This document shows positions 1-64,000 of a DNA stretch of 64,000 bases, piece after piece. Location: NCBI GenBank assembly GCA_018000995.1, contig JAGNIU010000006.1, positions 62,001 to 126,000 of the forward strand, in the 5' to 3' direction. The notes beneath the pieces were generated by a model. The model did not search any database and was not told the DNA's origin. It saw only the letters and a program-made list of their open reading frames with translations. How positions within the stretch are numbered: position 1 is the stretch's first letter; the number at the start of each line of letters is the position of its first letter. The position numbers and the translations under genes are program-made. The stretch comes from Bacteroidia bacterium (lineage in GTDB: Bacteria > Bacteroidota > Bacteroidia > B-17B0 > Aurantibacillaceae).

Positions 1-69
1 CTAACATAAAAAATTGTAAATAGTTAATTTAGTGCAAGTTACTGAATTTAATTAAATAAGCCAAATTAT

Positions 70-2751
70 TTATTTAGGCTCCTGAATCACAGTTTTATAG
101 GCTTCATCGAAGAAAGCCTTGTAATAACTGGCGCTTGCTTTTTTATAGAAATGAGGTAGATTTTCGGCTGAGATAATAAAGAACGAAAAGGCCTCTTTTT
201 TGATATTTCCGGTATATAATTTAGTGTCGGTTTGAAGGTTTCCGATATACTTATAGGCCTCACTTGCATCCGCAAAGGATTTCACCAAAATCATCTGCTG
301 ACCTGTGCCAAACAAATTACTGGCAATTGAAAAGTTCTTATTGCTATAATATTCTCGGTTAAAATTATCGATAGACGATTTGTAAGGGTTCGTGATTTTA
401 GGATCATCTACCGATACAATTAAAGCAAAATGTTCTTTCTCTAAATTAACAACAAACGTATCAACCGGTGGTTTGTTCGCTGAATTTTCGTCTGCAACAA
501 GTGCAGGATTTCTATACTTTTTTAAAGCGTTAAATATTTCGTTGGCGCGCGGCGTAACTTCAGAGTTTGGATACATAATTAAAAATTCGTTCAGGGCCCA
601 TGTTAAAGAATCTGGACCTTTCAATCTACCAACACACATTACACGAACTAATTCAAACTTTGCAGAAAATTCTGTTTTGCCAAACTTTTTTAAAGCATCG
701 TTACATTGCGCATACGCCTGCTCATAATTTCCGGTCGAATATAAATCGAATGTGCTTTCATAAAAATCTTCTACCTCACCACGTTTTGCATTTAACTCCT
801 CAGCGTATTTAGGATTTTTAATCAACTTCGCGTATTCACTTTTTGGATACTCATTTAATAATTTTTCCTTATAAAAATCCGATTGCGGTTGATTTTTGTC
901 TGCTAAATAAGTGCGGTACAATTGATAATAACTTTGCAATCGATATTTATGTTCAGGATAACGGTTATTCAAATCTTCAAATGCGGCAATTGATCGTTTG
1001 TTATTATTTAATTCTTCTTTATAAGTAGTTCCTAATAAATAATCAGCCTCAATAATTTTCGAGTGCGATGTTTTCATCAAGGTATCCGTTAATGGTAATT
1101 GTTTTAAATAAAATTCTCTTGTTCTGCGTGGATCTTTATTTTTTGTATTGTTTTTACCATTACCTGTTGTTGTAGTTTTAGTGCCAACCGTTTCGTTATT
1201 GGTATCTGAATTTTCTATTGATAAGCCTTTGGCACTTCTTCTCCAGTTGTCTTCCAGTTTTCTATTGCCCCAACGTTTTGCAAAATCGGCAATACCAAAA
1301 CTGATTGTTGTTTGATTATAGAAATACCAGCCGCCGCCAGCACCACCAAAAATATTATCTCCGGGATTTGTTGTTGTATTAGTAAGCGGATTTTGGTTTT
1401 GAGATTTCAAATTCTCTAATTCTTCCCGTCTTCTTTCTTCATCGTATTCAAGCTTCTCGATTATATTATCAATGGCTTTATTTCTTTCTGCCTCCGATAA
1501 ACGTGCTAATTTTTGCAAACTATCTTCGCGTTGAATGGTTCTTATAAATCCAACCAAGGTTGATAAAGTGTTTTTACGATTTACAATGTTATTGTAATTC
1601 GGATGATCCTTTGGCAATACCACAATAGTACTATCATAGTACCCTTCTGATAATTGGTAATTCGATTTCTCAAAATAAATATCTCCTAATTTTAAATAGG
1701 CTAATGCTTTCTGATTTAAATTACTTACGCTGTTTGCCGCTGATTTTTTATAATAGGCGATTGCTTTGTCTTCGTGTCTTTCTTTCTCTTCAATTTCACC
1801 TAAAGTAAAATAAATAACATCCAAATACTCCGAGTTCTTACTGTCTTTTGTCATCTTCAGCAATTTGGTTTTTGTCTTCTCCGCATTTCCCCTTTTAGTA
1901 TCTACTAAACGAGCCAACTTAATGTTTGCATAAAACACCATATCATAAGCGGGCTTCAAGCTTAATGCCTTTTCGTAAAACTGACGCGCTTTCTTAATGT
2001 CTTTTTCTTCTTCGTAAAGTTGTGCTACAATAAATGCATAACGGGCGCGCTCTTTTTTGCGCAGACCTTTTCTTAAAATTCCTTTTTGATTAGCCGCCTC
2101 TGTTAAAGCACCAATTGCTTCTTTGTACAAACCGCGTTTAATAAAATAGTCGCCACGAATAGCGCCCATCTGACTTTTAATTTTCTTTGGCAATTTTTTA
2201 TCGTTGTATAATAAACCAATAATTGGATCGGATTGGGATACTGAACCTATTTCGTTTAGTGCTTTGGCTTGCCACAATAATGCTTTGTATTTATCTTTTG
2301 TTTTGTAAGTACGAACAACATAATCTAATGCTTCGATACCCGAAAAAAATTCGCGCTTATAAATGCGGGAAATACCAATGTTTATCCAATTGTTGTCAAT
2401 CCATTTTCCGGCGGTTGGAATTTCATTATCTTTTTTATCTTTAATAGTGTGACGTTGGATAACCAAAGATGATTTTTTAATCGCCTTATCAAAATCAGGA
2501 AAAGTTGCTTTTGCCGCCTCATTACTTGGAACAATATAAACCGGAAGTAATTTTTCGTAATTGTCCTTATGATTTCCTTCTATTTTAAAAACACCTTCTT
2601 TAATCGCTTCCGAACTCCAGTAATAGCCATTAAAGCGCGCGGTCATATTGTGATACCCGCGATGGATAAACGTATTTTTCTTGGTGCCACAGCTTTGAAA
2701 CAAAACCAAGAGCAATAAAAGTGATAAATATGTTACACTACGTAATCTCAA
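70..2751 (-). CDS. porW: PorW/SprE-type T9SS periplasmic lipoprotein with TPR repeats
   Basis: 893 aa. The start is a TTG codon; no ATG lies upstream in frame, and only this start keeps the lipoprotein signal (hydrophobic residues 9-18, lipobox LFQSC with Cys21). The segment just after the signal, HRGYHNMTARFNGYYW, is characteristic of the PorW/SprE family, which helps assemble or power the type IX secretion system and gliding machinery. Several TPR-like helical repeats follow (about residues 200-420 and 590-720), separated by a charged, Asn/Thr-rich low-complexity stretch near 450-540. The extreme C-terminus (about 800-885) looks like a small alpha/beta SPOR-like domain. Family assignment rests on the N-terminal motif, length and repeat layout. 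The gene stands alone, transcribed leftward toward the window edge. Confidence 0.85.
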   Translation of the reverse strand: MRLRSVTYLSLLLLLVLFQSCGTKKNTFIHRGYHNMTARFNGYYWSSEAIKEGVFKIEGNHKDNYEKLLPVYIVPSNEAAKATFPDFDKAIKKSSLVIQRHTIKDKKDNEIPTAGKWIDNNWINIGISRIYKREFFSGIEALDYVVRTYKTKDKYKALLWQAKALNEIGSVSQSDPIIGLLYNDKKLPKKIKSQMGAIRGDYFIKRGLYKEAIGALTEAANQKGILRKGLRKKERARYAFIVAQLYEEEKDIKKARQFYEKALSLKPAYDMVFYANIKLARLVDTKRGNAEKTKTKLLKMTKDSKNSEYLDVIYFTLGEIEEKERHEDKAIAYYKKSAANSVSNLNQKALAYLKLGDIYFEKSNYQLSEGYYDSTIVVLPKDHPNYNNIVNRKNTLSTLVGFIRTIQREDSLQKLARLSEAERNKAIDNIIEKLEYDEERRREELENLKSQNQNPLTNTTTNPGDNIFGGAGGGWYFYNQTTISFGIADFAKRWGNRKLEDNWRRSAKGLSIENSDTNNETVGTKTTTTGNGKNNTKNKDPRRTREFYLKQLPLTDTLMKTSHSKIIEADYLLGTTYKEELNNNKRSIAAFEDLNNRYPEHKYRLQSYYQLYRTYLADKNQPQSDFYKEKLLNEYPKSEYAKLIKNPKYAEELNAKRGEVEDFYESTFDLYSTGNYEQAYAQCNDALKKFGKTEFSAKFELVRVMCVGRLKGPDSLTWALNEFLIMYPNSEVTPRANEIFNALKKYRNPALVADENSANKPPVDTFVVNLEKEHFALIVSVDDPKITNPYKSSIDNFNREYYSNKNFSIASNLFGTGQQMILVKSFADASEAYKYIGNLQTDTKLYTGNIKKEAFSFFIISAENLPHFYKKASASYYKAFFDEAYKTVIQEPK

Positions 2752-2837
2752 TGTCTTATAAACGTAAAGGCGGTAAAATTAGTATATTTTCTGCTATAAT
2801 TCCTTCTCATATTCCCTTACAATTAACCTTTACTAAA

Positions 2838-4031
2838 TTATGCCTCTTTTAGTTGCTCTATAGCAAGCCATGCCATTAATCCCGATCCAATTCTTAAGGC
2901 TTCCTCATCAATATCAAATGTTGGGGTATGCACACCCGAAACAATACCTTTTGCTTTATTCCCTGTACCTAAACGGTAAAAACAACACGGTAATTCTTGA
3001 GTAAAATAAGCAAAGTCTTCGGCTGTCATTCGTAAAGGCAATTCCTCAACATTTTCTTTTCCTAAATAATTAATGGCTGCTTGTCTGCAATTTTCGGTAA
3101 CGGTATTATCATTCACTAAAAAAGGATAACCGCGCATTATATTTAAATCTGCCTTTGCATTATGTTTAGTACACACTTCTAAAACTGTTTTTGAGATGAT
3201 ATCATGCGCTTCCATTCTCCACTTTTCATCCATTGTTCTGAAAGTGCCTTGTATATCTACTTTTTCAGGTATAACGTTCGTAGCCCCTGCTCCTTCAATT
3301 TTTCCGAAAGCTAATACAGTTGGGATTTCAGATTTTCCATCATTAGGAAATTTCTTTTTTAATTCTAATAAAACTTCCGCCGTAATTAATAACGGATTAT
3401 TATAATCAGCCGGCATAGCGGCGTGACCACCTTTACCGGTGATGGTTAAATAAATTTCATCCGTACTCGCCATGTACATACCACTTTTAAATCCCACTTT
3501 TCCAACTTCCATACTTGGATGTACATGTTGTGCAACCGCGACATTTACATTCGGATTTTTTAAAACACCCTCTGCAATCATTAACGAAGCGCCTCCGGGT
3601 AATACTTCTTCACCCGGTTGAAAAATCAGTTTTACTGTGCCCTCAAATTCGTTTTTAAATGTGTTTAGAATATGAGCCGCGCCAATTACAGCAGCACTAT
3701 GCACATCATGTCCGCACGCGTGCATAACACCTGAATTTTTAGAAACGTAATCCGTTTTATTTTGCTCTGAGATTGGTAAAGCATCCATGTCGGCGCGCAA
3801 CAACAACACTTTCTTCTCGGGATTTTTTCCTTTTATTAAAGCAACAATTCCTGTTTTAACATGGCCTGTAGTATACTCAATTCCCATTTTATCTAATACC
3901 GAACAAATGTATTTTGAGGTTTCAACTTCTTTAAAAGATAATTCAGGATGTTGGTGAATATGTCGGCGCGTTGCTAAAACGGTAGCAAATATTTTATCGG
4001 CTTGTTCCTTTATTTGATTTACAGTTACCAC
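2838..4031 (-). CDS. M20-family amidohydrolase / N-acyl-amino-acid deacylase
   Basis: 397 aa, typical length for the IAA-amino-acid hydrolase/hippuricase-like branch of M20 peptidases, which cleave N-acyl amino acids or small amides in the cytoplasm using two metal ions. Visible motifs are HPELSFKE (28-35), RADMDALPI (79-87), HACGHDVH (104-111, with likely metal ligands C106 and H108), QPGEE (138-142) and a late GVHTPTFD segment containing the last ligand. The start is GTG, overlapping the stop of the upstream permease gene by one base (TAGTG), so translation of the two is probably coupled. The exact substrate cannot be read from the sequence. Confidence 0.9.
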   Translation of the reverse strand: MVTVNQIKEQADKIFATVLATRRHIHQHPELSFKEVETSKYICSVLDKMGIEYTTGHVKTGIVALIKGKNPEKKVLLLRADMDALPISEQNKTDYVSKNSGVMHACGHDVHSAAVIGAAHILNTFKNEFEGTVKLIFQPGEEVLPGGASLMIAEGVLKNPNVNVAVAQHVHPSMEVGKVGFKSGMYMASTDEIYLTITGKGGHAAMPADYNNPLLITAEVLLELKKKFPNDGKSEIPTVLAFGKIEGAGATNVIPEKVDIQGTFRTMDEKWRMEAHDIISKTVLEVCTKHNAKADLNIMRGYPFLVNDNTVTENCRQAAINYLGKENVEELPLRMTAEDFAYFTQELPCCFYRLGTGNKAKGIVSGVHTPTFDIDEEALRIGSGLMAWLAIEQLKEA

Positions 4032-4408
4032 TATTTCCAGAAAATCATTTTAATGCCGAGTAAAACAATAATCACTCCGAACAGTTGCTTTACTGTTTTC
4101 TGGTCAAGAGAAATAGCAAACTTGCTACCAAAATAACTTCCAATAATAAATGTACTTGCAATAATTAATGCGGTTTTATATTCAACATAACCCGCTTTGT
4201 AATAATTCATCACACCTAAAATTCCTATTGGTAATAAAAACATAAATAAGGTGGTGCCTTGCGCTTGTTGCTGACTATAATTTAAAAAGTAAACCAACAC
4301 AGGAACAATAATGATGCCGCCGCCAATACCAACTAATCCACTTAGCAAACCTGCTACCAATCCAACCAATAATAAAATGTAAATGCTATTCATACTCGGC
4401 GAGTTCAT
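4031..4408 (-). CDS. Half-size TauE/SafE (DUF81) membrane permease
   Basis: 125 aa with about four hydrophobic segments and the glycine-rich LSGLVGIGGGIIIVP motif near residues 22-36, which marks the TauE/SafE sulfite/organosulfonate exporter family. Full members have two such repeats (about 250 aa); this protein has one, so it presumably works as a homodimer. Its stop overlaps the start of the M20 amidohydrolase by one base, forming a two-gene unit. The substrate is unknown. A small anionic product linked to the amidase is possible but is only inferred from proximity. Confidence 0.85.
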   Translation of the reverse strand: MNSPSMNSIYILLLVGLVAGLLSGLVGIGGGIIIVPVLVYFLNYSQQQAQGTTLFMFLLPIGILGVMNYYKAGYVEYKTALIIASTFIIGSYFGSKFAISLDQKTVKQLFGVIIVLLGIKMIFWK

Positions 4409-4415
4409 TACAGGT

Positions 4416-7400
4416 TTAGAAATCTGTTGTGAAAGAAAGATACGTTATTGATTTTTGAATTTTCATGTCGTCAATTCCCCAACCAAAATCAAGGCGGACA
4501 AAATAACCTAACAAGCGCGAACGCACACCAAATCCTATACCGCCTACTAATGGATTTTTCTGATTATAAATGGTAAGTGTAATCGGATTACCGTAGTAAA
4601 TATTTTTATTTAAAGTATTCTCTTCGCTTAAAGGATTTACACCATACCAAGCCATACCCGCATCAGCAAACGTAATAATCTGGAAATTATTAATGAAGTC
4701 GGAACGGATTGGACGATTATACAAATATCTGAAAATCGGGAAACGTAATTCTGAATTCCAAACCACAAAATTATTTCCGTTACGGATATTTTGTTTAAAG
4801 CCCCGCATATTAGTAGCCAAAGTTTGAAACTGATATTCTTCTGATCTAACCACATTAATGCTGTTGTCAAATTTCGGATTAAACCAAGAATCAACGCCTC
4901 CTAAATAATAAATCAACTTATCAGTTCCCCATGAGCTACCACCTGCTAAACGGTTACACCAAATTAAATCACGATGCACTTTTTTGTAACCACGCACATC
5001 AAAACCAAATGTTATTAAATCGTGTCTATCTTCTTTAATTAATCTCCAATACTCGCCCCATACTTTAGCACGAACTCCATTAAATAAATTTAATCCGCGC
5101 TTACGGGTGTTATCGAAAATATATTCTAAACGAGCGCCGGCATAGTTATCGTAAGTATCTTTCTTAGCAAGCGAAAAATCTCCAACTGATGCATATACAG
5201 CTCTGTCGTTTCTGTACAATAAAGAAAAACGTGTTGCGCTAACTTCACTAAATGGTAATTTAATAGAGTAACGAACATCCTGCGATGTTACTTTTGCTAA
5301 TTCACCATAATAAGAATTTACTTTTAAGAAAGCTTGACGGTGCAATACTAACTGATGATCTATTAAACGTTTACGGTTTTCAAAACTTAACATGTACTCG
5401 TTATCTAAGGAGCCTGCAATTCTGAAACCGGCAACAATTCGGCGATCCTCCATCAAATCACTTAAGCCAATTTTAAATAAAGCGTTCAATCCCGGATTTA
5501 AATACACCGGATTTGCGCCGCCCGTATAACGCTGATAGCTGGTTCCTAAAAATGAATTGTCTAATTGTGTAACTACATATTCGGTATAAAAAGCTGTGTA
5601 ATAATTTTGTTGTATTGGAAAACGGAATTCGTTTTGCGTAACTGTACTTCTTCCTGCTGTGTCAACTCCTGCTGCGGGTTTAGTTGTGTTTACTGCTTCT
5701 GCATTCTCTCTTGGCTTATTTTTTTCGCCGCTTAAACTGTAATTATTAAAGTCGATTCCCTTTGTTGTTTTAGAAGATGTATCGCTTGAGGAATATCTTG
5801 GTTTTTCCTGAACAGGCTTTCTTGCTTTACGCATTGAAATTTTTTCAGGATCAAAAATGGATTGACGCTCTGATGATTTAAACCAGGAATTTTTTAATTC
5901 AAGAGGCTCTAATTCACTTTCCTTCTTTAAATCAGATACCGCTAATACATAACGACCATTGTTATAAAAAATTTCTGCTTTCTTAGTGAAGCGTGAGTTG
6001 ATATTATGTTCCATCACATTCCTACTATAATTACTTACAGCTTTCGAATTAAAGAAATAACGGTAATGTTCCACCGTATCAACAAAAGAAATACTACTAT
6101 CAAACTTAGCAATGTAACGATTGTAAACACCATTTTTCTCGCTTAAGTATGCAATAGTTTGTTTAGAATATTCTTGTGCTTGCGTTTCGTTTATATCAGG
6201 AGTATTGGTAACACGAACTGCAATTTGTGATTTTGGATTGTAAGACAAATAAAATAAATCGTTGTTGCGCGTTATTTTATAAAACACTTTCGCATCGTCT
6301 GTCGAACGGATAGTGTCTGAAACCCTGTTGCTTTCAAAAACAATTCCTGTTGTGTTCTGAATAAATACCGGATTATTATCATCCCAAATATCATTGGTGA
6401 TTTGTTCCAAGCCGCCACTGTTCATCAGGAAAATAAAAATATCAGATTGACCTTTTCCTTTTTTCACACCACTCATGACTAATTTTTTTCCATCGTGACT
6501 AAACGAAAAACTATTTATTTTTTCGAAGCCGGTGATGTTGCGTTTAAACTTTTCGCCCGTCACCACATCGTAAGTATGTAATATCATTTGATTCTTGCGC
6601 TCGTAAATCATGGCCACTATTTCATTGTTCGGATGCCATGCTAATAAAGGATAATTAAAATCTTCCATACGCTCCACTTTCGGATTGTATTTTAAAATGC
6701 GTTTATGCTTTGTTTCACCGAGTGTATTTACCCAAACTTTAAACTGACCTAATTCATTAGTAGCATAAATTGTTTTTTGTCCATCAGGACTCACTTTCAA
6801 ATTATAATAATGCCTTGATTTTTTTTGTTTTTGTAAAACCTCTTGTGCAACAGGAAGTTTTTGACTGGTGTCTTTATAATTGTAATAACGTTTGTTGAAC
6901 GCCTCAGATAATTCGTAAATCAAATTACTAACGTTTGAGCCCGGAGCCGCTTGTTGTAAACCTTGATCGGCACTACGGTAAATTTTTGTCGTGTATAATA
7001 TGTTTTGAATGGAAGCTTCGCCATAAGTTTCAGCAATGTAATACCATAAAGCGTGGCCGGCGTTGTAAGCATCTTTTCCGCTTAGTTGACTAAATTTATA
7101 GAAGCGGTCGTTCTTAATAGCATCCATCAAATAATTATCAGCGTAAGTATTCCATCCTTCCGATAAATATTTTATTAAACCTTGTTTGTACCAATCCGGT
7201 AAAACTAATAGTGTAGAATTACGTACCATTTCTCGGGCCTTACCTCCGAACATTATTTTATCAATAATTAATTCAGCTAATGCTGCGCGAATTTGGCGAT
7301 CTAGGTCGGCATGACTTCCATTAAAAAAGACATTTATTTTATCGCCAACAATATGTGTAACACCACCAACATTACTCATGTCGTCGGCAGAAAGACCAAG

Positions 7401-7715
7401 ATTACTTTGTTTTAAATCGTTTTGATTATTGTAAACCAGAATTTGAACTTTATCATCCACCTGATAACCCAAACGTTTTTCCATCAAAGGAAGTTCTTTG
7501 TCAACAGATACTGCCACATACTGTGCAATTTCTTTTCCGCCGGCGTAGGTATACACTTTATAGCGGTCGAATTCGAAATACGTCCAATCGAAAGTTTGGT
7601 ATTGGATCCGGTTTTTTCCGAAATCAACAGATTGCATGCCATAATAAAATTGCGCGAAAGAGCTTCTTGCGCACATTAAAACTATGATTACAAATAAATA
7701 CCTTTTAAGACTCAT
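4416..7715 (-). CDS. Large TolB-like beta-propeller / outer-membrane barrel protein
   Basis: 1099 aa with a Sec signal peptide (about 1-21, ending SSFA before QF). Residues about 60-290 resemble a peptidase-MA-like helical region, although I do not see a clear HExxH motif. Residues about 300-560 contain PD40/WD40-like repeats (NELGQFKVWV, SFSHDGKKLVMSG, PVFIQNTTGIVFESN), as in TolB-type propellers. A linker rich in Ser/Lys follows, and the C-terminal 350 residues alternate like the strands of a BamA/surface-antigen barrel and end in F. Such proteins are conserved in Bacteroidota with unknown function. The gene ends 7 bases before the TauE-like gene, so the three genes 4416-2838 may be cotranscribed. 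Confidence 0.75.
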   Translation of the reverse strand: MSLKRYLFVIIVLMCARSSFAQFYYGMQSVDFGKNRIQYQTFDWTYFEFDRYKVYTYAGGKEIAQYVAVSVDKELPLMEKRLGYQVDDKVQILVYNNQNDLKQSNLGLSADDMSNVGGVTHIVGDKINVFFNGSHADLDRQIRAALAELIIDKIMFGGKAREMVRNSTLLVLPDWYKQGLIKYLSEGWNTYADNYLMDAIKNDRFYKFSQLSGKDAYNAGHALWYYIAETYGEASIQNILYTTKIYRSADQGLQQAAPGSNVSNLIYELSEAFNKRYYNYKDTSQKLPVAQEVLQKQKKSRHYYNLKVSPDGQKTIYATNELGQFKVWVNTLGETKHKRILKYNPKVERMEDFNYPLLAWHPNNEIVAMIYERKNQMILHTYDVVTGEKFKRNITGFEKINSFSFSHDGKKLVMSGVKKGKGQSDIFIFLMNSGGLEQITNDIWDDNNPVFIQNTTGIVFESNRVSDTIRSTDDAKVFYKITRNNDLFYLSYNPKSQIAVRVTNTPDINETQAQEYSKQTIAYLSEKNGVYNRYIAKFDSSISFVDTVEHYRYFFNSKAVSNYSRNVMEHNINSRFTKKAEIFYNNGRYVLAVSDLKKESELEPLELKNSWFKSSERQSIFDPEKISMRKARKPVQEKPRYSSSDTSSKTTKGIDFNNYSLSGEKNKPRENAEAVNTTKPAAGVDTAGRSTVTQNEFRFPIQQNYYTAFYTEYVVTQLDNSFLGTSYQRYTGGANPVYLNPGLNALFKIGLSDLMEDRRIVAGFRIAGSLDNEYMLSFENRKRLIDHQLVLHRQAFLKVNSYYGELAKVTSQDVRYSIKLPFSEVSATRFSLLYRNDRAVYASVGDFSLAKKDTYDNYAGARLEYIFDNTRKRGLNLFNGVRAKVWGEYWRLIKEDRHDLITFGFDVRGYKKVHRDLIWCNRLAGGSSWGTDKLIYYLGGVDSWFNPKFDNSINVVRSEEYQFQTLATNMRGFKQNIRNGNNFVVWNSELRFPIFRYLYNRPIRSDFINNFQIITFADAGMAWYGVNPLSEENTLNKNIYYGNPITLTIYNQKNPLVGGIGFGVRSRLLGYFVRLDFGWGIDDMKIQKSITYLSFTTDF

Positions 7716-7760
7716 AATCGAACCTTAAATATACGTGTTTTTCGTGAAAATATTGTGTTT

Positions 7761-8906
7761 TTAGAGCTGTTTTACAAAGCCTGTTAAAAGTCTGAAAACA
7801 TCGGTATATGCACTTAAAGGAAGGGTCCTTTCAACGTCAAAAACGTCGTGATAAGCTTTAATTCCCCCCAAAGTATAAATGAAAAAACACGGTACTCCCT
7901 TCTCACTGAACCAGTAATGGTCGCTATTACGGGCTTTCCCTCGTTGTTTAATTTCCTTAAGAAAAGCGCCCTCATCGTTAACCTTTTTTAGCTTTTCGAA
8001 CTGACTTTTGTATTCGGTGGCGTTTACAACCATAATACCGTCGCTTCCGGTACCCAATAAATCGAGATTTATGAGGAATTTCACTTTTGTTAAATCCAAG
8101 GTATTGTTATCGATAAAATATTTTGAGCCAATTAATCCTGCTTCTTCTCCCGCAAAAAACACAAATAAGGTTTTATATTTTGGAGGATTATTAGCGTAAT
8201 GTTTCACTAAATTCAACAACATACTTACGCCGCTTGCATTATCGTTAGCTCCGGGAAAATACGTTTTTTTACCAATACCACCGAGGTGATCGTAATGAGC
8301 TGTAAACACAACAACTGTATCATTATTTTGTGTGCCTTTTATAAACGAACAAATGTTTTTATTGATATATTTTGTAAGAACCTTGCTCTCGATATTTAAA
8401 TCAATTGTTTTTAAATCTGGATACTGATTTGTGTTCAGTAATTCAATACCACAGTAGGAAGCTGAATTAGTTGCGACACTAAAAGTTAATTTACGTTTCA
8501 GGCTTACAGCAATGGGAATTGGAGAATTTTGTGCCAGAAATGTTGTGCTGTCTTTTTTTACCAGTGTATATTTTCCTTTTACACTGCCACTTTCGGGGTT
8601 GGGAATAAAATCAATGCCCGGTTTTAAAAGTTTGCCGTTAATTTTAACAGAGATTTTATCAGGAAAAGTATTCACATCAAAATCAAACCACTGAAAATAC
8701 CCTGTGCTAAATAATGGTTCGGCTTTTAAACGTTTTAATTCGGAGGAAATAAATTTAGCCGCAACATCCAAACCGTTATTTAAATACCCTCTTCCATAAC
8801 ATTCTTTTGAAGTCAGCTTTTTTATAACCAGACGGGCATAAAGTGAATCTTGAGATTGAATTCCCAACGAGAACAGCAATAAAACAAGAAAGAAACTGTT
8901 TTTCAT
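7761..8906 (-). CDS. Secreted M28-family zinc aminopeptidase
   Basis: 381 aa with a signal peptide (MKNSFFLVLLLFSLGIQS). The peptidase core is clear: FTAHYDHLGG (first metal His), GANDNASGVSML (bridging Asp), FFAGEEAGLIGS (catalytic Glu and metal Glu), NLDLLG (metal Asp) and a late SDHYWF segment that supplies the last His. This is the M28 order for co-catalytic di-zinc aminopeptidases acting in the periplasm or outside the cell. The gene is preceded within 9 bases by the helical unknown gene at 8916-9464, so the pair may form one transcript. Confidence 0.88.
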   Translation of the reverse strand: MKNSFFLVLLLFSLGIQSQDSLYARLVIKKLTSKECYGRGYLNNGLDVAAKFISSELKRLKAEPLFSTGYFQWFDFDVNTFPDKISVKINGKLLKPGIDFIPNPESGSVKGKYTLVKKDSTTFLAQNSPIPIAVSLKRKLTFSVATNSASYCGIELLNTNQYPDLKTIDLNIESKVLTKYINKNICSFIKGTQNNDTVVVFTAHYDHLGGIGKKTYFPGANDNASGVSMLLNLVKHYANNPPKYKTLFVFFAGEEAGLIGSKYFIDNNTLDLTKVKFLINLDLLGTGSDGIMVVNATEYKSQFEKLKKVNDEGAFLKEIKQRGKARNSDHYWFSEKGVPCFFIYTLGGIKAYHDVFDVERTLPLSAYTDVFRLLTGFVKQL

Positions 8907-8915
8907 TCCGAAGGG

Positions 8916-9464
8916 TTACACGAAACGTTTTTGATTGAGTTGATAGAGCCGAATCGTTAATTCATGATCGTCTCTCCAGGCATATAAACGTTTTAATTCG
9001 CCGAGATAAGCATCACTTTTTTCAAGTGTTTCAATCATGTTTAATTGTTCAATGGCTAAATTAAATTCAGTTGTGCTTTTATTAAATAATTCGTTTATCA
9101 TTCTGAATTTATCGTTCAATCCCATCTCAATTTTACGTGAAACATTTACTGTTCCTTCAATATGATCGTTGCCCATAATAACACTTTCCATTTCTTTAAC
9201 GGCTGAAGTAGCAATGGTTTCAGCAGGCATATCGCTATTAGATTTCTCCATTACCTTTAAGTGCAGATTGAAACTTGGCGACAATTCTTTTTGCGTTTGG
9301 AGAAATTTATAGATGACAACTTGCTCGCTTAAGACATTTAATCGTTTTGCCAATTTATCTACCTCATCAACGGAGGGATGAATATTCTCATCAATATCAA
9401 TTAACAGAGATTTCACCTCCAAGGCCGCTAACTTCAACTGTTCAAAAGCTTTTTCTGTTGTCAT
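8916..9464 (-). CDS. Unknown all-helical cytoplasmic protein
   Basis: 182 aa, no signal peptide and no membrane segment. The sequence is almost entirely predicted amphipathic helix with regularly spaced Leu/Ile and charged residues (for example near 20-60 and 140-175). I do not recognise a family motif. It lies 9 bases upstream of the M28 peptidase on the same strand and is divergent from thymidine kinase, with an 86-bp promoter region between them. It is probably a conserved Bacteroidota protein of unknown role; coding potential is supported by length, tight packing and amino-acid composition. Confidence 0.6.
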   Translation of the reverse strand: MTTEKAFEQLKLAALEVKSLLIDIDENIHPSVDEVDKLAKRLNVLSEQVVIYKFLQTQKELSPSFNLHLKVMEKSNSDMPAETIATSAVKEMESVIMGNDHIEGTVNVSRKIEMGLNDKFRMINELFNKSTTEFNLAIEQLNMIETLEKSDAYLGELKRLYAWRDDHELTIRLYQLNQKRFV

Positions 9465-9550
9465 TTGTTATTATTTGTGAATAATTTCAGTACTAAAAAT
9501 AAGTCTTTTAACTTTACATTTAGCGTTTATATATTAACGCCTTTTAAACA

Positions 9551-10123
9551 ATGTTTTTAGAGAATACCACAACATACCAGCGCAAAGGTTGGATAGAGGT
9601 GATTTGCGGCAGTATGTTCTCAGGAAAAACAGAGGAACTCATCCGTCGTTTAAAACGTGCGCAGTTCGCGAAACAAAAAGTTGAGATTTTTAAACCTCAA
9701 ATTGATACCCGTTACGATGAAGTGAAAGTGGTTTCGCATCAGGGTAATGAAATTCACAGCACACCCGTTCCTGCCAGCTCTAATATTTTATTAATGGTAA
9801 ACGATGTGGACGTTGTGGCTATTGACGAAGCACAATTTTTTGACATGGAACTCCCGAACGTTTGCAATCAATTAGCGAATATGGGAATCCGTGTAATTAT
9901 TGCCGGCTTGGATTTAGATTTTCAGGGGAACCCATTCGGACCCATGCCACAATTAATGGCTTCGGCAGAATATGTTACAAAAGTTCACGCTATATGCATG
10001 CAATGTGGTAACTTGGCTTACGTTTCGTATCGTAAAATTGCTAACGACAAATTAGTATTGTTAGGAGAAACCGATAGTTACGAACCGTTATGCCGTGCTT
10101 GTTATAATAAAATGAATAGCTAA
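9551..10123 (+). CDS. tdk: Thymidine kinase
   Basis: 190 aa, the usual size for type II bacterial thymidine kinase, which phosphorylates thymidine to dTMP in the salvage pathway. The P-loop is [11 protein letters not shown] with Lys26, followed by AIDEAQF (Walker B-like, catalytic Glu), the lasso region ([10 protein letters not shown]) and a structural zinc site formed by CMQC and CRAC near the C-terminus. Its TAA stop is followed immediately by the TTG start of murF-alr, so the two genes are almost certainly cotranscribed. Confidence 0.97.
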
Positions 10124-12574
10124 TTGTACACCGCCAAAAAAATATCAGAAATACTAAAAGGCAAACTAAGCGGTGCTTCTTCAAATTCTATTCAACATTT
10201 AATCAGCGACAGCAGAACCATTACCGATTATCATCAAAGCGTGTTTTTCGCTTTAGTGAGTGAAAGAAATAACGGACATAAATATGTAAACGATTTATAT
10301 AAAAACGGCGTGCGTTGTTTTGTGGTTTCAGAAAATGTTAAGTTGCCTAAAGATTGCGCTGTAATAAAAGTAAAAAATTCTTTAACTGCACTTCAACAAT
10401 TAGCAACGCATCATCGTGAACAATTTTCTTTACCTGTTATCGCCATTACAGGAAGTAACGGGAAAACGATGGTGAAAGAATGGCTTTACGCTTTGCTGAA
10501 AAATAATTTCAATATTTGTCGTAGTCCGAAAAGTTACAATTCACAAATAGGCGTTCCGCTTTCGGTTTGGAATTTAAATAGTGAACATACGGTTGGAATT
10601 TTTGAGGCTGGTATTTCGACAACTAAAGAAATGCCGAAGCTGGAAAAAATAATTAAACCCAACATTGGTGTATTTACTAATTTGGGAGACGCGCACAGCG
10701 ATGGTTTCTCAGGAATAAAACAAAAGATTGCAGAAAAATTTTCGTTATTTGACAATTGCACGGTGATTGTAGTAAATGGCTTAAGCGCAAAGCAAGTTCC
10801 TGCCAAATACAAAAGCAAAAAAATAATTCTAATTGGGAAAGAGAAAGGTTCTTCGATACAAATTAAAAAAACTGTTTTGGAATCTAACTTTACTAAAATT
10901 GAATTAGTTCACGCCTCAAAAAATTACAATTTAGAAATTCCATTTACAGATACCGCTTCGATTTCAAATGCGATTACTTGTTTTGGAGTGTTGTTAGCAA
11001 CAGGATTAGAGCCTGAAAAATATTATTCTTCATTTAAGGAATTACCTTCTATTGCTCTACGTTTAGAAATTAAAAACGGTATTAATAATTGTGTTTTAAT
11101 AAATGATTTTTATAATTCGGATTTAGATTCATTAAAAATCGCACTCAATTATTTAAATCAGCAAGCGCGTAATAGTAGTAAAACGGTTATACTTTCTGAT
11201 ATTGAACAATCGGGACAAAGCACTAAAAATTTATATAAAGAGATTTCAAAACTTTTAAAGCAATACAAAATCAATTCCTTAATCGGTATTGGAAAAAATA
11301 TTTCGGCGAATGCTTCTGCATTCACCATTAATAAAACGTTTTTCGAAAACACGAATGAATTTGTAGGCGCAATTAATTCAAATCAAATTAGCATCAACAA
11401 TTCTACCATCCTATTAAAAGGTGCGCGTAGTTTTGGTTTTGAAAATATTTCGCAATTACTTCAGCAAAAAAGTCATGATACTGTTTTAGAAATTAATTTA
11501 AATAAGCTGACTGAAAATATTAATTACTATCGCAGCCTCCTAAAACCGGAGACACAAATAATGTGTATGGTAAAAGCGACAGGTTATGGAAGTGGAAGTG
11601 CAGAAATTGCAAAAACATTACAACACATTGGCGTTAATTATTTAGCGGTGGCTTATGCCGATGAAGGTGTTGAATTACGTAACGCGCAAATTAATTTACC
11701 GGTGATGGTAATGAGTCCGGAAGAAGATTCATTAGAAGACATCATCAATTTCAATTTAGAACCAGAGATTTATTCTTTTCGTATTTTAGAATTATTCTGT
11801 AAACAATTACAAAAGAGCGGGTACGCTGAAGCTTTTCCTGTTCATATTAAAATCGACACCGGCATGCACCGTTTAGGTTTTGAAGAAAAAGATTTTGAAA
11901 CGCTTGCCTCTACTCTATTAAAATATCCTCAGGTAAAAGTGAAATCAGTCTTCTCGCATTTAGCGGGATCAGATAATTCAGAATTAGATGGCTTTACTAA
12001 TGAACAAATTTCTGTTTTTGAAAAAGCTTGTTCTGTTCTTAAAACTAAACTAGGTTATGGTTTTTTAAAACACATTTGTAATTCGGGCGGTATTACCCGT
12101 TTTAAAAATGCGCATTACGATATGGTACGTTTAGGAATTGGGATGTATGGTGTTGGCGTGAACTCAGAAGAACAAAACAAATTACAAAACGTAAGCGCTT
12201 TAAAAACGCGCATCTCCCAAATAAAAAATATTAAATCAGGCGACACTGTTGGTTATAATCGTAATGGAAAAGTAATTAATGATATTACCATTGCTGTGAT
12301 TCCGATTGGTTACGCCGATGGTTTTAAACGCGAATTAGGAAACGGAAAGTTTGCTGTATACATTAATAAAATTGCCTGCAAAACCATTGGTAATATTTGC
12401 ATGGACATGTGTATGGTGGATGTAACCAATATAAATTGCAAAGAAGGTGATGAAGCGGTTGTCTTTGAAAGATTCGGACAAATTCATAATTTATCTGTTG
12501 CGATGAATACCATTCCTTACGAAGTGCTAACTTCTATTTCAGGAAGAGTAAAACGAATTTACGTACAGGAATAA
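10124..12574 (+). CDS. murF-alr: Bifunctional UDP-MurNAc-tripeptide D-Ala-D-Ala ligase / alanine racemase
   Basis: 816 aa. Residues about 1-450 are MurF, the cytoplasmic Mur ligase that adds D-Ala-D-Ala to UDP-MurNAc-tripeptide, with the ATP loop AITGSNGKTMVKEW near 108-121. Residues about 455-816 are alanine racemase, which supplies D-alanine. The PLP lysine is K484 in MVKATGYGSG, with VRLGIGMYGVG and the GYNRNG tyrosine region following. This fusion is well known in Bacteroidota. The start is TTG directly after the tdk stop; no in-frame ATG gives a complete N-terminus. In the ligase half the catalytic-region sequence NGVRCFVVS and later NDFYNSDLDS are family-like. Confidence 0.95.
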   Translation: MYTAKKISEILKGKLSGASSNSIQHLISDSRTITDYHQSVFFALVSERNNGHKYVNDLYKNGVRCFVVSENVKLPKDCAVIKVKNSLTALQQLATHHREQFSLPVIAITGSNGKTMVKEWLYALLKNNFNICRSPKSYNSQIGVPLSVWNLNSEHTVGIFEAGISTTKEMPKLEKIIKPNIGVFTNLGDAHSDGFSGIKQKIAEKFSLFDNCTVIVVNGLSAKQVPAKYKSKKIILIGKEKGSSIQIKKTVLESNFTKIELVHASKNYNLEIPFTDTASISNAITCFGVLLATGLEPEKYYSSFKELPSIALRLEIKNGINNCVLINDFYNSDLDSLKIALNYLNQQARNSSKTVILSDIEQSGQSTKNLYKEISKLLKQYKINSLIGIGKNISANASAFTINKTFFENTNEFVGAINSNQISINNSTILLKGARSFGFENISQLLQQKSHDTVLEINLNKLTENINYYRSLLKPETQIMCMVKATGYGSGSAEIAKTLQHIGVNYLAVAYADEGVELRNAQINLPVMVMSPEEDSLEDIINFNLEPEIYSFRILELFCKQLQKSGYAEAFPVHIKIDTGMHRLGFEEKDFETLASTLLKYPQVKVKSVFSHLAGSDNSELDGFTNEQISVFEKACSVLKTKLGYGFLKHICNSGGITRFKNAHYDMVRLGIGMYGVGVNSEEQNKLQNVSALKTRISQIKNIKSGDTVGYNRNGKVINDITIAVIPIGYADGFKRELGNGKFAVYINKIACKTIGNICMDMCMVDVTNINCKEGDEAVVFERFGQIHNLSVAMNTIPYEVLTSISGRVKRIYVQE

Positions 12575-12621
12575 TTTCAAGCTAAAGGTTTCTCGCAAAG
12601 ACGCGGAGACGCTAAGGATTC

Positions 12622-13095
12622 TTAAAGAATCAACAGCTCAACAATTTTCTTCAGCCACACTTCATCTGTTTTATCGAAGGAAGCAAGAGAATCACTATCT
12701 ACATCCAATACCGCAATAATTTCGCCATTATTCAAAATAGGAATTACAATTTCTGATTTTGAAAGTGAGCTACAGGAAATATGTCCGGGGAATTTATCTA
12801 CGTCTTCAACAATAATAGTTTCTCCTTTTTCCCAAGCCGTTCCACAAACACCTTTTCCTTTATTAATACGTGTACAAGCAACAGGACCTTGAAACGGGCC
12901 TAACACCAATTGATTTTCTTCAACTAAATAAAAGCCTACCCAAAAAAAGTTCATACCGTATTTTAATGCCGCGCAAACGTTAGCCAAATTAGCAATGGTA
13001 TCTGTCTCACCGCTAACTAATGCTTGTATCTGCGGAAATAATTCAGCGTACTTTCCTTCTTTTGTAGATGATGTTATTGTTAAATCCTCAGCCAT
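12622..13095 (-). CDS. msrC: GAF-domain free methionine-(R)-sulfoxide reductase
   Basis: 157 aa single GAF domain. It contains GPVACTRI, GVCGTAW and HISCSS, placing cysteines at 74, 84 and 108. The spacing (10 and 24 residues) equals that of the three cysteines of E. coli fRMsr (MsrC/YebR: 84, 94, 118), which reduce free methionine-R-sulfoxide with thioredoxin. The late IAVLDVDS segment is also typical. The gene is monocistronic, convergent with murF-alr and divergent from the repeat-protein pair. Confidence 0.9.
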   Translation of the reverse strand: MAEDLTITSSTKEGKYAELFPQIQALVSGETDTIANLANVCAALKYGMNFFWVGFYLVEENQLVLGPFQGPVACTRINKGKGVCGTAWEKGETIIVEDVDKFPGHISCSSLSKSEIVIPILNNGEIIAVLDVDSDSLASFDKTDEVWLKKIVELLIL

Positions 13096-13135
13096 GTAGC
13101 AAATTTATCTATCTTTATCCAAATAAAACTATTTT

Positions 13136-13540
13136 ATGAAAAAAATATTAGCAATTACATTTTTAGGATTAGCATTTGGAGTAAGTGCACAATCTATAGA
13201 GAGCAGCTCTCACTCAACAACAGGTTATGTAAAATCTGATGGAACGATTGAGAACAGTAGCCATAGTACAAAAGGTTACATTAAAAGTAACGGTACTATC
13301 GAAAATGCCTCGCACTCAACAATCGGTTATATTAAAGATAATGGCACCATCGAAAATAGCAGTCACAGCACTGTGGGATATGTGAAAAAAGATGGAACTG
13401 TAGAAAACTCTTCTCATTCAACAATTGGCTATGTAAAAGATAACGGAACAGTTGAAAATTCATCTCACTCTACAATTGGTCATGCCAGTGGTGTGAAAAA
13501 AGAATGGGCAGCAGTTGTGTTTTTCTTTTTTAAATTCTAA
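13136..13540 (+). CDS. Secreted repeat protein of six 17-residue units (beta-flower-like), copy 1
   Basis: 134 aa with a signal peptide (about 1-18, MKKILAITFLGLAFGVSA). The mature part is six tandem units of 17 residues, consensus [IV]ENSSHSTxGY[IV]K-DGT, followed by a hydrophobic tail ending FFFFKF. The period suggests a propeller- or flower-like all-beta fold; similar Bacteroidota proteins have been called five-fold beta-flower proteins, which I recall rather than verify. The function is unknown. It is followed after 3 bases by a paralogue with the same architecture, so the two form an operon produced by tandem duplication. Confidence 0.8.
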   Translation: MKKILAITFLGLAFGVSAQSIESSSHSTTGYVKSDGTIENSSHSTKGYIKSNGTIENASHSTIGYIKDNGTIENSSHSTVGYVKKDGTVENSSHSTIGYVKDNGTVENSSHSTIGHASGVKKEWAAVVFFFFKF

Positions 13541-13543
13541 TTA

Positions 13544-13951
13544 ATGAAAAAATTATTTTTGATATTATGTTTGAGTATTGCTTTTTTAAGTGGTGCTCAA
13601 ACTATTCAAAACAGCAGTTATAGTACAACAGGTTATATTAAAGCTGATGGTACTATACAGAACAGCAGCTACAGCACGAAAGGTTATATTAAAAAAGACG
13701 GTACTATTCAAAACAGTAGCTATAGTACTATTGGCTATATAAAGAGTGACGGTACAATTCAGAACAGTAGTTATAGTACTGTTGGTTACGTTAAAAAGGA
13801 TGGCACTGTTCAAAACAGTAATTACTCAACCATCGGATACATTAAAGATGACGGCACTGTACAGAACAATAGTTATTCAACAATTGGTTACGCAAAGGGC
13901 GTTGACAAAGAATGGGCTGCCGTAGTTTTCTTTTTCTTTAAGTTCAACTAA
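13544..13951 (+). CDS. Secreted repeat protein of 17-residue units, copy 2
   Basis: 135 aa, paralogue of the preceding gene: signal peptide (about 1-18, ending SGA before QT), six 17-residue units of consensus IQNSSYSTIGYIKxDGT, and the same C-terminal EWAAVVFFFFKF. The most consistent difference is His to Tyr in SSHST/SSYST and Glu to Gln at the unit start, changed in nearly every unit. This points to concerted change of the repeat after duplication. The function is unknown; secretion to the periplasm or cell surface is inferred from the signal peptide. Confidence 0.8.
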   Translation: MKKLFLILCLSIAFLSGAQTIQNSSYSTTGYIKADGTIQNSSYSTKGYIKKDGTIQNSSYSTIGYIKSDGTIQNSSYSTVGYVKKDGTVQNSNYSTIGYIKDDGTVQNNSYSTIGYAKGVDKEWAAVVFFFFKFN

Positions 13952-13976
13952 ACAAAATATCAGTAATAAAAAATCT

Positions 13977-15188
13977 CTATTCTGTTATTACGAGGCGTTG
14001 GGATTCGGTAACCGAATTGCTAATGCGAATTAAAGCAAAATAAATCCCCACCGATAATTTAGTTTCTATTTTCTCTTCCGATTTTTCTATTTGTTTTGAA
14101 TAGACTATTTGACCAAGGTTGTTATAAATTTCAAGTTTAGCATTCTCAATTACTGCACTCTTCAAATTGAAACTTCCTTTATTTGGGTTGGGTGAAATAA
14201 TAAATTTATTGGCGCTACTAACTAATTCATTAATGCCAGTACATGGTGAAGCATTTACATCAAGTGTTACAGGTTGAGAAGCACCACAACAATTTTTAGA
14301 AGCAACTGCTATTTGTCCTGATGAAGTACCTGTAATTACCGAAATTGTATTTGTTGTAGAAGTGCCTGTCCAGCCGCCGGGTAAATTCCAAGTATAAGAA
14401 GTTGCACCAGGCACCGGATTAACACTATAAACGACTGTTGAGCCGGCGCAAACTACAGCATTTCCGTTTATAGTAGTTGGCTGTGGTGGTGTGCCGGCAC
14501 ATGATACATTATTATATAACGCTAAAACTTCTGTTGGTGATAAAGCGCGGTTATAAAAAAAGAAATCATCCAAATCACCATTATAATATCGGATATTATT
14601 ATCAGCAACTTTGCCAATGTTTATAGGAAAATTAGTTGATGTATTAACACTGGCTACAGTAGTACCAATAGTGCAGCCTAAAGTTGGCAATAAATTTCCG
14701 TCCATATACAATTTAATACTTGATATTTGTGTGCTCACTGTAGATTCATACACAGCCGCATAATGATGCCAGTTGCCATCAGAAACATTTGGGTTCGACA
14801 TAATATAAGCTCCACTACTATTATCAAATCCTACTCCGGAACAACCATAATTAAATTGAACTGCAAAAGCATCTGAGCCGCCGTAAGCAAACGATGCGGT
14901 TAAAGAGGTATTATTTGACTTTCCCCAAAAAGAAACTGATCTGGAAACGGAACCACCCGGACCTGCATTTGGCATTATTATATAACTGGAAAAGCCGTTG
15001 AATTTATAAGCGCAATTTGGATTTCCGAAACGGTCTGTAGTTAAAGTTGCGTTCATAACGGTTCCATGATTAGTTCCTACAACATCATTAGCGTTTCCGC
15101 TAAAAGGCCAGTTATGAATTAAGCCTGTAGTTGGAACTTGTGCCACCATTAAATTAGCAAGTAAAACAAAAAACAATAAATATCTCAT
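13977..15188 (-). CDS. Secreted LamG-domain protein with T9SS sorting domain
   Basis: 403 aa: signal peptide (about 1-16), a LamG/concanavalin-like lectin domain (about 20-225, with HNWPFSGNANDVVG and LYMDGNLLP segments), a PKD/Ig-like domain (about 235-315) and a type IX secretion C-terminal sorting domain (about 325-403, starting ISPNPNKGSFNL and ending with TESQRLVITE). It is therefore exported across the outer membrane by the T9SS and is probably surface-attached or released. Binding of a glycan is suggested by LamG but cannot be specified. The related lipoprotein at 61725-62498 shares the LamG design. Confidence 0.85.
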   Translation of the reverse strand: MRYLLFFVLLANLMVAQVPTTGLIHNWPFSGNANDVVGTNHGTVMNATLTTDRFGNPNCAYKFNGFSSYIIMPNAGPGGSVSRSVSFWGKSNNTSLTASFAYGGSDAFAVQFNYGCSGVGFDNSSGAYIMSNPNVSDGNWHHYAAVYESTVSTQISSIKLYMDGNLLPTLGCTIGTTVASVNTSTNFPINIGKVADNNIRYYNGDLDDFFFYNRALSPTEVLALYNNVSCAGTPPQPTTINGNAVVCAGSTVVYSVNPVPGATSYTWNLPGGWTGTSTTNTISVITGTSSGQIAVASKNCCGASQPVTLDVNASPCTGINELVSSANKFIISPNPNKGSFNLKSAVIENAKLEIYNNLGQIVYSKQIEKSEEKIETKLSVGIYFALIRISNSVTESQRLVITE

Positions 15189-15234
15189 TTCAACAATTCT
15201 TTAATCTAATAAAGATAATCAAAAAAAATTAATC

Positions 15235-15927
15235 CTACTCCTTCTTCGCATAAGCCAAGCTCAACACCGAAACTTTTATGCCGGGAACGCTTTTTAAGGC
15301 GTCGTAACAAGCATCAATAGTGGCGCCGGTTGTAATAACATCATCAACCAACACTATGGTTTTGTTTTGTAATTGCACGGCATCTCTTAATTCAAATTTA
15401 TCTTTTACATTTTCCCAACGTTCAAATTTGCGTTTTCGGGTTTGGGTTTCTGTAAATGCATTTCTAAATAAATTAGTGGTGTTGATTGGAATATTTAATT
15501 CTTTGCTTAACCCCTTTGCAAATTCTTCACTTTGATTAAAACCACGTTGCTTTTGTTTTTTTGGATGAAGCGGAACAGGAATAATTACATCCGCTTTTGC
15601 AATTTCGTTACAGTCTTTTAAAGATTGTGCATACCACACACCTAATTGCTCGGCTAATGCTTTATTGCTTTTATATTTTATACTGTGAAGTAATTTCTGA
15701 ACCTTACCACTTTTCTCAAATAAATAGTAAGAACCAACTTTAACAACGGGCACTCTTCCCGCAAATACACGCTCTAACTCACTGTTTTCTTCTTTATGAA
15801 AATTGGATTTTGGTAAAGTGATATAACAGTGGTTACACACCATATTTTCGTGCTTAAACAGCGAATTGTTGCAAGTAATGCAGTTTCGGGGGTAAATAAG
15901 CGTTATAAAGTCGGTCCAAAGGCCCAT
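15235..15927 (-). CDS. comF: ComF-family phosphoribosyltransferase-like protein
   Basis: 230 aa from the ATG at 15927. The N-terminus has a four-cysteine zinc site (CITCNNS and CNHC), and the C-terminal half is a type I phosphoribosyltransferase fold with the PRPP loop VVLVDDVITTGATID near 195-209 and the preceding PVPLHPKKQKQRGFNQS segment. ComF proteins aid DNA uptake in competent bacteria and are widely conserved; whether this species is naturally competent is unknown. It is monocistronic and divergent from the coiled-coil gene at 16013. It belongs to the chromosome and should not be confused with the island HAD-PRTase at 37773. Confidence 0.88.
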   Translation of the reverse strand: MGLWTDFITLIYPRNCITCNNSLFKHENMVCNHCYITLPKSNFHKEENSELERVFAGRVPVVKVGSYYLFEKSGKVQKLLHSIKYKSNKALAEQLGVWYAQSLKDCNEIAKADVIIPVPLHPKKQKQRGFNQSEEFAKGLSKELNIPINTTNLFRNAFTETQTRKRKFERWENVKDKFELRDAVQLQNKTIVLVDDVITTGATIDACYDALKSVPGIKVSVLSLAYAKKE

Positions 15928-15989
15928 CAATTCACATTTTGGTGTTTAAATTTAAGATTTATTAGGTCTTTACCGCTCTCGAAATTACA

Positions 15990-15997
15990 TAATTTTG
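15990..15997 (+). promoter_or_regulatory. Bacteroidota -7 promoter element upstream of the coiled-coil gene
   Basis: TAATTTTG matches the Bacteroidota -7 consensus TAnnTTTG exactly and lies 15 bases before the ATG at 16013. A TTTACC sequence about 20 bases upstream could serve as the -33 element. This is a sequence match only. Confidence 0.45.
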
Positions 15998-16012
15998 TAA
16001 AAAAACAGCTTT

Positions 16013-16930
16013 ATGGCCGAACAAGAAAATGAACAGAAAAAGCGGGGTGGAATTCTCTGGATTATTGTTGCACTATTATTAGGCAGCAACATTATAACCC
16101 TTTGGCTATTCTGGCAAGAAAAAAATAAAGCTGCAGAACAAATTGTGGTGACGGAGAAAGTGTTGGTTGAAAAAAGCACTATTCAAAGCGATTTAATGTC
16201 GTTACAAAAAGAATACGAAAATTTAAAAACCAATGATGTTGCTTTACAAAAAGAAATCGACGACAAGAAAGCTTACATTGAGCAATTAATTAAAGAAGCG
16301 GCCAAACATAAAGGTGATGCTTACATTATTTCGAAACTAAAAAAAGAAACAGAAACGCTTCGCCAAATAATGATTGGTTATGTACATACAATTGATTCTT
16401 TAGGTCAGTTAAACCAAACGCTTCGTGTAGAAAAAGAAAATGTAATTAAAGAACTGGATACTGAAAAAGAAAAAATAACAGGGTTGAATAAAGAGAAAGA
16501 TGAGTTAAAAGCAACCATTCAAAAAGGTTCCATCTTAACTTGTTTCAATGTAAAAGCCTTAGCGGTAAAATTAAAAAGCGGTGGAAAAAAAGAAACGATT
16601 ACAGATAAAGCTAAGCGCGCTGATAAAATTAAAGTATCGTTTACTTTAAGCGAAAATAAAATTGCGAAGGCGGGAGAAAAAACGGTTTACGTTCGTATCA
16701 TTACACCTGATGGAAAAGAGATGGCAAAAAGTTACGACGATAACTACAAATTTAATTTTGATAAATCGAGTGGTTACTTTGCAGGTAAAGAAACTTTAAA
16801 TTATGCTAATGTAGAAATCAGCGGCGTATTATATGCTGAAGGACAAGAACCTTTAGTGCCCGGTAATTATATTATTGAAGTGACTTGCGATAATGTTGTT
16901 GTGGCGACGACTGCACTCAAACTAAATTAA
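16013..16930 (+). CDS. Membrane-anchored coiled-coil protein of unknown function
   Basis: 305 aa. A short charged cytoplasmic N-terminus precedes one transmembrane helix (about 12-34), followed by a long coiled coil rich in Lys/Glu/Leu (about 38-165) and a C-terminal beta-rich domain (about 175-305) with VKVSFTLSENKIAKAG-like strands. The topology is probably a single inner-membrane anchor with a periplasmic coiled coil. No catalytic motif is visible. Similar proteins are common in Flavobacteriia with no known role. It is monocistronic, with a repeat element directly downstream. Confidence 0.65.
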   Translation: MAEQENEQKKRGGILWIIVALLLGSNIITLWLFWQEKNKAAEQIVVTEKVLVEKSTIQSDLMSLQKEYENLKTNDVALQKEIDDKKAYIEQLIKEAAKHKGDAYIISKLKKETETLRQIMIGYVHTIDSLGQLNQTLRVEKENVIKELDTEKEKITGLNKEKDELKATIQKGSILTCFNVKALAVKLKSGGKKETITDKAKRADKIKVSFTLSENKIAKAGEKTVYVRIITPDGKEMAKSYDDNYKFNFDKSSGYFAGKETLNYANVEISGVLYAEGQEPLVPGNYIIEVTCDNVVVATTALKLN

Positions 16931-16946
16931 TTTATTCTTCAAGTAA

Positions 16947-17118
16947 CCCCCTCGTCAGCTTTGCTGACACTCCCCCTTGAAAAAGGGGGAGAAATTTTCA
17001 TCTTCCAAAAGGAGATTCTCGGTACGAAAACTTTATTGATATACGAGAAATTTTTTCTCCCCTTTTTTAAGGGGAGACAGCTTTTTTTGCTTTAGCTAAA
17101 AATGCAGAGGGGTCGCCA
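16947..17118 (+). repeat. Intergenic hairpin repeat, long form
   Basis: A gene-free stretch holding a nested palindromic element. One end is ACCCCCTCG...ACTCCCCCTTGAAAAAGGGGGAG; the other is CTCCCCTTTTTTAAGGGGAG...GAGGGGT in opposite orientation, with a roughly 50-base unrelated core. Related CCTCCCC/GGGGAGG hairpins occur at 20581, 20763 and 63579, so this is a dispersed repeat family of the host chromosome. It may also act as a terminator between the convergent genes on either side. Confidence 0.6.
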
Positions 17119-17139
17119 AAGGCGCGCTACGAATGATGG

Positions 17140-18228
17140 TTAATCAACGGGCTTCTTATTCATCACCTCATTCTGCACACGAATCGATTCATCGTGTAGG
17201 AGCTGACATAATTTTTCGATGTGATTTCTGGATAAACCTAATTTCTCAGCTAACTGAGAACGGGTTCTTAAAATTTCCTGCCAACGTTCTAATTGGAACA
17301 CTGTGATATTATGTTCTTTCTTGTACAGACCAATATCTTCAATAACAGAAATACGTTTGCGTAAAATATTTATTAATTCATCATCAATCTCATCAATCAT
17401 CTGACGGAAATTATTCAGCTTGTTAGTGAACTCTGCATCGTTACATATTGTTGTTGGAAATTGAAGTGTTGCTAATAATTCTTTTAAATCAGCCGGCGTT
17501 AATTGTTGTTCGGCATCACTTAATGCTTTTGCAGGATTGATGTGTGATTCAATCATTAAGCCATTTACGCCTAAGTTCAATGCTTTTTGTGAAACGGTTT
17601 GAATTAAATCTCTTCTGCCGCTGATATGACTCGGGTCGCAAATGATAGGGAGGTTAGGTAATAATGTTTTTAATTCAATCATTAATTCCCACATTGGTTT
17701 GTTGCGGTATTTACTCTTTCCAAAAAAATGGAAGCCGCGGTGAACTGCTATTACTTTTGTTATGCCCGCATTATTTATTCTTTCAATAGCACCTAACCAC
17801 AATTGCACATCAGCGTGAATCGGATTTTTTATCATCACCGGAATATCAACGCCCTTAATCACATCCGCAATTTCTTGTACACTGAATGGATTTACAGTTG
17901 TACGCGCACCGATCCATAAAACATCAACACCATTTTTTAAAGCGAGCTCTGCATGATTTGCATTCGCAACCTCAACCGTTGTTTTTAAATTATACTTTTC
18001 TTTTACTTCTTTTAACCATGCTATTCCTTCCTCACCAACACCTTCAAACGAGTTCGGACGGGTTCTTGGTTTCCAAATGCCTGCTCTGAATAGTTGTATA
18101 ACGGGAATTTGAGATATGGCTTTAGCCGTCTCCAAAACTTGCTCACGCGTTTCTGCACCACAAGGACCCGCTATAATTAAGGGCTCGTTATTCTTTGTAA
18201 TCCAAGTATTTAGTGGGGCAATGGTCAT
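17140..18228 (-). CDS. Bifunctional DAHP synthase / chorismate mutase
   Basis: 362 aa from the ATG at 18228 (a TTG three codons upstream is less likely). Residues about 1-260 are a KDOP/DAHP synthase-type barrel: IIAGPCGAET, the GIWKPRTRPNSFEG loop, IGARTTVNPF, VMIKNP, AVHRGF and CDPSHISGRRD. Residues about 265-360 are an AroQ-type chorismate mutase: MIDEIDDELINILRKR with the catalytic Arg, followed by VFQLERWQEIL. It would catalyse the first step of the shikimate pathway and the branch to prephenate. The fusion is standard in Bacteroidota and usually lets prephenate feed back on DAHP synthase. The gene is monocistronic here. Confidence 0.93.
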   Translation of the reverse strand: MTIAPLNTWITKNNEPLIIAGPCGAETREQVLETAKAISQIPVIQLFRAGIWKPRTRPNSFEGVGEEGIAWLKEVKEKYNLKTTVEVANANHAELALKNGVDVLWIGARTTVNPFSVQEIADVIKGVDIPVMIKNPIHADVQLWLGAIERINNAGITKVIAVHRGFHFFGKSKYRNKPMWELMIELKTLLPNLPIICDPSHISGRRDLIQTVSQKALNLGVNGLMIESHINPAKALSDAEQQLTPADLKELLATLQFPTTICNDAEFTNKLNNFRQMIDEIDDELINILRKRISVIEDIGLYKKEHNITVFQLERWQEILRTRSQLAEKLGLSRNHIEKLCQLLHDESIRVQNEVMNKKPVD

Positions 18229-18369
18229 TAAGTACAAATTTCGGGTTTATTAGGGCTTTATCCAAATTACCCTATTTAAGGTATGGTAGTCAGGGATTTG
18301 AATTTTGATATTTGTAATGTGTTAATCGAATTCTGCAATACAAACAAAAAATGGATTTTAAACAATCCG

Positions 18370-18465
18370 ATGACGCCCTTTGTAGAAACTTGCAAAAAGC
18401 ATAAAAAGTGTTGCAAAGAATTTAAGAAAGGCGATCGCTGTAAAAAGTGTCCCGGCAGAAAATAA
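18370..18465 (+). CDS. Small Cys/Lys-rich protein
   Basis: 31 aa from the ATG at 18370 (TPFVETCKKHKKCCKEF..., ending CKKCPGRK); the frame stays open upstream to 18283, but that extension looks like intergenic sequence. It has five cysteines in C-x5-CC and CxxC spacing among many lysines, suggesting a zinc knuckle or nucleic-acid-binding micro-protein. It is convergent with the three-gene membrane-protein cluster, ending one base before it. The compositional bias is hard to explain as chance, but no family is recognised with certainty. Confidence 0.45.
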   Translation: MTPFVETCKKHKKCCKEFKKGDRCKKCPGRK

Positions 18466-18466
18466 G

Positions 18467-19135
18467 TCAGTTCAAATTATCATAAAGCATTATCACATTT
18501 CGCTTTGCATTCAATCGTTTATTCTTATTCATTTTAGTTAGAACCTGACCAGTAATTCTTATTGCGGCACCGGCCAATGCGCCAATGATAATAGTTGTAG
18601 CGGGATTGTTTCTATAATTATAAGAATTGTAATCAGTAAGGACTAAATATGTAACAACAACCGGCACAGCAAATCCAACTCCAAAACCCAAACCGTTTGC
18701 TAAATATTGCGTTCTTTTGTAGTCCATCATTTTCGAATATTCCTTTAACATTTGATTTTTTGAATCTGATATTGGTAACACCTGGATCGCATGCAACAAA
18801 TCTCTATCATTAATATTATTGTACATTAACGATCGCGTTGGTTTGCTGGTCTTAATTTGAAAATCTTCAGTCGGATTAATAACCTGAGGTTTAATTTCTG
18901 CAACTTGTGTTAAAGTATCGACAACTCCATTCGCGAATTTAATTTTTAAAATTTCACTTTTAGATTCGGAATAAACAGGGCCGGTTAAATTTGAAAACTT
19001 TCTGAATTTAATTACTGTGGGATTTATCTCTTCGATTTTTGAGCTGATGATTTCTCCGTTTGTTTTATAAATCGTGTCTTGACCAAATACGTTTTGAACT
19101 AATACTACAAAAATAATAAGGACTATCTTTTTCAT
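18467..19135 (-). CDS. Tandem paralogous membrane protein 3 of 3
   Basis: 222 aa: signal peptide (about 1-18, ending VFG before QD), then a small beta domain with the signature DTIYKTNGEII...KFRKFSNLTGPVYSESKSEILKIKFANG, a linker, and two hydrophobic stretches near 150-195. The signature domain recurs in the two genes upstream (NRFDNLQGPKYVVEKSDV and NRWDNITGPVYIVPINEV). The function is unknown. Separated by 9 bases from the preceding paralogue, it is the last gene of a three-gene operon. Confidence 0.7.
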   Translation of the reverse strand: MKKIVLIIFVVLVQNVFGQDTIYKTNGEIISSKIEEINPTVIKFRKFSNLTGPVYSESKSEILKIKFANGVVDTLTQVAEIKPQVINPTEDFQIKTSKPTRSLMYNNINDRDLLHAIQVLPISDSKNQMLKEYSKMMDYKRTQYLANGLGFGVGFAVPVVVTYLVLTDYNSYNYRNNPATTIIIGALAGAAIRITGQVLTKMNKNKRLNAKRNVIMLYDNLN

Positions 19136-19144
19136 CTTAAAAAA

Positions 19145-19798
19145 TTAATTATTGTAAAGGCGCGCTAGTTCCAATTTTTTGTCGTTTCTTTTTTTCTTGT
19201 TGATAGATGATAAAATGGCGCCAGTCATACCAATGGTTCCTCCTATTGCAACACCTACCACTAAAGGAACAAACTCGCCGGAAATAACAGAAGCAATCAT
19301 GCCAATGTAAGGTGCACCAAGACCCACACCTAAACCAATTCCAAATCCACAGATGTATTGATTCTTTTTATACTGGCGCATTTGATAATACGTTTTCATC
19401 ATTGCATTTTTCTTCTCACCTTCAGGATGTGCTCTTACCATTTTAAATAATCTACTTTCACCTAAACCATTTCCTCTATAAATTAATCTGTTTCCGGTAA
19501 TAATTATTTTTTCAGAACTCGTTTCAGCATCCACTATTTTAAATTCTGTAGCTTTTACTACAGGGGCCACAACTTTAAATGAATCAATATGTCCGCCTGC
19601 ATATTTAATTAAACTGACATCACTTTTCTCCACCACGTATTTTGGTCCTTGCAAATTATCGAAGCGGTTATAATTAATTTCAGTTAAGCCGACTTCGTTT
19701 ACCTTTACGGCTTGCACATCACCACTACGGAAACGAATGGTGTCTTGAGCTTTAGCACCATTCAAAATAACCAAAAGCATTAAAATTATTTTCTTCAT
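19145..19798 (-). CDS. Tandem paralogous membrane protein 2 of 3
   Basis: 217 aa with a signal peptide (ending AKA before QD), the N-terminal domain DTIRFRSGDVQAVKVNEVG...YNRFDNLQGPKYVVEKSD, and two glycine-rich membrane segments near 150-195 (ICGFGIGLGVGLGAP and VVGVAIGGTIGMTGA). It is clearly homologous to the neighbours on both sides. Glycine-zipper-like helices suggest oligomerisation in the membrane. No enzyme motif is seen. Confidence 0.7.
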   Translation of the reverse strand: MKKIILMLLVILNGAKAQDTIRFRSGDVQAVKVNEVGLTEINYNRFDNLQGPKYVVEKSDVSLIKYAGGHIDSFKVVAPVVKATEFKIVDAETSSEKIIITGNRLIYRGNGLGESRLFKMVRAHPEGEKKNAMMKTYYQMRQYKKNQYICGFGIGLGVGLGAPYIGMIASVISGEFVPLVVGVAIGGTIGMTGAILSSINKKKRNDKKLELARLYNN

Positions 19799-19817
19799 AA
19801 TTCCAATTTATACAGAC

Positions 19818-20477
19818 TTAATTGCCATTATACATTTTCGCAATCTTTAAGCGTGTGGCGTAACGTTTGTTTTTATTTACGGTGGCGATAATAGATCCGC
19901 TAATGCACACGGCCGAACCTAATACAAATACACCGCCGGCGGCATCGCCGCTTGCAACAGCAAAAATGGTTGAAGTTATCATCCCACCAAACATCATAAA
20001 TAAACCAATGTTACGGTTATAGCGGTAAACGCTAACTCTGCTAAAATCTTTTATCATTAGATTTTTAAGACCTTGATCGGGATGTTTTTTTATAACACCA
20101 AATAAAGCATTATCACTTAATTTTCGGTGGTCGTAAAATAACTTTTGCTTTCCTACAATTTGTATTTTTTGAAGCCCCTCCTCTTTCGGAACAAAATCAA
20201 CGTAAGCTGGAGTTTCTACTACAGGCTCATTTACTTTTGGTTTGGCAACTGCAAATGTATCCAGCATTCCGTTTACATAGCGGATATACCTTACTTCGTT
20301 AATTGGCACAATATAAACCGGACCGGTAATATTATCCCAGCGGTTATATTTAATTTCTACATCTGTAATTTCGCTCACTTTAACTGCAGCTGCTCTGCCA
20401 TCGGTAAAACGAATGGTGTCTTGTGCCGTTAATTTCAGTATCGAAATAAAGAGTAGAAAAACCAGTTTTTTCATCAT
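19818..20477 (-). CDS. Tandem paralogous membrane protein 1 of 3
   Basis: 219 aa; signal peptide (ending LTA before QD), N-terminal domain DTIRFTDGRAAAVKVSEI...YNRWDNITGPVYIVPINE, and two C-terminal hydrophobic segments (about 150-195). It is the first gene of the three-paralogue operon; the leader upstream contains the dispersed repeat array. Two adjacent ATG codons can serve as the start. The function is unknown. Confidence 0.7.
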   Translation of the reverse strand: MMKKLVFLLFISILKLTAQDTIRFTDGRAAAVKVSEITDVEIKYNRWDNITGPVYIVPINEVRYIRYVNGMLDTFAVAKPKVNEPVVETPAYVDFVPKEEGLQKIQIVGKQKLFYDHRKLSDNALFGVIKKHPDQGLKNLMIKDFSRVSVYRYNRNIGLFMMFGGMITSTIFAVASGDAAGGVFVLGSAVCISGSIIATVNKNKRYATRLKIAKMYNGN

Positions 20478-20580
20478 TTAAATTTACAATAAATATTTGG
20501 TTTTACATAAGGAGTGACCTTATTGGAGAACGAGTGTTTTTACAAATTGCGTTTGTGCATTTTTGAATGAACTAAATTTT

Positions 20581-20759
20581 ACCCCTCCGTCGCTTCGCGC
20601 CACCTCCCCTTGTAAAGGGGAGGAAATGTTTCACGTATATAAATTAGAAGTGTTCTCGTATTTATACTAGCGATTTCAATTTGAAAACCGAAAAGTTTTC
20701 GTGCCGACGATTTCAATTTGGAAGAACAGTGGGTTTTTAGAAGAGACAACTACAGTCAT
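20581..20759 (+). repeat. Dispersed hairpin repeat, tandem copy 1
   Basis: Begins ACCCCTCCGTCGCTTCGCG, then the CCTCCCCTTGTAAAGGGGAGG hairpin and a segment running AAATGTTTCACGTATATAAAT...CGATTTCAATTTG. The same text, with a few changes, restarts at 20763, so this is a direct tandem duplication of about 180 bp in the non-coding gap between the aminotransferase and the membrane-protein operon. Confidence 0.7.
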
Positions 20760-20762
20760 CAC

Positions 20763-20961
20763 ACCCCTCCGTCGCTGCGCGCCACCTCCCCTTGTAAAGG
20801 GGAGGAAATGTTTCACGTATATAAATTAGAAGTGTTCTCGTATTGGCGCAACGATTTCAAGTAGAGACCGCAAAAGATTTCGTGCCGATGATTTCTATAT
20901 GGAAGATGAAAATTTCTCCCCCTTTACAAGTGGGAGTACTCCGCGTCGCTTAGGGAGGGGG
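20763..20961 (+). repeat. Dispersed hairpin repeat, tandem copy 2
   Basis: Second copy of the 20581 repeat (ACCCCTCCGTCGCTGCGCG, the same hairpin, the same GAAATGTTTCACGTATA tract). It ends with an inverted terminus, CTCCCCCTTTACAAGTGGGAG...GGGAGGGGGT. The opposite ends therefore form a long inverted repeat, as in the 16947 element. The gap 20478-20968 contains nothing else that I can identify. Confidence 0.7.
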
Positions 20962-20968
20962 TCGGAGA

Positions 20969-22111
20969 CTACAGCTTATTCATAATCTGCGCCGCTTTCT
21001 CGAGTGTTTCCTCTTTTTTAGCAAAGCAGAAACGTAACAATTTATTATCTGTTTGTTTTGAATAAAAAACTGAAAGTGGTACACTCGCTAACTTTTTTTC
21101 TTTTGTTAAACGAATGGCGAAGTCTGTATCCTTCTCATCAGAAATATTTTTGTAATTCAATAATTGAAAATAAGTTCCGGTACAAGGCTCGATTTGGAAA
21201 CGTGAAGGAGAAATTAATTTCTGAAAGTAATCCCGTTTTTGTTGATAGAAGTTTTTTAAGTCTAAATAGTTTTTTGAATCTGCTAAAAAATCGGCGAGTG
21301 CTAATTGAAAAGGATGATTCACCGCAAACACTAAAAACTGATGTACTTTTCTGAATTCATTCATTAATTCTTTTGGCGCGGCTACATAACCAATTTTCCA
21401 TCCAGTGGTGTGAACTGTTTTTCCGAAGGAAGAAATAATAAACGATTGTGAGCGGAGTTGTTCGAATCGCGCTACACTTTGGTGGGGTTTATTATCGAAA
21501 GCCATGTGTTCGTACACTTCATCACTCAACACAATAATATTTTTTCCGGTGACAATGTTTTGTAATTCTTTTAAATCATTTTCGTTTAATACTGTTCCGC
21601 TTGGGTTATGCGGCGTATTAATAATTATCATTTTTGTTTTTGCATTTACTTTTTGTTTTACCTCTTCCCAATTAATAGTAAAGTTGGGATAAGATAATTG
21701 TAAAGGCACTGCTATTCCACCGTGAACTTCAATAGCGGGAACATAACAATCGTAAGCGGGTTCAAAAATAATTACTTCATCTCCTTTATTAATAAACGCA
21801 GCAATAGCAGTATAAATTCCCTGTGTTGCACCTGCGGTAATTGTTATTTCTGTATCGGGATTATAGTTTGCGTTATAACAAGTTTTAATTATTTCAGCAA
21901 TGCGTTCGCGTAATTGTATAACACCTTGCATGGGCGCGTACTGATTAAACCCGGCGTTCATGTGTTTTTGTGCAAGTTCTAATAATAGCGGATTACAAGA
22001 AAAATCAGGAAAGCCCTGCGATAAATTAATTGCATTATGTTCACGCGCCAAGCCACTCATGACTGTAAAAATGGTGGTGCCTATATTGGGGAGTTTACTT
22101 TGTATTTGCAT
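20969..22111 (-). CDS. PLP-dependent methionine/aromatic aminotransferase
   Basis: 380 aa class I/II aminotransferase of fold type I. Motifs are NLSQGFPDF near the N-terminus, AGATQGIYTAI, NTPHNPSGT, LSDEVYEHM and the PLP lysine (about K230) in SSFGKTVHTTGWKIGY, with the substrate-carboxylate Arg in LLRFCFAKK. The sequence resembles YbdL-type methionine aminotransferases and kynurenine aminotransferases. The likely role is transamination of methionine or aromatic amino acids in the cytoplasm. It is monocistronic. Confidence 0.9.
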   Translation of the reverse strand: MQIQSKLPNIGTTIFTVMSGLAREHNAINLSQGFPDFSCNPLLLELAQKHMNAGFNQYAPMQGVIQLRERIAEIIKTCYNANYNPDTEITITAGATQGIYTAIAAFINKGDEVIIFEPAYDCYVPAIEVHGGIAVPLQLSYPNFTINWEEVKQKVNAKTKMIIINTPHNPSGTVLNENDLKELQNIVTGKNIIVLSDEVYEHMAFDNKPHQSVARFEQLRSQSFIISSFGKTVHTTGWKIGYVAAPKELMNEFRKVHQFLVFAVNHPFQLALADFLADSKNYLDLKNFYQQKRDYFQKLISPSRFQIEPCTGTYFQLLNYKNISDEKDTDFAIRLTKEKKLASVPLSVFYSKQTDNKLLRFCFAKKEETLEKAAQIMNKL

Positions 22112-22188
22112 CCTAGCTCTTTTGCTTTAAAAATACAATTAAAATGTAACTTTTTTGTACCTTCCCTCGTCTTACTTAAAAATTAAAT

Positions 22189-22998
22189 ATGCGCCATCTC
22201 TGTTTTTACTTTTTCCTGATATTTTTTATTACAGGTCATTCTCAAACCATTATAAAATGCAGGGTGCTCGATAGCGCAAGCAAAGCCCCTGTTGAATTTG
22301 CCAATGCAGGTATTGTTTCTAAAGCGTTTGGAACTGTGACCAATGAAAAAGGTGAATTTTCGTTGAATGTACCGGACAGTTTAATGAATGAAAAAATAAG
22401 AATTTCCATTCTTGGTTATAGAAGCAAAAACATTCTTTTAAAAAACCTCATCAACACCCCGGTTGTTTATCTTTCTGAGTCGTCTTATAATTTATCTGAA
22501 GTTTCTGTAAAACCTAAAAAAACAAAACATAAAATTCTTGGTAATGAAACTACATCAAAGATGGCGACTTGTGGTTTTACCTCTAACAAACTCGGTTGTG
22601 AATTGGGCGTGAAATTAAATATCAAACACAAGGAGACGCAATTAAAAAAATTATCGTTCAACATCGTGAGCAATGTTTACGATAGTTTGATTTTCCGCGT
22701 AAACATTTATAAAAAAGATGCAGATGGTCAGCCCGGCGAAAATCTTCTCACTAAAAGTTTATTCGTTATCCCGCAAACACAAACGGGTTTGGTAGAAGTT
22801 GATCTCTCACAATTATATTTGTTTGTAGATGATGATGTGTTTGTTACTATAGAATGGATTAAAGATTATGGTGATACAACTGGACTTTACTTTTCCTGTC
22901 AACTATTCGGAAACACCTGGTACCGACAAGCCAGTCAGGATAAATGGAATCATCTCTCCGCAGTGGGCGTTGGTTTGTTTGTTGATGTAACCTATTAA
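22189..22998 (+). CDS. Secreted carboxypeptidase-regulatory-like domain protein
   Basis: 269 aa with a signal peptide (about 1-18, ending GHS before QT). Residues about 20-90 are a CarboxypepD_reg-like beta sandwich (CRVLDSASKAPVEFANAG, TNEKGEFSLNV, ISILGYRS), usual at the N-terminus of TonB-dependent receptors but here alone. The C-terminal 150 residues form an unknown beta-rich domain. The gene is the last chromosomal gene before the island and ends about 290 bases left of the attachment site. Confidence 0.75.
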   Translation: MRHLCFYFFLIFFITGHSQTIIKCRVLDSASKAPVEFANAGIVSKAFGTVTNEKGEFSLNVPDSLMNEKIRISILGYRSKNILLKNLINTPVVYLSESSYNLSEVSVKPKKTKHKILGNETTSKMATCGFTSNKLGCELGVKLNIKHKETQLKKLSFNIVSNVYDSLIFRVNIYKKDADGQPGENLLTKSLFVIPQTQTGLVEVDLSQLYLFVDDDVFVTIEWIKDYGDTTGLYFSCQLFGNTWYRQASQDKWNHLSAVGVGLFVDVTY

Positions 22999-23260
22999 AT
23001 AAAGAAAAGCCATAAAATACCCTATTTTAACAAATAAATGCCTAAAATTGGCTGAAAACTTATAATAATCCGTCAATTATTGAAATTTTTGAACGAAATA
23101 CCTAGGCGGACAAGATGACTCTTTTAAACTGAACCTAATTTATGGGAACAAAAAATATACCGATTTATGAGGTTTTTATGTTAAAATATGAGTGTTTTGA
23201 TGAATAATTTGGTGTTTTAGTGGTTTTTCAAGTCCTTTCTTGAAAATGTCATAAAACAAA

Positions 23261-23287
23261 AAACCCTCCGTAGAATACAGAGGGTTT
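23261..23287 (-). terminator. Hairpin left of attL, probable original tRNA-Cys terminator
   Basis: AAACCCTC-N11-GAGGGTTT inverted repeat followed on the minus strand by a T-rich run. It lies directly beyond the 12-base tRNA-Cys 3' remnant within attL. Before integration it would have followed the tRNA gene, so it is most simply the host terminator displaced by the island. Confidence 0.55.
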
Positions 23288-23303
23288 TCAGAGGTCCCGA
23301 GCG
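23287..23303. other. attL: 17-bp direct repeat, tRNA-Cys 3' end duplicate
   Basis: TTCAGAGGTCCCGAGCG here is repeated exactly at 61409-61425, where it forms the 3' end of an intact tRNA-Cys gene. Only this stretch is shared; the flanking sequences diverge immediately. It marks the left boundary of the island, next to the integrase gene. The gene-free stretch 22999-23510 holds this site, the hairpin and the arm repeats, and nothing else I recognise. Confidence 0.88.
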
Positions 23304-23421
23304 AAGCGTTTTAAAGTATTTTTGGGTAACGACCAAGTTACCTTAAACGCTCTATATCAATATGATTCAAAAAAATTCGTCCATTCATAGGTGCTTTCAA
23401 GGCGACCTGAAATTACCAGGG

Positions 23422-23443
23422 TTTGCCACACCTTTTGCCACAC
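23422..23443 (+). repeat. Left arm-type repeat pair (2 x TTTGCCACAC)
   Basis: TTTGCCACAC at 23422 and again at 23434, a 12-bp pitch. An identical pair with the same pitch and orientation is at 61334-61355 near the other end of the island. Their location between attL and the integrase, and their recurrence, fit binding sites of the integrase N-terminal arm-binding domain. Confidence 0.65.
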
Positions 23444-23510
23444 CACTATTATATCAATTCAAAGAAACTAATCGTCAATCGTATCGTAAACAAATATAAC
23501 CATAAATTAT

Positions 23511-24782
23511 ATGCAAGTTAAATTTTATACGAGAAACGTTGCCAAGGAAAAGGAAAAGCCCCAAGACGAAAGTAAACTACAAGTTAAGGTTAACGGCCAA
23601 ACACAACCTGTCTGGGCTTATCTCACTTATCATGGCCAAAGGCTAAGAATTTCAACAAAAATAAATGTGTCACCCGATGAATGGAATGCTAACAAACAAA
23701 AAATTCGAGGTGAAGGAATAGAGGTGGCTGATTATAATGAAAGGCTCTTCAATATAAAAGAGGAAGCTTATAAAATCTATCGGGACTCATTAAAAAATAA
23801 TAAACGGCTTACTACCGATGCTCTTAGACATAAACTGTTACCTATTATCTTTCCTGATAAATATGTCAAGCCAAGTGAAAACGAAAACTTGCTCACTTTC
23901 CTTCAGGATTACATTGAGCATAATCCAAAAAACATTAAAAAAGGAACGATGAAGGCCTACATGCAACTCGTTCCAATATTTCAAGACTTGATGAAGCGTC
24001 GAGGAAAATCTTTTATTGAATTTGATTCAATCGACTTAACCTGGTCTGAGTATTTTACTTCTTATTTGTATAAGAGCAGGAATCATAGCATGAACACTGT
24101 AGCCAAGCACATCAAAAATGTAAAAGCCTTGATGAAAAGAGCGCTGCTCAAAGAAAAGCATTCCAATATCAAATTCATGAATATGACCAAGAACTGGAAA
24201 GATTCTGACGCTATATATTTGAATGAAGACGAACTTAAAAGCATTTACGCTTTGAAATTGTCGCCAGAATTGGAAGATTCACGCAACATCTTAATTTTTT
24301 CATGTCTCACTGGACTCCGATTCTCGGACGTATCTAATTTAAAAAAACACCATTGGAAGGGAAACTGCATTGAAATTCGAACAGTTAAAACGGAAGACCC
24401 TTTGAGAATTCCTTTAAGGAAAACCGCTGTTGATATACTTGAAAGATACGAGGGCACATTCCCAGAAATGCATTTGCCGAAATACAATAAGCAAATAAAA
24501 GAAATTGGTTCAATGATTGACAGTTTAAAAACTGAAGAAGGAACTTTTCATAACAAAGGAGGAGAAAAGCAGGAGTTTGTTCGCAAGAAGTTTGAAATGA
24601 TACAGTCTCACACTGGTCGCCGCTCTTTTGCAACTAACGAATATCTGAATGGAACCGATTTAACTTTAATTCGTGCGGTCACTGGTCATAAAACTGAAAA
24701 GGATTTCTTTCGATATATCAAAGTGAAGCAGAAACAGAATGCAGATAAATTGGGCAAGATATTTGACAAGCGAAAGTTTTAA
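23511..24782 (+). CDS. int: Tyrosine recombinase (island integrase)
   Basis: 423 aa. Residues about 1-100 are the arm-DNA-binding domain, 105-215 the SAM-like core-binding domain, and 220-423 the catalytic domain. Catalytic residues are visible: R270 (LTGLRFSDV), H367-x-x-R370 (SHTGRRSFA), H393 (TGHKT) and nucleophile Y402 (FFRYIKV). This is the Bacteroidota integrase type seen in conjugative transposons and islands. It cuts and joins the 17-bp tRNA-Cys core; the paired TTTGCCACAC repeats on both ends are its probable arm sites. The start is the ATG at 23511; the gene reads away from attL and converges with hipA. Confidence 0.95.
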   Translation: MQVKFYTRNVAKEKEKPQDESKLQVKVNGQTQPVWAYLTYHGQRLRISTKINVSPDEWNANKQKIRGEGIEVADYNERLFNIKEEAYKIYRDSLKNNKRLTTDALRHKLLPIIFPDKYVKPSENENLLTFLQDYIEHNPKNIKKGTMKAYMQLVPIFQDLMKRRGKSFIEFDSIDLTWSEYFTSYLYKSRNHSMNTVAKHIKNVKALMKRALLKEKHSNIKFMNMTKNWKDSDAIYLNEDELKSIYALKLSPELEDSRNILIFSCLTGLRFSDVSNLKKHHWKGNCIEIRTVKTEDPLRIPLRKTAVDILERYEGTFPEMHLPKYNKQIKEIGSMIDSLKTEEGTFHNKGGEKQEFVRKKFEMIQSHTGRRSFATNEYLNGTDLTLIRAVTGHKTEKDFFRYIKVKQKQNADKLGKIFDKRKF

Positions 24783-24783
24783 A

Positions 24784-26073
24784 TTATAAAATCAATAAAG
24801 TCTTTTTAATTGAACTGGTAAGTTTTTGGTTAACTTCAACCTTAGCAGCATACTGAGGCCAGTTATTAATAACGGAAGATACCTCGTCAATAATTTTATC
24901 TGCTTTTTTGATATTCATCTGCTTGCCAATCTTAACTAAGTCCTTTCGATTAATATCTTTTCGTTTACCACTAACACTTAAACAGTGCTGGCTTACCCAA
25001 TCACTGCCTGGTCGATAAGCGTGGCATACATCGTATGCTGGTGACAAACTCCATTTCCCATTTTGGCTCATTATGAAAGCGAAATTTTTTGTGTGGTCAT
25101 CACAGTTCCTTCCAATGACATTAAACACCATCCTTCTGTACATTTGCTCTGCCGCTGTAAACGGTAGACCTAATAAGCGCATTGTTTCAAAAAGTTGCTC
25201 GTAGCTATATAAATTAATTTCATTGAAGTCATAATGCTGCATGGCGCAGAAACTTTGAACGTGAATTTTTTTTCCTTTGTCTCTGTCGAAGCGTTTCGTC
25301 ATAAAATGCGCTCTTCCGTTTTCTTCTAACAGACGACTCTCGGTCATTTCGATTCCAGCATCAATAGCCATGTTATAATAAGCCATTTCGACTCTTCCAT
25401 ATCCACTTGAAGCGCCAAACTGCTTGTCAGTAACCCCATCAAATTTTATGAGCCAATGTGAGAATCCAGCAGGAGCATCTGCTTGGCCGCTTCGTATTTC
25501 TTTTGTTTTAGGATTAAATGCAATAACTGCTTTCGCTCTTGCTCCACCAGCTGACGTCCCTATTTTCAGAATATCCAATAGAGCTTTTTCTTCATTGGGT
25601 AATAATTTTGTTTTGAAATTTTTGCGGCCCGTTAATATTTGTTCGGCAATTTCTATCAAACTACTCAATTCAATTTTAGTTGCTTTATCCGTTGTCTTCT
25701 GCATTACAGGTTCAAACTCCAATGCGCCCATTCCTCTCTTTCCTATGAAGAGTAATTTTTCAACTGGATTTAAACTATCGGTTGGTCTTCCTTGGCGAGT
25801 GAGCCAGGCGTTAATCAATGCGTTTCCGTACTTGTCTGGAAGAGTATCCACTACTAAACCAGGCAAACCGCTGAATGTATTTGTCCGCCTCAATTCAGGG
25901 AATGCAAACACTTTCTTTTCGGCCTTACTTATAGGCATCTTGATTGGGGCCAGGTCTAATTTTTTCTTCAGGAAATTTCGCTCGTATTCAAAAGAGCCGA
26001 TTCCTGTGTCAGAGTCCCAAGCAATGGCTCCTACACGTTGATTCCAAATATTTACTATTGCAGTTGTAATCAT
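24784..26073 (-). CDS. hipA: HipA-family serine/threonine kinase toxin
   Basis: 429 aa from the ATG at 26073, which overlaps the hipB stop (TAATG); a TTG two codons upstream is possible. The N-terminal HipA domain (about 1-110) is followed by the kinase lobe, with LKIGTSAGGARAKAV (equivalent to the E. coli autophosphorylation-loop region), SHWLIKFDG, and the catalytic NCDDHTKNFAF with Asp325 and His327, then SPAYDVCH supplying the metal Asp. HipA kinases phosphorylate tRNA synthetases or other targets and slow growth. Full length and intact residues suggest an active toxin, kept in check by HipB. It converges with the integrase, one base apart. Confidence 0.92.
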   Translation of the reverse strand: MITTAIVNIWNQRVGAIAWDSDTGIGSFEYERNFLKKKLDLAPIKMPISKAEKKVFAFPELRRTNTFSGLPGLVVDTLPDKYGNALINAWLTRQGRPTDSLNPVEKLLFIGKRGMGALEFEPVMQKTTDKATKIELSSLIEIAEQILTGRKNFKTKLLPNEEKALLDILKIGTSAGGARAKAVIAFNPKTKEIRSGQADAPAGFSHWLIKFDGVTDKQFGASSGYGRVEMAYYNMAIDAGIEMTESRLLEENGRAHFMTKRFDRDKGKKIHVQSFCAMQHYDFNEINLYSYEQLFETMRLLGLPFTAAEQMYRRMVFNVIGRNCDDHTKNFAFIMSQNGKWSLSPAYDVCHAYRPGSDWVSQHCLSVSGKRKDINRKDLVKIGKQMNIKKADKIIDEVSSVINNWPQYAAKVEVNQKLTSSIKKTLLIL

Positions 26074-26417
26074 TACCAAGTGGATTTATTTTTTCGAGGG
26101 CCTTTCTTTGTTTTTGAAGCTCTTTTTCTTTGTTCCTGTTCCAGCTTTGCAAGTTGAAGAGGGCTTATTTGTTTTTGCACCTGGAACTGTTCTAATGTAT
26201 AAAGTAAATTTAGGGCTCGTAGGAGTTGAATAAAGGATGTTAGATTCGTTCTCTTTCCAGTTTCAAATTCAGCCAGTGTAGAACGATTAATTCCCGCTTC
26301 ATTTGCTAATTGAGCTTGCGTTTTGTTCTGGTCAATACGATGATGTCTTATGAAGCTGGCCAGCATCTCTATTAATCCGCTGTCCGTAAAACTGTTTATG
26401 TTGGTTTTTTCCGACAT
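26073..26417 (-). CDS. hipB: HipB-like XRE antitoxin / repressor
   Basis: 114 aa; the HTH_3 domain lies at about 15-80 (HRIDQNKTQAQLANEAG as first helices, INRSTLAEFETGKRTN as recognition helix), followed by a Lys/Arg-rich tail. It should bind HipA and repress the operon. The upstream region carries three perfect 18-bp palindromes and a fourth imperfect one overlapping the start codon, which are its probable operators. Translation of hipA is coupled by the TAATG overlap. Confidence 0.92.
   Translation of the reverse strand: MSEKTNINSFTDSGLIEMLASFIRHHRIDQNKTQAQLANEAGINRSTLAEFETGKRTNLTSFIQLLRALNLLYTLEQFQVQKQISPLQLAKLEQEQRKRASKTKKGPRKNKSTW
26399..26416. promoter_or_regulatory. HipB operator, imperfect copy overlapping hipB start
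   Basis: On the minus strand this reads TGTCGGAAAAAACCAACA, within hipB codons 1-6. It matches the TGTCGG-N6-CCGACA operator in the first half and at 4 of 6 positions in the second. Binding here would block the start of translation as well as transcription. Confidence 0.5.
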
Positions 26418-26439
26418 TAAGGTTGTTTTTAGCTGTTAA

Positions 26440-26457
26440 TGTCGGCTTTTTCCGACA
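26440..26457. promoter_or_regulatory. HipB operator 1
   Basis: TGTCGGCTTTTTCCGACA, a perfect 6-bp inverted repeat around a 6-bp spacer, 23 bases upstream of hipB. The design matches that of E. coli hip operators (inverted repeat with an eight-base spacer), although the bases differ. Confidence 0.8.
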
Positions 26458-26475
26458 AATATTTTTTGTTTGAAT

Positions 26476-26493
26476 TGTCGGCTTTTTCCGACA
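26476..26493. promoter_or_regulatory. HipB operator 2
   Basis: Identical 18-bp copy of TGTCGG-CTTTTT-CCGACA, 36 bp from operator 1. Confidence 0.8.
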
Positions 26494-26516
26494 TTATAAG
26501 CAAATATACGCATTAA

Positions 26517-26534
26517 TGTCGGCTTTTTCCGACA
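26517..26534. promoter_or_regulatory. HipB operator 3
   Basis: Third identical 18-bp copy, 41 bp from operator 2. The spacing is close to multiples of helical turns, which would allow cooperative binding and DNA bending as in E. coli hipBA. Confidence 0.8.
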
Positions 26535-26651
26535 AAAATACGTATACGATGAATGCATGATGCGCATCTAATAGATTACCAATGAATTAGATGTAAAAAT
26601 GTTCGAATTGGCTCGTAAATAAACGAATGCATCTCGATTTTCTATTTCTAC

Positions 26652-27020
26652 TTAAGCAGCCTTTTTGAAATCTGGTTTGTTGTTTTTAGGGCTTCTTGCA
26701 GCTTGCTCGAATTGAACTACGTTATACACCTTAAATCGACCTTGTTGTCGGTCATGAACGTAAACGTTCTTCTTCCATTGATGAAACGTTTTTTTACTTA
26801 TCCGATATTCATTCAGAAAATAGTCCATGTGCATATATTCTTTCATACGAGAAACATTTGAAGTCAGGATTTTTTCCTGCTTGATAATAGTGCGTATCAC
26901 TTCTTGCAATTCTGGACATTGCAAGAGTCGGTTTAAGATTGACTCATGCGATTCCTGTTCCATTTTCTTTAGCGCTAAAAGCAATGCTTCCATTAATAAG
27001 CTATTTGATTTATTATTCAT
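26652..27020 (-). CDS. Small MerR/excisionase-like DNA-binding protein
   Basis: 122 aa. Residues 1-60 are helical; residues about 65-115 (YFLNEYRISKKTFHQWKKN...QGRFKVYNVVQFEQA) read as a helix-turn-helix plus beta-hairpin wing, the layout of excisionase/HTH_17 proteins common in Bacteroidota mobile elements. It could direct excision or act as a regulator. A GACCTATG motif overlaps its start codon. It lies 24 bases downstream of the larger HTH/replication-type gene at 27045-28076, in the same direction. Confidence 0.6.
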   Translation of the reverse strand: MNNKSNSLLMEALLLALKKMEQESHESILNRLLQCPELQEVIRTIIKQEKILTSNVSRMKEYMHMDYFLNEYRISKKTFHQWKKNVYVHDRQQGRFKVYNVVQFEQAARSPKNNKPDFKKAA

Positions 27021-27025
27021 AGGTC
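27018..27025 (-). promoter_or_regulatory. GACCTAT leader motif (overlaps start codon)
   Basis: On the minus strand GACCTATG, whose last three bases are the ATG of the 26652-27020 gene. It is one of seven similar motifs in the island. Confidence 0.35.
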
Positions 27026-27044
27026 TTGATTAATTAAAAAAAGA

Positions 27045-28076
27045 TTAGTACTCGATTCCTTTGTCATTTGAACTTGAATTCAATCCCAGGCTTTTGCGTA
27101 TTTGATGAATGCTTCCAGGCTCAATAGGCTTTATTCTGAGTGCGCTAAACAATTCTTTACGTGTTGATATCTTGTGCTGTACGCAATATTCGAATAAAGC
27201 ATCTACTATGTGGCTTTGTGTAAAATTCGCCTGGCGAATGGCATCTGGATTTGTTTTGGCCATCTCTTGAATTAGACCTATGACTCCCAAATACACTTCT
27301 TTTCCCAATGCAGTGATTTCCTCTCTCTCTTCATCGCAAATCTCAAATGAACTGTAAGTTCCACGCTCTATGTTCTTTCTTGCCATTCCTCTCCAATTTG
27401 AAAGCTGGTTGCCTTGAAGGTCCTTCCAATTTCGTTTTTTAAACTCATTATAAAAGCCAAGACCAGCAGACGCATTTGAACCCAAGCTTTCAAAAAAAGA
27501 TATTACTTCAGCAGAACTTGGAGCCAAAAACTTATTGCTTTCCTGTTCTTTGCTCTTGCTCAATATTACTTCTGGTTCAATATTACTTTGGTCAGTATTG
27601 CTTAAATATTCAGTATTACTAATAGAACAATTCTCCAAAGACGGCTCATCCGTTAATGGTTCTACCAATACATGGTCTTCCGTACCACGGGTTTCAACAA
27701 TCGGTTGAACTTCAACTTTTAATTTAACCTTTGCTTTTTTAAGAGGGTCAGTGCTTAAATAATATTCGTATTGAAAATGGCCATTCGAATTTCTGGTTCT
27801 CTTCAATAGAATTAATTGTTTATTCTCTAATTGTCTCAACACCTTTCTTTGTTGAGGGAATTTATCCAAGGAACGGCGAAAAAGTTCTTTTTGATAAGTA
27901 ACCCACTCAGGCGGATTAGAAATAAATTCTGCCATCATGCCTTTTTCTGCCAAGGTTAATTTTTCGTTATATAAAATTTCGTTTGGCACTTGGGTAAACC
28001 CATTTTTTGATTTACGTTGTTTCTTCTTTGACGTTACTTCTTGTTGATGTTCAACGTCATTATTTTTCTGTTTCAT
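27045..28076 (-). CDS. Winged-helix protein, possible replication initiator
   Basis: 343 aa from the ATG at 28076 (a TTG seven codons upstream is an alternative). Residues about 25-110 (FTQVPNEILYNEKLTLAEKG, PQQRKVLRQLENKQLI, FQYEYYLS) form a winged-helix domain like that of plasmid and phage replication initiators or replisome organisers. The middle is low-complexity and acidic, and the C-terminal part (about 195-335) contains a small helical segment (FYNEFKKRNWKDLQGN...LSNWRGMARKNIERG) of the type found in DnaD-like or island replication proteins. A replication or maintenance role is inferred, not shown. Confidence 0.5.
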   Translation of the reverse strand: MKQKNNDVEHQQEVTSKKKQRKSKNGFTQVPNEILYNEKLTLAEKGMMAEFISNPPEWVTYQKELFRRSLDKFPQQRKVLRQLENKQLILLKRTRNSNGHFQYEYYLSTDPLKKAKVKLKVEVQPIVETRGTEDHVLVEPLTDEPSLENCSISNTEYLSNTDQSNIEPEVILSKSKEQESNKFLAPSSAEVISFFESLGSNASAGLGFYNEFKKRNWKDLQGNQLSNWRGMARKNIERGTYSSFEICDEEREEITALGKEVYLGVIGLIQEMAKTNPDAIRQANFTQSHIVDALFEYCVQHKISTRKELFSALRIKPIEPGSIHQIRKSLGLNSSSNDKGIEY

Positions 28077-28495
28077 TTTAATTTTTAGTTTTAACAATTA
28101 CACACTGCATCCTCAAGCGCTGAGATGTCCCAGCAACGTCAGGAATATTAATTCTTCAGTAATCTTCAGTTCAGAACATACGTTTCCCAGACCGAATAAT
28201 TACTGTATTCAGTTCAATCTCTATTTTTTTGATTTCGCCACTCGGAAGACCCTCCGAGGGATTAAGAACAGGACTTTTCAATTTGCGTAGCAGTCCGCCG
28301 CAATTACCGACTGCTTTGAAATAAAGGTTTCAATTTTGGGAAACTGTAACCTTAATATCTCGTTCTTCGTTTAAGGAGTAAGGCCCCAAACCTTTTCCCC
28401 CTTGCCCCTTTATACGAATAAATTTCAAAAAAGTTTCTGGGAAATAAAAAAACCGAAAAAATTCGGTTCAAGGCATTATTCAATTGAAGAAAAAT
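28077..28495. other. Non-coding gap of 419 bases; no gene found
   Basis: There is no plausible ORF or RNA structure other than the terminator at 28448-28468. It lies directly upstream of the possible replication-initiator gene, so a promoter or an origin could be here, but I see no iteron array: only short imperfect repeats of TCTTCAGT/ATCTTCAG near 28153-28170. Confidence 0.4.
28448..28468 (-). terminator. Rho-independent terminator of the 28496 gene
   Basis: On the minus strand GAACCGAATTTTTTCGGTT followed by a run of T. The stem AACCGAA/TTCGGTT sits about 28 bases after the stop codon at 28496. Confidence 0.7.
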
Positions 28496-29008
28496 TTAGA
28501 CTTCATTTAAGTAAAATTTAAATCTGGTTACATCGTTTGTAACCAACCCTACAAACTTTCCCATTGGAGTTTTATTTCCAGGGAAATATATCTCAACAGA
28601 ACAACCTAAGCTTTTATCTTCCCATATTAAATCCTCAATCGTGGGTGATGTTGAATACCCATAGATAGATTTTAATTTACACATCGTATTAAAATCATAA
28701 GTGAGGTGCTTAGTGTTTATTATAAACATCAATTCTCTTACGGTATCGTATTTAAACCCTAAGCTCAATAAATCAATAGCCGCTTTATAAGAAAGTTTAG
28801 AAAGTTTGCTTTCAATTTGCTCAAGCATTACTTCAGCTTCTTTTCTGTGCTTAGCTATTTTGTAACCAATCAGGGAATTCCTATTGTTTACCTCAATTCC
28901 GAATTGACCATCTACATTAATAAGCATAAGCCATAGCTGTTTATTTCGGCCATAATCCAGATTTAATTCTTCCAGAATATGAAATGTATCTATTTGTCTA
29001 TTCATCAT
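28496..29008 (-). CDS. Unknown island protein
   Basis: 170 aa, soluble, mixed alpha/beta. There is a helical centre (KHRKEAEVMLEQIESKLSK, about 60-80) and a C-terminal segment ending TRFKFYLNEV. I recognise no family. It starts 2 bases after the DUF932 gene ends (same strand), so it is in that operon and its transcript ends at the hairpin at 28448-28468. Confidence 0.6.
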   Translation of the reverse strand: MMNRQIDTFHILEELNLDYGRNKQLWLMLINVDGQFGIEVNNRNSLIGYKIAKHRKEAEVMLEQIESKLSKLSYKAAIDLLSLGFKYDTVRELMFIINTKHLTYDFNTMCKLKSIYGYSTSPTIEDLIWEDKSLGCSVEIYFPGNKTPMGKFVGLVTNDVTRFKFYLNEV

Positions 29009-29010
29009 TT

Positions 29011-29961
29011 CTATATAGCGAGTAATTGTTCCAGGGCATTATTTGTTATTTTGGAAACAGCTCCATCCATTAATAAATTTTCAAATTTTGTCTCAGAGTT
29101 CTTGAAGTCTTTAACGTGACTTAAATAATGTGTTACTCCATTAAAAACACCCCATGCCGTTCCACGAATTTTCTCCTGACCAATTCCAGTATAGTATGAT
29201 TCAAGAACAGCCTCCCGAATATTTTTACTCCTGGTACTGTCTTCCTTCTGAGTTTGAAACAAATTTTCTATTAGCGCTTTAACTTGAACGTCATTCATCT
29301 TCTTTAGAGCAAGTGCGTTCATTGCCTGATTCATTTGTTTGATGTATTCATTCGAGATACCCAATAATTTATGAGCCTGGCATAAATTCCTCTCAGCATT
29401 TGTTGTATGCTTTATTGCAATTTTATTAATAGCACCTTTGAGTCCTGCTCTTAACGTGTTATTGCAAACTATCCTGATTGGCGTAATAGCTGCTATTACA
29501 GAACCAGAGCCATCATGAGTATTTGTGAGGATGACATACACCTCGGTTAAGTCATCCGTTCCTGCAATGCGAATATATTCAGGCATTTTTGCAGTGATAA
29601 AAATGCGTTCGCCTTTTCCCAAAGCTCCTGCTGTTTCGAAAATCGCTTGCCCTTGCCCAACGATAGCATCAAAAAATACAAACGCATCTTTGTTTTGTAC
29701 AATTTCGTAACGATTTCCTACCACGCCTAACGTCTGGTTTGTATCTGTTCTTAAAGTCGCAAAGCTGTCAGACACCCCAATTCTTTGTCCATTGACTTCA
29801 GTTATTAATGGACTTTTAACAACTTCATAGTTTAAGCCGCCAAGCTCAATAGCTTGTTCGGCAGTAATAGCGCCCTTCACAATTTGTCCAAGGCCGTGCC
29901 ATGCAGGTTTTGTGCTTACAAAGCTTACTTTATTTCGAGTTGTATTTAACTTATGGGCCAT
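29011..29961 (-). CDS. DUF932 phage/plasmid-like protein
   Basis: 316 aa. The start (NKVSFVSTKPAWHGLG...) and the middle (RTDTNQTLGVVGNRYEIVQN, PIRIVCNNTLRAGL) match the DUF932/TIGR03299 family, which is frequent on plasmids, phages and ICEs and has no proven function. It is about the family's normal length. A GACCTATAA motif lies 14 bases upstream of the ATG. Confidence 0.85.
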   Translation of the reverse strand: MAHKLNTTRNKVSFVSTKPAWHGLGQIVKGAITAEQAIELGGLNYEVVKSPLITEVNGQRIGVSDSFATLRTDTNQTLGVVGNRYEIVQNKDAFVFFDAIVGQGQAIFETAGALGKGERIFITAKMPEYIRIAGTDDLTEVYVILTNTHDGSGSVIAAITPIRIVCNNTLRAGLKGAINKIAIKHTTNAERNLCQAHKLLGISNEYIKQMNQAMNALALKKMNDVQVKALIENLFQTQKEDSTRSKNIREAVLESYYTGIGQEKIRGTAWGVFNGVTHYLSHVKDFKNSETKFENLLMDGAVSKITNNALEQLLAI

Positions 29962-29975
29962 CGTTTAGTTTTTTG

Positions 29976-29984
29976 TTATAGGTC
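29976..29984 (-). promoter_or_regulatory. GACCTATAA leader motif
   Basis: GACCTATAA on the minus strand, followed by CAAAAAACTAAA and then the ATG of the DUF932 gene. The leader shares about 20 bases with that of the next gene (30317). Confidence 0.5.
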
Positions 29985-30005
29985 TGATGAAATGAAATAA
30001 AGAAT

Positions 30006-30317
30006 TTAAAGACGCATTTTCTTGGCCATTCCAGTTTCAATTCGGACGTACATGTTTTGACCTCCGAAATAGTCCTCGTCATTTTTAGCGGTTCTGTAAA
30101 GCAGGTCTGTATTATCGTTGTGCCATGAGAAATAATAGAATTTTGTTCCTATTGTGAAAAAACCGCTTAAGTAAAAGTGTCCAACGTTGAATTTAGAAAG
30201 TACGCCACCCACTTGAGCTATTTCCTTTTTAAATTCCTCTTTGAAGATTCTGGCAAAGGTTCTGAATTCATTTGTATTATAACTTTCTTGTTCAAATGAG
30301 AATGTGGTAATATTCAT
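30006..30317 (-). CDS. Unknown island protein
   Basis: 103 aa, soluble, with segments FGHFYLSGFF-like strands in the centre (about 45-75; VGHFYLSGFFTIGTKFYYFS). It looks like a small beta-rich protein with no recognised motif. It has its own GACCTATAA leader and probably its own transcript start. Confidence 0.55.
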   Translation of the reverse strand: MNITTFSFEQESYNTNEFRTFARIFKEEFKKEIAQVGGVLSKFNVGHFYLSGFFTIGTKFYYFSWHNDNTDLLYRTAKNDEDYFGGQNMYVRIETGMAKKMRL

Positions 30318-30329
30318 TTTAGTTTTTTC

Positions 30330-30338
30330 TTATAGGTC
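30330..30338 (-). promoter_or_regulatory. GACCTATAA leader motif
   Basis: GACCTATAA on the minus strand, then GAAAAAACTAAA and the ATG at 30317. Nearly the same leader precedes DUF932. Confidence 0.5.
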
Positions 30339-30362
30339 AGCTAAATAAAGAAAAAGAAAAGT

Positions 30363-30629
30363 CTATGATTCAAATTCGGTAATGTGCAAATTGAATGTGC
30401 AGATGCGATAAAGACCCGAAACAAAACAATACAGAAGAAGTATTTCAACTGGTATTGAAATAAGTGTCATTATGAAGGTCGCAAGCTCTGCGGGAATAAA
30501 ACCCAAAGTTTCTACGCACTGCTTCTTGATTGTATCAATTCCATCCGTTCCGCCAACAAAATAATCAGTGAGCTGAAAAACCGAGAAGAGCGCAATGCCT
30601 TTAAATAGTTTTTTGTGTTGTGGTTTCAT
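30363..30629 (-). CDS. Small membrane protein
   Basis: 88 aa from the ATG at 30629, 4 bases after the stop of the lipoprotein-like gene (a TTG at 30641 is an alternative). It has a hydrophobic segment near 9-25 and a stronger one near 45-75 (FIMTLISIPVEILLLYCFVSGL), so probably two transmembrane helices. Function unknown; it is translated in an operon with the two upstream genes. Confidence 0.5.
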   Translation of the reverse strand: MKPQHKKLFKGIALFSVFQLTDYFVGGTDGIDTIKKQCVETLGFIPAELATFIMTLISIPVEILLLYCFVSGLYRICTFNLHITEFES

Positions 30630-30633
30630 TGGG

Positions 30634-31299
30634 CTAATCAAATGGCGTTCGCTCCAGTTTATTCAAAACAAGCTTCACAGTATCGTTTTCAATTAGGCAA
30701 CGAATTACAATCTTTCTCCGAGTTGCATGGATGTGAGCTTTGCTATAAGTAAGTAGAATGGTATCGCCCACCATAACCATGTTTGATAAATGGCCAAGCA
30801 CATAATCAAATTTGAACTTTTGTTTGTAGTAATTCTTTAATTCCGCTCTTCCGAATTGGTTTATTGTTTTACTTGATGTAAAGAAGAGCATCTGTTCAAA
30901 TTGGTTGTTACGATAAAGTGATTGAAAGAACTCTCCGAAAGAGGAACCGTAAATGAGTGCAGGATTTGAATACGGGGATTCCGATTTTCTTTCGGTTTGT
31001 TTAATAACAGGAACTTGCGTTTGCTTATTTGCTCTGCGCTCACATCCCAGTAGAAAAATAAGTGTGAGCAAAATGATGATTGCTTTCTTCATTGATTTAC
31101 TTTTAGTTAATCTTTTTCTTGGTGATGTTTCGTCTGGATTAAATTCTCGTTGCGGAAGTTCTGTCGGTAACATTAAGTTTCCGTTCTCATCATATTGCCA
31201 CTCATATTCTTTTATTTCACGCAAGGGAATGTCAACCCAAATTGGTGAATTTGGTTTTAGTTCTGAGGGTGGAGGAATATTTGGATTTCCAGGAATCAC
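30634..31299 (-). CDS. Lipoprotein-like island protein with N-terminal extension
   Basis: Open for 221 aa from a GTG that overlaps the preceding stop as GTGA. An internal ATG at 31092 (codon 70) begins a classical lipoprotein signal, KKAIIILLTLIFLLGC. Either the gene really starts at 31092, leaving a 200-base leader, or the first 69 residues (Pro-rich, IPPPSELKPNSPIWVDIPL) are a cytoplasmic extension. The mature part (about 90-221) is a small domain with a helical FFQSLYRNNQFEQMLFF segment and late beta strands, reminiscent of DUF4878/NTF2-like lipoproteins, but I cannot assign it. Confidence 0.5.
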   Translation of the reverse strand: MIPGNPNIPPPSELKPNSPIWVDIPLREIKEYEWQYDENGNLMLPTELPQREFNPDETSPRKRLTKSKSMKKAIIILLTLIFLLGCERRANKQTQVPVIKQTERKSESPYSNPALIYGSSFGEFFQSLYRNNQFEQMLFFTSSKTINQFGRAELKNYYKQKFKFDYVLGHLSNMVMVGDTILLTYSKAHIHATRRKIVIRCLIENDTVKLVLNKLERTPFD

Positions 31300-31541
31300 T
31301 TCATGTCTGTTTGCATCACAATCCTTCCTTCAAGGTCTTGCGTTATAATTTCACGGGCGAGTTTCCTTTTATTACACACAGCTACAACAGTTTCAGAGCT
31401 TCCCTTTTCATTCACCGCCTTCACTGCATATTTTCCTGGCTCAAAGTCCTTACAAATAAAAAAAAGCTTGTGGTCTTTACTAAGGTACTGGAGCAGGTAA
31501 TTTAAAATCCTCACGCCCTTTCTGGGCTTAATTTGTTTCAT
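31296..31541 (-). CDS. Unknown small island protein
   Basis: 81 aa, basic N-terminus, mixed alpha/beta (NYLLQYLSKDHKLFFICKDF; GKYAVKAVNEKG). First gene of the operon 31541-30363; its last bases overlap the next start (GTGA). No family recognised. Confidence 0.5.
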   Translation of the reverse strand: MKQIKPRKGVRILNYLLQYLSKDHKLFFICKDFEPGKYAVKAVNEKGSSETVVAVCNKRKLAREIITQDLEGRIVMQTDMK

Positions 31542-31593
31542 ACTTTATTGGTATAGGGTTAAAAGCCAAAAAAAATAATCTTGCTTCAAATCC

Positions 31594-31602
31594 TTATAGG
31601 TC
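31594..31602 (-). promoter_or_regulatory. GACCTATAA leader motif (divergent pair, left)
   Basis: GACCTATAA on the minus strand, 52 bases upstream of the 31541 start. It faces a plus-strand copy at 31653; the 50 bases between are an A/T-rich near-palindrome (AGAAAAAAAAGAAA ... TTTCTTTTTTT). Confidence 0.45.
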
Positions 31603-31652
31603 AGAAAAAAGAAAAAAAAGAAAAACCTTCACTTTCTTTTTTTAGAATCCTC

Positions 31653-31661
31653 GACCTATAA
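31653..31661 (+). promoter_or_regulatory. GACCTATAA leader motif (divergent pair, right)
   Basis: GACCTATAA on the plus strand, 15 bases before the ATG at 31677. With the 31594 copy it forms a symmetric divergent control region. Confidence 0.5.
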
Positions 31662-31676
31662 GTAATAAATAACCTT

Positions 31677-32012
31677 ATGAGACGGAAAGCGATTATTGTT
31701 TTTTATAAGCCAGGAACAGTAGATTGTTACACAGGTATTGTAACAAAGACTGGAGATGTATTTGGATTCAATCATCAACCGTTCCACCCCCAGGGCTTTG
31801 GTCAATTTTGTGGTAATGTTACTGACCGAATGAATACCACCTTTGGTTACGGTTGGCGAAATCAGTTTGATGAAAAGATAGTTCTACGAGCGGAGCTTGC
31901 CCATTATTTAAACGAGGCGAAGTCAAATCCTGAATGGCTTGGAAAAGAAATTACGCTAACTGAATTATCAGAGCAAGCGCAGAAATATTTGAATCAGCTA
32001 TTAAATGATTAG
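31677..32012 (+). CDS. Unknown island protein
   Basis: 111 aa, soluble. A beta-rich first half (KAIIVFYKPGTVDCYTGIV, GDVFGFNHQPFHPQGFGQFCG) is followed by a helical tail (RAELAHYLNEAKSNPEW ... AQKYLNQLLND). No motif that I recognise. It is divergent from the 31541 operon and has a GACCTATAA leader. Confidence 0.55.
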   Translation: MRRKAIIVFYKPGTVDCYTGIVTKTGDVFGFNHQPFHPQGFGQFCGNVTDRMNTTFGYGWRNQFDEKIVLRAELAHYLNEAKSNPEWLGKEITLTELSEQAQKYLNQLLND

Positions 32013-32090
32013 TTTTTTTATTATCAATTAACGGATTTATAATTCTATAAGTACAAAAGTGCAACTTTTTGATATGAATTCGACACTTGT

Positions 32091-32426
32091 TTAATCGAAC
32101 CCAAGCGTTTTTATAACGTAAGCCATTACAACTGCATCAAGAAAAAACTGTTGCTTAACATTATTTTGTTTGGCAAAAACCTTGTAAACATTTGCCATGT
32201 ACTTTCCTCGCATCTGTGCAAAGTTGAAATAAACAAGGATGCCGTTCTCGAAATAAAAAGAATCCGTGCAGCCATTGTTTTCATAGTCCAACTCAACCAG
32301 AGTGATTAGCTGCTGGGTTCCGTCAGGTAAAAATCTTTTTCCGAATTCACTCACTGTTCCTATGACTGGTATTTGACGGTTTCTTAATACGGCCATGCTT
32401 TCTGTTTTAGCGTATATCTTTTCCAT
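32091..32426 (-). CDS. Unknown island protein, paralogue of 32957-33274
   Basis: 111 aa from the ATG at 32426, one base after the stop of the preceding gene; an upstream ATG at 32459 would overlap that gene. It aligns with the 105-aa product of 32957-33274 over nearly its whole length: IPVIGTV/IQVIGSM, TDSFYFENGILVYF/KDSFFFENQELVYM, and a final VIKTLGF/VFKSLGF. It is a small alpha/beta protein of unknown function, duplicated in the island. Confidence 0.55.
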   Translation of the reverse strand: MEKIYAKTESMAVLRNRQIPVIGTVSEFGKRFLPDGTQQLITLVELDYENNGCTDSFYFENGILVYFNFAQMRGKYMANVYKVFAKQNNVKQQFFLDAVVMAYVIKTLGFD

Positions 32427-32427
32427 G

Positions 32428-32682
32428 TTACAAGGGGTTTGCTTTATTTTTTTGGTCAATATGATTCCAAAAACCGTAGCAAAATTTTACCTCGTAAAAG
32501 AGACGGTTTTTATATTTGAAAGTTGGAACATTATTGAGCGATTTAATTATTCGAAATAAATTGGTGCTTTTTTGACCAGTTAATTCAACAAAACTGCTCC
32601 AGTCAAGGTAGAACTCTCCCTGGTAATAAAGCTGCGGGAAGGAACATTCTATTCTTCCATATTGGTTTGCGTTCATTGTCAT
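32428..32682 (-). CDS. Small protein, possibly HTH-like
   Basis: 84 aa from the ATG at 32682; the frame continues open upstream to 32874 but that part is compositionally odd (PFRPIFILYSRN, IPRPSLFLNQRFF). Residues about 25-70 (LDWSSFVELTGQKSTNLFRI, then FKYKNRLFYEV) resemble the helix-helix-wing layout of the 26652 protein, so a DNA-binding role is possible but weakly supported. It is translationally tight with the next gene. Confidence 0.45.
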   Translation of the reverse strand: MTMNANQYGRIECSFPQLYYQGEFYLDWSSFVELTGQKSTNLFRIIKSLNNVPTFKYKNRLFYEVKFCYGFWNHIDQKNKANPL

Positions 32683-32956
32683 ATTGGATATAAATAGTGA
32701 ATAATATGGTTTATTCCTTCGTAAATTTTGAAAAAATCGTTGGTTGAGAAAAAGTGATGGCCTTGGTATGGTAAAGGCAAGGGGCCCTGAAACACCAATG
32801 GAAAGGAACATATCATTCCTGGAATAGAGAATAAAAATTGGTCTGAAATTTGGGAGACGACCTGGACAAACCATTTATTTAAGTGGTTTTAGGGGCTTAA
32901 TTTTGAAGCGAAACCTGCCTAATTAAATACCTTAAATAGGGCCGCTAAATTAGGGC

Positions 32957-33274
32957 CTAAAATCCCAGACTTTTGAATACATAAGATTCTTTAACTTTTT
33001 CAATAAATTCCAATGGCTTGAGTCTTTCCTGAGTGCACTTTGAGTATACAGCAGTTAGATATTCTGGAGCTTCCATGCTTACACTCATATAAACAAGCTC
33101 CTGGTTCTCGAAGAAAAAGCTGTCCTTGTATTGAGTGCCGAAATCAAAAACAATTTCGGTTTGGACTATAGAACCATTCTCTGCAAAGCGTTTTTTATCT
33201 TTCATGGAACCAATAACCTGAATTTTGCCATCAACAAGTACAGCATGATTATCACATATTGCTTTTATCAACAT
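32957..33274 (-). CDS. Unknown island protein, paralogue of 32091-32426
   Basis: 105 aa; shares the VIG...F-ENG...DSFFFENQELVY...FKSLGF framework with its neighbour's product. It is preceded by GACCTATAT 6 bases before the ATG. No known family. Confidence 0.55.
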   Translation of the reverse strand: MLIKAICDNHAVLVDGKIQVIGSMKDKKRFAENGSIVQTEIVFDFGTQYKDSFFFENQELVYMSVSMEAPEYLTAVYSKCTQERLKPLEFIEKVKESYVFKSLGF

Positions 33275-33280
33275 GTAAAT

Positions 33281-33289
33281 ATATAGGTC
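33281..33289 (-). promoter_or_regulatory. GACCTATAT leader motif
   Basis: GACCTATAT on the minus strand, 6 bases upstream of the ATG at 33274. It differs from the other copies in the last base. Confidence 0.4.
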
Positions 33290-33298
33290 TGAATTATT

Positions 33299-34204
33299 TT
33301 ATTTAAAAGATTTTGCACCAGAATTTATCTGGTTAATATCTGCGATTAAATCCATAAAGTACGTTTGCTCTTCTTTTGGTACATCGAAGGAGTAAGTCTT
33401 GCCCTTTGTGTCGTTTACGATAGCAATTGACACAATAGGCGATTTTGATAGAATGCTTTTTTGTTCCTCAGAAAAAGTGTTTTCAATTTTCGCATCACAA
33501 TTCATCGGTCCTGGTTGTTCTATAGTAACCTGCTTACTATCCTGTAGGTTGAAAACTAACTTGTTGAATGAGCAGTTGTAGTTGCGGAATTCTTTATACG
33601 CTGCCTCGTCATTTGGTGAAAATAACGCACCGTAAAATTTGTCCAGGTCAATCTTAAAGTAACGTTTTCCCTGTAAAAACTTATTTTCGACCTCCTTTAT
33701 CATTACACGAATACTAATGGCAAAATTTCGATTATCTTTTAAGTAAAGCATTTTTGTTGGCTCGTAATAAAAATACGCTGGTTTGTCCGCATACGAAATA
33801 TTATATGTTTGGTTTTTAACGGAAACCGTTTTCTGGACTTGGTTAGTGGTTGCAACTGAACTTTGACTTACTTCAGTGAACAACTCCAGCTTATTTACAA
33901 TATACTCCTGACTTTTTAAGGTGCAAGTAACTGTAAATTGCTTGCCCTTGAATTGTGGTGCGAGTTCGACATAGTTTTCTTTCACTATAAAGAATGCTTT
34001 GCTGGCATTGTCTAACTTCAATGTCTTTCCATCAGCTTCAAAAACTAATCTTAAGCTCTCCCCATCTTGATTGGTTTTTGTCTTAAAAATTATGTCGCAA
34101 TAATCAACGCAAATTATTTGGTCAATGTGGCCAGTAAATGTTTTTATTTGAGCACTTGCATTTAAGACCACCGTAAATAGCAGAAAGCAGATGATTTTTT
34201 TCAT
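33299..34204 (-). CDS. Secreted/periplasmic island protein of unknown function
   Basis: 301 aa from the ATG at 34204, chosen because it begins a good signal peptide (KKIICFLLFTVVLNASA before QI); an ATG eight codons upstream would spoil it. The mature protein is beta-rich with paired Cys (ICVDYCDIIF near 31-40) and a C-terminal FDVPKEEQTYFMDLIADI segment. No family is recognised. It is the only clearly Sec-exported non-lipoprotein in the island. Confidence 0.6.
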   Translation of the reverse strand: MKKIICFLLFTVVLNASAQIKTFTGHIDQIICVDYCDIIFKTKTNQDGESLRLVFEADGKTLKLDNASKAFFIVKENYVELAPQFKGKQFTVTCTLKSQEYIVNKLELFTEVSQSSVATTNQVQKTVSVKNQTYNISYADKPAYFYYEPTKMLYLKDNRNFAISIRVMIKEVENKFLQGKRYFKIDLDKFYGALFSPNDEAAYKEFRNYNCSFNKLVFNLQDSKQVTIEQPGPMNCDAKIENTFSEEQKSILSKSPIVSIAIVNDTKGKTYSFDVPKEEQTYFMDLIADINQINSGAKSFK

Positions 34205-34242
34205 TTGAAATGTGTTTTTGATACTCAAATATAGAAAAAATT

Positions 34243-34268
34243 CTAATATATAGTGTACTAAATATTAG
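34243..34268. promoter_or_regulatory. Palindromic operator candidate before XRE gene
   Basis: CTAATAT-N12-ATATTAG inverted repeat, enclosing a second palindrome TAGT-GT-ACTA at 34251-34260. It lies 38 bases upstream of the XRE gene at 34306 and between two divergent genes, so it is a likely binding site for that regulator. Confidence 0.55.
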
Positions 34269-34305
34269 AGTACCATTAAAGGGGGAGTTTCAGGAAGTTT
34301 ATCCA

Positions 34306-34569
34306 ATGGAAAAGAAGGAAAAAACTCCCGAACTTCTGGACATAGCCGCCAGGTTAAAGGAACTGAGAAAAGATAAGGGCTTCAAGAATTACGAGCACAT
34401 TGCTTTTGAGTTAGGAATGTCACGGAGCGCATATTGGAGACTGGAATCTGGCGAGAACTTCAGCATGAAGACTCTCGTTAAGGTTTGTAAGCTTCTTGGT
34501 GTAACTATGGAGGAGTTTTTTCAAGGAGTGTCCGTACCCAAAGCTCAGAAGAAGAAAAAGAAATCTTAA
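34306..34569 (+). CDS. XRE-family transcriptional regulator
   Basis: 87 aa; HTH_3 domain at about 10-72 (AARLKELRKDKGF, HIAFELGMSRSAYWRLESGENFSMKTLVK, LLGVTMEEFF) and a short Lys-rich tail. It probably represses the divergent promoter at 34243-34268. It is followed after 9 bases by the PD-(D/E)xK-like gene, suggesting a two-gene operon in which the regulator controls a nuclease. Confidence 0.85.
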   Translation: MEKKEKTPELLDIAARLKELRKDKGFKNYEHIAFELGMSRSAYWRLESGENFSMKTLVKVCKLLGVTMEEFFQGVSVPKAQKKKKKS

Positions 34570-34578
34570 CTTCGTTCA

Positions 34579-35214
34579 ATGACCAAGGAATTAGAGCTTA
34601 TTGTAAATTGCCTCGACAATATTAATCCGAAATATTTCTCCGAGGAAATTACCTTTAAGAAGAATGACGTAATTCACAAAACAGGTGGGCTCAGGTCAAA
34701 TGAAAGTACTTTTGTTTCTCAATTGATAGCAAAAATCGAAAGTGTATTTACCAGTAACAATATGCACATTGATAAGTTCTACCAAACCGACCAGCCAAAG
34801 CAATTAATATTTAATAGTCTAAAGTTTAATGAAAACTACAGCCGTACCTTCAACGCCTTGTTCAATCCGTCGGAGGAAGAGCATAATGAATTTTATAAGG
34901 TACCAGATATTGTAATTCACGCTGGACCAAATGACGACAAGGAACATAATCAAATTTTTTTAGCCGAAGTAAAGACTTCCTTCGCATTAAGTCAGAAGTT
35001 ATTTGACATAGATTTTTTTAAGGTAAACCTATACCATGAAGAACTGAAATGGCAAAATGCAGCTTTTATTATCATCAATTTAGACCTACAAAAGATAAGA
35101 ACTCGATTGGTCGCCTATAAAAGAAATCGGTATTATCAATCACGGAGACCAGGGATTTATATTCTTGCTAAACCATCATCAGATTCACCAACTGAGGTAA
35201 TTGATTGTTTATAG
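34579..35214 (+). CDS. PD-(D/E)xK-like protein of unknown role
   Basis: 211 aa. PDIVIHAG (D110) followed 20 residues later by FLAEVKTS (E130-V-K132) is the active-site pattern of PD-(D/E)xK nucleases; strands and helices around it fit that fold. The N-terminus is helical and the C-terminus is basic (AYKRNRYYQSRRPG), which could bind DNA. It may be a restriction-like effector controlled by the XRE gene upstream. The fold is inferred from motif spacing only. Confidence 0.55.
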   Translation: MTKELELIVNCLDNINPKYFSEEITFKKNDVIHKTGGLRSNESTFVSQLIAKIESVFTSNNMHIDKFYQTDQPKQLIFNSLKFNENYSRTFNALFNPSEEEHNEFYKVPDIVIHAGPNDDKEHNQIFLAEVKTSFALSQKLFDIDFFKVNLYHEELKWQNAAFIIINLDLQKIRTRLVAYKRNRYYQSRRPGIYILAKPSSDSPTEVIDCL

Positions 35215-35234
35215 TTTCTTTTTTTATAATCACC

Positions 35235-35243
35235 GACCTATAA
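35235..35243 (+). promoter_or_regulatory. GACCTATAA leader motif
   Basis: GACCTATAA on the plus strand 43 bases upstream of the RecB-like nuclease ATG. It is the rightmost copy found. Confidence 0.4.
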
Positions 35244-35286
35244 GAAAGCATCGCTAACGAACAAGATATTTCATATCTTTAATACG

Positions 35287-36801
35287 ATGAAAATAACCCC
35301 TTCCATATTATACGACTATCTCCAATGCCCTCACAAGGTTTGGCGGGATAAGCACGGACCAAAAGAAGAGGAAGTAGTGGAAGATAATCCCTTTGTTCAA
35401 CTGCTTTGGGAAAAAGGAGTTCAACACGAGAAGCAAATTATTTCTGATTTCGGAGAAGATTACGAGGATATAAGTGAAGGAACTCTTGAAGACCGATTAG
35501 TACGAACTAAGAAGGCTCTCAACGAAAAGAAGAAATATATTTATCAAGGAGTAATTCAACATGGAAATCTTTTTGGAATTCCTGATTTGTTGCAATTAAC
35601 TGACTCTGGAAATTATGTGCCAGTGGATATTAAGTCAGGTAGCGGACTTGAAGGAACAGATGAAGAATTTGGAGAAGAGGGAAAGCCAAAAAAACATTAT
35701 GCTGTTCAACTTTCTCTATATGCCGATATTCTCATTAGTTCGGGTCACAGCAAAGAAAAAATAGGCTATGTTATTGATATTAATAAAGACAAAGTAGAAT
35801 ATAATTTAACCGTTCCAATGGGTCCAAAGACTCCGCAGTCTTTTTGGGATTTTTACCTGGAAACAAAAGTTACGGTTGAATCTCTAATTCAAAATACAAG
35901 TTCAAATTCCCCCGCAATGGCTGGAGTTTGCAAGTTATGTTCTTGGCACGATTCGTGCAAGACCTGGGCCAAAAACAACGATGACGCTACGCAACTTTTT
36001 TATGTAGGCCGAACTGTAAGAGATACGCTCCAAAAGGACATAGGCATTTCAACGGTTAAAGGCCTTACAGGTATTTCAACCGCAGACTTATTAGCTCAAA
36101 AGAAAAAGAATAAAGAGTTTCTAAAGGGAATTGGTGATAGCAAATTGAACTCTGCTGTAAAACGTGCAAATATATTTAGCAAGCAACTACCTCCAGTACT
36201 GTATGAGAAAATTGATATTCCATCAGTATCCTATGAGTTATTTTTCGACATTGAGGATGACCCAACGCAAGAGTTCGTTTATCTTCATGGAATTTATGTT
36301 CGGACAAAAGAGAAAAAGGAATTCAAATACTTTGTAACAAAAGACAATTCTCGAAAATCGGAAAAGGAAACTTGGGCAGAGTTCTGGAAATATATTAAGT
36401 CTCTCCCTCCGAATGATTTTGCAGTGTATTATTACAGCCATCATGAAAAGTCCACTTACAAAAAACTTCAAAAAAAATATCCTGATATCATTTCTTCAGA
36501 AGAAGTTGAGGCATTTTTCGAAAACCCAAAGGTCATTGACCTTTATCAAACAGTATTAAAACACACCGATTGGCCAATAAGTTCTTATTCACTTAAAGGG
36601 CTTGCAACTTATTTAGGATTCAAATGGCGTGACGTTACTCCTTCTGGAGCATTATCAATTCAATGGTACAACGAGTACTTAAAGGATTCTGACCCAGCCA
36701 AACTCAACCGCATCCTGGAGTACAACGAGGATGATTGTATCGCCACGATGGTATTGAAAGATAAACTCAATGAAATGAATAATAATATTATTTTAGAATA
36801 A
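35287..36801 (+). CDS. TM0106-type RecB-like nuclease with RNase H-like domain
   Basis: 504 aa. The N-terminal half is a RecB/Cas4-like PD-(D/E)xK nuclease: D100 (GIPDLL), D114-I-K116 (VPVDIKSGSG) and four cysteines C14, C215, C218 and C224 (LQCPHK and CKLCSWHDSC) that likely hold a 4Fe-4S cluster. The C-terminal half (about 310-500) is a YprB-like RNase H/DEDD exonuclease domain starting FFDIEDD (D321, E323) and ending YNEDDC. Many family members continue into an Upf1-like helicase; this one stops here. Its 3' end overlaps the DprA-like gene tail-to-tail by 9 bases. It probably degrades or processes DNA ends; a role in defence is inferred. Confidence 0.85.
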   Translation: MKITPSILYDYLQCPHKVWRDKHGPKEEEVVEDNPFVQLLWEKGVQHEKQIISDFGEDYEDISEGTLEDRLVRTKKALNEKKKYIYQGVIQHGNLFGIPDLLQLTDSGNYVPVDIKSGSGLEGTDEEFGEEGKPKKHYAVQLSLYADILISSGHSKEKIGYVIDINKDKVEYNLTVPMGPKTPQSFWDFYLETKVTVESLIQNTSSNSPAMAGVCKLCSWHDSCKTWAKNNDDATQLFYVGRTVRDTLQKDIGISTVKGLTGISTADLLAQKKKNKEFLKGIGDSKLNSAVKRANIFSKQLPPVLYEKIDIPSVSYELFFDIEDDPTQEFVYLHGIYVRTKEKKEFKYFVTKDNSRKSEKETWAEFWKYIKSLPPNDFAVYYYSHHEKSTYKKLQKKYPDIISSEEVEAFFENPKVIDLYQTVLKHTDWPISSYSLKGLATYLGFKWRDVTPSGALSIQWYNEYLKDSDPAKLNRILEYNEDDCIATMVLKDKLNEMNNNIILE

Positions 36802-37773
36802 TTTGCCATTAAACTCTGAATCAAGAGATGAAATCGCTTTTTCAAATCTTTGGTAATCATCCTTTTTTGAAATTGATATTGCGTTATCAATAAGAATTTT
36901 ATCTGGTTTTAGACCAGTAATTTTAGCAAGACCTGCTATCGTATCATTTAGTATTATTGAATTAGCTTCAAACAACAAGTCTGTTCCACTTTTGTTCAGA
37001 TTGATAACTCCTAACGGTCGATTCAGTAAAGAGAATGCTTTTAATGTATATTTAGAGCCTCCATCAATTTTACTTTGTACTAATATTAATCCTTTTGAAA
37101 GGCCTGCTTGAATTCTACAAGAATCAATAACTTTAAAAGTATCTTCTTTTAAACCACATTCGTATTCACTTAAAATTAACCCGCCATTTTCCAAAACTTT
37201 TTCAGCCATTAACGCTGTTGAAGCTAGTAATGTTTTTGTTTTATTATAATTCAAGCCACCCGCTAGTACACCAACCACATTGCTATGAAGTCCTTTTTCT
37301 CCAGTAATACTTGCCTCGTCAACTCCAATGGCTAATCCATTACAAATAGAATATCCTTTTTCGTGAAAATAAGCTCCAAGTCTTTTTGCTATTTCAATAG
37401 CGATACTATCCGCTTCTCTTGTTCCAATTATGCCCAATGATTTTTGTGCGGCTGCAAGATTTCCTTTGTAAAATAAAACAGAAGGCGGGTCTTTTATTTC
37501 AGAAAGAGTTTTAGGGTATTTGCTATCACTTAAATCGACAAGTTTCACATCATTATCGTGCGATTTTGAAATAGTATCTTTTGAAAGACCAACATACTCT
37601 TCTATCTCTTCATCAGAAATTTTCTTTTTCAAAATCACTAAAGCCTTTTCTATGATTTGATAATGAGATTGATTATCAAATACTCCGTTCAGCCAGAGTT
37701 TTTTTATTGCAACCTCTCCAGCGCCTTTTACCTGACGTAATGCTAATATTGCTATTAAATTGTTATTGCTCAT
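36793..37773 (-). CDS. Divergent DprA-like Rossmann-fold protein
   Basis: 326 aa from the ATG at 37773, which overlaps the stop of the HAD-PRTase gene (TAATG). An HhH-like N-terminus (about 5-40; ALRQVKGAGEVAIKKLW) precedes the DprA/LOG Rossmann fold: IIGTREADS, YSICNGLAIGVDEA, VGVLAGGLNYN, GGLILSEYECG, SCRIQAGLSKGLILV. The family sequence SGLARGID is changed to NGLAIGVD, and RNRIIAGLS to CRIQAGLS, so nucleotide or ssDNA binding may differ from competence DprA, which loads RecA on single strands. It is the last gene of the seven-gene operon. Confidence 0.8.
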   Translation of the reverse strand: MSNNNLIAILALRQVKGAGEVAIKKLWLNGVFDNQSHYQIIEKALVILKKKISDEEIEEYVGLSKDTISKSHDNDVKLVDLSDSKYPKTLSEIKDPPSVLFYKGNLAAAQKSLGIIGTREADSIAIEIAKRLGAYFHEKGYSICNGLAIGVDEASITGEKGLHSNVVGVLAGGLNYNKTKTLLASTALMAEKVLENGGLILSEYECGLKEDTFKVIDSCRIQAGLSKGLILVQSKIDGGSKYTLKAFSLLNRPLGVINLNKSGTDLLFEANSIILNDTIAGLAKITGLKPDKILIDNAISISKKDDYQRFEKAISSLDSEFNGKLF

Positions 37774-39038
37774 TATATAATGTTTTCGGAGTGCCCGCAT
37801 CCATTCCCTTTAAATTGCGGAGGAGTGCAAGAGAAGAATTTTATGCCATCCGATTTTCTTATTTTAATTTGCATTTGCTGGCTGCATTTTGGGCAAACCT
37901 TAATGCTTAGAACTCTTGAAATCATGAAAAACAACGTTACGAATAAAATATTGGTTGCCCCCTTTTTCCTAAGCATATTTACAACTTCATAGGCAGTACC
38001 TCCAGACGTAAACTGGTCATCTATTACAATAATTGATTTTCCATCTAATTCAATCCCATCAATAACGTTTAAATTTTGTGCAATAAAATCTCTGCGTTCT
38101 CGATAGTTAATTCTATTTCGAATACTTCCATCAACGTCATCCAGCCATTTAAATAACTGGACTTTTGGAATTGGACTTTTAATAAGCTCAAAGAAAATTT
38201 TCATTTTATTTGGCGGAGCCGTTGTTGATTTGTCCGAAACATAAGTTATATAATCCCATTTTAAATTAGGAGCAGATTTGAATACGCTTTCCAAATAAAT
38301 CTCAATTGAATGAGATAGCTTACTTAAAGCTTGTATACTTCTATTTTCTCTTTGAAATTCTTTATAATAAAAGGCTATTCCATATTTATCGCATTCTCCA
38401 TCATCTTGTCTGCCTAAGCTTCTAAAAATCGTGAGTGGGCCATCTTTTGTGCTATCGTGTAATCTTATTGCTTGAATTGATTTGATATCGTGAAACACCC
38501 CTTCTGCTGCCCATAAATTTTGCATTGGATTAGCAAGGATATTCAGAATTTGAGCGAACTGTTTCGCAAAATAAGTCGGACCACTTTTTAATTGATGCCA
38601 GGTTTTTCCAATTCCATCTCTTTCATCAACTTCCGTTGTATAATAGAATTGGGTAAGAATGGTTTTAAAATTAAGTGCTCTTCCTAATTCTATGTCAAGC
38701 CATGTGTCCCCAATGATAATAAAATTATCCTTTTCATTTATGTTGTAGCCTTTTTGCATCAGATACTCAATTGTTTTTTTTGAATTGGGTTTATCTGCTA
38801 AGGAAAGCGCAGCTATTCCGAATATTTGTTCGGCAATAGGATTAACGTATTTCGGATGACTATCAGAAATGATAATCGGGGTGTGTCCCTGTTTTATAAC
38901 TTCCTGCACAAACTCTCTTGCCCCTGCAAATGCGGGAATTTTTGAAATGACAGTATCTTCCAAGCCATCTTTCATTGGCTTGAATGACTTTTCAGCTGTA
39001 TTAGTAAGCGTCCCGTCTAAATCAAGTAAAACAATCAT
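37773..39038 (-). CDS. HAD phosphatase - phosphoribosyltransferase - zinc ribbon fusion
   Basis: 421 aa. Residues 1-150 are a HAD-type phosphatase: nucleophile VLLDLDGTLTN, motif II IIISDSHP, motif IV IIGDTWLDIELG. Residues about 220-385 are a type I phosphoribosyltransferase with the PRPP loop SIIVIDDQFTSGGTAYE. The C-terminus (about 387-421) has CPKC and CTPP...GNGCGH, a topoisomerase-like zinc ribbon. The combination suggests handling of a nucleotide or PRPP-derived metabolite. It is locked between the helicase gene (7 bases upstream) and the DprA-like gene (1-base overlap). DprA-PRTase pairs near helicases are, as I recall, a recurrent defence-island theme. Confidence 0.82.
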   Translation of the reverse strand: MIVLLDLDGTLTNTAEKSFKPMKDGLEDTVISKIPAFAGAREFVQEVIKQGHTPIIISDSHPKYVNPIAEQIFGIAALSLADKPNSKKTIEYLMQKGYNINEKDNFIIIGDTWLDIELGRALNFKTILTQFYYTTEVDERDGIGKTWHQLKSGPTYFAKQFAQILNILANPMQNLWAAEGVFHDIKSIQAIRLHDSTKDGPLTIFRSLGRQDDGECDKYGIAFYYKEFQRENRSIQALSKLSHSIEIYLESVFKSAPNLKWDYITYVSDKSTTAPPNKMKIFFELIKSPIPKVQLFKWLDDVDGSIRNRINYRERRDFIAQNLNVIDGIELDGKSIIVIDDQFTSGGTAYEVVNMLRKKGATNILFVTLFFMISRVLSIKVCPKCSQQMQIKIRKSDGIKFFSCTPPQFKGNGCGHSENII

Positions 39039-39045
39039 TTAATTA

Positions 39046-41136
39046 TTATTTCAAACTTATTAAATCTGATTTCACTCCAGTACCAAAAACTTTAAGAACG
39101 CTAATTGCTCTGGTGATGGCTACGTAAATTAAGGAACGCTCACTGTTCAAGTAATCCTCCTTCTCTTGCACTTCCATTTCATCAAACTTCGCAAAGTACA
39201 ATGGGGAGGTTCGATTATTTACATCGCTTAAAATAACGGCCTTAAACTCTAAGCCTTTTAGACTATGAAAAGTAGAAAGAACAACACCTTTGCCCTCTGG
39301 TGAAGCTGACGAAGTAACATCCTGGTAAGGTATCTTCATTTGATGTAAACTATTTTTCACTTCTTTAACGGCTTCCCTTGTTCTACATCCAATTGCAATA
39401 TCATTGAAGTTAAAACCTTGCTCTTTTAATTCATTTATGAGTTTAACAATAGCATCTACTTCTTCATTCTTAGTTTTAAATACCTTGTAAGTTGGGTGCT
39501 CACCATGGAATAATGACAAGTATCCATTCAACTTCTCAGTTTCTCCGTCAAAGTCATCGTAATTAATTCCTTTTACTGCGCTTAATGCAAGGCGCTTTAT
39601 CTCTTCTGAGGTTCTATAGTTGATGCGAAGCTGTTTACTTCTGGTTCCTCGTACAGAAATACCCGCAGCCGAGAAGTTTATTTTACGAGCGTAGATTCTT
39701 TGGTATGGGTCTCCAACAAGAAAAATGTCATTCTCCTTTTCCTCGACCAGTGAGCGCAAAAATCTCAACTCAATATTTGATAAATCTTGAACTTCATCAG
39801 CAATCACATGCTTAAATGGTTTTGTATTTTGAGATTTGTTATACGATGAAACAATATTATATAGCTCCGCTCTGTCCATATAGCTGTTTGTTTTTTTCTT
39901 TGTATTGTATATCTCTATCAACTTCCAGAAATCCATTTTTTGTTTTCTCGAAATAGGTTTTCCTCTTCCAATCCTGCTCACATTTAAATACGAATCAATT
40001 GATTGAATGTCATTAAACAAAATCACCGATTGATATTCAGCTGCCAGAAATGCTGTATCAAACTCAGAAAGATTTTGTTCCAGAATTTCGTCCCAAAGTT
40101 CGTAGCTGGTTTTTGAGTTCGGTGTATCCAGAATGCGAGTTTCCTTTTCTATCAATTTCGCTTCCTTGGCAATTTCTCGAACAAGAGCATCAATATTTGT
40201 TATTTGTGCCTTAGACTCGTCAATAGAAAGCTTCTTGGCAAGTGAAATTAAATTCACAGTCAGAGCATTTGTGAATGTAGTAAAGACCGTTTTGCGTTTA
40301 TCACTGTCAGTCAAATTGGATAGATGCTTCAGGCGGTGCAAAGCAACAACAGTCTTTCCTGTTCCAGCCCCACCCGTTACTTTAACCGAACCCTTAAAAT
40401 TTGATTCAACCAATTTCCGTTGCGAAGGATGTAAGAAGATTTGCCATTTACTTAATTCACCATTTATTATTTCAGTCATTAATTCATCGTCAACCTGAAC
40501 AAAGTTTCTTTGGTTGTTAACGCTGTTAATTTGTTCTTCAACATTTGTTGATTTGGATTTTCCTTCGTTGATTTCTGCAATCATCAATTCTATATTTGCT
40601 CCTTCGGATATATAGAATAGATTTTCAAACGTATCTGCTGGTAAGAATTTTTCCGCTTGCTCTAACTCAGATAAGTCCCGTATTGACCGAACAAGATTCA
40701 TAGATTGTGATGGCACTCCAATTGCGAGTAAATTATCATCGGTACAGTCGGCAAACAAACTATGTTTTTTAACAGCCGCAGTAACTGGTTTTACCATTTC
40801 TTCTTCTGGAGCAGTAAATATTTGGGCAGTTTGTGTGTTCTCGTTCCATAAAAAAACTTTATTCTTCGCCCAATCCATAGCCTCGTCATGATTATCTACC
40901 CAAAGCATGTAGTAGCTATCACCTGATTGCGGCACTTTAATTATCGCTCTATATTTTTGGTCAATCCTTGCAGTTCTCAAGGTTGGGTCCTTAAATGTGC
41001 TTATTGGTTCCAAATGGATTGCCTCCGATTTAGAATTCTCTCTAAACTTTTTCTGAAAGTCAAGTACTTTTTTTTGAATTGCTTTTGGCAAGTCAATTAT
41101 TTGCTCGAAGCATTTATCATGAACGTATAATTTCAT
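39046..41136 (-). CDS. UvrD/Rep-type SF1 helicase with RelE-like N-terminal domain
   Basis: 696 aa. Residues about 1-100 (KLYVHDKCFEQIIDLPKAI, TLRTARIDQKYRAIIK, YYMLWVDNHDEAMDWA) resemble a RelE/ParE toxin fold of the kind fused to or paired with UvrD-like helicases. The helicase motor follows: motif I VTGGAGTGKTVV (253-264), Walker B IADEVQDLS, motif III GDPYQRIYA, motif IV QLRINYRTS, motif V STFHSLKGLEF and motif VI YVAITRA. Its start overlaps the stop of the 2104-aa gene by one base. Whether the RelE-like part is an active RNase or a nucleic-acid-binding platform is unknown. Confidence 0.85.
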   Translation of the reverse strand: MKLYVHDKCFEQIIDLPKAIQKKVLDFQKKFRENSKSEAIHLEPISTFKDPTLRTARIDQKYRAIIKVPQSGDSYYMLWVDNHDEAMDWAKNKVFLWNENTQTAQIFTAPEEEMVKPVTAAVKKHSLFADCTDDNLLAIGVPSQSMNLVRSIRDLSELEQAEKFLPADTFENLFYISEGANIELMIAEINEGKSKSTNVEEQINSVNNQRNFVQVDDELMTEIINGELSKWQIFLHPSQRKLVESNFKGSVKVTGGAGTGKTVVALHRLKHLSNLTDSDKRKTVFTTFTNALTVNLISLAKKLSIDESKAQITNIDALVREIAKEAKLIEKETRILDTPNSKTSYELWDEILEQNLSEFDTAFLAAEYQSVILFNDIQSIDSYLNVSRIGRGKPISRKQKMDFWKLIEIYNTKKKTNSYMDRAELYNIVSSYNKSQNTKPFKHVIADEVQDLSNIELRFLRSLVEEKENDIFLVGDPYQRIYARKINFSAAGISVRGTRSKQLRINYRTSEEIKRLALSAVKGINYDDFDGETEKLNGYLSLFHGEHPTYKVFKTKNEEVDAIVKLINELKEQGFNFNDIAIGCRTREAVKEVKNSLHQMKIPYQDVTSSASPEGKGVVLSTFHSLKGLEFKAVILSDVNNRTSPLYFAKFDEMEVQEKEDYLNSERSLIYVAITRAISVLKVFGTGVKSDLISLK

Positions 41137-44100
41137 TATGTAATATCTTTAATATTAAAGTCTTCTAATTTTATTTCTGAATATCCTGCTAGTTCGAATA
41201 GTTTTTTATCAGCTTCTGATTGGGGACTAATAAAAATCTTTTTATTCTCAAATCCAAGCATCGCTTCAGCAAAAACCCCATTATGCTCAATAAAGAATCC
41301 TCCTTCTTTCTTAAAGAAAATATTCTTGTCAATTAATTGCTTTACAATTTGATGAACAGATTTGTCATGGTACTGCAAGCAATCGTACTTATTGTCATCT
41401 TGAGTGTCCTGACTTTGCTCTTCGGTCGCAATCTCAGTTTTCAGAATAGAATTTGCTTGAATCAAATTATAAAGCTGCCAGAAATTTTCCCATTTGTTCT
41501 TCTCCAAATTTCCATTAACCTGATTAATCCAAAGGCTTGCTTTTACATCAAGGTCCAAAACTTTAATGGCAATTTTTAATGTAGCAAAATCTGCCCCTGA
41601 AAAGAGCTCTGGGAAAACATAAAATTTACCCTGTGACTTTATTTTTGCTTGCATTCCATTATCCAGCTTCGTTGATGAAGAAAGTGTTTTTTCAATATCA
41701 ACCTCATCAACCGATGGGTTGGCGAAATTTGATTGGAACAATGATAACAGCAAACCTATTTTAGGTTCCTTGTTTGATTCTTCTAATGGATTGCACAGGA
41801 CCCAAATCAATCGCTCAAATGAATTCTTTTTTTCAAAGAGTGAGCTCTTATAGCTTTTCCAATAGGGAACGACTTCATATTTTGAAATTGTACTTTTGTA
41901 TTTTGTTCTATCAAGGAATAAATTATCACGCTTGAACTGTTTAGACTCAGCATCATTTTCCTTTTCAGGCGCATCAAATCTTTCCACATCAGACCAAGAT
42001 AAAGTCCATGAGATTTTATTTCCTGATTCAATTATTGCAATACGTTTCTGCAAGTCATTATAAAATCTATTATTTTCCTTTGTTGCGTGAAATGTATAAC
42101 CATCCAGATAAATCGCAATTCCTTTTGCGTATGAAAGCACAGCTTCATCTGTTACTGCAATTCCATTCCTTTCAACTGCAACTAAGGTGATGTAAAAGTC
42201 CGTTCTTGTTTTGTATTTAACGCCTTCAGCAGGCCCCAATTCAAATTGTGGACGAATTACATACGAATAACCTAATTCTCCTGAAGTAACTTTAAATTTA
42301 TAGTTTACTATACCTTCCTGGATAAACTCTTCGAAATGGAATCCAGAATCGGTTTTTGCAAGAACAAAGTTTTTTAAACTTCTTATAAATCTTTCTTCCA
42401 ATTCACTTTCCTCAATCTGCCCATTTCCAGATAGAGACCCTAACCCAGAGGTGTAATTTTCCCAAGCACTTGATTTATCTACGATTTTTTTGAAGAGCTT
42501 TTCCGCCCAGGTTCTGCTTAACTCATCTTGTATATGCTGGTTCGAGTAAGTAAAGATACAGCGATAACAACCATCTTTGCCCTTGTATTGACAACCACAA
42601 TCTTTAATTGCATGATATGCCTTTGTAATCACCTCGGTAAATTCAATCGGATTAAATAGTTTTTCGAGATAACCAGTTCCACCAGGGATATTATCATGTA
42701 TTACAAGGTACTTATCAAAACGACTGTTTTTTGCATTGAATTCTGAGTAATTAATAAAGCTTAAATGCTGCGGATTTCCTTTGTAATATTTCTTTAAACC
42801 AAGTTCAAGTCCAGCTTTAAACATGTTTACTTGCGACTCACTTTCCAGGTCTTGAACTGGCAGTAGAACTTTTAGTGCTTCAGTTTTTATTTCCTTAAAC
42901 AAATAAACCTCCTCAAAAATCTCATCGCTTTTTCCATCATATAATTTGTCTTTGTGTTTGCAATAACCAAAATGGAATTTGAAATTCTTATCGAATCTTG
43001 CTCTGTGAGGAGAAGATGTACTTTTACCACAATACTTGCAAGTAACAAACCCATGGTAAGGAATATCCTCATGTTGGTTTATTGTTATTTTGTTCGCATC
43101 TGCTGCACTGGATAAGCCTAGATTTACTTCAGTAATGTCAACGTTTTTTACATACTCAATTCCGAAAGGAATATCCTTCATACCCCATGCTCCTTGAAAG
43201 GTATTGTAATCAAATTTAACATGCTTAGATACTTTATAAAGATTTGCCTTGCGCTCGTCACTGCTGTCATCAAGAGTGGATTTCTCTCTTGTATTAACTG
43301 ATTTAACACTGTTAATTCGAACAAAAATATGTTGATTCTTTGCAGATGACCAAGAGCTGTCACCGCATTTAGGACAGAATGACTCGGTTGACACAGCACT
43401 ATCAGCAATGTGGTCGCAGTTAGAACAAAATCGTTTTCGCAACAGTGTTCCAGGGTCCTTCCAATCAAAGGTATTTAATCCAGAGATTGCGAACTTAAAT
43501 CCTTGCGAGTAAAAATGATTGTCTGGAGCAAATTCCCTTATTGCAACACTTGAAGACCTTACAATTTCAAATTGTTTATCGGTTGGAATATTAGCACTCG
43601 CTTTTGCTGGATTTGATTTAACCCAGGCGTTAAGTGTAACTCCTGTTTCTGGGAAAGCATAGTTAGGCAATAAACCAACATTTGTAAGATGTTCCAAAAC
43701 AGAACGTTTGTCGATTAATCTCTTCAAGCCCCATAGTGCTTTTTTCTCTCCTTCAAGTATTTTTCTTTCTTCGTCCGTTTCTGGGAGATTGTTGCTTTTT
43801 ATTATATTATCAATTTCCTTTCTCTTTTCATGAATGTATTCGTACTCCTTTTTTATTTTAACGAAGACTAATTTGATTCGAGAATAGAATGATTCATCGC
43901 CTAAAATCGAGCGCAAATTATCAAGCACCTTTGTATCTTCTAGGTCTGGAGTATAGAAATCAATAAAACGGTTTAATAAACGAGATTCGTTTGCTTTTAC
44001 AAAAGAAATAATTCTATTAGACAGGAAGTCTGGAGAACTCAAGTCTGTATTTAATAAACGAAGGGAAATTAGTCTTCCTGGTATGGAATGATTTCTTGGA

Positions 44101-47100
44101 TTCTCTGAGGTCCAGTTATCCAAGCAGTATGCAAAGAAGTGGCGGAATAAAATGTCTTTCGCTTCGAGATAGCAACCTGGAGTTGCAATCTCACCTTCCA
44201 TCATATCTAATGGTTCCTCATAGTAAAACAAATCATGAGCTTTGCTTTGAGCAAAGTTTGTTATTAAGGCTGAACCTGAAGAACGGCCTGCACGACCAAC
44301 TCGTTGTAAGAAATTTGATGTGAGAGGAGGAACAGAGTTATTTATTGCGGTGTTCAATGTTCCTATGTCGATACCCATTTCAAGTGTTGATGTGGCAACA
44401 ATTGTATTTAGGGAATTGAAGTTTGGTCTTTCTTTAAAATCAAATTCTTTTTGTTCTCTATCCTTCCGTTCTAGTATCCCAGTATGTTCTGCCGAATAAA
44501 TTCTTGGCGAACGATTACGATTATAAACTAACTGGTAATAGTTGGGCTTTGTTTTAGGTGAGGGCTTATATGAACCAGTTTTGCATGTGTAGTCAAGGCA
44601 ATTTGTTAATGATGTTAATACATCCGAATCAGCCACACTTAATGAAGATGCACAAACATCGCACTCATGACGCTTAACCTTATTCTCAACCAAAATTACG
44701 GCTGGAATTATTGCATAATTATAGTTTTCTTCTGTTCCTGCCTTATTCATAATGCCGACTTTCACGAAAACCTCGAATAATTTTTCATAAAAGTCATTTA
44801 TTATGGCATGATGCGGGGAGGCGAGTATAAAAGATTTCAAGAAATAACTTCGATACCAATTATTAGTTTTGGTAAATGTTGTATCAAGCAGGCCTCTTCC
44901 GTGAGGTTCTGTTGTAAGTAATTTGGGAAGTCTTGTTCGAGCACCAAAGAAACGATTCAGGAAGTGTCTGTTATCTCGCATCCAATTTAAATCCCAAAGT
45001 TGCAATCCATTTTCTCTGAACTTGCTTAAGTATTCATTATCTACGCCTCCTCTGGTTCTTACTCGATGCAGTATTCCATTTATAAAAGGCAAAAATAACA
45101 CTTCAATAATCGGTGAAAGATTGTTTTGAAGCAACCACTCTTTCATTTCTGGGAAAACTGCTTTTAGTTTTTCTTCATCAAACTTAATCGCAGAAGCTCC
45201 TGATTTTTCAAGCGTTCTTCCTAAGATTGCGTTGAAGCCAAATTCAACTGAGGTCTCCCAACGCATACGCTCATCGAATTCCTTTTTGAATTCAGGTGTA
45301 AAATTATTTCCAGTTCGATAATCTGTATTAATATCTGCCTTGCTTTTAAAATCGGCTGGGAAGAAGCGGTAATAGTAGGCCTGCTCGTTATTCCCGCCAG
45401 ACTCATCTGAATTTGCTTTCCAATATTTAATAAATTCCTCTTGCAGCTGGGCCAGGTTGATTTGTGGTCCGCAGTTATTTATCACCTTTTGTAAGGATGA
45501 ACGGAATGTGAAGCGGTAATTTCGAGCTTCAATAAACCCTGCCTGGTGAGCTGCATCCTGAACACTATTCGTGAATGCAAGTATCTTTCTATATTTCTCC
45601 GTTCGTGGGTCAAGGTCTGATGCCAATACCTGGCTTACAGTAATGGAAGAAAGTGTTGCTATCCTTGTACCAATAATACCTAATGTATTTTCCGTATTAC
45701 ACTCAGGGCAAACATGTCGGCTCTTTGCATCGGTGACTTTACGAACCGCATGTATTTTGAAAGCTTCTTTGCCACCTTTTTCTAATATGGTTAAATCGAC
45801 TGGATGTAAAAAATCGTCAATGGTATTTGTTGGTTCATACTCCTCGATATGCTGGTGATTTGGAGTGTTAACCAAATAAATGTTTTTGTGATTGCTGAAA
45901 AAATACTCGTACACCTTGTTTGGTTCAGAATCAAAGTGATTTTTGTTGTCATCTTTAATTCCAAGCCAACCGCTTGCTCCACACTCTCGACAATAATACG
46001 AGGGTAGGGCCTTTGGTTCATACTTATCACCAACTTTATCTTTCCAGGTAAATAATGGTTGTTCGTTTAACTCACGTAAAACACCACTGAGTTCACGAAC
46101 CCACATTTGTATTTGCAAATACAGGAAAGGAAACTTTCTTCCTTCCCCAACTTTTGCTTCAGCGATTAATGCAAGGATAGAATTAATAACTTCTTCTCTA
46201 GGATTCAATTCGTTTTCCTGGTCCCATTCTGGTAATCTCCTGAACTCCTCATTGCAGTCGGCAAGCTCTTTTAGTAAAACACCCAGTGCTTTGATATTTT
46301 TACTTGTTAACGAAATTAAATCCTTAACAAGTTTAAGCTTCTTCAATTCCACGCCTAGTGATACTGACTCAATTGTTTCGGGCAATTGCCATAAACGTTT
46401 TTGTCTCTTGATATAATCAATGTAAGTTTCATTTTCCTTTAAACGACTTTCCAATAAACCAATTTGACGGGGAATATACTTGTCAAGCGAATCATTTGAC
46501 AAATCAAAAAAAGCATCAACTTCTAAACGATTTTCTGTGATTATTGATTCCTCATCGAATTCTTCACCAAATACTTTTTCAGCATATGTAGTAAGTAGTT
46601 TTTTCGAGTCAGCTCCAGAGCCAATGGTTGCAGAAGTTCCAATTGCACATAATTGACCTTTAGGAATGGTCAACTTAAGTTTTAGCCTGCGAATAAGATT
46701 TGCCACATCAGTTCCCTGAGCTCCGTCATAAGTGTGCAATTCATCAAGTACAAGAAATTGCAGCAATGATGAATCTTCCAAATTAAAATTCCAAAGGTTA
46801 TGATAGTTGTTACGCATTAAAGCGTAATCCAACATTTTAAAGTTGGTTAATAAAATATCTGGTGGGCTGTCAACAATGCTATCTCGATTTTCGATAACAT
46901 GATTTTCACCCATTTCTTTCGGGTATTTCTTTTTATCTTTTCCCTCTCCAATAAATAAACCTGCGGTTACTTTTCCTTTTATTCTACTATCGCTCCAAAT
47001 TGCTTCTGCCAGACGTTTAGCCTGGTCAGATGCAAGAGCGTTCATTGGATAAAGAATAATTACTTTGATGCCGCTTCGATTCAAATTTTTGTAACAGTAA

Positions 47101-47450
47101 TCAAGAATAGGGTATTGGAAACATTCTGTTTTACCAGAAGAAGTACCAGTTGTGATTAATGTTGCTTGAGGTTTGTGACCTACTTCTGTATTTAATCTTT
47201 GGAATGCTTTATACTGATGGTGATACGGAGGAAAATTGGGTTTTATATCGAGCGGAATAATCTCTGATTGTGTTGCGGTTACAAAAGGGAGTTTTAATGA
47301 AACATACGGCCCTTTAAATATTCCTTCTTCATTGTTGTTTATGAAATTATAAAATGCTTCATGCACTAACTTATCCTTAAAGCTAAATGTAGCTTTAAGA
47401 TATTCAAGTATTGAATGTTTAACCTCGTATGCCTGCTGTAATGGTAACAT
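41136..47450 (-). CDS. Giant DEAD/DEAH helicase with DUF1998 and nuclease-like C-terminus (DrmA-DrmB/DruE-like)
   Basis: 2104 aa. SF2 helicase core: motif I TGTSSGKT (101-108), Ib YPMNALASDQ, II DELH (236-239), III SAT (273-275), V ATSTLEMGID and VI QRVGRAGR (about 1050). Zinc-like CxxC pairs occur near 480, 590, 930 and 1340. A DUF1998 module follows (IHDNIPGGTGY about 1585, then CGCQYKGKDGCYRC about 1620). The last 500 residues contain TDFYI (D1751) and YLDGYTFH (D1783, H1788) followed by NDLQKR, a DUF559/Vsr-like endonuclease pattern. DISARM encodes the helicase and DUF1998 parts separately as DrmA and DrmB; Druantia DruE combines them. The gene is 2 bases after the methylase gene. Confidence 0.85.
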   Translation of the reverse strand: MLPLQQAYEVKHSILEYLKATFSFKDKLVHEAFYNFINNNEEGIFKGPYVSLKLPFVTATQSEIIPLDIKPNFPPYHHQYKAFQRLNTEVGHKPQATLITTGTSSGKTECFQYPILDYCYKNLNRSGIKVIILYPMNALASDQAKRLAEAIWSDSRIKGKVTAGLFIGEGKDKKKYPKEMGENHVIENRDSIVDSPPDILLTNFKMLDYALMRNNYHNLWNFNLEDSSLLQFLVLDELHTYDGAQGTDVANLIRRLKLKLTIPKGQLCAIGTSATIGSGADSKKLLTTYAEKVFGEEFDEESIITENRLEVDAFFDLSNDSLDKYIPRQIGLLESRLKENETYIDYIKRQKRLWQLPETIESVSLGVELKKLKLVKDLISLTSKNIKALGVLLKELADCNEEFRRLPEWDQENELNPREEVINSILALIAEAKVGEGRKFPFLYLQIQMWVRELSGVLRELNEQPLFTWKDKVGDKYEPKALPSYYCRECGASGWLGIKDDNKNHFDSEPNKVYEYFFSNHKNIYLVNTPNHQHIEEYEPTNTIDDFLHPVDLTILEKGGKEAFKIHAVRKVTDAKSRHVCPECNTENTLGIIGTRIATLSSITVSQVLASDLDPRTEKYRKILAFTNSVQDAAHQAGFIEARNYRFTFRSSLQKVINNCGPQINLAQLQEEFIKYWKANSDESGGNNEQAYYYRFFPADFKSKADINTDYRTGNNFTPEFKKEFDERMRWETSVEFGFNAILGRTLEKSGASAIKFDEEKLKAVFPEMKEWLLQNNLSPIIEVLFLPFINGILHRVRTRGGVDNEYLSKFRENGLQLWDLNWMRDNRHFLNRFFGARTRLPKLLTTEPHGRGLLDTTFTKTNNWYRSYFLKSFILASPHHAIINDFYEKLFEVFVKVGIMNKAGTEENYNYAIIPAVILVENKVKRHECDVCASSLSVADSDVLTSLTNCLDYTCKTGSYKPSPKTKPNYYQLVYNRNRSPRIYSAEHTGILERKDREQKEFDFKERPNFNSLNTIVATSTLEMGIDIGTLNTAINNSVPPLTSNFLQRVGRAGRSSGSALITNFAQSKAHDLFYYEEPLDMMEGEIATPGCYLEAKDILFRHFFAYCLDNWTSENPRNHSIPGRLISLRLLNTDLSSPDFLSNRIISFVKANESRLLNRFIDFYTPDLEDTKVLDNLRSILGDESFYSRIKLVFVKIKKEYEYIHEKRKEIDNIIKSNNLPETDEERKILEGEKKALWGLKRLIDKRSVLEHLTNVGLLPNYAFPETGVTLNAWVKSNPAKASANIPTDKQFEIVRSSSVAIREFAPDNHFYSQGFKFAISGLNTFDWKDPGTLLRKRFCSNCDHIADSAVSTESFCPKCGDSSWSSAKNQHIFVRINSVKSVNTREKSTLDDSSDERKANLYKVSKHVKFDYNTFQGAWGMKDIPFGIEYVKNVDITEVNLGLSSAADANKITINQHEDIPYHGFVTCKYCGKSTSSPHRARFDKNFKFHFGYCKHKDKLYDGKSDEIFEEVYLFKEIKTEALKVLLPVQDLESESQVNMFKAGLELGLKKYYKGNPQHLSFINYSEFNAKNSRFDKYLVIHDNIPGGTGYLEKLFNPIEFTEVITKAYHAIKDCGCQYKGKDGCYRCIFTYSNQHIQDELSRTWAEKLFKKIVDKSSAWENYTSGLGSLSGNGQIEESELEERFIRSLKNFVLAKTDSGFHFEEFIQEGIVNYKFKVTSGELGYSYVIRPQFELGPAEGVKYKTRTDFYITLVAVERNGIAVTDEAVLSYAKGIAIYLDGYTFHATKENNRFYNDLQKRIAIIESGNKISWTLSWSDVERFDAPEKENDAESKQFKRDNLFLDRTKYKSTISKYEVVPYWKSYKSSLFEKKNSFERLIWVLCNPLEESNKEPKIGLLLSLFQSNFANPSVDEVDIEKTLSSSTKLDNGMQAKIKSQGKFYVFPELFSGADFATLKIAIKVLDLDVKASLWINQVNGNLEKNKWENFWQLYNLIQANSILKTEIATEEQSQDTQDDNKYDCLQYHDKSVHQIVKQLIDKNIFFKKEGGFFIEHNGVFAEAMLGFENKKIFISPQSEADKKLFELAGYSEIKLEDFNIKDIT

Positions 47451-47452
47451 AA

Positions 47453-50400
47453 TTATTTGTCCTTAAGCTTTTTTTCAAAGTGCTTCCAAGCGTTTGTGTA
47501 ATCCTCAACTCTGTTATATTTAGAAAATGGTGCGACAAAAGTGATTTCCTTGCCATTAAATTGCTCGCTTTCTGTTATTTTATAAGTGTATTTTTCTCCT
47601 GCTTTTAAACATTTGATTTGTTCTAACTCAGTTCTTGTAACTCCAACCCCTCTTAGTGTCTTACTGCTTGGTGTAAACACAATTTTCCCACTTGTATCGT
47701 ACCAAGTATCATCTTCGAACTTTTTCAATATTGAAAAATTAAGAAGATAAATTTGTACTAGCTCTTCAAGCGTTAAACCAAAATTCATAGCAACCAATAC
47801 ATCAATCTCAACCAATGCTTGTCTTCTCGTTAATAGATTTCGAAATGGAGTTGATGCAGTCCAGTTCTTCGAAACATTGGAAATATCTTCCAAGCCAGAT
47901 TTCTCACACGACCATGAATCCTTAATAAATTCATCCTTAAATAATTCTTCCCAATAAGGAGCGTAGCACTTTTGAATACAATTAAGCCTTAGAACACGTA
48001 AGAATATTTCCGATTTAAATTTCGATTCTATTTTAAACGGTAATGGGTCAATTCTGCTACCGTAAATATTTGGGGAGCCAATAGTTTTAATACAAAAATC
48101 GTAAAGAATAGAAGTGGTCAAACTTAATATGTTGTTTAGAATTTCAAAATCCTTATGAAATGCAGAAAGAATCGAATTTATATGCCCCATCTTTGGAGCT
48201 AATAGCGCTGGTTGTAAGGTCCTCTCACCATCAACGTCAACCATCTTTCGAAAACCAACTCTAAAGGAATTTATTTCCTTTGATTCAAATGGAAATTTCT
48301 TTCCAGGAATTAGGTTCGTTCTTGGAAGAGTCAAATCCTCGTTTAACAGTAAGTCATTAAAATCATAATCTGAACCTTCTTTACTTACAATCTGTGGCGA
48401 TTTAAAAAGTGGATAGGAAACAGAAATCATTGGTCCCGTAAGTACGAGCTCATATTTATTTATATCGGGTGAAATTGTTTTTCTTTCAAGTTCGTCTTCG
48501 GAAATTGAAGATGTTTCATGAAAACCCTCGCTATAGTTAACGCCCTTGTCAGATATTCGTTCTTTAGTTTCACTAAGTTTTTTCAAGACTTGAATTACTT
48601 CACTAGATTGAATGTTTACGAGCTTAACTACCTTGTAGGATTCTCCTTTTTCAAAAAGGTCTGCAAGGAGTTGAAGTGATTCTTCATTGTGCTTTATTAG
48701 TCTATTTACATTTCCTTTTAAATTCCATATCCAATCACCTTCTGTGTTTTTTACAATTATTGCGTTATCAACTGTTAGACTAAAAGTTGTTTCAAATACT
48801 TCTATCTGATTTGGGTGCAACAAATTGCTAATTGAAATAAATGAAATATTTTCATTTCTCTTGCCGTATACATTAACTCCATAATCTAATCTGTGGTGAA
48901 CCTCCTGAAATAACTTAAGTATATTTTTAAAATGGAAATGATATTTTAATCTATCATAAATATCTTTTCTAAGAGCTTGCCCGTTTGAATCTTCATATAC
49001 ACTCTCAGGATGAATTAATCCCATCCATCCATTGGGACCTAAAAGGTCAAACCCATTTACTAAAATACATTTGTAAAGATTTGTTTGTTGCCCTAAAAGA
49101 GTAGAATATGAATGTGTGCCATTCATGAATGATGCTGTGCAGCTTGTCTCAATTATTTCTTGTTCATATAAATTCTTTAATCCCTTATCAGAGAAAAAGC
49201 CAGTTTTCAAATTTCGAATTTGTGGAGCAGAAACACTTCTAATTGCAATTTCTGGAAATTTCTCTGATAAAATTCCTTTCTCTTCGAATGCTACTTTTAA
49301 CCAAGGGGGATTCCCCGCCATTAAATCAAAACCACCTCTTTCCCAAAAGACTTCTAGAAATTCTAGTTGTGGATGAAAGAAGAAATACTTCTTTGACAAC
49401 TCAGCAACAATTTTCAGCCTTTGATTTTCATCAAATAAGTCTTTCCTTTCCGCATATTCAACAACTGCTGCTTCAAACACCTTTGGTGCGTCATCAGTTT
49501 CCTCTCCTAAGGCAAGCTGTTCACCACCTGTATAAAATAATTTTTCTTGTAAACCAGCTTGTATCTTCTCTTCTGTTTCATTTGAAACAATTTTATCAAT
49601 ATCTAATTGCAAAATATTACCAATATCACTCCAGTATTGAGCTCTATTTGGTAATTCATCGGCTTGGCGTACATCCCAAAACCAAAGACTGCACCAGTAA
49701 TCCATTACCATTTTCAACTTGAAATATGGTGCGCTATGTCTATTTCTTTGGTCAGCAAGTTTTTCCTTCTCATCATAGCTTTGCATTTGCAATATACCTT
49801 GCTCGTTCTTTTTTGTTGCCCCAAAAATGTTTTGTCTTGAACCCGTTTGTAAATTGATATTGCGTTGAAAACGGTAATACTCCGCAAGCAGTTCATCAAT
49901 AGTATTGGAAATTACTTTTACCCTTTCAAATTCAGTTTTTGTTAGTGGCTTAATCCATTCTTTCTTCCAAGTTGCAACACCTTTTGTAAAAAGGGAGTTT
50001 TCTTCCTTTAATAATTTAATACCAGCAGAAGCAACCATGCTCTTGTCAGGCAGCAGAAAGTGGTAAACCTCATTTTGTTTCCGATTTGTTTTAATTTTAT
50101 CGAAATCGGAATTAGGTTTAAACTCCAATTGGCGTGGGGCTTTTTCCCACCATTCTTTTTTTGCAAGTGCTTTTTTGTCTTTTCCTTTTCCAGATTTAAT
50201 CACTTCGTACTCTTCAATTAAATCCTTCTCTGCATAAACTTTTAACCAAGCACCCACTACGGCATTTCCAACGCAAATACGGTTACTGAAAAAAGGTGTT
50301 TCCATATCCCTATGGATTACGTTTAGCCACAAGGATAATTTCCCTAATTCAATTGCTGTTGGATTTAAATCGACACCATAAACATTGTGAGTTGCTATAT

Positions 50401-52294
50401 ACGCTTTTACTTTTTGTAATTCTTCTTTGTATTGGTCTGGTTCAATTTTCCATTCCTTTCTTCCAGAGTCACGCAATTCTTTTTGACGATAGCTTGTATA
50501 GGCTTCGGCCAACTGGTTAATCATTTCGTTATGGAATGCTGCTGCACCCATTGCAGGCTCCAACAATTTCAAGTCAAGTAATTCCTGCGCCTTCATTTCG
50601 CCTTTCTCTAGTTTTTCGAGAATGGGTTTGAGTGTGTATTTAACAGTACAACGAGTTAAAACCTCTGGAGTATAATATGAAGCTGATTTTTGTCGGTCAC
50701 GTCCACTCAGGCGATAAACAAAAGTTCCTTTTTTAAGAATTACATCCTGATGATTTTCATCTTTTAATATTTCATCTTCTTTAAAGTCATCTCTTCTACT
50801 CCGAGGAACCAGATACGTTCCATCTTCTGGTTTGTCCTTTTTGTGAACCTCAATGTAATCTTGCTCAGCATAAAAACCACGGTAAGCCAGTAAACTTTCA
50901 TAAACACTTCCTAATTGGTTAATTCCAAGGTTTGCATAAGAGATTCTTCCTCTAGCTTTATTGCGTTGCTGTTTTGAAAGCGAAAGGCGGCAAATAATAT
51001 CTTGCCAAACCTTATTTCGGAATTTTACTTTGTGTAAATGGTGCAGCTTTCGGTCATCAAAAATTGGTGAGTCAATGTGTCGAACTTTGAAACTCTTGTT
51101 GTGTCCATTTTCCTTTTCACGATAACCAGAACTCAAGACATGAAACAATTTACTCAATGATTCATGAAAGAATTCTCCGTTCAAACTGTTTTCAGAATAC
51201 AATGGAACCTGCTCAAGGTCCCTCAGCATTTCTAATGAATATCCCTTATTGTAAGTGGAGTCATTGCTTGGTAAAATATCTAAGTCTTCACGGCTTTCTG
51301 CATAGAATATAAAAAGAAGGCGGTAAATAATTCTTAAGCAATCATCCTTAATTTCTTGCTCAAATTTATCATCGGTTTCATCAAAGTCTTCATGCTTTTT
51401 TTCCTTTAGGTAGAATAGCGCTTCATTGGCCAGGGCTTCTACAGCATGAATAATGCCTTCCTTTAGGTCTTTCGTGACCTCGTAGGCGCTTTTGTGACTG
51501 TCCTCGTCCAATTGGTCCAAAAGAACCATATTGCTATCTGGAGCCAGCGTTTCCTTTCCTACAAGAAAATAGAATAAAGCGTAATAGTTTGCGTTGCGGT
51601 TTGCCGTTGCTTCAGAGAAAAGCTCCTCCAGTTCGAACTGCAAGTAACTCCCTCGGAACCATTTTTCTTGTTCAAGTAAAAATAATCCATTACCTGCAAG
51701 CAATAAAATATACTTCGGTCTTTGATGCGGCTCCAATAAAAACAGTTGTGAAACGGCTTTATTAATAATTACAGGGGATATTTTTTGGTCCTTTGGAGTC
51801 GTAAAAACCCTTTCCCATTGTAAACGGTGATATTTTTGAGCAGGGTTTGCCTGTTCTTCATCCTCCACATTATATCGCTGCTCAAATAAACCATCTGGCT
51901 CATTATCGTCCTCTTTAATGAGAGACTGCATTTCCATTACCATCAAATGAGGTTGGTCTCCACGGTAAAGAATATGCCTTACTGGAATTACTTGCTCTTC
52001 GGTGAAATGAAAAAGATGGTCGTATTGCGTGTGTGCAGCATCATAACCTAATGCACTTAAAAGATGTGTATGGAATTGATGCGTTTCGAATATTTTATCT
52101 TTCGTTCTGAGCCTCCCTTCAATGTAAAGCTCTTTGTATCGGAAAAACTTTTCCTTTAGTGGAGTAATTTTTTTATTGAATTCCTTTACGTCTTCTGCAT
52201 TGTATCCTGTTTTGGATAACACTTTTGATGTAAAGTCCTCATCAAAATAATTTGAAGAAAAATAATCACCTGTATTTCGTATAAACTTTAACAT
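47453..52294 (-). CDS. Large Eco57I/PglX-like N6-adenine DNA methyltransferase (DrmMI-like)
   Basis: 1613 aa. SAM-binding motif I is LLEPAMGAAAF near residue 580, followed by VYGVDLNPTAIELGKLSLW; catalytic motif IV is AGNPPWLKVAFEEKG near 995. The gap of more than 400 residues between them is long. The last 400 residues are probably target recognition. The N-terminal 300 residues contain HLMVMEMQSLIKE, where a type IIG nuclease would have ExK; the Lys is missing, so I see no working nuclease. The role would be marking host DNA with N6-methyladenine, as PglX in BREX or DrmMI in class 1 DISARM. The gene lies 6 bases after the SNF2 gene. Confidence 0.87.
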   Translation of the reverse strand: MLKFIRNTGDYFSSNYFDEDFTSKVLSKTGYNAEDVKEFNKKITPLKEKFFRYKELYIEGRLRTKDKIFETHQFHTHLLSALGYDAAHTQYDHLFHFTEEQVIPVRHILYRGDQPHLMVMEMQSLIKEDDNEPDGLFEQRYNVEDEEQANPAQKYHRLQWERVFTTPKDQKISPVIINKAVSQLFLLEPHQRPKYILLLAGNGLFLLEQEKWFRGSYLQFELEELFSEATANRNANYYALFYFLVGKETLAPDSNMVLLDQLDEDSHKSAYEVTKDLKEGIIHAVEALANEALFYLKEKKHEDFDETDDKFEQEIKDDCLRIIYRLLFIFYAESREDLDILPSNDSTYNKGYSLEMLRDLEQVPLYSENSLNGEFFHESLSKLFHVLSSGYREKENGHNKSFKVRHIDSPIFDDRKLHHLHKVKFRNKVWQDIICRLSLSKQQRNKARGRISYANLGINQLGSVYESLLAYRGFYAEQDYIEVHKKDKPEDGTYLVPRSRRDDFKEDEILKDENHQDVILKKGTFVYRLSGRDRQKSASYYTPEVLTRCTVKYTLKPILEKLEKGEMKAQELLDLKLLEPAMGAAAFHNEMINQLAEAYTSYRQKELRDSGRKEWKIEPDQYKEELQKVKAYIATHNVYGVDLNPTAIELGKLSLWLNVIHRDMETPFFSNRICVGNAVVGAWLKVYAEKDLIEEYEVIKSGKGKDKKALAKKEWWEKAPRQLEFKPNSDFDKIKTNRKQNEVYHFLLPDKSMVASAGIKLLKEENSLFTKGVATWKKEWIKPLTKTEFERVKVISNTIDELLAEYYRFQRNINLQTGSRQNIFGATKKNEQGILQMQSYDEKEKLADQRNRHSAPYFKLKMVMDYWCSLWFWDVRQADELPNRAQYWSDIGNILQLDIDKIVSNETEEKIQAGLQEKLFYTGGEQLALGEETDDAPKVFEAAVVEYAERKDLFDENQRLKIVAELSKKYFFFHPQLEFLEVFWERGGFDLMAGNPPWLKVAFEEKGILSEKFPEIAIRSVSAPQIRNLKTGFFSDKGLKNLYEQEIIETSCTASFMNGTHSYSTLLGQQTNLYKCILVNGFDLLGPNGWMGLIHPESVYEDSNGQALRKDIYDRLKYHFHFKNILKLFQEVHHRLDYGVNVYGKRNENISFISISNLLHPNQIEVFETTFSLTVDNAIIVKNTEGDWIWNLKGNVNRLIKHNEESLQLLADLFEKGESYKVVKLVNIQSSEVIQVLKKLSETKERISDKGVNYSEGFHETSSISEDELERKTISPDINKYELVLTGPMISVSYPLFKSPQIVSKEGSDYDFNDLLLNEDLTLPRTNLIPGKKFPFESKEINSFRVGFRKMVDVDGERTLQPALLAPKMGHINSILSAFHKDFEILNNILSLTTSILYDFCIKTIGSPNIYGSRIDPLPFKIESKFKSEIFLRVLRLNCIQKCYAPYWEELFKDEFIKDSWSCEKSGLEDISNVSKNWTASTPFRNLLTRRQALVEIDVLVAMNFGLTLEELVQIYLLNFSILKKFEDDTWYDTSGKIVFTPSSKTLRGVGVTRTELEQIKCLKAGEKYTYKITESEQFNGKEITFVAPFSKYNRVEDYTNAWKHFEKKLKDK

Positions 52295-52300
52295 TCCTAA

Positions 52301-55147
52301 TTACGAATTATAAAACACTGCTAATACTTTTAAATAAGGCTCTCCATGCAATGACGTGAGGTCATTATAGTATTGGCTTGATGTGCTTAGTATTGTTTCA
52401 ATTTCTCTTTGTCTGTTGTCCTTAATACTGGACCAATAATTTCCTCCAACTCTTTCGCTGAAATCCATTTCTAATTGTTCCATTGCAGCCTTATGCCAAT
52501 TTTCAATCTTTGTTTTGTAATCATCCAACTTCTTTTCCATTTTACCTTCAAGCTTTTGTTGTTCTTCTTGCATGTGATGGGCCGCCCATAGAACAGCATC
52601 AGGCAAAATAGTTTGTAGATTACCAATTTCTTCCTCAGTGATAGTTTCTGTGTGCATCGTTTCTCTCATCTTAAATTCATCAATAAAATTGCTCAATGAG
52701 AAAGTCTTTCTAAGAATGCTACCATCCCATTTTATACCTACAACAAGAAAATCTACAAGAACTGGCTGACTAAGATTGTTTGAAACTTGCCCTTGGAAAA
52801 CAAACCAGGCACTTTTTGCAGGAAATATTTTTGATTTAGAAACAAGTGCAACATCTTTATTAACGCTGGCTTCTAACTTGGTCATATAATATCGTATTAC
52901 AGGATGCAATTCATACAAAACCTGAAACTCAGCCCACTCACCATGTTTTTTCCTCGCTTCATCAATTGATTTTTGAACAAGAGTTTTGTCAAGAGAAAGT
53001 TTGTAAAGACTATTCACTTTCGGTTTTGACTCTGGTGGCAAATCGAACAATATTTGATTAAGCTCCTTTGTATTTATTACCTCAAGGTAATCATCACTCA
53101 CGGTAACTTCATTTTTGCTCAATTGATTTCCAGAACTCAACTGCTCAAATAATTCTTTATAGAAACCAAAATCATTATTGTAAATGGATAGTGGTTTTTC
53201 AAAGGGCTCATCAGTGATAGTAACTTCTGTTGTGTCGCACATTGTGCTAAAATCAAAGCCTCCTTCTTGTTTCTTTTCCAAAAACTCTTCATCTTGATTC
53301 AAAAAAGCATTTTCAACTTGGTTTTCTTCCTGTTCTGCTTCATACAGCTTCATTACAGAGCCTGCGTCACCTAGTGTTTTATAAACAACCTCTTCTTTCT
53401 TCGTTATGCGCTCTATAATATGCAAGTCTGTCTTCAAGCCTTTTATATTTGATTCAGCAATGATATAATGTACAAATGGCGTTTTCTTCTGACCATATCG
53501 GTCAATTCGGCCATTTCTTTGTTCAAGTGTTATGAGGGACCACGGAATATCATAGTTGAACATTCTATTGCAATAGTAATGTAGATTCACACCTTGAGAA
53601 CCTGCATCGGAACACAATAAAATTTTTACTGTGCTATCCTGTTTGCCAAAATCATCAATTATATCTTGTTGTTCAGTATCTGTTAAGCCACCGTGAAAAA
53701 ACTGAACAGATTCTTCTTTTAGTTTAAAATCATAAGCCAGATTTTCTCGCAAGTAAGTTAGCGTATCAATCCTCTCAGCAAAAACCACAAAGCGGTCATC
53801 ATTTGTTTTTCCAGACCATCCAAGCTCAAGTAATGTTTTTTTCAATTGCTGATACTTACTATCAGATTTCGATTTTAGAATTTTCTCAAGCTTACTTTTT
53901 AGTTCGTTTAAAATTCCAAGATTTTCTTCGAACGCATCTTCCTCAGATTTATTTGCTTCAACTTTTTCAATCCTTCGCTTTATGCTTTCAAGCGCTGCTT
54001 GGGGTGAAGACATAAATGCTTTAAAGATTCCAATTGAAAAAAGGAAATCATCTTTTGGTTTCCCGCTTTTGTACGAAGCAATCGCTTTGAATTTAAGTTC
54101 TTGTTGGTATTGCAAGAAATCAATTTCATCAGTGCTTAGGTCGCATGATTCACGAACTACTTTTCTTTCAGAAAAATTAGCACGAACTGCTTCGTCTTCG
54201 ATGTCATTTTTAAATCTTCTTACATAATATGGCTCAACATGACTTTTGTCATAGTCGCCATTTCGAGGAATGGCGGTTGGTTCAATCATGTTAATCAAAT
54301 TGGCGAAGTTTTCCTTTTTACCATTATGCGGAGTAGCAGAAGTAAGAATCAATGACTCGCATTTTTTTGAAATGAATTGAGCTAAGTCACCTTTCTGACT
54401 CTTATCATTTGCAACTGTATGACACTCATCAATTACTACCACATCCCAGCGAGATTTCTCTAAGTAATGTCTGAATTTCGCATTTCTTTTTAGTGTATCA
54501 ATCGAAATGATTGTTTTGTCGTAGTAATCAAATGGATTTTTATTCGCTGGTAACTGCGATTTAATTTTTGCAATTCCTTCTGAATCTAAACGAACCAAAG
54601 GAATTGCAAAGCGATTCCAAATCTCTTGCTGAAATTGAGCAAGAATTGATTTTGGAGCAAGGACCATAATTCGTTTCCCTTTACCTCTCTTAATCATTTC
54701 AGTAAGGAAAATTCCAACTTCGATTGTTTTTCCCAAGCCGACTCCGTCAGCTATAAGCAAACGTGGGCGTGGAAGTTGCAATGCTTTTAAAGTAGGCGTG
54801 AGCTGATAATCTGCGGCATTAATCGCTGCTTTATTTGCAATAGTAATTTTCTCAGAAAAAATTGAAGAGTTTCTGATTTGTGTTTCCAAAAATAATTTTG
54901 TTTTCCTGTAACCACTATCGTTATCAGGAACCAAAGAAGTATGATTCGGGTCAACAGGTTTTATATCCGTATCAAGACTTGAATCAAATGCAAAGCGTTT
55001 ACCTTTTACAAGCTCACTTATTCCTTCAGCATCAATTAAAACAGAACCATCGTGATTTACATTGGTTCCTGTAATAATAAAATCCTCTCCTCTCGTTGAT
55101 ATTCGTTGTCCTATTGTAAGATTCATTCTCCCTAAATTTTTAATCAT
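52301..55147 (-). CDS. SNF2-like SF2 helicase (DrmD-like)
   Basis: 948 aa, with M8 (55126) as an alternative start. Motif I is ADGVGLGKTIEV (133-144), Ia LAPKSILAQFQQE, II DECH (230-233), III TSATPHNGK, then the helicase-C half with QGVNLHYYCNRMFNYDIPW, and motif VI QRNGRIDRYGQ near 540. The C-terminal 350 residues are helical with charged coiled-coil-like stretches. Layout and length match DrmD of class 1 DISARM and BrxHII of BREX. It overlaps the XRE gene by 8 bases and is followed by the methylase, the order drmD-drmMI seen in DISARM. Confidence 0.87.
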   Translation of the reverse strand: MIKNLGRMNLTIGQRISTRGEDFIITGTNVNHDGSVLIDAEGISELVKGKRFAFDSSLDTDIKPVDPNHTSLVPDNDSGYRKTKLFLETQIRNSSIFSEKITIANKAAINAADYQLTPTLKALQLPRPRLLIADGVGLGKTIEVGIFLTEMIKRGKGKRIMVLAPKSILAQFQQEIWNRFAIPLVRLDSEGIAKIKSQLPANKNPFDYYDKTIISIDTLKRNAKFRHYLEKSRWDVVVIDECHTVANDKSQKGDLAQFISKKCESLILTSATPHNGKKENFANLINMIEPTAIPRNGDYDKSHVEPYYVRRFKNDIEDEAVRANFSERKVVRESCDLSTDEIDFLQYQQELKFKAIASYKSGKPKDDFLFSIGIFKAFMSSPQAALESIKRRIEKVEANKSEEDAFEENLGILNELKSKLEKILKSKSDSKYQQLKKTLLELGWSGKTNDDRFVVFAERIDTLTYLRENLAYDFKLKEESVQFFHGGLTDTEQQDIIDDFGKQDSTVKILLCSDAGSQGVNLHYYCNRMFNYDIPWSLITLEQRNGRIDRYGQKKTPFVHYIIAESNIKGLKTDLHIIERITKKEEVVYKTLGDAGSVMKLYEAEQEENQVENAFLNQDEEFLEKKQEGGFDFSTMCDTTEVTITDEPFEKPLSIYNNDFGFYKELFEQLSSGNQLSKNEVTVSDDYLEVINTKELNQILFDLPPESKPKVNSLYKLSLDKTLVQKSIDEARKKHGEWAEFQVLYELHPVIRYYMTKLEASVNKDVALVSKSKIFPAKSAWFVFQGQVSNNLSQPVLVDFLVVGIKWDGSILRKTFSLSNFIDEFKMRETMHTETITEEEIGNLQTILPDAVLWAAHHMQEEQQKLEGKMEKKLDDYKTKIENWHKAAMEQLEMDFSERVGGNYWSSIKDNRQREIETILSTSSQYYNDLTSLHGEPYLKVLAVFYNS

Positions 55148-55424
55148 TCAATTCACTGAGTGCTTTTCTGAGGCCTTTTTTACCTGAAGGGTCATTGCCA
55201 ACAAGGCTTATTACCTTATCTGCATACCAAAGCGTCAGTAACGAATCTGATTCAACATCAAAATATTTAGCAAGTTTTTCTATCTGCTCCTTTCCTAAAA
55301 ATCGCTCACCATGTTCAACCTTGCTTACCATGGCTGTATCGCATTCTAAATGTGCTGCAACTTGGCGTAGAAGTAGTTTTTTGCGCTCACGAATTTCCTT
55401 GATTTTCCTTCCTAATTGGTTCAT
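55140..55424 (-). CDS. XRE-family regulator of the defence operon
   Basis: 94 aa; the HTH_3 domain lies at about 5-62 (LGRKIKEIRERKKLLLRQVAAHLECDTAMVSKVEHGERF, in segments) with a short helical tail. First gene of the leftward seven-gene operon and overlapping the SNF2 gene by 8 bases, so it is translated with it. It most likely autoregulates and may control the divergent operon through the inverted repeat at 55441-55464. Confidence 0.88.
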   Translation of the reverse strand: MNQLGRKIKEIRERKKLLLRQVAAHLECDTAMVSKVEHGERFLGKEQIEKLAKYFDVESDSLLTLWYADKVISLVGNDPSGKKGLRKALSELND

Positions 55425-55440
55425 CGCTATTTGTATTTAA

Positions 55441-55464
55441 TTTGACTTGTCAGAATGTGTCAAA
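55441..55464. promoter_or_regulatory. Operator candidate in divergent defence promoter
   Basis: TTTGAC-N12-GTCAAA inverted repeat in the 105-base space between the two divergent defence operons. TAACTTTA at 55491-55498 is close to the Bacteroidota -7 consensus for the rightward operon. One XRE dimer here could control both directions. Confidence 0.55.
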
Positions 55465-55529
55465 TTTATAAGAATATTGTTAACTTTAGGAAAGTATCTG
55501 ATAAATTTTAATAGTTTTAAGGTAAAGTA

Positions 55530-56588
55530 ATGTTAAGAGTATTTTCAAATAGCAGGAAACAGATTGATTTTGTTGAATATGACAAATCAACTGTGCTTAA
55601 TAGGGCAATAACCACCGCAGCTATAAGAAATGGAAACTTTACGTTTACAAATCACGAATTGGCGATAGCTATTGCCAGGGCAACAATTGGCTCTTCATTA
55701 CCAAAAGACCCAATATCTTTTGCAGAGTATGGAGCTGCATTTTATAATCTAATGACACTTGAGGATATGCGCCATCCCGCATTTAGAGTTAATTCTCAAT
55801 CAGTAAAGAGATATAGAGACTTTTCAAAAACAACAAGAACAGGAGAACTCGCTCAAGGAATATCTTTTTTGTTTGCGCAAAAAGTATTGAGACACTCGGC
55901 AATTGTAGATTTCAAATTATTCTTTGAAAGAATTGGGTCTCCAATTCATAGCGTTGCTAAAACTCCAGATTATATAATTGCAGACAATATATATGGTGGT
56001 GTTGACCTTATGGAATGCAAGGGGGCTTACATACCTTCACAAAATACAATTGAAAACAGGATAATTGCTGTAAATAATCAATGTCAGAGCGGAGAATCTA
56101 TTGTAAACAGTATCCTTAATTGGAGGGTCAATAATACATACTCCTGCTGTATTAGTGTTTCAAATGAGAATTCTCCTGCTGGAACCAAAATCCATTTTGC
56201 GGACCCGCCAGGAAAACAATTGGAAGACGCTAATTTAATTCAACTAATTCGTTTCCATTATGCGTCTTGGTTTTTACTTGCAGGAGATTTTGACAATGCC
56301 TCTCTTCTATTAAAGAATAAAGCGCCTCAAATATATGAGGAACCTGAAGTTTCATATCGGGGAAAAAACATTAATGAAGTTTTCTTCCCAATTGGAAATC
56401 AAAATTGGCCTGACCCATTGAATAGGTTTTATATTTCTAAACAAACTCTTGATGTAATAAAAGGAGAATCTAAAAAGCTACCTTATTTGGTGCAATCTGA
56501 AACAGAGGAAAAAGAAAACAGAGAAAGTATTATTTTTCGAGATGGTATCATGTTTAAATTGAATAGAGGTCCTGAACAAATCGGATAA
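55530..56588 (+). CDS. PD-(D/E)xK-like restriction-type protein
   Basis: 352 aa. TPDYIIAD (D147) and DLMECKGAYIPS (E162-C-K164) fit the PD-(D/E)xK nuclease active site. The N-terminal 140 residues are helical (NRAITTAAIRNGNFTFTN, ELAIAIARATIG) and the C-terminal half is mixed. No known restriction family is recognised. The gene ends as the helicase gene begins (TAATG overlap), so the two products probably cooperate: nuclease plus translocase. It is the first gene of the rightward operon. Confidence 0.65.
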   Translation: MLRVFSNSRKQIDFVEYDKSTVLNRAITTAAIRNGNFTFTNHELAIAIARATIGSSLPKDPISFAEYGAAFYNLMTLEDMRHPAFRVNSQSVKRYRDFSKTTRTGELAQGISFLFAQKVLRHSAIVDFKLFFERIGSPIHSVAKTPDYIIADNIYGGVDLMECKGAYIPSQNTIENRIIAVNNQCQSGESIVNSILNWRVNNTYSCCISVSNENSPAGTKIHFADPPGKQLEDANLIQLIRFHYASWFLLAGDFDNASLLLKNKAPQIYEEPEVSYRGKNINEVFFPIGNQNWPDPLNRFYISKQTLDVIKGESKKLPYLVQSETEEKENRESIIFRDGIMFKLNRGPEQIG

Positions 56589-59500
56589 TGGAACAGGTTG
56601 GTAATTTTCAAATACTTAAGGAATACCAAAAGCTAAATGAGAACATTTCATTGTGGTTTGCTGAATCACAAGAAGGACTATACTTTGAAGTTCTCATTAT
56701 TAAAAAAAAGGCTGAGTACCAAACTTTGCTTGACAGAATTTTAAGAAGTGAAATTCAACCTATCCTTAATGCCAGCATAGAGGGGTTTCAGAAAACTCTT
56801 CAATTTGATTTGGACACGGAACAACAGGTTTACTACATTGTTTACGAACCGTTAGGCGGAGAACTGGTTCCCTTGTCAAATATTTCCCTTCTTAATTTCA
56901 AAAATATAGTATTAGGAATAGATGCACTGAAGAAACAGAACCGCTTTTGTCACATTTTTAGCCCAGCTTACTTATTGTCAACCAATAAGCATCTAAAGTT
57001 GCGTTTTTTGGGCCTTTTCGAACTGTTTAAGCAACAAGGCTTGCTTGAAGCAAAGTATTTGGCTCCAGAAATAACAGAATGGCTTAACGACACAAAAAAG
57101 TCAAGACCTAATTTCCAAGCGGATATCTATTCTCTCTTTAAAACTTTTGAATCTTTCGTAGTTAAAACAAACCATCCAAAATTAAACCAAGTTTTTAATC
57201 AAGCCACAGTCGAAAAGCGAACAGAACGCTATGTAAGATACAGGGAAATAATAGATGACCTGGAGCAAATAAAACTGCCGAGTCTGGCAAGCAAAGCAAA
57301 GCCAACGGTTTTAGTAAACACACATCGAGGAGATGAAGATAAGTTAATACCAATACTTGAAGACCTGAGCAACGGTTGTCATATCTTATATGACCCAAAT
57401 TCAGATATTGATTCGATTGAAGCAAGCTTCTCCACCAAGAACTATTCTGGAAAATTTACTATTGACGACAGAAATTATATTTTCATAAAATACAGCTCTT
57501 GCCGAAAAACTTCTAACCAAGGTGTTTTAAGCGATGGTTTTTTTGTTGACCTAAATTTTGATTTCGAGGCCATTCATTTTTTTGATTCTCTTTCTTTTTT
57601 TAGAAGTAAATGGAGGGACCAAAATTCGCTTGCCAAATTTCATCAACAAAAAAGAAATCTTTTAAAAGAATGGCATACACTCCCTGCAATGGAAATGGAA
57701 TTTGTTGAAGAAACGGCCTTTAAAGCCTCTTACATTAAAAGGGAACAAAGTAAAAGCACACCAACAAATATTATTTTCACTCTTGATGACAAATTTCGAA
57801 GCTGGTCAAAATTTGTTGAATTAAAACAAAACAAAGTCGAACTCTCTCTCAATGATAAAATCATTGGCCAAATCAATGATTATAAAATGAAGGAATCTGT
57901 TCTGATTATAAAAGATTCAAAACTAACACTCGATGAGATTCCAGAAATTGGAGAGCTCATTCAGGATATTCGAAAAGAGATTGGGCAATTTAAAAAACAA
58001 GTTGAAGCTGTTAAAAAGTTTGAGAAAAGAGATATCGTTAACCCTGACCTTTCGAGTATTCTTGCTTCTCCCGAACGAGTGCCTGAATCCAAGCAATCCA
58101 TCTTCCAATCCGATTATGATAACTTCAAGGAGATAGTCATCAATCCTAAGTTGAAATCAGACGACTCTCAGAGAGAAGCAGTTTACAATGCTCTACGACA
58201 CAAACCCCTTTATTTAATTCAAGGCCCCCCAGGTACTGGAAAAACAACTGTGATAGTTGAACTCATTCAACAAATAATAAAAGACAAACCGACTGCAAAA
58301 ATTCTTGTGACTTCGCAATCTAATCTTGCAGTGGATAATGTTCTGGAACAGCTTCCTGAAAATGTTCTGTTTATGCGGCTGGCGGCGAAGGAAGAAAGAA
58401 TAACTAATGAGAAAATAAAAAGGCATTCTTTCACAAACAAACTTAAGCATTGGGTGCAAGAAACTCAGGAACGGTCTTCAGATAATTTCAATTCAAAATT
58501 TAAAGAGGCCAGTCGAGATAAAGCTTTAATTGAATTTTATAATTCCTATAGCAATCTTAATAGGAACGAAGATTTTAAAAACTTCACTAATCACCTTCGA
58601 ATGAGAAGTCAACATATTAAAGGCATGTTTGAGAAGGCAAAAAGTTTCAAAGACGCAGACAAAATATTCGAAACCAAACTGGGAAGTAAATATCAACGTT
58701 TAAAATTAATTCAAAAAGAGTGGTTTGCTTTTTTAGCGAATGCCGAATCTGAGGATGGAGACAAAAAGAAATCAATGATGAACGATGGCAGCGCAGAAAT
58801 TGATTTGCAGACCGCATTCCTTAAATCGGTTAATGTTATTGGAGCTACCTGTATACATATTGCAAGTGGCCAGTACAATAAAATTAATTTTAAGTTCGAC
58901 TATGTTATCATGGACGAAAGCAGTAAGGCAAGTCCAGCGGAAACATTGGTTCCTGTTAACATGGGCCAAAACATTATACTCATTGGAGACCATAAACAGT
59001 TACCGCCAGTAATCACCAGAGAGGAAGCTGTAAGACAAAAAGTACGAACTGAGTTAGAGGATAATGGATTGGATATTGAAAAAACTTTTGGCGAAAGTCT
59101 TTTTGAGAAACTCATTATTGCTTTTGAACATAATCCTCAACTTCAGAACAATGTAAAAATGCTCGACATCCAATATCGGATGCCAAAACAAATAGGAAAT
59201 ATTATTTCAAAGTTCTTTTATCAGGGAAAGCTCAGGAACCCAGATATAAAAGTTTTACCTTCCTACGACCAGGATAAATCTCACGAACTTAATTTCAAAA
59301 TACCAACAGTTTCAATAGTTGAATCGGTTTCGAATTCAGAAGTTAAAGTCCCTGCTTCAGTTGTTTTTGTCAGCACGTCATTAAAGGAGAATCCGAGCGA
59401 TAACAATAATCTCTCAGATAGAAGAAACGAATGTAATAAGACCACAATTGAAGAGGTACTAACTGAATTGGATTTATTGTACAAGGATAATCACAAGAAG

Positions 59501-59929
59501 AAAAAACCATTTACTGTAGGAATTATCGCTGGTTACAGAGGACAGGTTAATTTGTTGAAAGACAAAATAAATCTTGCTAAGTATAAAAGTTTTGAAATAA
59601 TAAATAAAGAGGGACGTGCAGAATCCCTTATCGAAATAAATACAGTGGATAAATTCCAGGGGGCTGAAAGGGATATCATTATTTACGATGTAGTAAAGAG
59701 TAGTAAGGGACCAACCAATATTGGCTTTTTGGATGATTACAGAAGGATTAACGTTGCACTGTCAAGAGTTAAACGTCTGCTGATTATTGTCGGAGACAGC
59801 GAGTACATCATGAAGCGAGCAAGTCTGAACAAAGACTCACAGTTTAAAGAATTTAAGCTTCGGGAAATTACAATGGAGCTTGAAAGGCAGGGAGTAATCG
59901 TAAATAACTTCAGGGATATTATATTATGA
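56588..59929 (+). CDS. Pseudokinase-SF1 (Upf1/Dna2-like) helicase fusion
   Basis: 1113 aa. Residues about 1-205 look like a Ser/Thr protein-kinase fold: FQILKEYQ...VLIIKKK (VAIK-like), YYIVYEPLGGEL (hinge), HIFSPAYLL where HRDLKPxNIL belongs, LKLRFLGLF where DFG belongs, KYLAPEI (APE) and QADIYSLFKTFESF (DxWS region). The catalytic and DFG Asp are absent, so it is a pseudokinase. The helicase follows: motif I QGPPGTGKTTVI (about 543-554), II YVIMDESSKASPAE (about 770), III IGDHKQLPP, then DIQYRMP, VDKFQGAERDI and VALSRVKR (about 1057). It ends in an ATGA overlap with the next gene. Confidence 0.85.
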   Translation: MEQVGNFQILKEYQKLNENISLWFAESQEGLYFEVLIIKKKAEYQTLLDRILRSEIQPILNASIEGFQKTLQFDLDTEQQVYYIVYEPLGGELVPLSNISLLNFKNIVLGIDALKKQNRFCHIFSPAYLLSTNKHLKLRFLGLFELFKQQGLLEAKYLAPEITEWLNDTKKSRPNFQADIYSLFKTFESFVVKTNHPKLNQVFNQATVEKRTERYVRYREIIDDLEQIKLPSLASKAKPTVLVNTHRGDEDKLIPILEDLSNGCHILYDPNSDIDSIEASFSTKNYSGKFTIDDRNYIFIKYSSCRKTSNQGVLSDGFFVDLNFDFEAIHFFDSLSFFRSKWRDQNSLAKFHQQKRNLLKEWHTLPAMEMEFVEETAFKASYIKREQSKSTPTNIIFTLDDKFRSWSKFVELKQNKVELSLNDKIIGQINDYKMKESVLIIKDSKLTLDEIPEIGELIQDIRKEIGQFKKQVEAVKKFEKRDIVNPDLSSILASPERVPESKQSIFQSDYDNFKEIVINPKLKSDDSQREAVYNALRHKPLYLIQGPPGTGKTTVIVELIQQIIKDKPTAKILVTSQSNLAVDNVLEQLPENVLFMRLAAKEERITNEKIKRHSFTNKLKHWVQETQERSSDNFNSKFKEASRDKALIEFYNSYSNLNRNEDFKNFTNHLRMRSQHIKGMFEKAKSFKDADKIFETKLGSKYQRLKLIQKEWFAFLANAESEDGDKKKSMMNDGSAEIDLQTAFLKSVNVIGATCIHIASGQYNKINFKFDYVIMDESSKASPAETLVPVNMGQNIILIGDHKQLPPVITREEAVRQKVRTELEDNGLDIEKTFGESLFEKLIIAFEHNPQLQNNVKMLDIQYRMPKQIGNIISKFFYQGKLRNPDIKVLPSYDQDKSHELNFKIPTVSIVESVSNSEVKVPASVVFVSTSLKENPSDNNNLSDRRNECNKTTIEEVLTELDLLYKDNHKKKKPFTVGIIAGYRGQVNLLKDKINLAKYKSFEIINKEGRAESLIEINTVDKFQGAERDIIIYDVVKSSKGPTNIGFLDDYRRINVALSRVKRLLIIVGDSEYIMKRASLNKDSQFKEFKLREITMELERQGVIVNNFRDIIL

Positions 59930-60753
59930 GTAAGCAGAGAGATGATAAAAATATAGACCCGAAGTTCCAAAGAGCTTATGATATGTTCAAGCATAATCAC
60001 AATCCTGATTATGTGCTAAGTACTATATTTGAACTATACTTACCATTCTGGGCCTGTCGTACTGCCGTGATAGTTGAAAAGGACCTTGCTCTTGACAAAC
60101 TAAGTAAGATTTTTTTGGAGTTAATTCAATCAGGGATTTCCAAACACGATGACCTGTGCTCATTTCTCGGAGTTAATACAAATTCATTTATTACAACACA
60201 ACTTCACTTCTTGTTGAAACATGGATTGCTTGGTGAAGAATTTTCTACAACAGGGTCTGAATATAAAATCACCAATGAAGGTTTAGCTTTTCTTGAAAAG
60301 AAAACAAGGCTGAAAAACCTGGAGACTATTGAGTTTGATTATTTCTTTAACGATATTGGATTAAGTTTTCTTGACAAATATGGTTCGGTAAATGAAGTTG
60401 GCAAAGCCAAGAAGGCATCGGTAAATTACCGATTTTCAGAAACACGAAGACTGCCCATCAACAGTAAACTTATTGCTCATAAGAATAGACCGAACAACAT
60501 CAACAAAGTAGATTTCGCAAGATTCTTCAATCAATTGAATAAAACGATGACCTTTTATGATTTGGAAGAGGCAGAAGCAGAAATTCATAAACGTTCAGTT
60601 TGTTTTTTAGCACTTGAATATTCTGATAAATCTGGCGCTAAAAAATATGACATACGGCTGTCAAAGAAAACCTCTGGAGCATTTAAGGAGCATTCATTAG
60701 ATGAGGAATTATCAAAAGCAGTTACCCAATATTATAAAAAGAATCCCCTATGA
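59926..60753 (+). CDS. Winged-helix protein of unknown function
   Basis: 275 aa. Residues about 55-118 (LELIQSGISKHDDLCSFLGV, FITTQLHFLLKHGLL, YKITNEGLAFLEK) form a winged-helix fold like those of phage-like and defence-associated regulators. The rest is mixed, with a basic C-terminus. It overlaps both neighbours by four bases (ATGA), so expression is tightly coupled to the helicase and to the last gene. It could recognise DNA or sense a protein partner; no enzyme motif is visible. Confidence 0.6.
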   Translation: MSKQRDDKNIDPKFQRAYDMFKHNHNPDYVLSTIFELYLPFWACRTAVIVEKDLALDKLSKIFLELIQSGISKHDDLCSFLGVNTNSFITTQLHFLLKHGLLGEEFSTTGSEYKITNEGLAFLEKKTRLKNLETIEFDYFFNDIGLSFLDKYGSVNEVGKAKKASVNYRFSETRRLPINSKLIAHKNRPNNINKVDFARFFNQLNKTMTFYDLEEAEAEIHKRSVCFLALEYSDKSGAKKYDIRLSKKTSGAFKEHSLDEELSKAVTQYYKKNPL

Positions 60754-61316
60754 AATTATTGGAATTAGTTGATTTGGCTTACCAGAACGCCAATGAAGTT
60801 GAATTTGGAAATAGTCCTGCCTGGGATACCGAAACATTTACAAGTAACTGGTTTTCAACAAGAAACAGTATTCAGCCTTCAGCTCCAGGATTATATTGGT
60901 TTATCTCGGATGCTGTTTTGAATAATTTGGTTCGCCCCGCAGGCTTACCTTTAAAGGGCTGCGATTTTACCCACACCTCTAATTTGCTTATGACACACTT
61001 CGGAGAAGATTTGATTACCAGAATGGATAATTCAAATTTAAAGGTTGTCTATAATGGTCATGAGAAAAATGTGATGGGAAGAGTTCGCTCGCATTTTGCA
61101 CTTAATAATCCTTTAACGGGGGCCTTGGGTTTGAATTATTATTCATTATCCCAATATAATTGGAGACTTCTTTATTTTACCACAAGAGATTTAGAGCGAA
61201 TTCCAGAGGGCAGCAGACAAGGTTTAACTAATTTATTAAACTTCAGAACGGGAAGAATAGCTCTTGAAAATGCCTGGAGAATTAAACACGGCTGGCCACC
61301 CTTATGCAAGGCCTAA
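60750..61316 (+). CDS. Divergent GIY-YIG-like nuclease candidate
   Basis: 188 aa. APGLYWF (GLY at 47-49), VVYNGHEKNVMGRVRSHF (YNG at 101-103, R111/R113, H115) and ALENAWRIKHGWPPLC (E173) follow the order and approximate spacing of the GIY-YIG nuclease motifs: GIY, YIG, Arg and the metal Glu. The second motif is YNG instead of YIG and the insertion between the first two is long (about 50 residues). It is the last gene of the island and ends just before the right end, in an ATGA overlap with the wHTH gene. Confidence 0.6.
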   Translation: MKLLELVDLAYQNANEVEFGNSPAWDTETFTSNWFSTRNSIQPSAPGLYWFISDAVLNNLVRPAGLPLKGCDFTHTSNLLMTHFGEDLITRMDNSNLKVVYNGHEKNVMGRVRSHFALNNPLTGALGLNYYSLSQYNWRLLYFTTRDLERIPEGSRQGLTNLLNFRTGRIALENAWRIKHGWPPLCKA

Positions 61317-61333
61317 GAGGGAGAAATTTCTCC

Positions 61334-61355
61334 TTTGCCACACCCTTTGCCACAC
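61334..61355 (+). repeat. Right arm-type repeat pair (2 x TTTGCCACAC)
   Basis: TTTGCCACAC at 61334 and 61346, the same sequence, orientation and 12-bp pitch as the pair at 23422-23443. A probable integrase or accessory-protein binding site near attR. Confidence 0.65.
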
Positions 61356-61369
61356 TTAAAAAGCAAAAT

Positions 61370-61396
61370 CCCCCTATGCAATTGATACATAGAGGG
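61370..61396 (-). terminator. Island-borne terminator for tRNA-Cys
   Basis: The minus strand reads CCCTCTATG-loop-CATAGGGG followed by ATTTTGCTTTTT. The hairpin follows the 3' end of tRNA-Cys after integration. It is unrelated in sequence to the hairpin left of attL, so the island appears to bring its own terminator. Confidence 0.55.
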
Positions 61397-61408
61397 AAAT
61401 TATTTTGC

Positions 61409-61425
61409 TTCAGAGGTCCCGAGCG
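61409..61425. other. attR: 17-bp direct repeat at tRNA-Cys 3' end
   Basis: Identical to 23287-23303; its last 12 bases are the 3' end of the intact tRNA-Cys. Integration therefore preserves the tRNA at the right side. The remaining tRNA bases (61426-61484) belong to the host chromosome. Confidence 0.88.
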
Positions 61426-61484
61426 GATTCGAACCGCTGTAGGAGCTTTTGCAGAGCTCAGCCTAGCCACTCGGCCACAGGACC
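61414..61484 (-). tRNA. tRNA-Cys (GCA)
   Basis: 71 bases on the minus strand fold into a complete cloverleaf: acceptor GGTCCTG/CGGGACC, D stem GCC/GGC, anticodon stem GAGCT/AGCTC with loop CTGCAAA (anticodon GCA), T stem AGCGG/CCGCT with TTCGAAT, and discriminator U73, which is the cysteine identity base. CCA is not encoded. This is the integration target of the island and remains intact. Confidence 0.95.
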
Positions 61485-61724
61485 ATTTGTTTAATTAAGA
61501 ACGGATAGCAAAAATACTCTTTTTTTAGATACTTATTAGAAAAATATTAAGGGCTTTGCTTATGATAAAAGTGTATTGTTACGATTTACACTAGTCAGTC
61601 ACCCCAAACCACACCCCAATCATCTTTTACCTAAACTCAATCACTTATTACTTTGTTAGCTGTAGTTATTGCTTTTTGGGTTTTATGAGATGTTTCAAAT
61701 ATACTTTTGGTTAAAATTTATATT

Positions 61725-62498
61725 ATGAAACAACTTACTTTATTTTTAGCCTTTGCTTTAATTATTTTTTCTTGCAAAAAAAAGGAGAGCCCTGCGCCTT
61801 CAACACCTGCAACGCCTAGCAGCAGCACTTGCACCAATCCAGGATCTCTTTTAAGTTTAGAGTTTAATGGCAACTTAACTGACAACAGTTGTAGTCCGCA
61901 AACCATAACCAACAACGGCGCAACTTATACTGCAGATAGAAATGCGAACGCCGCAAAGGCATTAAATTTTAATGGCACTTCGTACATTAATTATCCTAAT
62001 GCTGCAGCTTTACATGATGCGCTTCCTTTAACGTTGTCGTTTTGGGTAAGTGTTGATGATAGTTCTGATTGGGCCAGCAATTATTTTTTACAATCGAACG
62101 CAAGACCCAACGGTGGTTACTGCGGTTATTTAGTGCGTTGCAATGCTAGCGGACAAATTCATATTACCATTGGTGATACAACCAACAGCACAACGATAGA
62201 TGCCATTTCATCAGTAATTTTAAAATCGAATACTTGGACGCATTATACAGCGGTTGTTAAAGGAACTAATGATGTTGATATTTACATTGACGGACAAAAA
62301 GATTTAAGTGCGAGTGTTAGTGGTACAGGAAATTCTATTTCGTACCCTGCTGCATCGTCAACTAATTTAGGTTTAATTGGTGGCGTTTCTTTTTTAACCA
62401 ACAACGGAAGATTGAAAGGAAAAATGGATAAAGTAAAATTCTGGAACAAAGCTTTAACCAGCACAGAAGTAGGAACAGAATATTCGAACATGAATTAA
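61725..62498 (+). CDS. LamG-domain lipoprotein
   Basis: 257 aa from the ATG at 61725 (an upstream TTG is unlikely). Signal with lipobox LIIFSC (Cys17), a Ser/Thr/Pro-rich linker, then a LamG/concanavalin-like lectin domain (about 45-257; LTLSFWVSVDDSSDW, DVDIYIDGQKDL, GKMDKVKFWNKALTSTEVG). It is probably anchored in the outer membrane and binds a glycan or protein. It resembles the LamG/T9SS protein at 13977 but lacks a sorting domain. Confidence 0.85.
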   Translation: MKQLTLFLAFALIIFSCKKKESPAPSTPATPSSSTCTNPGSLLSLEFNGNLTDNSCSPQTITNNGATYTADRNANAAKALNFNGTSYINYPNAAALHDALPLTLSFWVSVDDSSDWASNYFLQSNARPNGGYCGYLVRCNASGQIHITIGDTTNSTTIDAISSVILKSNTWTHYTAVVKGTNDVDIYIDGQKDLSASVSGTGNSISYPAASSTNLGLIGGVSFLTNNGRLKGKMDKVKFWNKALTSTEVGTEYSNMN

Positions 62499-62521
62499 TT
62501 CTAAAGAAAAACATTGTAATT

Positions 62522-62553
62522 TAAAACCCCGCCTTCCAGCGGGGTTTTTTTAT
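62522..62553. terminator. Bidirectional terminator
   Basis: AAAACCCCGCC-TTCCA-GCGGGGTTTTTTT: a strong G+C stem flanked by A and T tracts between convergent genes, suited to end both transcripts. Confidence 0.85.
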
Positions 62554-63437
62554 TACTCATTAACTACAACAATTGTTTTTGTTTCGGTTTTACCTTGGTT
62601 TGTATAACTTAAATAATAAATACCATTAGCTAAACCATCCAAGTTCATGGTTGCTGATTTTGCATTCATAATTTCCTCCTTCACTAATTTACCATCAACA
62701 TTCAGTACAGAAACCTGATTCAAAATATTATCTGATTCTATAAACAACATACCTGATGCAGGATTCGGATAAATTTTTATTTCGTTTGCAACTTCTTCAA
62801 CTAATGCAATTCTTGCAGTTTCAATTGAATCGGCAATTCCATGCTCATCGGACTCTTCACTTAATTCAATTTCTTTCTTTGGTTCTTTTGCGGCGATGGC
62901 TTTTTTCTTTTCTCTCTTTTCCTTCCAGGCAGCATAAGCTTCACGGTAAGGCGTCCATAATTTCGGCCACCAGTTTTCTCCGGAATAGCCGTTGTAACAA
63001 CCGAAACAACAACAGCAATAAGTTATGTCATAACACACAATCTCATTTCTTCCATCCAATTTAAAATACAGAGAAGTGGTTTTGCCTGCGCCAACTTCTA
63101 TGTCTTTAATTACCTGCGCAAGATATCCAACATAAATTGCTTTAACATCGTATTTCCCCGGTGCTAAATTCTTAAATAAAAACCGTCCGTCCATGTTTGT
63201 TGTGCCAACCGCTACTTGCACGCCGTTTTGATAAGCGACAACATTTGCAAAAGGAATAAGTTCTTTAGTATCCTTATCAGATACATCTACCATGACATAA
63301 CCGGAATCAGAGTTAAACTTTGCCTCAGCCGCATAAGAAACAAAAAGCATTAAGATTAAAAATAAAAGAGATCTGTAGAGGATGTGAAGGCTCACCGCAT
63401 ATCGCCGGCGATTCCTGGTAAATAAATTTGCTTTCAT
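62553..63437 (-). CDS. T9SS-sorted protein with carboxypeptidase-regulatory-like domain
   Basis: 294 aa: a basic N-terminus then a signal peptide (LLFLILMLFVSYAAEA), a CarboxypepD_reg-like domain (about 45-130; VDVSDKDTKELIPFANVVAY, NMDGRFLFKNLAPGKYDVKAI), a Cys-rich CYDITYCCCCFGCYNGY patch (about 134-150), a charged Lys/Glu linker, and a T9SS C-terminal sorting domain (about 215-294; KIYPNPASGMLFIES ... GIYYLSYTNQGKTETK). It should be exported by the T9SS. The six cysteines in one patch are unusual and may hold metal or form disulfides. Confidence 0.8.
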   Translation of the reverse strand: MKANLFTRNRRRYAVSLHILYRSLLFLILMLFVSYAAEAKFNSDSGYVMVDVSDKDTKELIPFANVVAYQNGVQVAVGTTNMDGRFLFKNLAPGKYDVKAIYVGYLAQVIKDIEVGAGKTTSLYFKLDGRNEIVCYDITYCCCCFGCYNGYSGENWWPKLWTPYREAYAAWKEKREKKKAIAAKEPKKEIELSEESDEHGIADSIETARIALVEEVANEIKIYPNPASGMLFIESDNILNQVSVLNVDGKLVKEEIMNAKSATMNLDGLANGIYYLSYTNQGKTETKTIVVVNE

Positions 63438-63578
63438 AAATATATTTTTAATGGTTAGTATTGTCTTATTTATTCATACGCTAAGAAAATTTTTACGTTA
63501 AGTGTTTTTAATAAGTGGTAGGGTTTTGTGGATTTGTGGCTGATTATGCCATTCTTAACTTGCATTTGTCTACAATCA

Positions 63579-63653
63579 GACCCCTCCGTCTACCGCCCAC
63601 GTTAATTAGAATGCGGTAGCCACCTCCCTTTACATAAGGGGAGGAATTTTTTT
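63579..63653 (+). repeat. Dispersed hairpin repeat, short form
   Basis: ACCCCTCCGTCTACCGCCC then CCTCCCTTTACATAAGGGGAGG; shares the ends and hairpin of the 20581/20763 copies. It lies in the gap before the gene cut by the window edge. Confidence 0.6.
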
Positions 63654-63670
63654 GCGTACCTTTATAGAGA

Positions 63671-64000
63671 ATGAAAACCAAAACCGAAGTCGCCGAAAAA
63701 ACTGAAACACTCTTAAGTGCCGAGCGGCAAACCATAGTTCATTGTACGTGCGGTGAAACGTATGCTTACCGTATTTGGCCTTCAACATTTTTAATTGAAC
63801 GCGGTACCGGTAAAAGAGCAAAACTAATTACAGCCTTTAATATTTCTTTCGCGCCGCAATGGACTTACAATGATGGTAAAGGTTTCACTTTAATTTTTGA
63901 AGGCTTAAGTAAAGAATGCGCAGTCTTTGATTTGCAAGAAATAATTCCACAAGAAGGTGGTTTTGAAGTGACAGGAATTGTGAGAAATAATTCTGATGTA
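63671..64000 (+). CDS. Unknown protein, 5' part only (cut by window end)
   Basis: An ORF of 110 codons open to the end of the window, starting at ATG 63671 (MKTKTEVAEKTETLLS...). It contains IVHCTCGETYAYRIW near 22-36 (CxC), then strands such as LITAFNISFAPQW and FTLIFEGLS. No signal peptide and no recognised family. The codon usage and absence of stops over 330 bases support coding; the C-terminus is unknown. Confidence 0.55.
   Translation, partial: MKTKTEVAEKTETLLSAERQTIVHCTCGETYAYRIWPSTFLIERGTGKRAKLITAFNISFAPQWTYNDGKGFTLIFEGLSKECAVFDLQEIIPQEGGFEVTGIVRNNSDV

Follow-up and report, generated by a model that had tools for sequence, protein, structure and literature searches.

An XRE-headed ARMADA Type II operon of a Bacteroidia bacterium, with a ShosTA-like cassette behind it on a predicted tRNA-Cys integrative element

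ARMADA Type II was described in 2025, with phage tests in E. coli (Bell et al. 2025, PMC12458937). It is defined by a BrxHII/RapA-like SNF2 helicase, a PglX-like methylase, a YprA helicase and a RelE-UvrD protein (ArmA to ArmD), encoded in strict order. In E. coli all four arm genes are required, protection against phages is non-abortive and infected cells survive; the systems are carried on tRNA-integrated elements, and a Vsr-like nuclease has been placed at the C-terminus of ArmC in general (PMC12458937). ShosTA (PDB 8zvb, 9vzo, 9w2p; PMC9122126) is a pair of neighbouring genes for a HAD-PRTase-zinc protein, ShosT, and a DprA-like protein, ShosA. In E. coli, the DprA-PRTase pair of P2-like phages gives protection from T7 and lambda (PMC9122126). 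As summarized in a review, ShosT is a phosphoribosyltransferase and pyrophosphatase which upsets purine pools, while ShosA binds DNA and counteracts ShosT (PMC12593503, citing Pu et al. 2025); the same review names T7 Gp0.7 as the trigger of the module. Class 1 DISARM comprises drmD, drmMI, drmA, drmB and drmC, and contains an SNF2 helicase, a methylase and a YprA helicase related to those of the locus analyzed here. DruE of Druantia is the PADLOC helicase family nearest to the ArmC found here.

We analyzed a stretch of 64,000 nucleotides from a Bacteroidia bacterium (GCA_018000995.1, contig JAGNIU010000006.1), referred to as the window. A preliminary description had presented a seven-gene operon with a DISARM-like core, completed by three new genes. 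The ORFs and the junction sequence confirmed seven co-directional, near-contiguous genes on the minus strand (55424..36793), with neighbouring junctions between -8 and +7 bp (Table 1). The domain calls were also confirmed: Pfam, PADLOC and NCBIfam supported XRE, SNF2, Eco57I methylase, DEAD/Helicase_C/MZB, UvrD, HAD/PRTase and DprA. The RelE part of armD was the exception, as no Pfam or NCBIfam model matched it, and this call comes from alignment to ArmD homologues and from published annotation. We consider it highly probable that the locus is an XRE-headed ARMADA II operon followed by a ShosTA cassette in one transcription unit, carried by a 38-kb element integrated at tRNA-Cys.

Table 1. Coordinates of the operon genes, the candidate operator and the features of the mobile element in the window.
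Feature	Position	Strand	Remarks
Left direct repeat TTCAGAGGTCCCGAGCG	23287..23303	+	17 bp, attachment-site-like; element left end
Tyrosine integrase	23511..24782	+	just inside left repeat; Pfam Phage_integrase, SAM_5, Arm-DNA-bind_5
shosA-like antitoxin	36793..37773	-	DprA/SMF protein, 326 aa from ATG 37773; ORF reaches ATG 37800
shosT-like toxin	37773..39038	-	HAD + phosphoribosyltransferase + C4 zinc ribbon, 421 aa
armD	39046..41136	-	RelE-like N-terminus + UvrD/GajB-like SF1 helicase, 696 aa
armC	41136..47450	-	YprA-family SF2 helicase with MZB/DUF1998 domain, 2104 aa; Pfam DEAD, Helicase_C, MZB
armB	47453..52294	-	Eco57I/PglX-like DNA methyltransferase, 1613 aa, NPPW motif
armA	52301..55147	-	SNF2/RapA (BrxHII-like) helicase, 948 aa
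XRE/HTH_31 regulator	55140..55424	-	94 aa, operon gene 1; Pfam HTH_31 36 bits
Candidate operator	55441..55464	.	palindrome TTTGAC-N12-GTCAAA, just upstream of XRE ATG
Right copy of direct repeat	61409..61425	+	17 bp; covers tRNA-Cys 3' end; element right end
tRNA-Cys	61413-61484	-	3' end inside right repeat

The start codons are uncertain at two genes, armA and shosA. The XRE gene overlaps armA by 8 bp, or is separated from it by 13 bp if the internal armA ATG at 55126 is used; the latter start is probable, as it matches that of the nearest relative (L004). The sequence gave gaps of 6 bp between armA and armB and 2 bp between armB and armC, an overlap of 1 bp (TAATG) between armC and armD, and a gap of 7 bp between armD and shosT. 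The two cassette genes overlap by 1 bp (TAATG) if the DprA start is at 37773, or by 28 bp from the ATG at 37800. The seven genes are probably cotranscribed. Five of them, XRE-armABCD, keep their order in one other genome, the nearest relative (L004/G444), at 70-86% identity, and the four-gene colinear order is found in distant phyla at about 30-40% identity. Therefore the order of the operon is not due to chance.

The XRE orthologue of L004 is 81% identical and occupies the equivalent position. It is preceded by the same palindrome, TTTGAC-N12-GTCAAA, with equal spacing, and the XRE protein may control the operon via this site. Scans for the Bacteroidetes promoter motif and for sigma-70 promoters gave matches below chance expectation and near background, respectively. 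The ARMADA start is adjoined by a divergent four-gene operon (55530-61316, plus strand) encoding, in this order, a 352-aa protein without family match, an SF1 helicase of 1113 aa that resembles MkoA of Mokosh (428 bits in PADLOC), a 275-aa protein which weakly matches a winged helix, and a 188-aa protein without Pfam match. At the other end, a convergent gene for a TM0106-family RecB-like nuclease with an RNase H domain (35287-36801, plus strand) overlaps the 3' end of shosA by 9 bp.

In content and order the four large genes agree with ARMADA II, and we assign the SNF2, methylase, YprA/DUF1998 and RelE-UvrD genes to armABCD of this type. The numbering of an E. coli plasmid homologue (L045) exactly reproduces the residues mutated in E. 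coli, namely ArmA K136/D236, ArmB G605/N971, ArmC K110/D234 and ArmD K266/D454 (PMC12458937). Alignment to L045 showed that all eight are kept in the window proteins, as K140 and D240 of ArmA, G583 and N995 of ArmB, K107 and D236 of ArmC, and K261 and D447 of ArmD. The identities of window ArmA, ArmB, ArmC and ArmD to those of L045 were 35, 38, 32 and 36%, respectively. ArmB matched PADLOC REase_MTase_IIG PDLC03614 from end to end (1483 bits), and ArmC carries the helicase and DUF1998/MZB on a single chain (Pfam MZB 42 bits, residues 1547-1632). Window ArmC is placed in ARMADA II by the match of the operon as a whole. Colinear full-length homologues were found in E. coli ARMADA II, other Bacteroidota classes, cyanobacteria, alphaproteobacteria and actinobacteria, and armD was present in 518 of 5426 E. 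coli genomes. Since the order and the eight residues match ARMADA II, RelE-UvrD is a defining core gene of this type, linked to it nearly everywhere, rather than one of three additions.

The window and E. coli systems thus have in common the four proteins, their strict order, the eight mutated residues and a tRNA-integrated element. They differ in the extra leading XRE gene and the appended ShosTA of the window, in protein sequence (32-38% identity), in the Bacteroidota origin of the window, and in its element being located at tRNA-Cys with a different integrase.

The C-terminal region of window ArmC probably carries the predicted Vsr-like nuclease. It contains the conserved block RTDFY...IAIYLDGY-H; this region had no Pfam match, and the PDB profile search gave only chance matches to lamins. 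The AlphaFold model of the ArmC C-terminus was too poor for use (mean pLDDT 47.2).

The last two genes, described earlier as new, are attributed by their products to ShosTA, a known module which also moves independently of ARMADA. As in known ShosTA, PRTase-domain and DprA-like proteins are encoded by adjacent genes and the catalytic motifs are shared. PADLOC matched the HAD-PRTase-Zn protein to ShosT (30 bits) and the DprA protein to ShosA (135 bits). The shosA product is a clear relative of the solved ShosA structure 9vzo (E 5e-20) and is 35% identical to Pf-phage ShosA. The single-sequence identity of window ShosT to structurally solved ShosT was very weak, and only about 20-25% to dprA-linked and annotated ShosT relatives; its assignment is based on profile comparison and on its operon partner. 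In hhalign, a 3-row ShosT profile aligned with Pf-phage ShosT from the HAD domain to the zinc ribbon (probability 99.9, E 6e-33, 371 columns). The motifs DxDxT, DDxxTxGxT and CPxC were conserved, with DLDGT and DDQFTSGGT aligned with dprA-linked homologues. The AlphaFold model of ShosT was too poor for use (pLDDT 32.9).

Searches for HAD-PRTase homologues covered plasmid and phage collections. They recovered genes beside dprA and without ARMADA in Sinorhizobium, Bradyrhizobium, phage phiOH2 and Pseudomonas phage PfAC02a (L048, L049, L051, L052), the pair of the last being annotated as ShosT and ShosA. One more match, on a Bradyrhizobium septentrionale plasmid, was a short ORF near transposases without dprA, and a ShosT profile scan of IMG/VR gave no matches. 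The order is shosT-shosA in the window and in Pf phage, whereas dprA comes first in rhizobial plasmids and phiOH2. Unlike known ShosTA, the window pair forms the operon tail of ARMADA.

Relatives of ArmC were counted at a strict threshold (E <= 1e-80) and were found in the own genome and 9 others of the phylum set (395 genomes), 1 other of the order set (87 genomes), 4 others of the class set (395 genomes) and 3 of 399 Flavobacterium genomes, one of them already counted. A full-length ShosT match was present in one of the 17 ARMADA-bearing genomes, that of the window. In L004/G444, ShosTA was absent within about 8 kb downstream of armABCD, and the seven-gene set did not recur among the 17 genomes searched. 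Because ShosT was found in only one of these genomes, we regard ShosTA as a passenger or optional module. ARMADA II and ShosTA joined on one mobile element is a new combination of a known core and a known module.

Two further loci had other arrangements. Directly upstream of an ArmC/ArmD-like pair at L037 (G344:C2, 5050-17055), the place of armA and armB is taken by a pPIWI_RE protein of 821 aa and by a protein of 1042 aa that has a marginal DEAD match. This locus may combine ARMADA with a pPIWI-RE module. On a Cylindrospermopsis plasmid (L071) the ARMADA order is permuted, with YprA and UvrD genes ahead of SNF2 and methylase genes.

We also compared ARMADA operons of the Bacteroidia class, with ArmC 48-84% identical to that of the window. 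In seven of the eight loci where the armB|armC junction is fully visible, it contained a co-directional insert, of six kinds in all; the sample is small and partly composed of related genomes. The gap was 373 bp in L004/G444 (a 123-aa ORF with no family), 2.1 kb in L003/G142 and L054/G586 (AbiEi-AbiEii), 7.6 kb in L002 (a TmtA-like, that is Tiamat-like, protein and an SF1 helicase), 4.4 kb in L058/G974 (a 241-aa ORF and two GmrSD), 12.3 kb in L056/G496 (a 246-aa ORF, two TmtA-like proteins and an SF1 helicase) and 2.4 kb in L060/G954 (258-aa and 65-aa ORFs and AlbA_2). Two contigs start inside this gap, with the end of an SF1 helicase (L059) and a DUF4407 protein (L062), each abutting armC. 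The window is the exception, as its junction is empty and ShosTA is located behind armD instead. ArmC identity did not predict the insert: the N-terminal 1240 residues of ArmC share 84% identity between the window and L004, and the junction contents differ. In distant relatives (E. coli, Microvirga, Martelella, Tsukamurella) the junction was mostly closed; the exceptions were one 185-aa ORF in Nostoc and a 207-bp gap in Pseudanabaena. The main text of PMC12458937 mentions neither an armB-armC cassette nor Bacteroidota, and its supplementary files could still name linked cassettes.

Two Flavobacterium loci (L055:3666-7946 and L063:1039-7261) are near-identical through armD and wholly different further downstream. 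By this comparison, the zone after armD appears as a second variable zone.

The repeats flanking the operon delimit an element of about 38.1 kb, which carries the ARMADA-ShosTA operon together with HipA and the divergent Mokosh-like genes. It is similar to the E. coli elements in which ARMADA is integrated at tRNA genes (PMC12458937). In G444, ARMADA is flanked by a homologous integrase and by a tRNA-Cys that has a 15-bp repeat of its own, the two lying about 30.4 kb apart; this integrase is 49% identical to that of the window and is in the equivalent position. A clean empty site was sought in relatives and none was obtained, the orientation of their tRNA-Cys relative to the flanking aminotransferase gene being different from that in the window. 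Beside the integrase, a HipA-family kinase gene (24784-26417, minus strand) is overlapped by a 114-aa ORF, the two forming a possible HipAB pair inside the element. The window also encodes a DUF932 protein (29011-29961).

The DISARM-like core proposed earlier was right in part: the operon is DISARM-related, has a one-piece helicase-DUF1998 protein, lacks drmC and carries extra genes. As a new variant of DISARM class 1, with drmD, drmMI, a fused drmAB and new genes, it would fit the PADLOC matches of the SNF2 protein to DrmD (332 bits) and of the methylase to DrmMI (179 bits), and ARMADA itself is related to DISARM. We find this very unlikely, as the curated DrmD cut-off was missed (359 vs 610 bits), the methylase matched a different family at 1483 bits, and the giant protein scored 335 bits with DruE and 69 bits with DrmA. 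Compared with DISARM class 1, helicase and DUF1998 are not encoded by separate drmA and drmB but lie on one chain, RelE-UvrD is added, and Pfam and PADLOC gave no PLD-nuclease match for drmC among the operon genes. We therefore rejected DISARM membership; ARMADA II accounts for all four genes, including RelE-UvrD. The DruE match could instead point to a Druantia subtype, since DruE3 was the best PADLOC family of the giant protein. This is extremely improbable: ArmC of E. coli ARMADA scores alike against DruE3 (348 bits), and the companion genes are those of ARMADA, with no PADLOC match to DruH or other Druantia companions among the operon genes. Druantia membership was likewise rejected.

A different question is whether all seven genes form one integrated system, as the tight coupling had been taken to imply. 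ShosTA would then serve ARMADA as an effector or guard arm, and either a block of ARMADA or a phage-induced shut-off of operon expression would release it. The 7-bp and 1-bp junctions leave no terminator space between armD and shosT, and other toxin-antitoxin or defence cassettes are equally tight inside related Bacteroidia operons; because of the latter, cassettes may be selected for coupling. We hold one integrated system to be unlikely nonetheless, since ShosTA is absent at every other ARMADA locus examined (full-length ShosT in 0 of 16 other ARMADA-bearing genomes), is active alone elsewhere, and E. coli ARMADA protects without it (PMC12458937). The statement that the last three genes are never linked to the first four elsewhere is true of ShosTA among the genomes searched and untrue of RelE-UvrD. 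The full set is unique among the 17 ARMADA genomes; both of its halves had already been named.

Under the preferred reading, an ARMADA II operon with an appended ShosTA cassette, ARMADA would act as a direct, non-abortive layer. ArmB, a probable adenine methylase, would most likely mark self or sense target DNA, ArmA and ArmC would load onto invading DNA and process it in ATP-driven steps, and the C-terminal nuclease region of ArmC would cut it; ArmD is also required in E. coli. ShosTA would be a separate second layer, in which activated ShosT would disturb the purine pool and damage DNA, with ShosA restraining it. We infer that ShosTA is a backup or addiction module and not an ARMADA subunit.

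In summary, the claimed new system is removed, as both halves have names and need not be chased as unknown. The new points are the ARMADA-ShosTA combination, the armB|armC inserts in the Bacteroidia class, and the cargo of the tRNA-Cys element together with a related element in the nearest carrier. ARMADA II is hereby extended to Bacteroidota mobile elements at tRNA-Cys. The recurring cassette junction is what specialists would wish to follow up: varied inserts at one fixed position suggest that an ARMADA operon is built as a chassis in which the second-layer module can be exchanged. This is relevant to the question of why toxin-antitoxin pairs are found in multi-gene defence operons. We put forward, tentatively and as a minority view, that Bacteroidia ARMADA II is a platform with an exchangeable slot, at armB|armC or behind armD as in the window, where each operon would carry one of many unrelated toxin-antitoxin or defence cassettes under its own promoter as a safeguard for cases in which ARMADA is overcome or loses its expression, window ShosTA being one such cassette.

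Follow-up and report, generated by a model that had tools for sequence, protein, structure and literature searches.

A predicted Vsr/MTES_1575-like nuclease domain at the C-terminus of ArmC in a Bacteroidia operon assigned to ARMADA Type II

The window analyzed here, 64,000 nucleotides of the Bacteroidia bacterium contig JAGNIU010000006.1, carries an operon whose genes occur in the order SNF2 helicase (BrxHII-like), PglX-like methylase, YprA/DUF1998 helicase and GajB-like UvrD helicase (Table 1), which is the ArmABCD order of ARMADA Type II. Homologues of ArmA, ArmB, ArmC and ArmD also cluster together around the relatives that we collected. The open reading frame of ArmC is intact over its full length. 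In ArmD, ~230 residues precede the UvrD core; by eye they are ParE-like, with no match to Pfam RelE/ParE, and a RelE-like N-terminal domain has been reported for ArmD in the available part of the ARMADA preprint (Bell et al. 2025, PMC12458937).

Table 1. Genes of the operon and features of the ArmC C-terminus, in positions of the window.
Feature	Coordinates	Strand	Evidence
ArmA-like SNF2/RapA helicase, 948 aa	52301..55147	-	SNF2-rel_dom 1.8e-17, Helicase_C 1.2e-17; DrmD/BrxHII-like
ArmB-like PglX/type IIG-like DNA methyltransferase, 1613 aa	47453..52294	-	Eco57I 2e-15; PADLOC REase_MTase_IIG PDLC03614 full-length, 1483 bits; DrmMI
ArmC-like YprA-family helicase with MZB/DUF1998 and C-terminal nuclease-like domain, 2104 aa	41136..47450	-	DEAD 2.9e-18, Helicase_C 1.4e-10, MZB 1.3e-10; DruE profiles
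ArmD-like GajB/UvrD helicase with N-terminal extension, 696 aa	39046..41136	-	UvrD-helicase 1.4e-24, GajB 2.8e-32
Predicted PD-(D/E)XK Vsr/MTES_1575-like nuclease domain, residues ~1673-1830	41961..42434	-	24-sequence alignment, hhalign to MTES_1575, AF2 models, VIA-align
E1685 codon, first helix	42396..42398	-	invariant 24/24
D1751 codon, Asp of the 'PD' motif and candidate metal ligand	42198..42200	-	invariant 24/24; just before strand in model
D1783 codon, in the DG motif where (D/E)xK has K	42102..42104	-	invariant 24/24; last residue of strand in model
H1788 codon, general-base candidate	42087..42089	-	invariant 24/24; spacing of +5 to the DG Asp, shared with Vsr and MTES
D1799 to R1803 codons, helix after the DG..H loop	42042..42056	-	D1799 and R1803 invariant 24/24
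C-terminal tail, residues 1831-2104, with a second, weak restriction-fold-like domain at its end that lacks the catalytic motif	41139..41960	-	poorly conserved

Judged by its gene order and homologues, the operon belongs to ARMADA Type II, which has been published as a lineage of its own and is neither DISARM nor Druantia; both of those readings were rejected on gene order and architecture. Existing labels obscure this assignment. PADLOC and NCBIfam name the operon proteins DrmD-like, type IIG/DrmMI-like and DruE-like, and the PADLOC profiles divide the operon into 'DrmD', 'type IIG RM' and 'DruE', so that it is easily mistaken for DISARM or Druantia. ARMADA Type II as described in the available preprint text (PMC12458937) shares with the window the four genes, their order, a DUF1998 helicase with a C-terminal Vsr-type nuclease and a GajB/UvrD-like ArmD. 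The window gene adds one member to this described system, and its C-terminal nuclease had already been predicted in print (PMC12458937). Window ArmC shares only ~29% identity with the ArmC from the E. coli plasmid. In L017, the E. coli-plasmid relative, K110 and D234 occupy the same positions as in the tested ArmC.

The initial annotation had placed the gene in a DISARM setting, with a nuclease moved into the helicase protein to replace a missing drmC. DISARM (DrmA/DrmB/DrmC) and ARMADA do have SNF2 and PglX-like methylase homologues in common, whereas in DISARM the DUF1998 protein and the PLD nuclease are each separate, and the YprA-family tree is described as placing ARMADA outside DrmA (PMC12458937, available text). 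No PLD match was found in the ten neighboring proteins scanned, and the PLDc_2 matches of the genome lie on other contigs (C18 and C26). A DISARM variant with its drmC nuclease replaced by a fusion would account for the DrmD-like and DrmMI-like genes. However, the helicase resembles DruE and ArmC, its DUF1998/MZB part lying in the same protein, the UvrD-containing gene set is that of ARMADA Type II, and none of the NCBIfam DISARM models scores up to its cut-off. We regard such a variant as barely credible. The fusion is the normal architecture of ARMADA Type II, and therefore nothing shows that drmC was lost here. Druantia III DruE (PMC13192584) resembles ArmC in being a YprA-family helicase-nuclease, and it is reported to bind and cleave DNA in vitro, but its nuclease part consists of two PLD domains and is not Vsr-like.

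Within the C-terminal domain, the motif residues fall in RTDFYI (D1751), AIYLDGYTFH (D1783 and H1788), NDLQKR (D1799 and R1803) and SWTLSWSD (W1819 and D1821). The interval initially assigned to the motif, 41136-42260, holds the residues from D1751 onward and misses the first helix with E1685. At the second acidic position the domain has an aromatic residue, Y1781, as in Vsr, and both the acid and the Lys of (D/E)xK are absent. We take E1685 to be equivalent to Vsr Glu25, D1783 to stand at the position of Vsr His64, and H1788 to be the counterpart of Vsr His69.

We aligned 24 sequences, mostly 23-29% identical to window ArmC (alignment A1; of 27 rows, L025 was dropped because it nearly duplicates L024, and L028 and L029 because they are not Type II). 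S1682, E1685, D1751, D1783, G1784, H1788, D1799, R1803 and W1819 are invariant in 24/24. The Y1781 position is F or Y in 21/24, E in two and L in one, and ~12 extra residues separate D1751 from D1783 in window ArmC and its close relatives. One relative (L015) has N for D1821 and lacks only this last element of the pattern. The motif core is present in 30/30 Type II-like sequences, and all six additional viral-contig homologues (L030-L035) carry the full pattern (11/11 rows of alignment A3). Scans of viral contigs with window ArmC alone and with the E. coli-plasmid ArmC returned no loci. When residues 1660-1850 were shuffled, the full pattern (E, DF, DG..H, D..R, W.D) arose in 0 of 200,000 shuffles, indicating that the motif is more than chance; the short core DF..DG..H..D..R arose in 32 of 100,000. 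The invariant residues and the shuffle test bear out the earlier claim of a nuclease motif at the helicase C-terminus.

At the profile level, the domain is nearest to REase_MTES_1575 (PF18741), and not to DUF559 proper. In hhalign, the ArmC domain matched the MTES_1575 set at 95.8% (score 55.9) with the motif in register, while 100 column-permuted controls reached at most 18.9. The Pfam MTES_1575 model matches 5 of the 24 alignment members (best E 5.4e-4). The window domain itself matched no Pfam family, MTES_1575 included, in direct scans of the C-terminus, and a profile search of PDB sequences with the domain gave no match. REase_MTES_1575 and the ArmC domain share the helix with E, the D, DG..xH with His at +5, D..R and W, and the best MTES_1575 rows mostly lie, like ArmC, in long open frames (1000-2000 aa). 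They differ two residues ahead of the DG Asp, a position held by E in REase_MTES_1575 and by Y1781 in ArmC. Vsr mismatch endonuclease (PF03852) is like ArmC in placing an aromatic at this (D/E) position, and it too has its His at +5; it differs in an anchor residue that is mostly His and is Asp in ArmC, and the profile similarity is not significant. There is no Pfam match to Vsr, and hhalign to canonical Vsr did not rise above its controls, 16/100 permuted controls scoring as high. The hhalign sets were picked by pattern (18 Vsr, 11 MTES and 24 DUF559 sequences), and these patterns had fixed the E of the MTES and DUF559 members in advance; we recounted the (D/E) position without these picking patterns. 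It is F in 21/22 readable Vsr rows and E in 17/18 readable MTES_1575 rows; rows with no readable motif numbered 3/25 for Vsr, 7/25 for MTES and 6/25 for DUF559.

The initial annotation had described the core as DUF559/Vsr-like. Its Vsr-superfamily pattern stands, whereas the DUF559 features do not: the E of E-x-D-G is replaced by Y1781, and His follows the Asp at +5, a spacing shared with Vsr and MTES_1575, where DUF559 has +4. That the domain belongs to DUF559 proper draws some support from hhalign, where the residues align in register with the 24 DUF559 sequences and score 19.9 against a maximum of 18.8 in 100 permuted controls, a narrow excess in which one control value may repeat its predecessor. 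However, the hhalign probability is only 3.1%, the window differs in both the E and the spacing, and a whole-genome PF04480 search (E <= 10) matched only two other genes; we therefore consider this assignment very unlikely.

Additionally, the AF2 secondary structure is compatible with a PD-(D/E)XK core of alpha-beta-beta-beta-alpha-beta form, a fold whose Asp sits at the second core strand: E1685 lies in a helix, D1751 stands where a strand begins and D1783 where one ends, and the helix carrying D1799 and R1803 is followed by a strand. Confidence of the two models is middling (mean pLDDT 73 and 70). BsoBI bound to DNA was the top VIA-align row for both (Z 7.7, rmsd 3.5, 138 aligned; Z 6.7, rmsd 3.7, 148 aligned), middling values since Z < 8 may reflect a common arrangement, and frataxins appear at Z 3.6-4.9 in the same lists. 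Foldseek gave no match at E <= 0.001 for either model. Vsr itself is absent among the VIA-align rows, an absence that does not exclude Vsr. In the tail, model part 373-465 aligned with PvuRts1I (Z 3.9, rmsd 4.7, 86 aligned); inactivated EEP and Vsr domains have been reported in this region of many Type II ArmC (PMC12458937, available text).

We conclude that this ArmC is part of an anti-phage system of ARMADA Type II and that its C-terminal domain is probably a Vsr/REase_MTES_1575-type PD-(D/E)XK nuclease, with cutting and its target as the inferred part. In this mechanism, the YprA-type motor, which carries an OB-DUF1998 canopy, would load on and translocate along invading DNA unmethylated by ArmB. 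The SNF2 motor of ArmA and the UvrD motor of ArmD would assist it, and the fused nuclease would nick or cut that DNA. D1751 would bind metal and H1788 would act as general base; E1685, D1783, D1799 and R1803 would complete a Vsr-like site in which an aromatic replaces the second metal-binding acid. The earlier proposal that helicase, DUF1998 and nuclease act as one machine survives in that all three parts lie in one polypeptide with a predicted Vsr-superfamily nuclease, once its DISARM framing is dropped. According to the available preprint text (PMC12458937), an active Vsr-type nuclease is predicted at the Type II ArmC C-terminus, and for an E. coli homologue defense is non-abortive and depends on each of the four genes and on the helicase motifs; the ArmC mutants described there are in helicase motifs only, with none mentioned in the nuclease domain. 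The available portion of a 2026 review still lists the restriction mechanism of ARMADA as unknown. The alignment pinpoints E1685, D1751, D1783, H1788 and R1803, with their E. coli equivalents, as the residues that would decide ARMADA cutting.

Alternatively, the domain could be a pseudonuclease that grips DNA or partner proteins, leaving the damage to host nucleases or to the RelE-like end of ArmD. The missing second acid and Lys of PD-(D/E)XK would fit this, although the same acid is missing in true Vsr. Druantia I and II copies are called inactivated (PMC12458937, available text), and 4/9 Type I-like relatives retain a tail of similar size from which the motif is lost. Against decay, the polar, charged or aromatic sites of Type II ArmC are invariant at 23-29% identity, whereas the Type I-like copies without the motif appear visibly decayed; on balance we consider a pseudonuclease rather unlikely.

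The initial annotation had also allowed for a motif inactive throughout the relatives; instead, besides being invariant in Type II ArmC, it is kept in 5/9 Type I-like proteins (a further one, L147, is outside this tail count as its frame breaks after 634 aa). In the C-terminal comparison with DruE and DrmB proposed earlier, none of the three Druantia III-like proteins examined showed the motif, and DrmB is compared by preprint description only. A DruE1-profile search of relatives in the phylum Bacteroidota gave 22 rows, of which L053, L055 and L056 are ArmC proteins already collected; L040, L041, L042 and L049 stop soon after the DUF1998 cysteines and have no nuclease-like tail. We tentatively suggest that ARMADA nucleases may form their own PD-(D/E)XK branch, with an aromatic in place of the second metal-binding acid and Vsr-like Asp and His catalysis, whose site is strictly constrained in Type II and partly decayed to pseudonucleases in Type I, so that the two types would destroy phage DNA differently. 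In the available preprint text, the domains of both types are predicted to be active and no such split is drawn (PMC12458937). Type I members with a decayed motif could serve as natural negative controls.

The 2104-residue reading frame is intact, and its Pfam matches (DEAD, Helicase_C and an MZB, DUF1998-type zinc domain) end at residue 1632, with nothing credible found beyond by Pfam scan. A SNF2 helicase (ArmA) and a PglX/type IIG-like methylase (ArmB) lie upstream and a GajB/UvrD-like helicase (ArmD) downstream. This operon is ARMADA Type II as described in the accessible text of a 2025 preprint (PMC12458937), with the reading frame as ArmC; the initial annotation was wrong in taking it for DISARM lacking drmC. 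ArmA and ArmB precede ArmC in relatives wherever the retrieved DNA extends far enough, and in most ArmD follows, with no ArmD match at two loci (L014 and L028). In L022, a Cylindrospermopsis plasmid, the genes of Type II run C-D-A-B, whereas the same preprint text gives a strict order. Because ArmB matches PDLC03614 (PADLOC 'REase_MTase_IIG', 1483 bits) end to end, ARMADA methylases may get reported as type IIG restriction enzymes.

Coordinates of ArmC, neighboring genes and two relatives
Feature	Source	Position	Strand
ArmC	window	41136-47450	-
ArmB	window	47453-52294	-
DprA-like (ShosA-like) and HAD/phosphoribosyltransferase-like (ShosT-like) pair, directly after ArmD	window	36793-39038	-
Cas4/PDDEXK_1-like nuclease fused to RNase H-like domain, adjoining Shos-like pair	window	35287-36801	+
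MkoA-like helicase (1113 aa; PADLOC 2.8e-128), then weak MkoB-like protein	window	56588-60753	+
Integrase/HipA-like region	window	23511-26417	
Tyrosine integrase	window	23511-24782	+
HipA-like kinase, adjoining integrase	window	24784-26079	-
tRNA-Cys	window	61413-61484	
Type II genes	L022, Cylindrospermopsis plasmid	8818-23445	
ArmC annotated as two overlapping reading frames	L020, Tsukamurella plasmid	8980-15239	

The nuclease-like motif that the initial annotation saw at the ArmC C-terminus is real. ArmC homologues have in common a block, at about residues 1673-1830, that contains this motif and an additional upstream helix with E1685; beyond the block their similarity declines. We aligned 24 sequences, leaving out three of 27 rows: L025 (near-identical to L024), L028 and L029 (not Type II). 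Although 18 of the 23 relatives share just 23-29% identity with the window domain, S1682, E1685, D1751, D1783, G1784, H1788, D1799, R1803 and W1819 are invariant, and L1684, F1688, Q1735, F1752, W1815 and D1821 nearly so. D1751, D1783 and H1788 are each kept in 26 of all 27 rows. Six viral-contig homologues also match the pattern, which never arose in full by chance (0/200,000 shuffles).

AlphaFold2 models of residues 1640-2104 (mean pLDDT 73) and 1673-1912 (mean pLDDT 70) both predict strands after a helix. The longer one shows that E1685 lies within a helix, D1751 immediately precedes a strand, D1783 closes the next strand and the following helix holds D1799 and R1803. Foldseek gave no significant match for either model. 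BsoBI, a restriction enzyme, was the top VIA-align row for both (Z 7.7, rmsd 3.5, 138 aligned for the longer; Z 6.7, rmsd 3.7, 148 aligned for the shorter); further nucleases on the longer model's list include BstEII, a VRR_NUC domain, Holliday-junction resolvases, Can2 and AbaSI, but frataxins and proteins of unrelated kinds are interspersed among them. The models thus agree with, short of proving, a PD-(D/E)XK fold. The extreme C-terminus (model 373-465), where the motif is absent, aligned weakly with PvuRts1I (Z 3.9, rmsd 4.7, 86 aligned).

Single-sequence Pfam scans matched REase_MTES_1575 in 5 of 24 ArmC domains (best E 5.4e-4), the window's own not among them. In profile-profile comparisons, each with 100 column-permuted controls, ArmC scored 55.9 (95.8%) against MTES_1575 (control maximum 18.9), 19.9 (3.1%) against DUF559 (18.8) and 15.2 (0.5%) against Vsr, below its control maximum of 23.0. 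ArmC, Vsr and MTES share an Asp-to-His distance of +5; in DUF559 it is +4. At the (D/E) position 21/24 ArmC sequences have F or Y, Vsr has F (21/22) and both MTES (17/18) and DUF559 (19/19) have E, counting readable rows among 25 sampled per Pfam family. ArmC thus combines an Asp-Gly like that of MTES with an aromatic residue like that of Vsr.

Plasmid records supplied another 13 YprA-like proteins for comparison, of which one is archaeal. Ten (L028, L146-L154) were classed as Type I-like by gene order or similarity; L147 has a broken frame, leaving nine tails. By eye, LE, DF and DG..H are kept in five (L028, L151, L152, L153, L154), while DG..H and most other elements are lost in four (L146, L148, L149, L150, from Acidithiobacillus, Hydrogenimonas, Rhizobium and Sphingobium plasmids). 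The automatic pattern, which also requires D..R, was passed by L028 and L153 only. The motif is absent from L144, L145 and L155, which look Druantia III-like; Druantia III DruE, in the available portion of PMC13192584, has PLD domains as its nuclease part and cleaves DNA.

This finding is largely in print already: per the accessible text of PMC12458937, ArmC of ARMADA I and II terminates in a Vsr-type nuclease that is predicted to be active, and in Type II inactivated EEP and Vsr domains often come after it. Besides that preprint, literature searches on ARMADA returned a Druantia III preprint and a review. E. coli defence requires all four genes and is abolished by ArmC K110A or D234N; that text mentions no mutants in the nuclease domain. 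Helicase, DUF1998 and nuclease-like regions are fused in one protein, as first proposed, and their joint action as one machine is plausible. ArmC is most likely a helicase-coupled DNA nuclease that would cleave DNA left unmarked by the methylase; we observe the fusion, the residues and the operon, and infer cleavage, substrate and methylation check.

Elsewhere in the window, the ShosA-like and ShosT-like genes probably make up another defence or toxin-antitoxin pair, and the MkoA-like and MkoB-like genes beside ARMADA probably form a Mokosh-like system. With a tyrosine integrase beside the HipA-like kinase, and a tRNA-Cys, the island is possibly a mobile element that has integrated.

Follow-up and report, generated by a model that had tools for sequence, protein, structure and literature searches.

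The anti-phage systems of Mokosh type I are usually described as a helicase and a serine-threonine kinase, plus a PLD nuclease, and type II consists of a single protein, MkoC, with a C-terminal PLD nuclease (PMC11672841). Nine canonical relatives of type I from Bacteroidota (loci L007, L008, L011, L012, L013, L107, L108, L109 and L110) possess a kinase with the motifs HGD (HKD in L107) and DFG or DLG, a helicase and then MkoB, a protein of 436-489 aa that comprises a winged helix and an H-x-K PLD domain. Among these, the gene pairs of L007 and L107 are named MkoA and MkoB by PADLOC.

Here we compare with these systems a four-gene operon from a member of the Bacteroidia (GenBank assembly GCA_018000995.1), located in the window, i.e., the whole stretch of 64,000 nucleotides that was analysed. 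Judged from the sequence, the operon is probably a derivative of Mokosh type I with exchanged effectors, namely the nucleases, a reading to which we assign a probability of about 0.58. As in Mokosh type I, a kinase-like domain and a UPF1-like helicase are encoded by one gene, which is followed by a tightly coupled gene for an MkoB-type winged-helix protein. In contrast to type I, gene 2 of the window lacks the kinase catalytic residues and gene 3 the PLD domain, a GIY-YIG-like gene occupies the place of the PLD nuclease, and the operon opens with an extra PD-(D/E)XK candidate. Mokosh type II shares the helicase family and the logic of helicase plus nuclease, yet it is one PLD-bearing protein, whereas the window operon encodes four proteins, none of them with PLD. 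Hhe (DUF4011 helicase-Vsr) and other UPF1-like helicase-nuclease systems, which gave weak matches, also join a UPF1-like helicase to a nuclease; unlike Hhe, the window operon yields no DUF4011 or Vsr match and features a kinase-like domain and an MkoB homologue.

Four overlapping genes with an MkoA-MkoB-like core

The operon comprises four intact, rightward open reading frames between 55530 and 61316 on the plus strand. Gene 1 (55530..56588, 352 aa) codes for a candidate PD-(D/E)XK nuclease called from its motif, gene 2 (56588..59929, 1113 aa) for an MkoA homologue composed of an N-terminal pseudokinase and a UPF1-like SF1 helicase, gene 3 (59926..60753, 275 aa) for the N-terminal half of MkoB with its winged helix, the PLD nuclease domain being absent, and gene 4 (60750..61316, 188 aa) for a predicted GIY-YIG-like nuclease. 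The frames overlap consecutively at the junctions TAATG, ATGA and ATGA, and 105 bases separate the operon from a divergent HTH gene (55140-55424, minus strand); the gene positions, the overlaps and the width of this gap had been recorded in an earlier note on this DNA. The coding scores of the four frames amount to 0.20-0.26 bits per codon, as compared to shuffled means of about -0.6 and negative values in the other frames. Codon usage thus marks all four genes as coding, and the observation of a four-gene set stands. The sequence data also agree with the note's proposal of a single operon, in which a helicase is accompanied by DNA-binding and nuclease partners and which probably serves in defence.

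The product of gene 2 matches MkoA of Mokosh type I along residues 21-1091 of 1113 (PADLOC, E 2.8e-128). Its Pfam matches are AAA_11/AAA_12, the UPF1-like helicase pair, with no kinase family among them, and the helicase motifs are intact. In an alignment of the N-terminus the ATP lysine, HGD and DFG of the kinase are gone, while adjacent parts of the fold are kept; the description of gene 2 as an SF1 helicase with an N-terminal pseudokinase was therefore correct. The same three kinase elements are missing from the nearest relative of the helicase, L010 of the rumen Bacteroidales MAG RGIG6546 (41% identity), which is also a pseudokinase. Upstream of the L010 gene (2248-4682) there is no gene 1, and the contig breaks off inside the helicase gene, before any MkoB. 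Since the loss is common to two proteins of 41% identity, it appears to be old and not simply decay at the window locus; together with the intact helicase motifs, this speaks for a pseudokinase that still has a function and against a recent decay.

In a tree of 40 helicases gene 2 and L010 are paired at 100/99, and the pair groups with 11 Mokosh-type helicases from Bacteroidota, again at 100/99; given several long branches and the midpoint root, the exact position of gene 2 is less certain than its membership in the group. Helicases of this kind are rare: at E 1e-60 one was detected in 3 of 295 other genomes from the phylum, and at E 1e-45 in 4 of 394 others from the class. When 366 genomes from a different order of the same class were searched for members of the pseudokinase clade, just two weaker, more distant helicase matches came up.

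Gene 3 resembles MkoB at residues 34-142 (PADLOC, E 2.8e-7) and the MkoB protein of L107, a canonical locus near the window lineage, at residues 10-202 (phmmer, E 1.2e-17). A match to Pfam HTH_45 (E 0.003) falls below the cut-off of that model. The winged helix previously assigned to gene 3 is thus weakly indicated by Pfam and well supported by homology to MkoB. The gene ends where the PLD domain starts in its relatives, and the alignment stops before the H-x-K domain. A tblastn search of all frames of 55000-62500 brought up no PLD remnant, which rules out a frame-shifted MkoB gene.

Taken against the usual description of Mokosh type I, gene 2 provides a helicase of the MkoA family (COG1112, UPF1-like) according to PADLOC and the tree, and the next gene provides the N-terminal half of the MkoB subunit. 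The region homologous to the serine-threonine kinase has lost Lys, HGD and DFG and matches no Pfam kinase, and a PLD-family nuclease is absent from gene 3 and from 55000-62500. Because these two defining parts are lacking, we call the operon a Mokosh derivative and not a plain member. The earlier note had recognised no named defence system in the gene set, and would have given up its proposal if the set mapped to a described one: genes 2 and 3 do map to MkoA and MkoB of Mokosh type I, while the candidate nuclease genes 1 and 4 map to no described system.

Two candidate nucleases

Gene 4 gave no relevant family match with PADLOC or Pfam, and the Pfam GIY-YIG model did not match it at E up to 10. 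Nevertheless, the protein displays PGLY at residues 46-49, VYNG at 100-103, R...H at 111-115 (R111) and Glu173, and thereby has the GIY and YIG tyrosines, the helix arginine and the catalytic glutamate, all of which are kept in a relative from Massilia sp. H6. This relative, first met as a tblastn match at E 0.02 and aligning with gene 4 at E 5e-10 in pairwise BLASTP, shares the pattern PG-x-Y, VY-x-G, R-x-x-x-H and a C-terminal E-x-AWR...GWP-x-LC. It is annotated as a 172-aa “hypothetical protein” and is encoded in an integrase-bearing region of a plasmid (NZ_CP103372.1, 7908-8426; L097).

A profile built from the two sequences aligned with GIY-YIG domains on the YIG block at a probability of 79-82% (hhalign), where a negative control reached 0.1%. 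In the PDB the profile matched a single structure at E values up to 10, namely UvrC with its GIY-YIG domain (1yd6, E 0.5). These profile tests uphold the GIY-YIG identity proposed for gene 4; each line of evidence is modest, yet all converge on the same residues, and the assignment as a GIY-YIG-like nuclease is well supported at the level of sequence. As in UvrC/URI-type nucleases, the YxG block is retained in gene 4 and the Arg helix comes after it. Gene 4 departs from them in that about 45 residues are inserted between its GIY and YIG blocks, and in its C-terminal E-x-A-W-R...GWP-x-LC block, which is common only to the Massilia protein. The two proteins form a small, unnamed GIY-YIG-like family. 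Further relatives were sought in viral contigs (with gene 4 alone or together with its Massilia relative), in phages, and in 86 genomes from the order and 394 from the class. The matches were due to chance, with the exception of one exonuclease-GIY-YIG protein, whose alignment fell on the YIG block. A single-sequence AlphaFold model of gene 4 reached a pLDDT of 35, too low to be of use. A remnant of the MkoB C-terminus was also considered for gene 4 and ruled out (hhalign, 0.1%).

The assignment of gene 1 rests on the motif PDYIIADNIYGGVDLMECK, where a helix is followed by PD146-147 and then by ECK162-164 (E-x-K) at the end of the strand DLMECK. The PD...(D/E)xK motif is embedded in a hydrophobic strand context, and the strict pattern recurs in 1 of 1017 control proteins and in 0 of 5000 shuffles. 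PADLOC and Pfam matched gene 1 to no family, and no relatives emerged from the genome and viral contigs (by peptide patterns), plasmids, phages or 394 other genomes of the phylum; weak matches were inspected and judged to be due to chance. The single-sequence AlphaFold model has a pLDDT of 32. Of the PD-(D/E)XK protein postulated earlier, the motif was thus found, and neither a family nor relatives joined it; without detectable relatives or a usable model, the nuclease remains a motif call.

In favour of an exchange of nucleases, modularity is seen at other Mokosh-like loci. In L018 an MkoB-like winged-helix gene is followed by a separate PLD gene. At L009 (11006-12337), a second Mokosh locus where MkoB (272 aa) lacks PLD, a PDDEXK_3 (GxxExxY) gene begins about 135 bases after MkoB. 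Downstream of the canonical locus L107 lies a GIY-YIG gene of the DUF4357 kind on the same strand; such genes are common in islands. The three cases show that the PLD part is separable, and they do not prove its replacement by another nuclease.

The PLD-less MkoB of L009 would also fit the view of the operon as a decaying Mokosh locus, in which MkoB has lost its PLD domain, the kinase is dead, and genes 1 and 4 belong to the cargo of the island, co-transcribed by chance and unrelated to Mokosh. Consistent with such cargo, relatives of genes 1 or 4 stand beside no other Mokosh locus among those examined, and the complete four-gene set was seen once, with no second locus in the genomes sampled, where the peptide-pattern scans reach close relatives only. 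Yet the pseudokinase is shared with L010, which dates the loss back, and the helicase motifs are intact; moreover, all four frames are intact with coding bias, an ATGA overlap joins gene 4 to gene 3, and no remnant of a PLD domain is left behind. We consider decay an unlikely account of the operon, albeit the most serious competitor of a Mokosh derivative with exchanged nucleases.

The integrative element and the divergent operon

The earlier note had placed the four genes at the right end of an island, and this is borne out by att repeats and a tRNA gene. A 38.1-kb element (23287-61425) is integrated in tRNA-Cys (61413-61484): the 17-bp repeat TTCAGAGGTCCCGAGCG forms attR at 61409..61425, at the 3' end of tRNA-Cys, and its second copy forms attL at 23287-23303, close to a gene for a tyrosine integrase (23511-24782). 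The element carries the whole defence cluster, with the four-gene operon at the attR end. A HipA-like toxin with an HTH partner (24784-26417, minus strand) lies beside the integrase, and the island also encodes a 504-aa protein with PDDEXK_1 and RNase_H_2 domains (35287-36801, plus strand).

The divergent left operon (39046-55424, minus strand) codes for an XRE-type HTH protein, a DrmD-like SNF2 helicase, a 1613-aa type IIG-like methylase, a 2104-aa DruE3-like protein with an MZB domain and a UvrD-like helicase. Its genes match pieces of DISARM, type IIG, Druantia and UvrD/Gabija-like models, and it can be viewed as a DISARM/Druantia mixture. A pair of ShosA (DprA-like) and ShosT (phosphoribosyltransferase-like) genes (36793-39038, minus strand) adjoins it. 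The gap between the divergent operons contains a perfect inverted repeat, AATTTGAC-N12-GTCAAATT (55439..55466), which is operator-like and a putative regulator site. The XRE-type regulator might perhaps act through this repeat on both operons.

Such an arrangement would suit the suggestion that the left operon, with its HTH, DrmD-like SNF2, type IIG-like methylase, DruE-like and UvrD-like components, and the four genes belong to one large system, the four genes being its effector half: the gap measures just 105 bases, the inverted repeat lies next to the XRE-type regulator, and the four-gene operon lacks its own regulator. It is usual, however, for systems to lie side by side in defence islands, and the left genes match other named systems. 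Furthermore, a DISARM/Druantia-like partner is absent from every Mokosh-like locus examined, and thus, the constant pairing expected of a joint system was not encountered. For this reason we take the right operon as a separate system; the “effector half” finds little support and is improbable, and autonomy of the four genes from the left operon is the best reading of the sequences.

A possible mechanism and its meaning for Mokosh

A wholly new system, related to Mokosh by nothing but a generic UPF1-like helicase, is already disfavoured and very improbable: although gene 1 is an orphan and neither of the defining catalytic activities of Mokosh type I is kept, the MkoA match spans the kinase-like N-terminus as well as the helicase, the MkoB homologue follows in the next position, and the tree places gene 2 with Mokosh-type helicases.

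There is about an even chance that the operon represents a Mokosh subtype not described before, whose conserved pseudokinase-helicase and PLD-less MkoB would drive nucleases of the GIY-YIG and PD-(D/E)XK type as two interchangeable DNA cutters, such that the helicase module can swap its cutting part. From the operon structure and position we infer that genes 1 and 4 are working partners of the helicase; complex formation, sensing, a substrate and anti-phage activity would be further predicted properties of the operon. The MkoA-like helicase may bind and translocate on nucleic acid made in infection, and its pseudokinase may function as a regulatory or docking domain instead of an enzyme. The winged-helix protein related to MkoB would form the link between helicase and cutter. 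Most likely, the pair of helicase and winged-helix protein would sense infection-linked nucleic acid and license cutting by the attached nuclease or nucleases. The cutter, in canonical systems a PLD domain fused to MkoB, would be supplied here by the separate GIY-YIG-like gene 4, and the PD-(D/E)XK-type gene 1 is a second candidate. GIY-YIG and PD-(D/E)XK folds mostly cut DNA, and hence, the operon may target phage DNA and not RNA.

The operon adds an unnamed GIY-YIG-like family to defence islands, and part of the Mokosh family will escape searches that demand a PLD domain or a kinase. In a natural variant without kinase activity and with another nuclease fold, the part that senses is set apart from the part that cuts, and the variant thus bears on how Mokosh senses phages and what it targets. 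From this variant one would expect the kinase to be dispensable, and the pair of helicase and winged-helix protein to be the core of the system.
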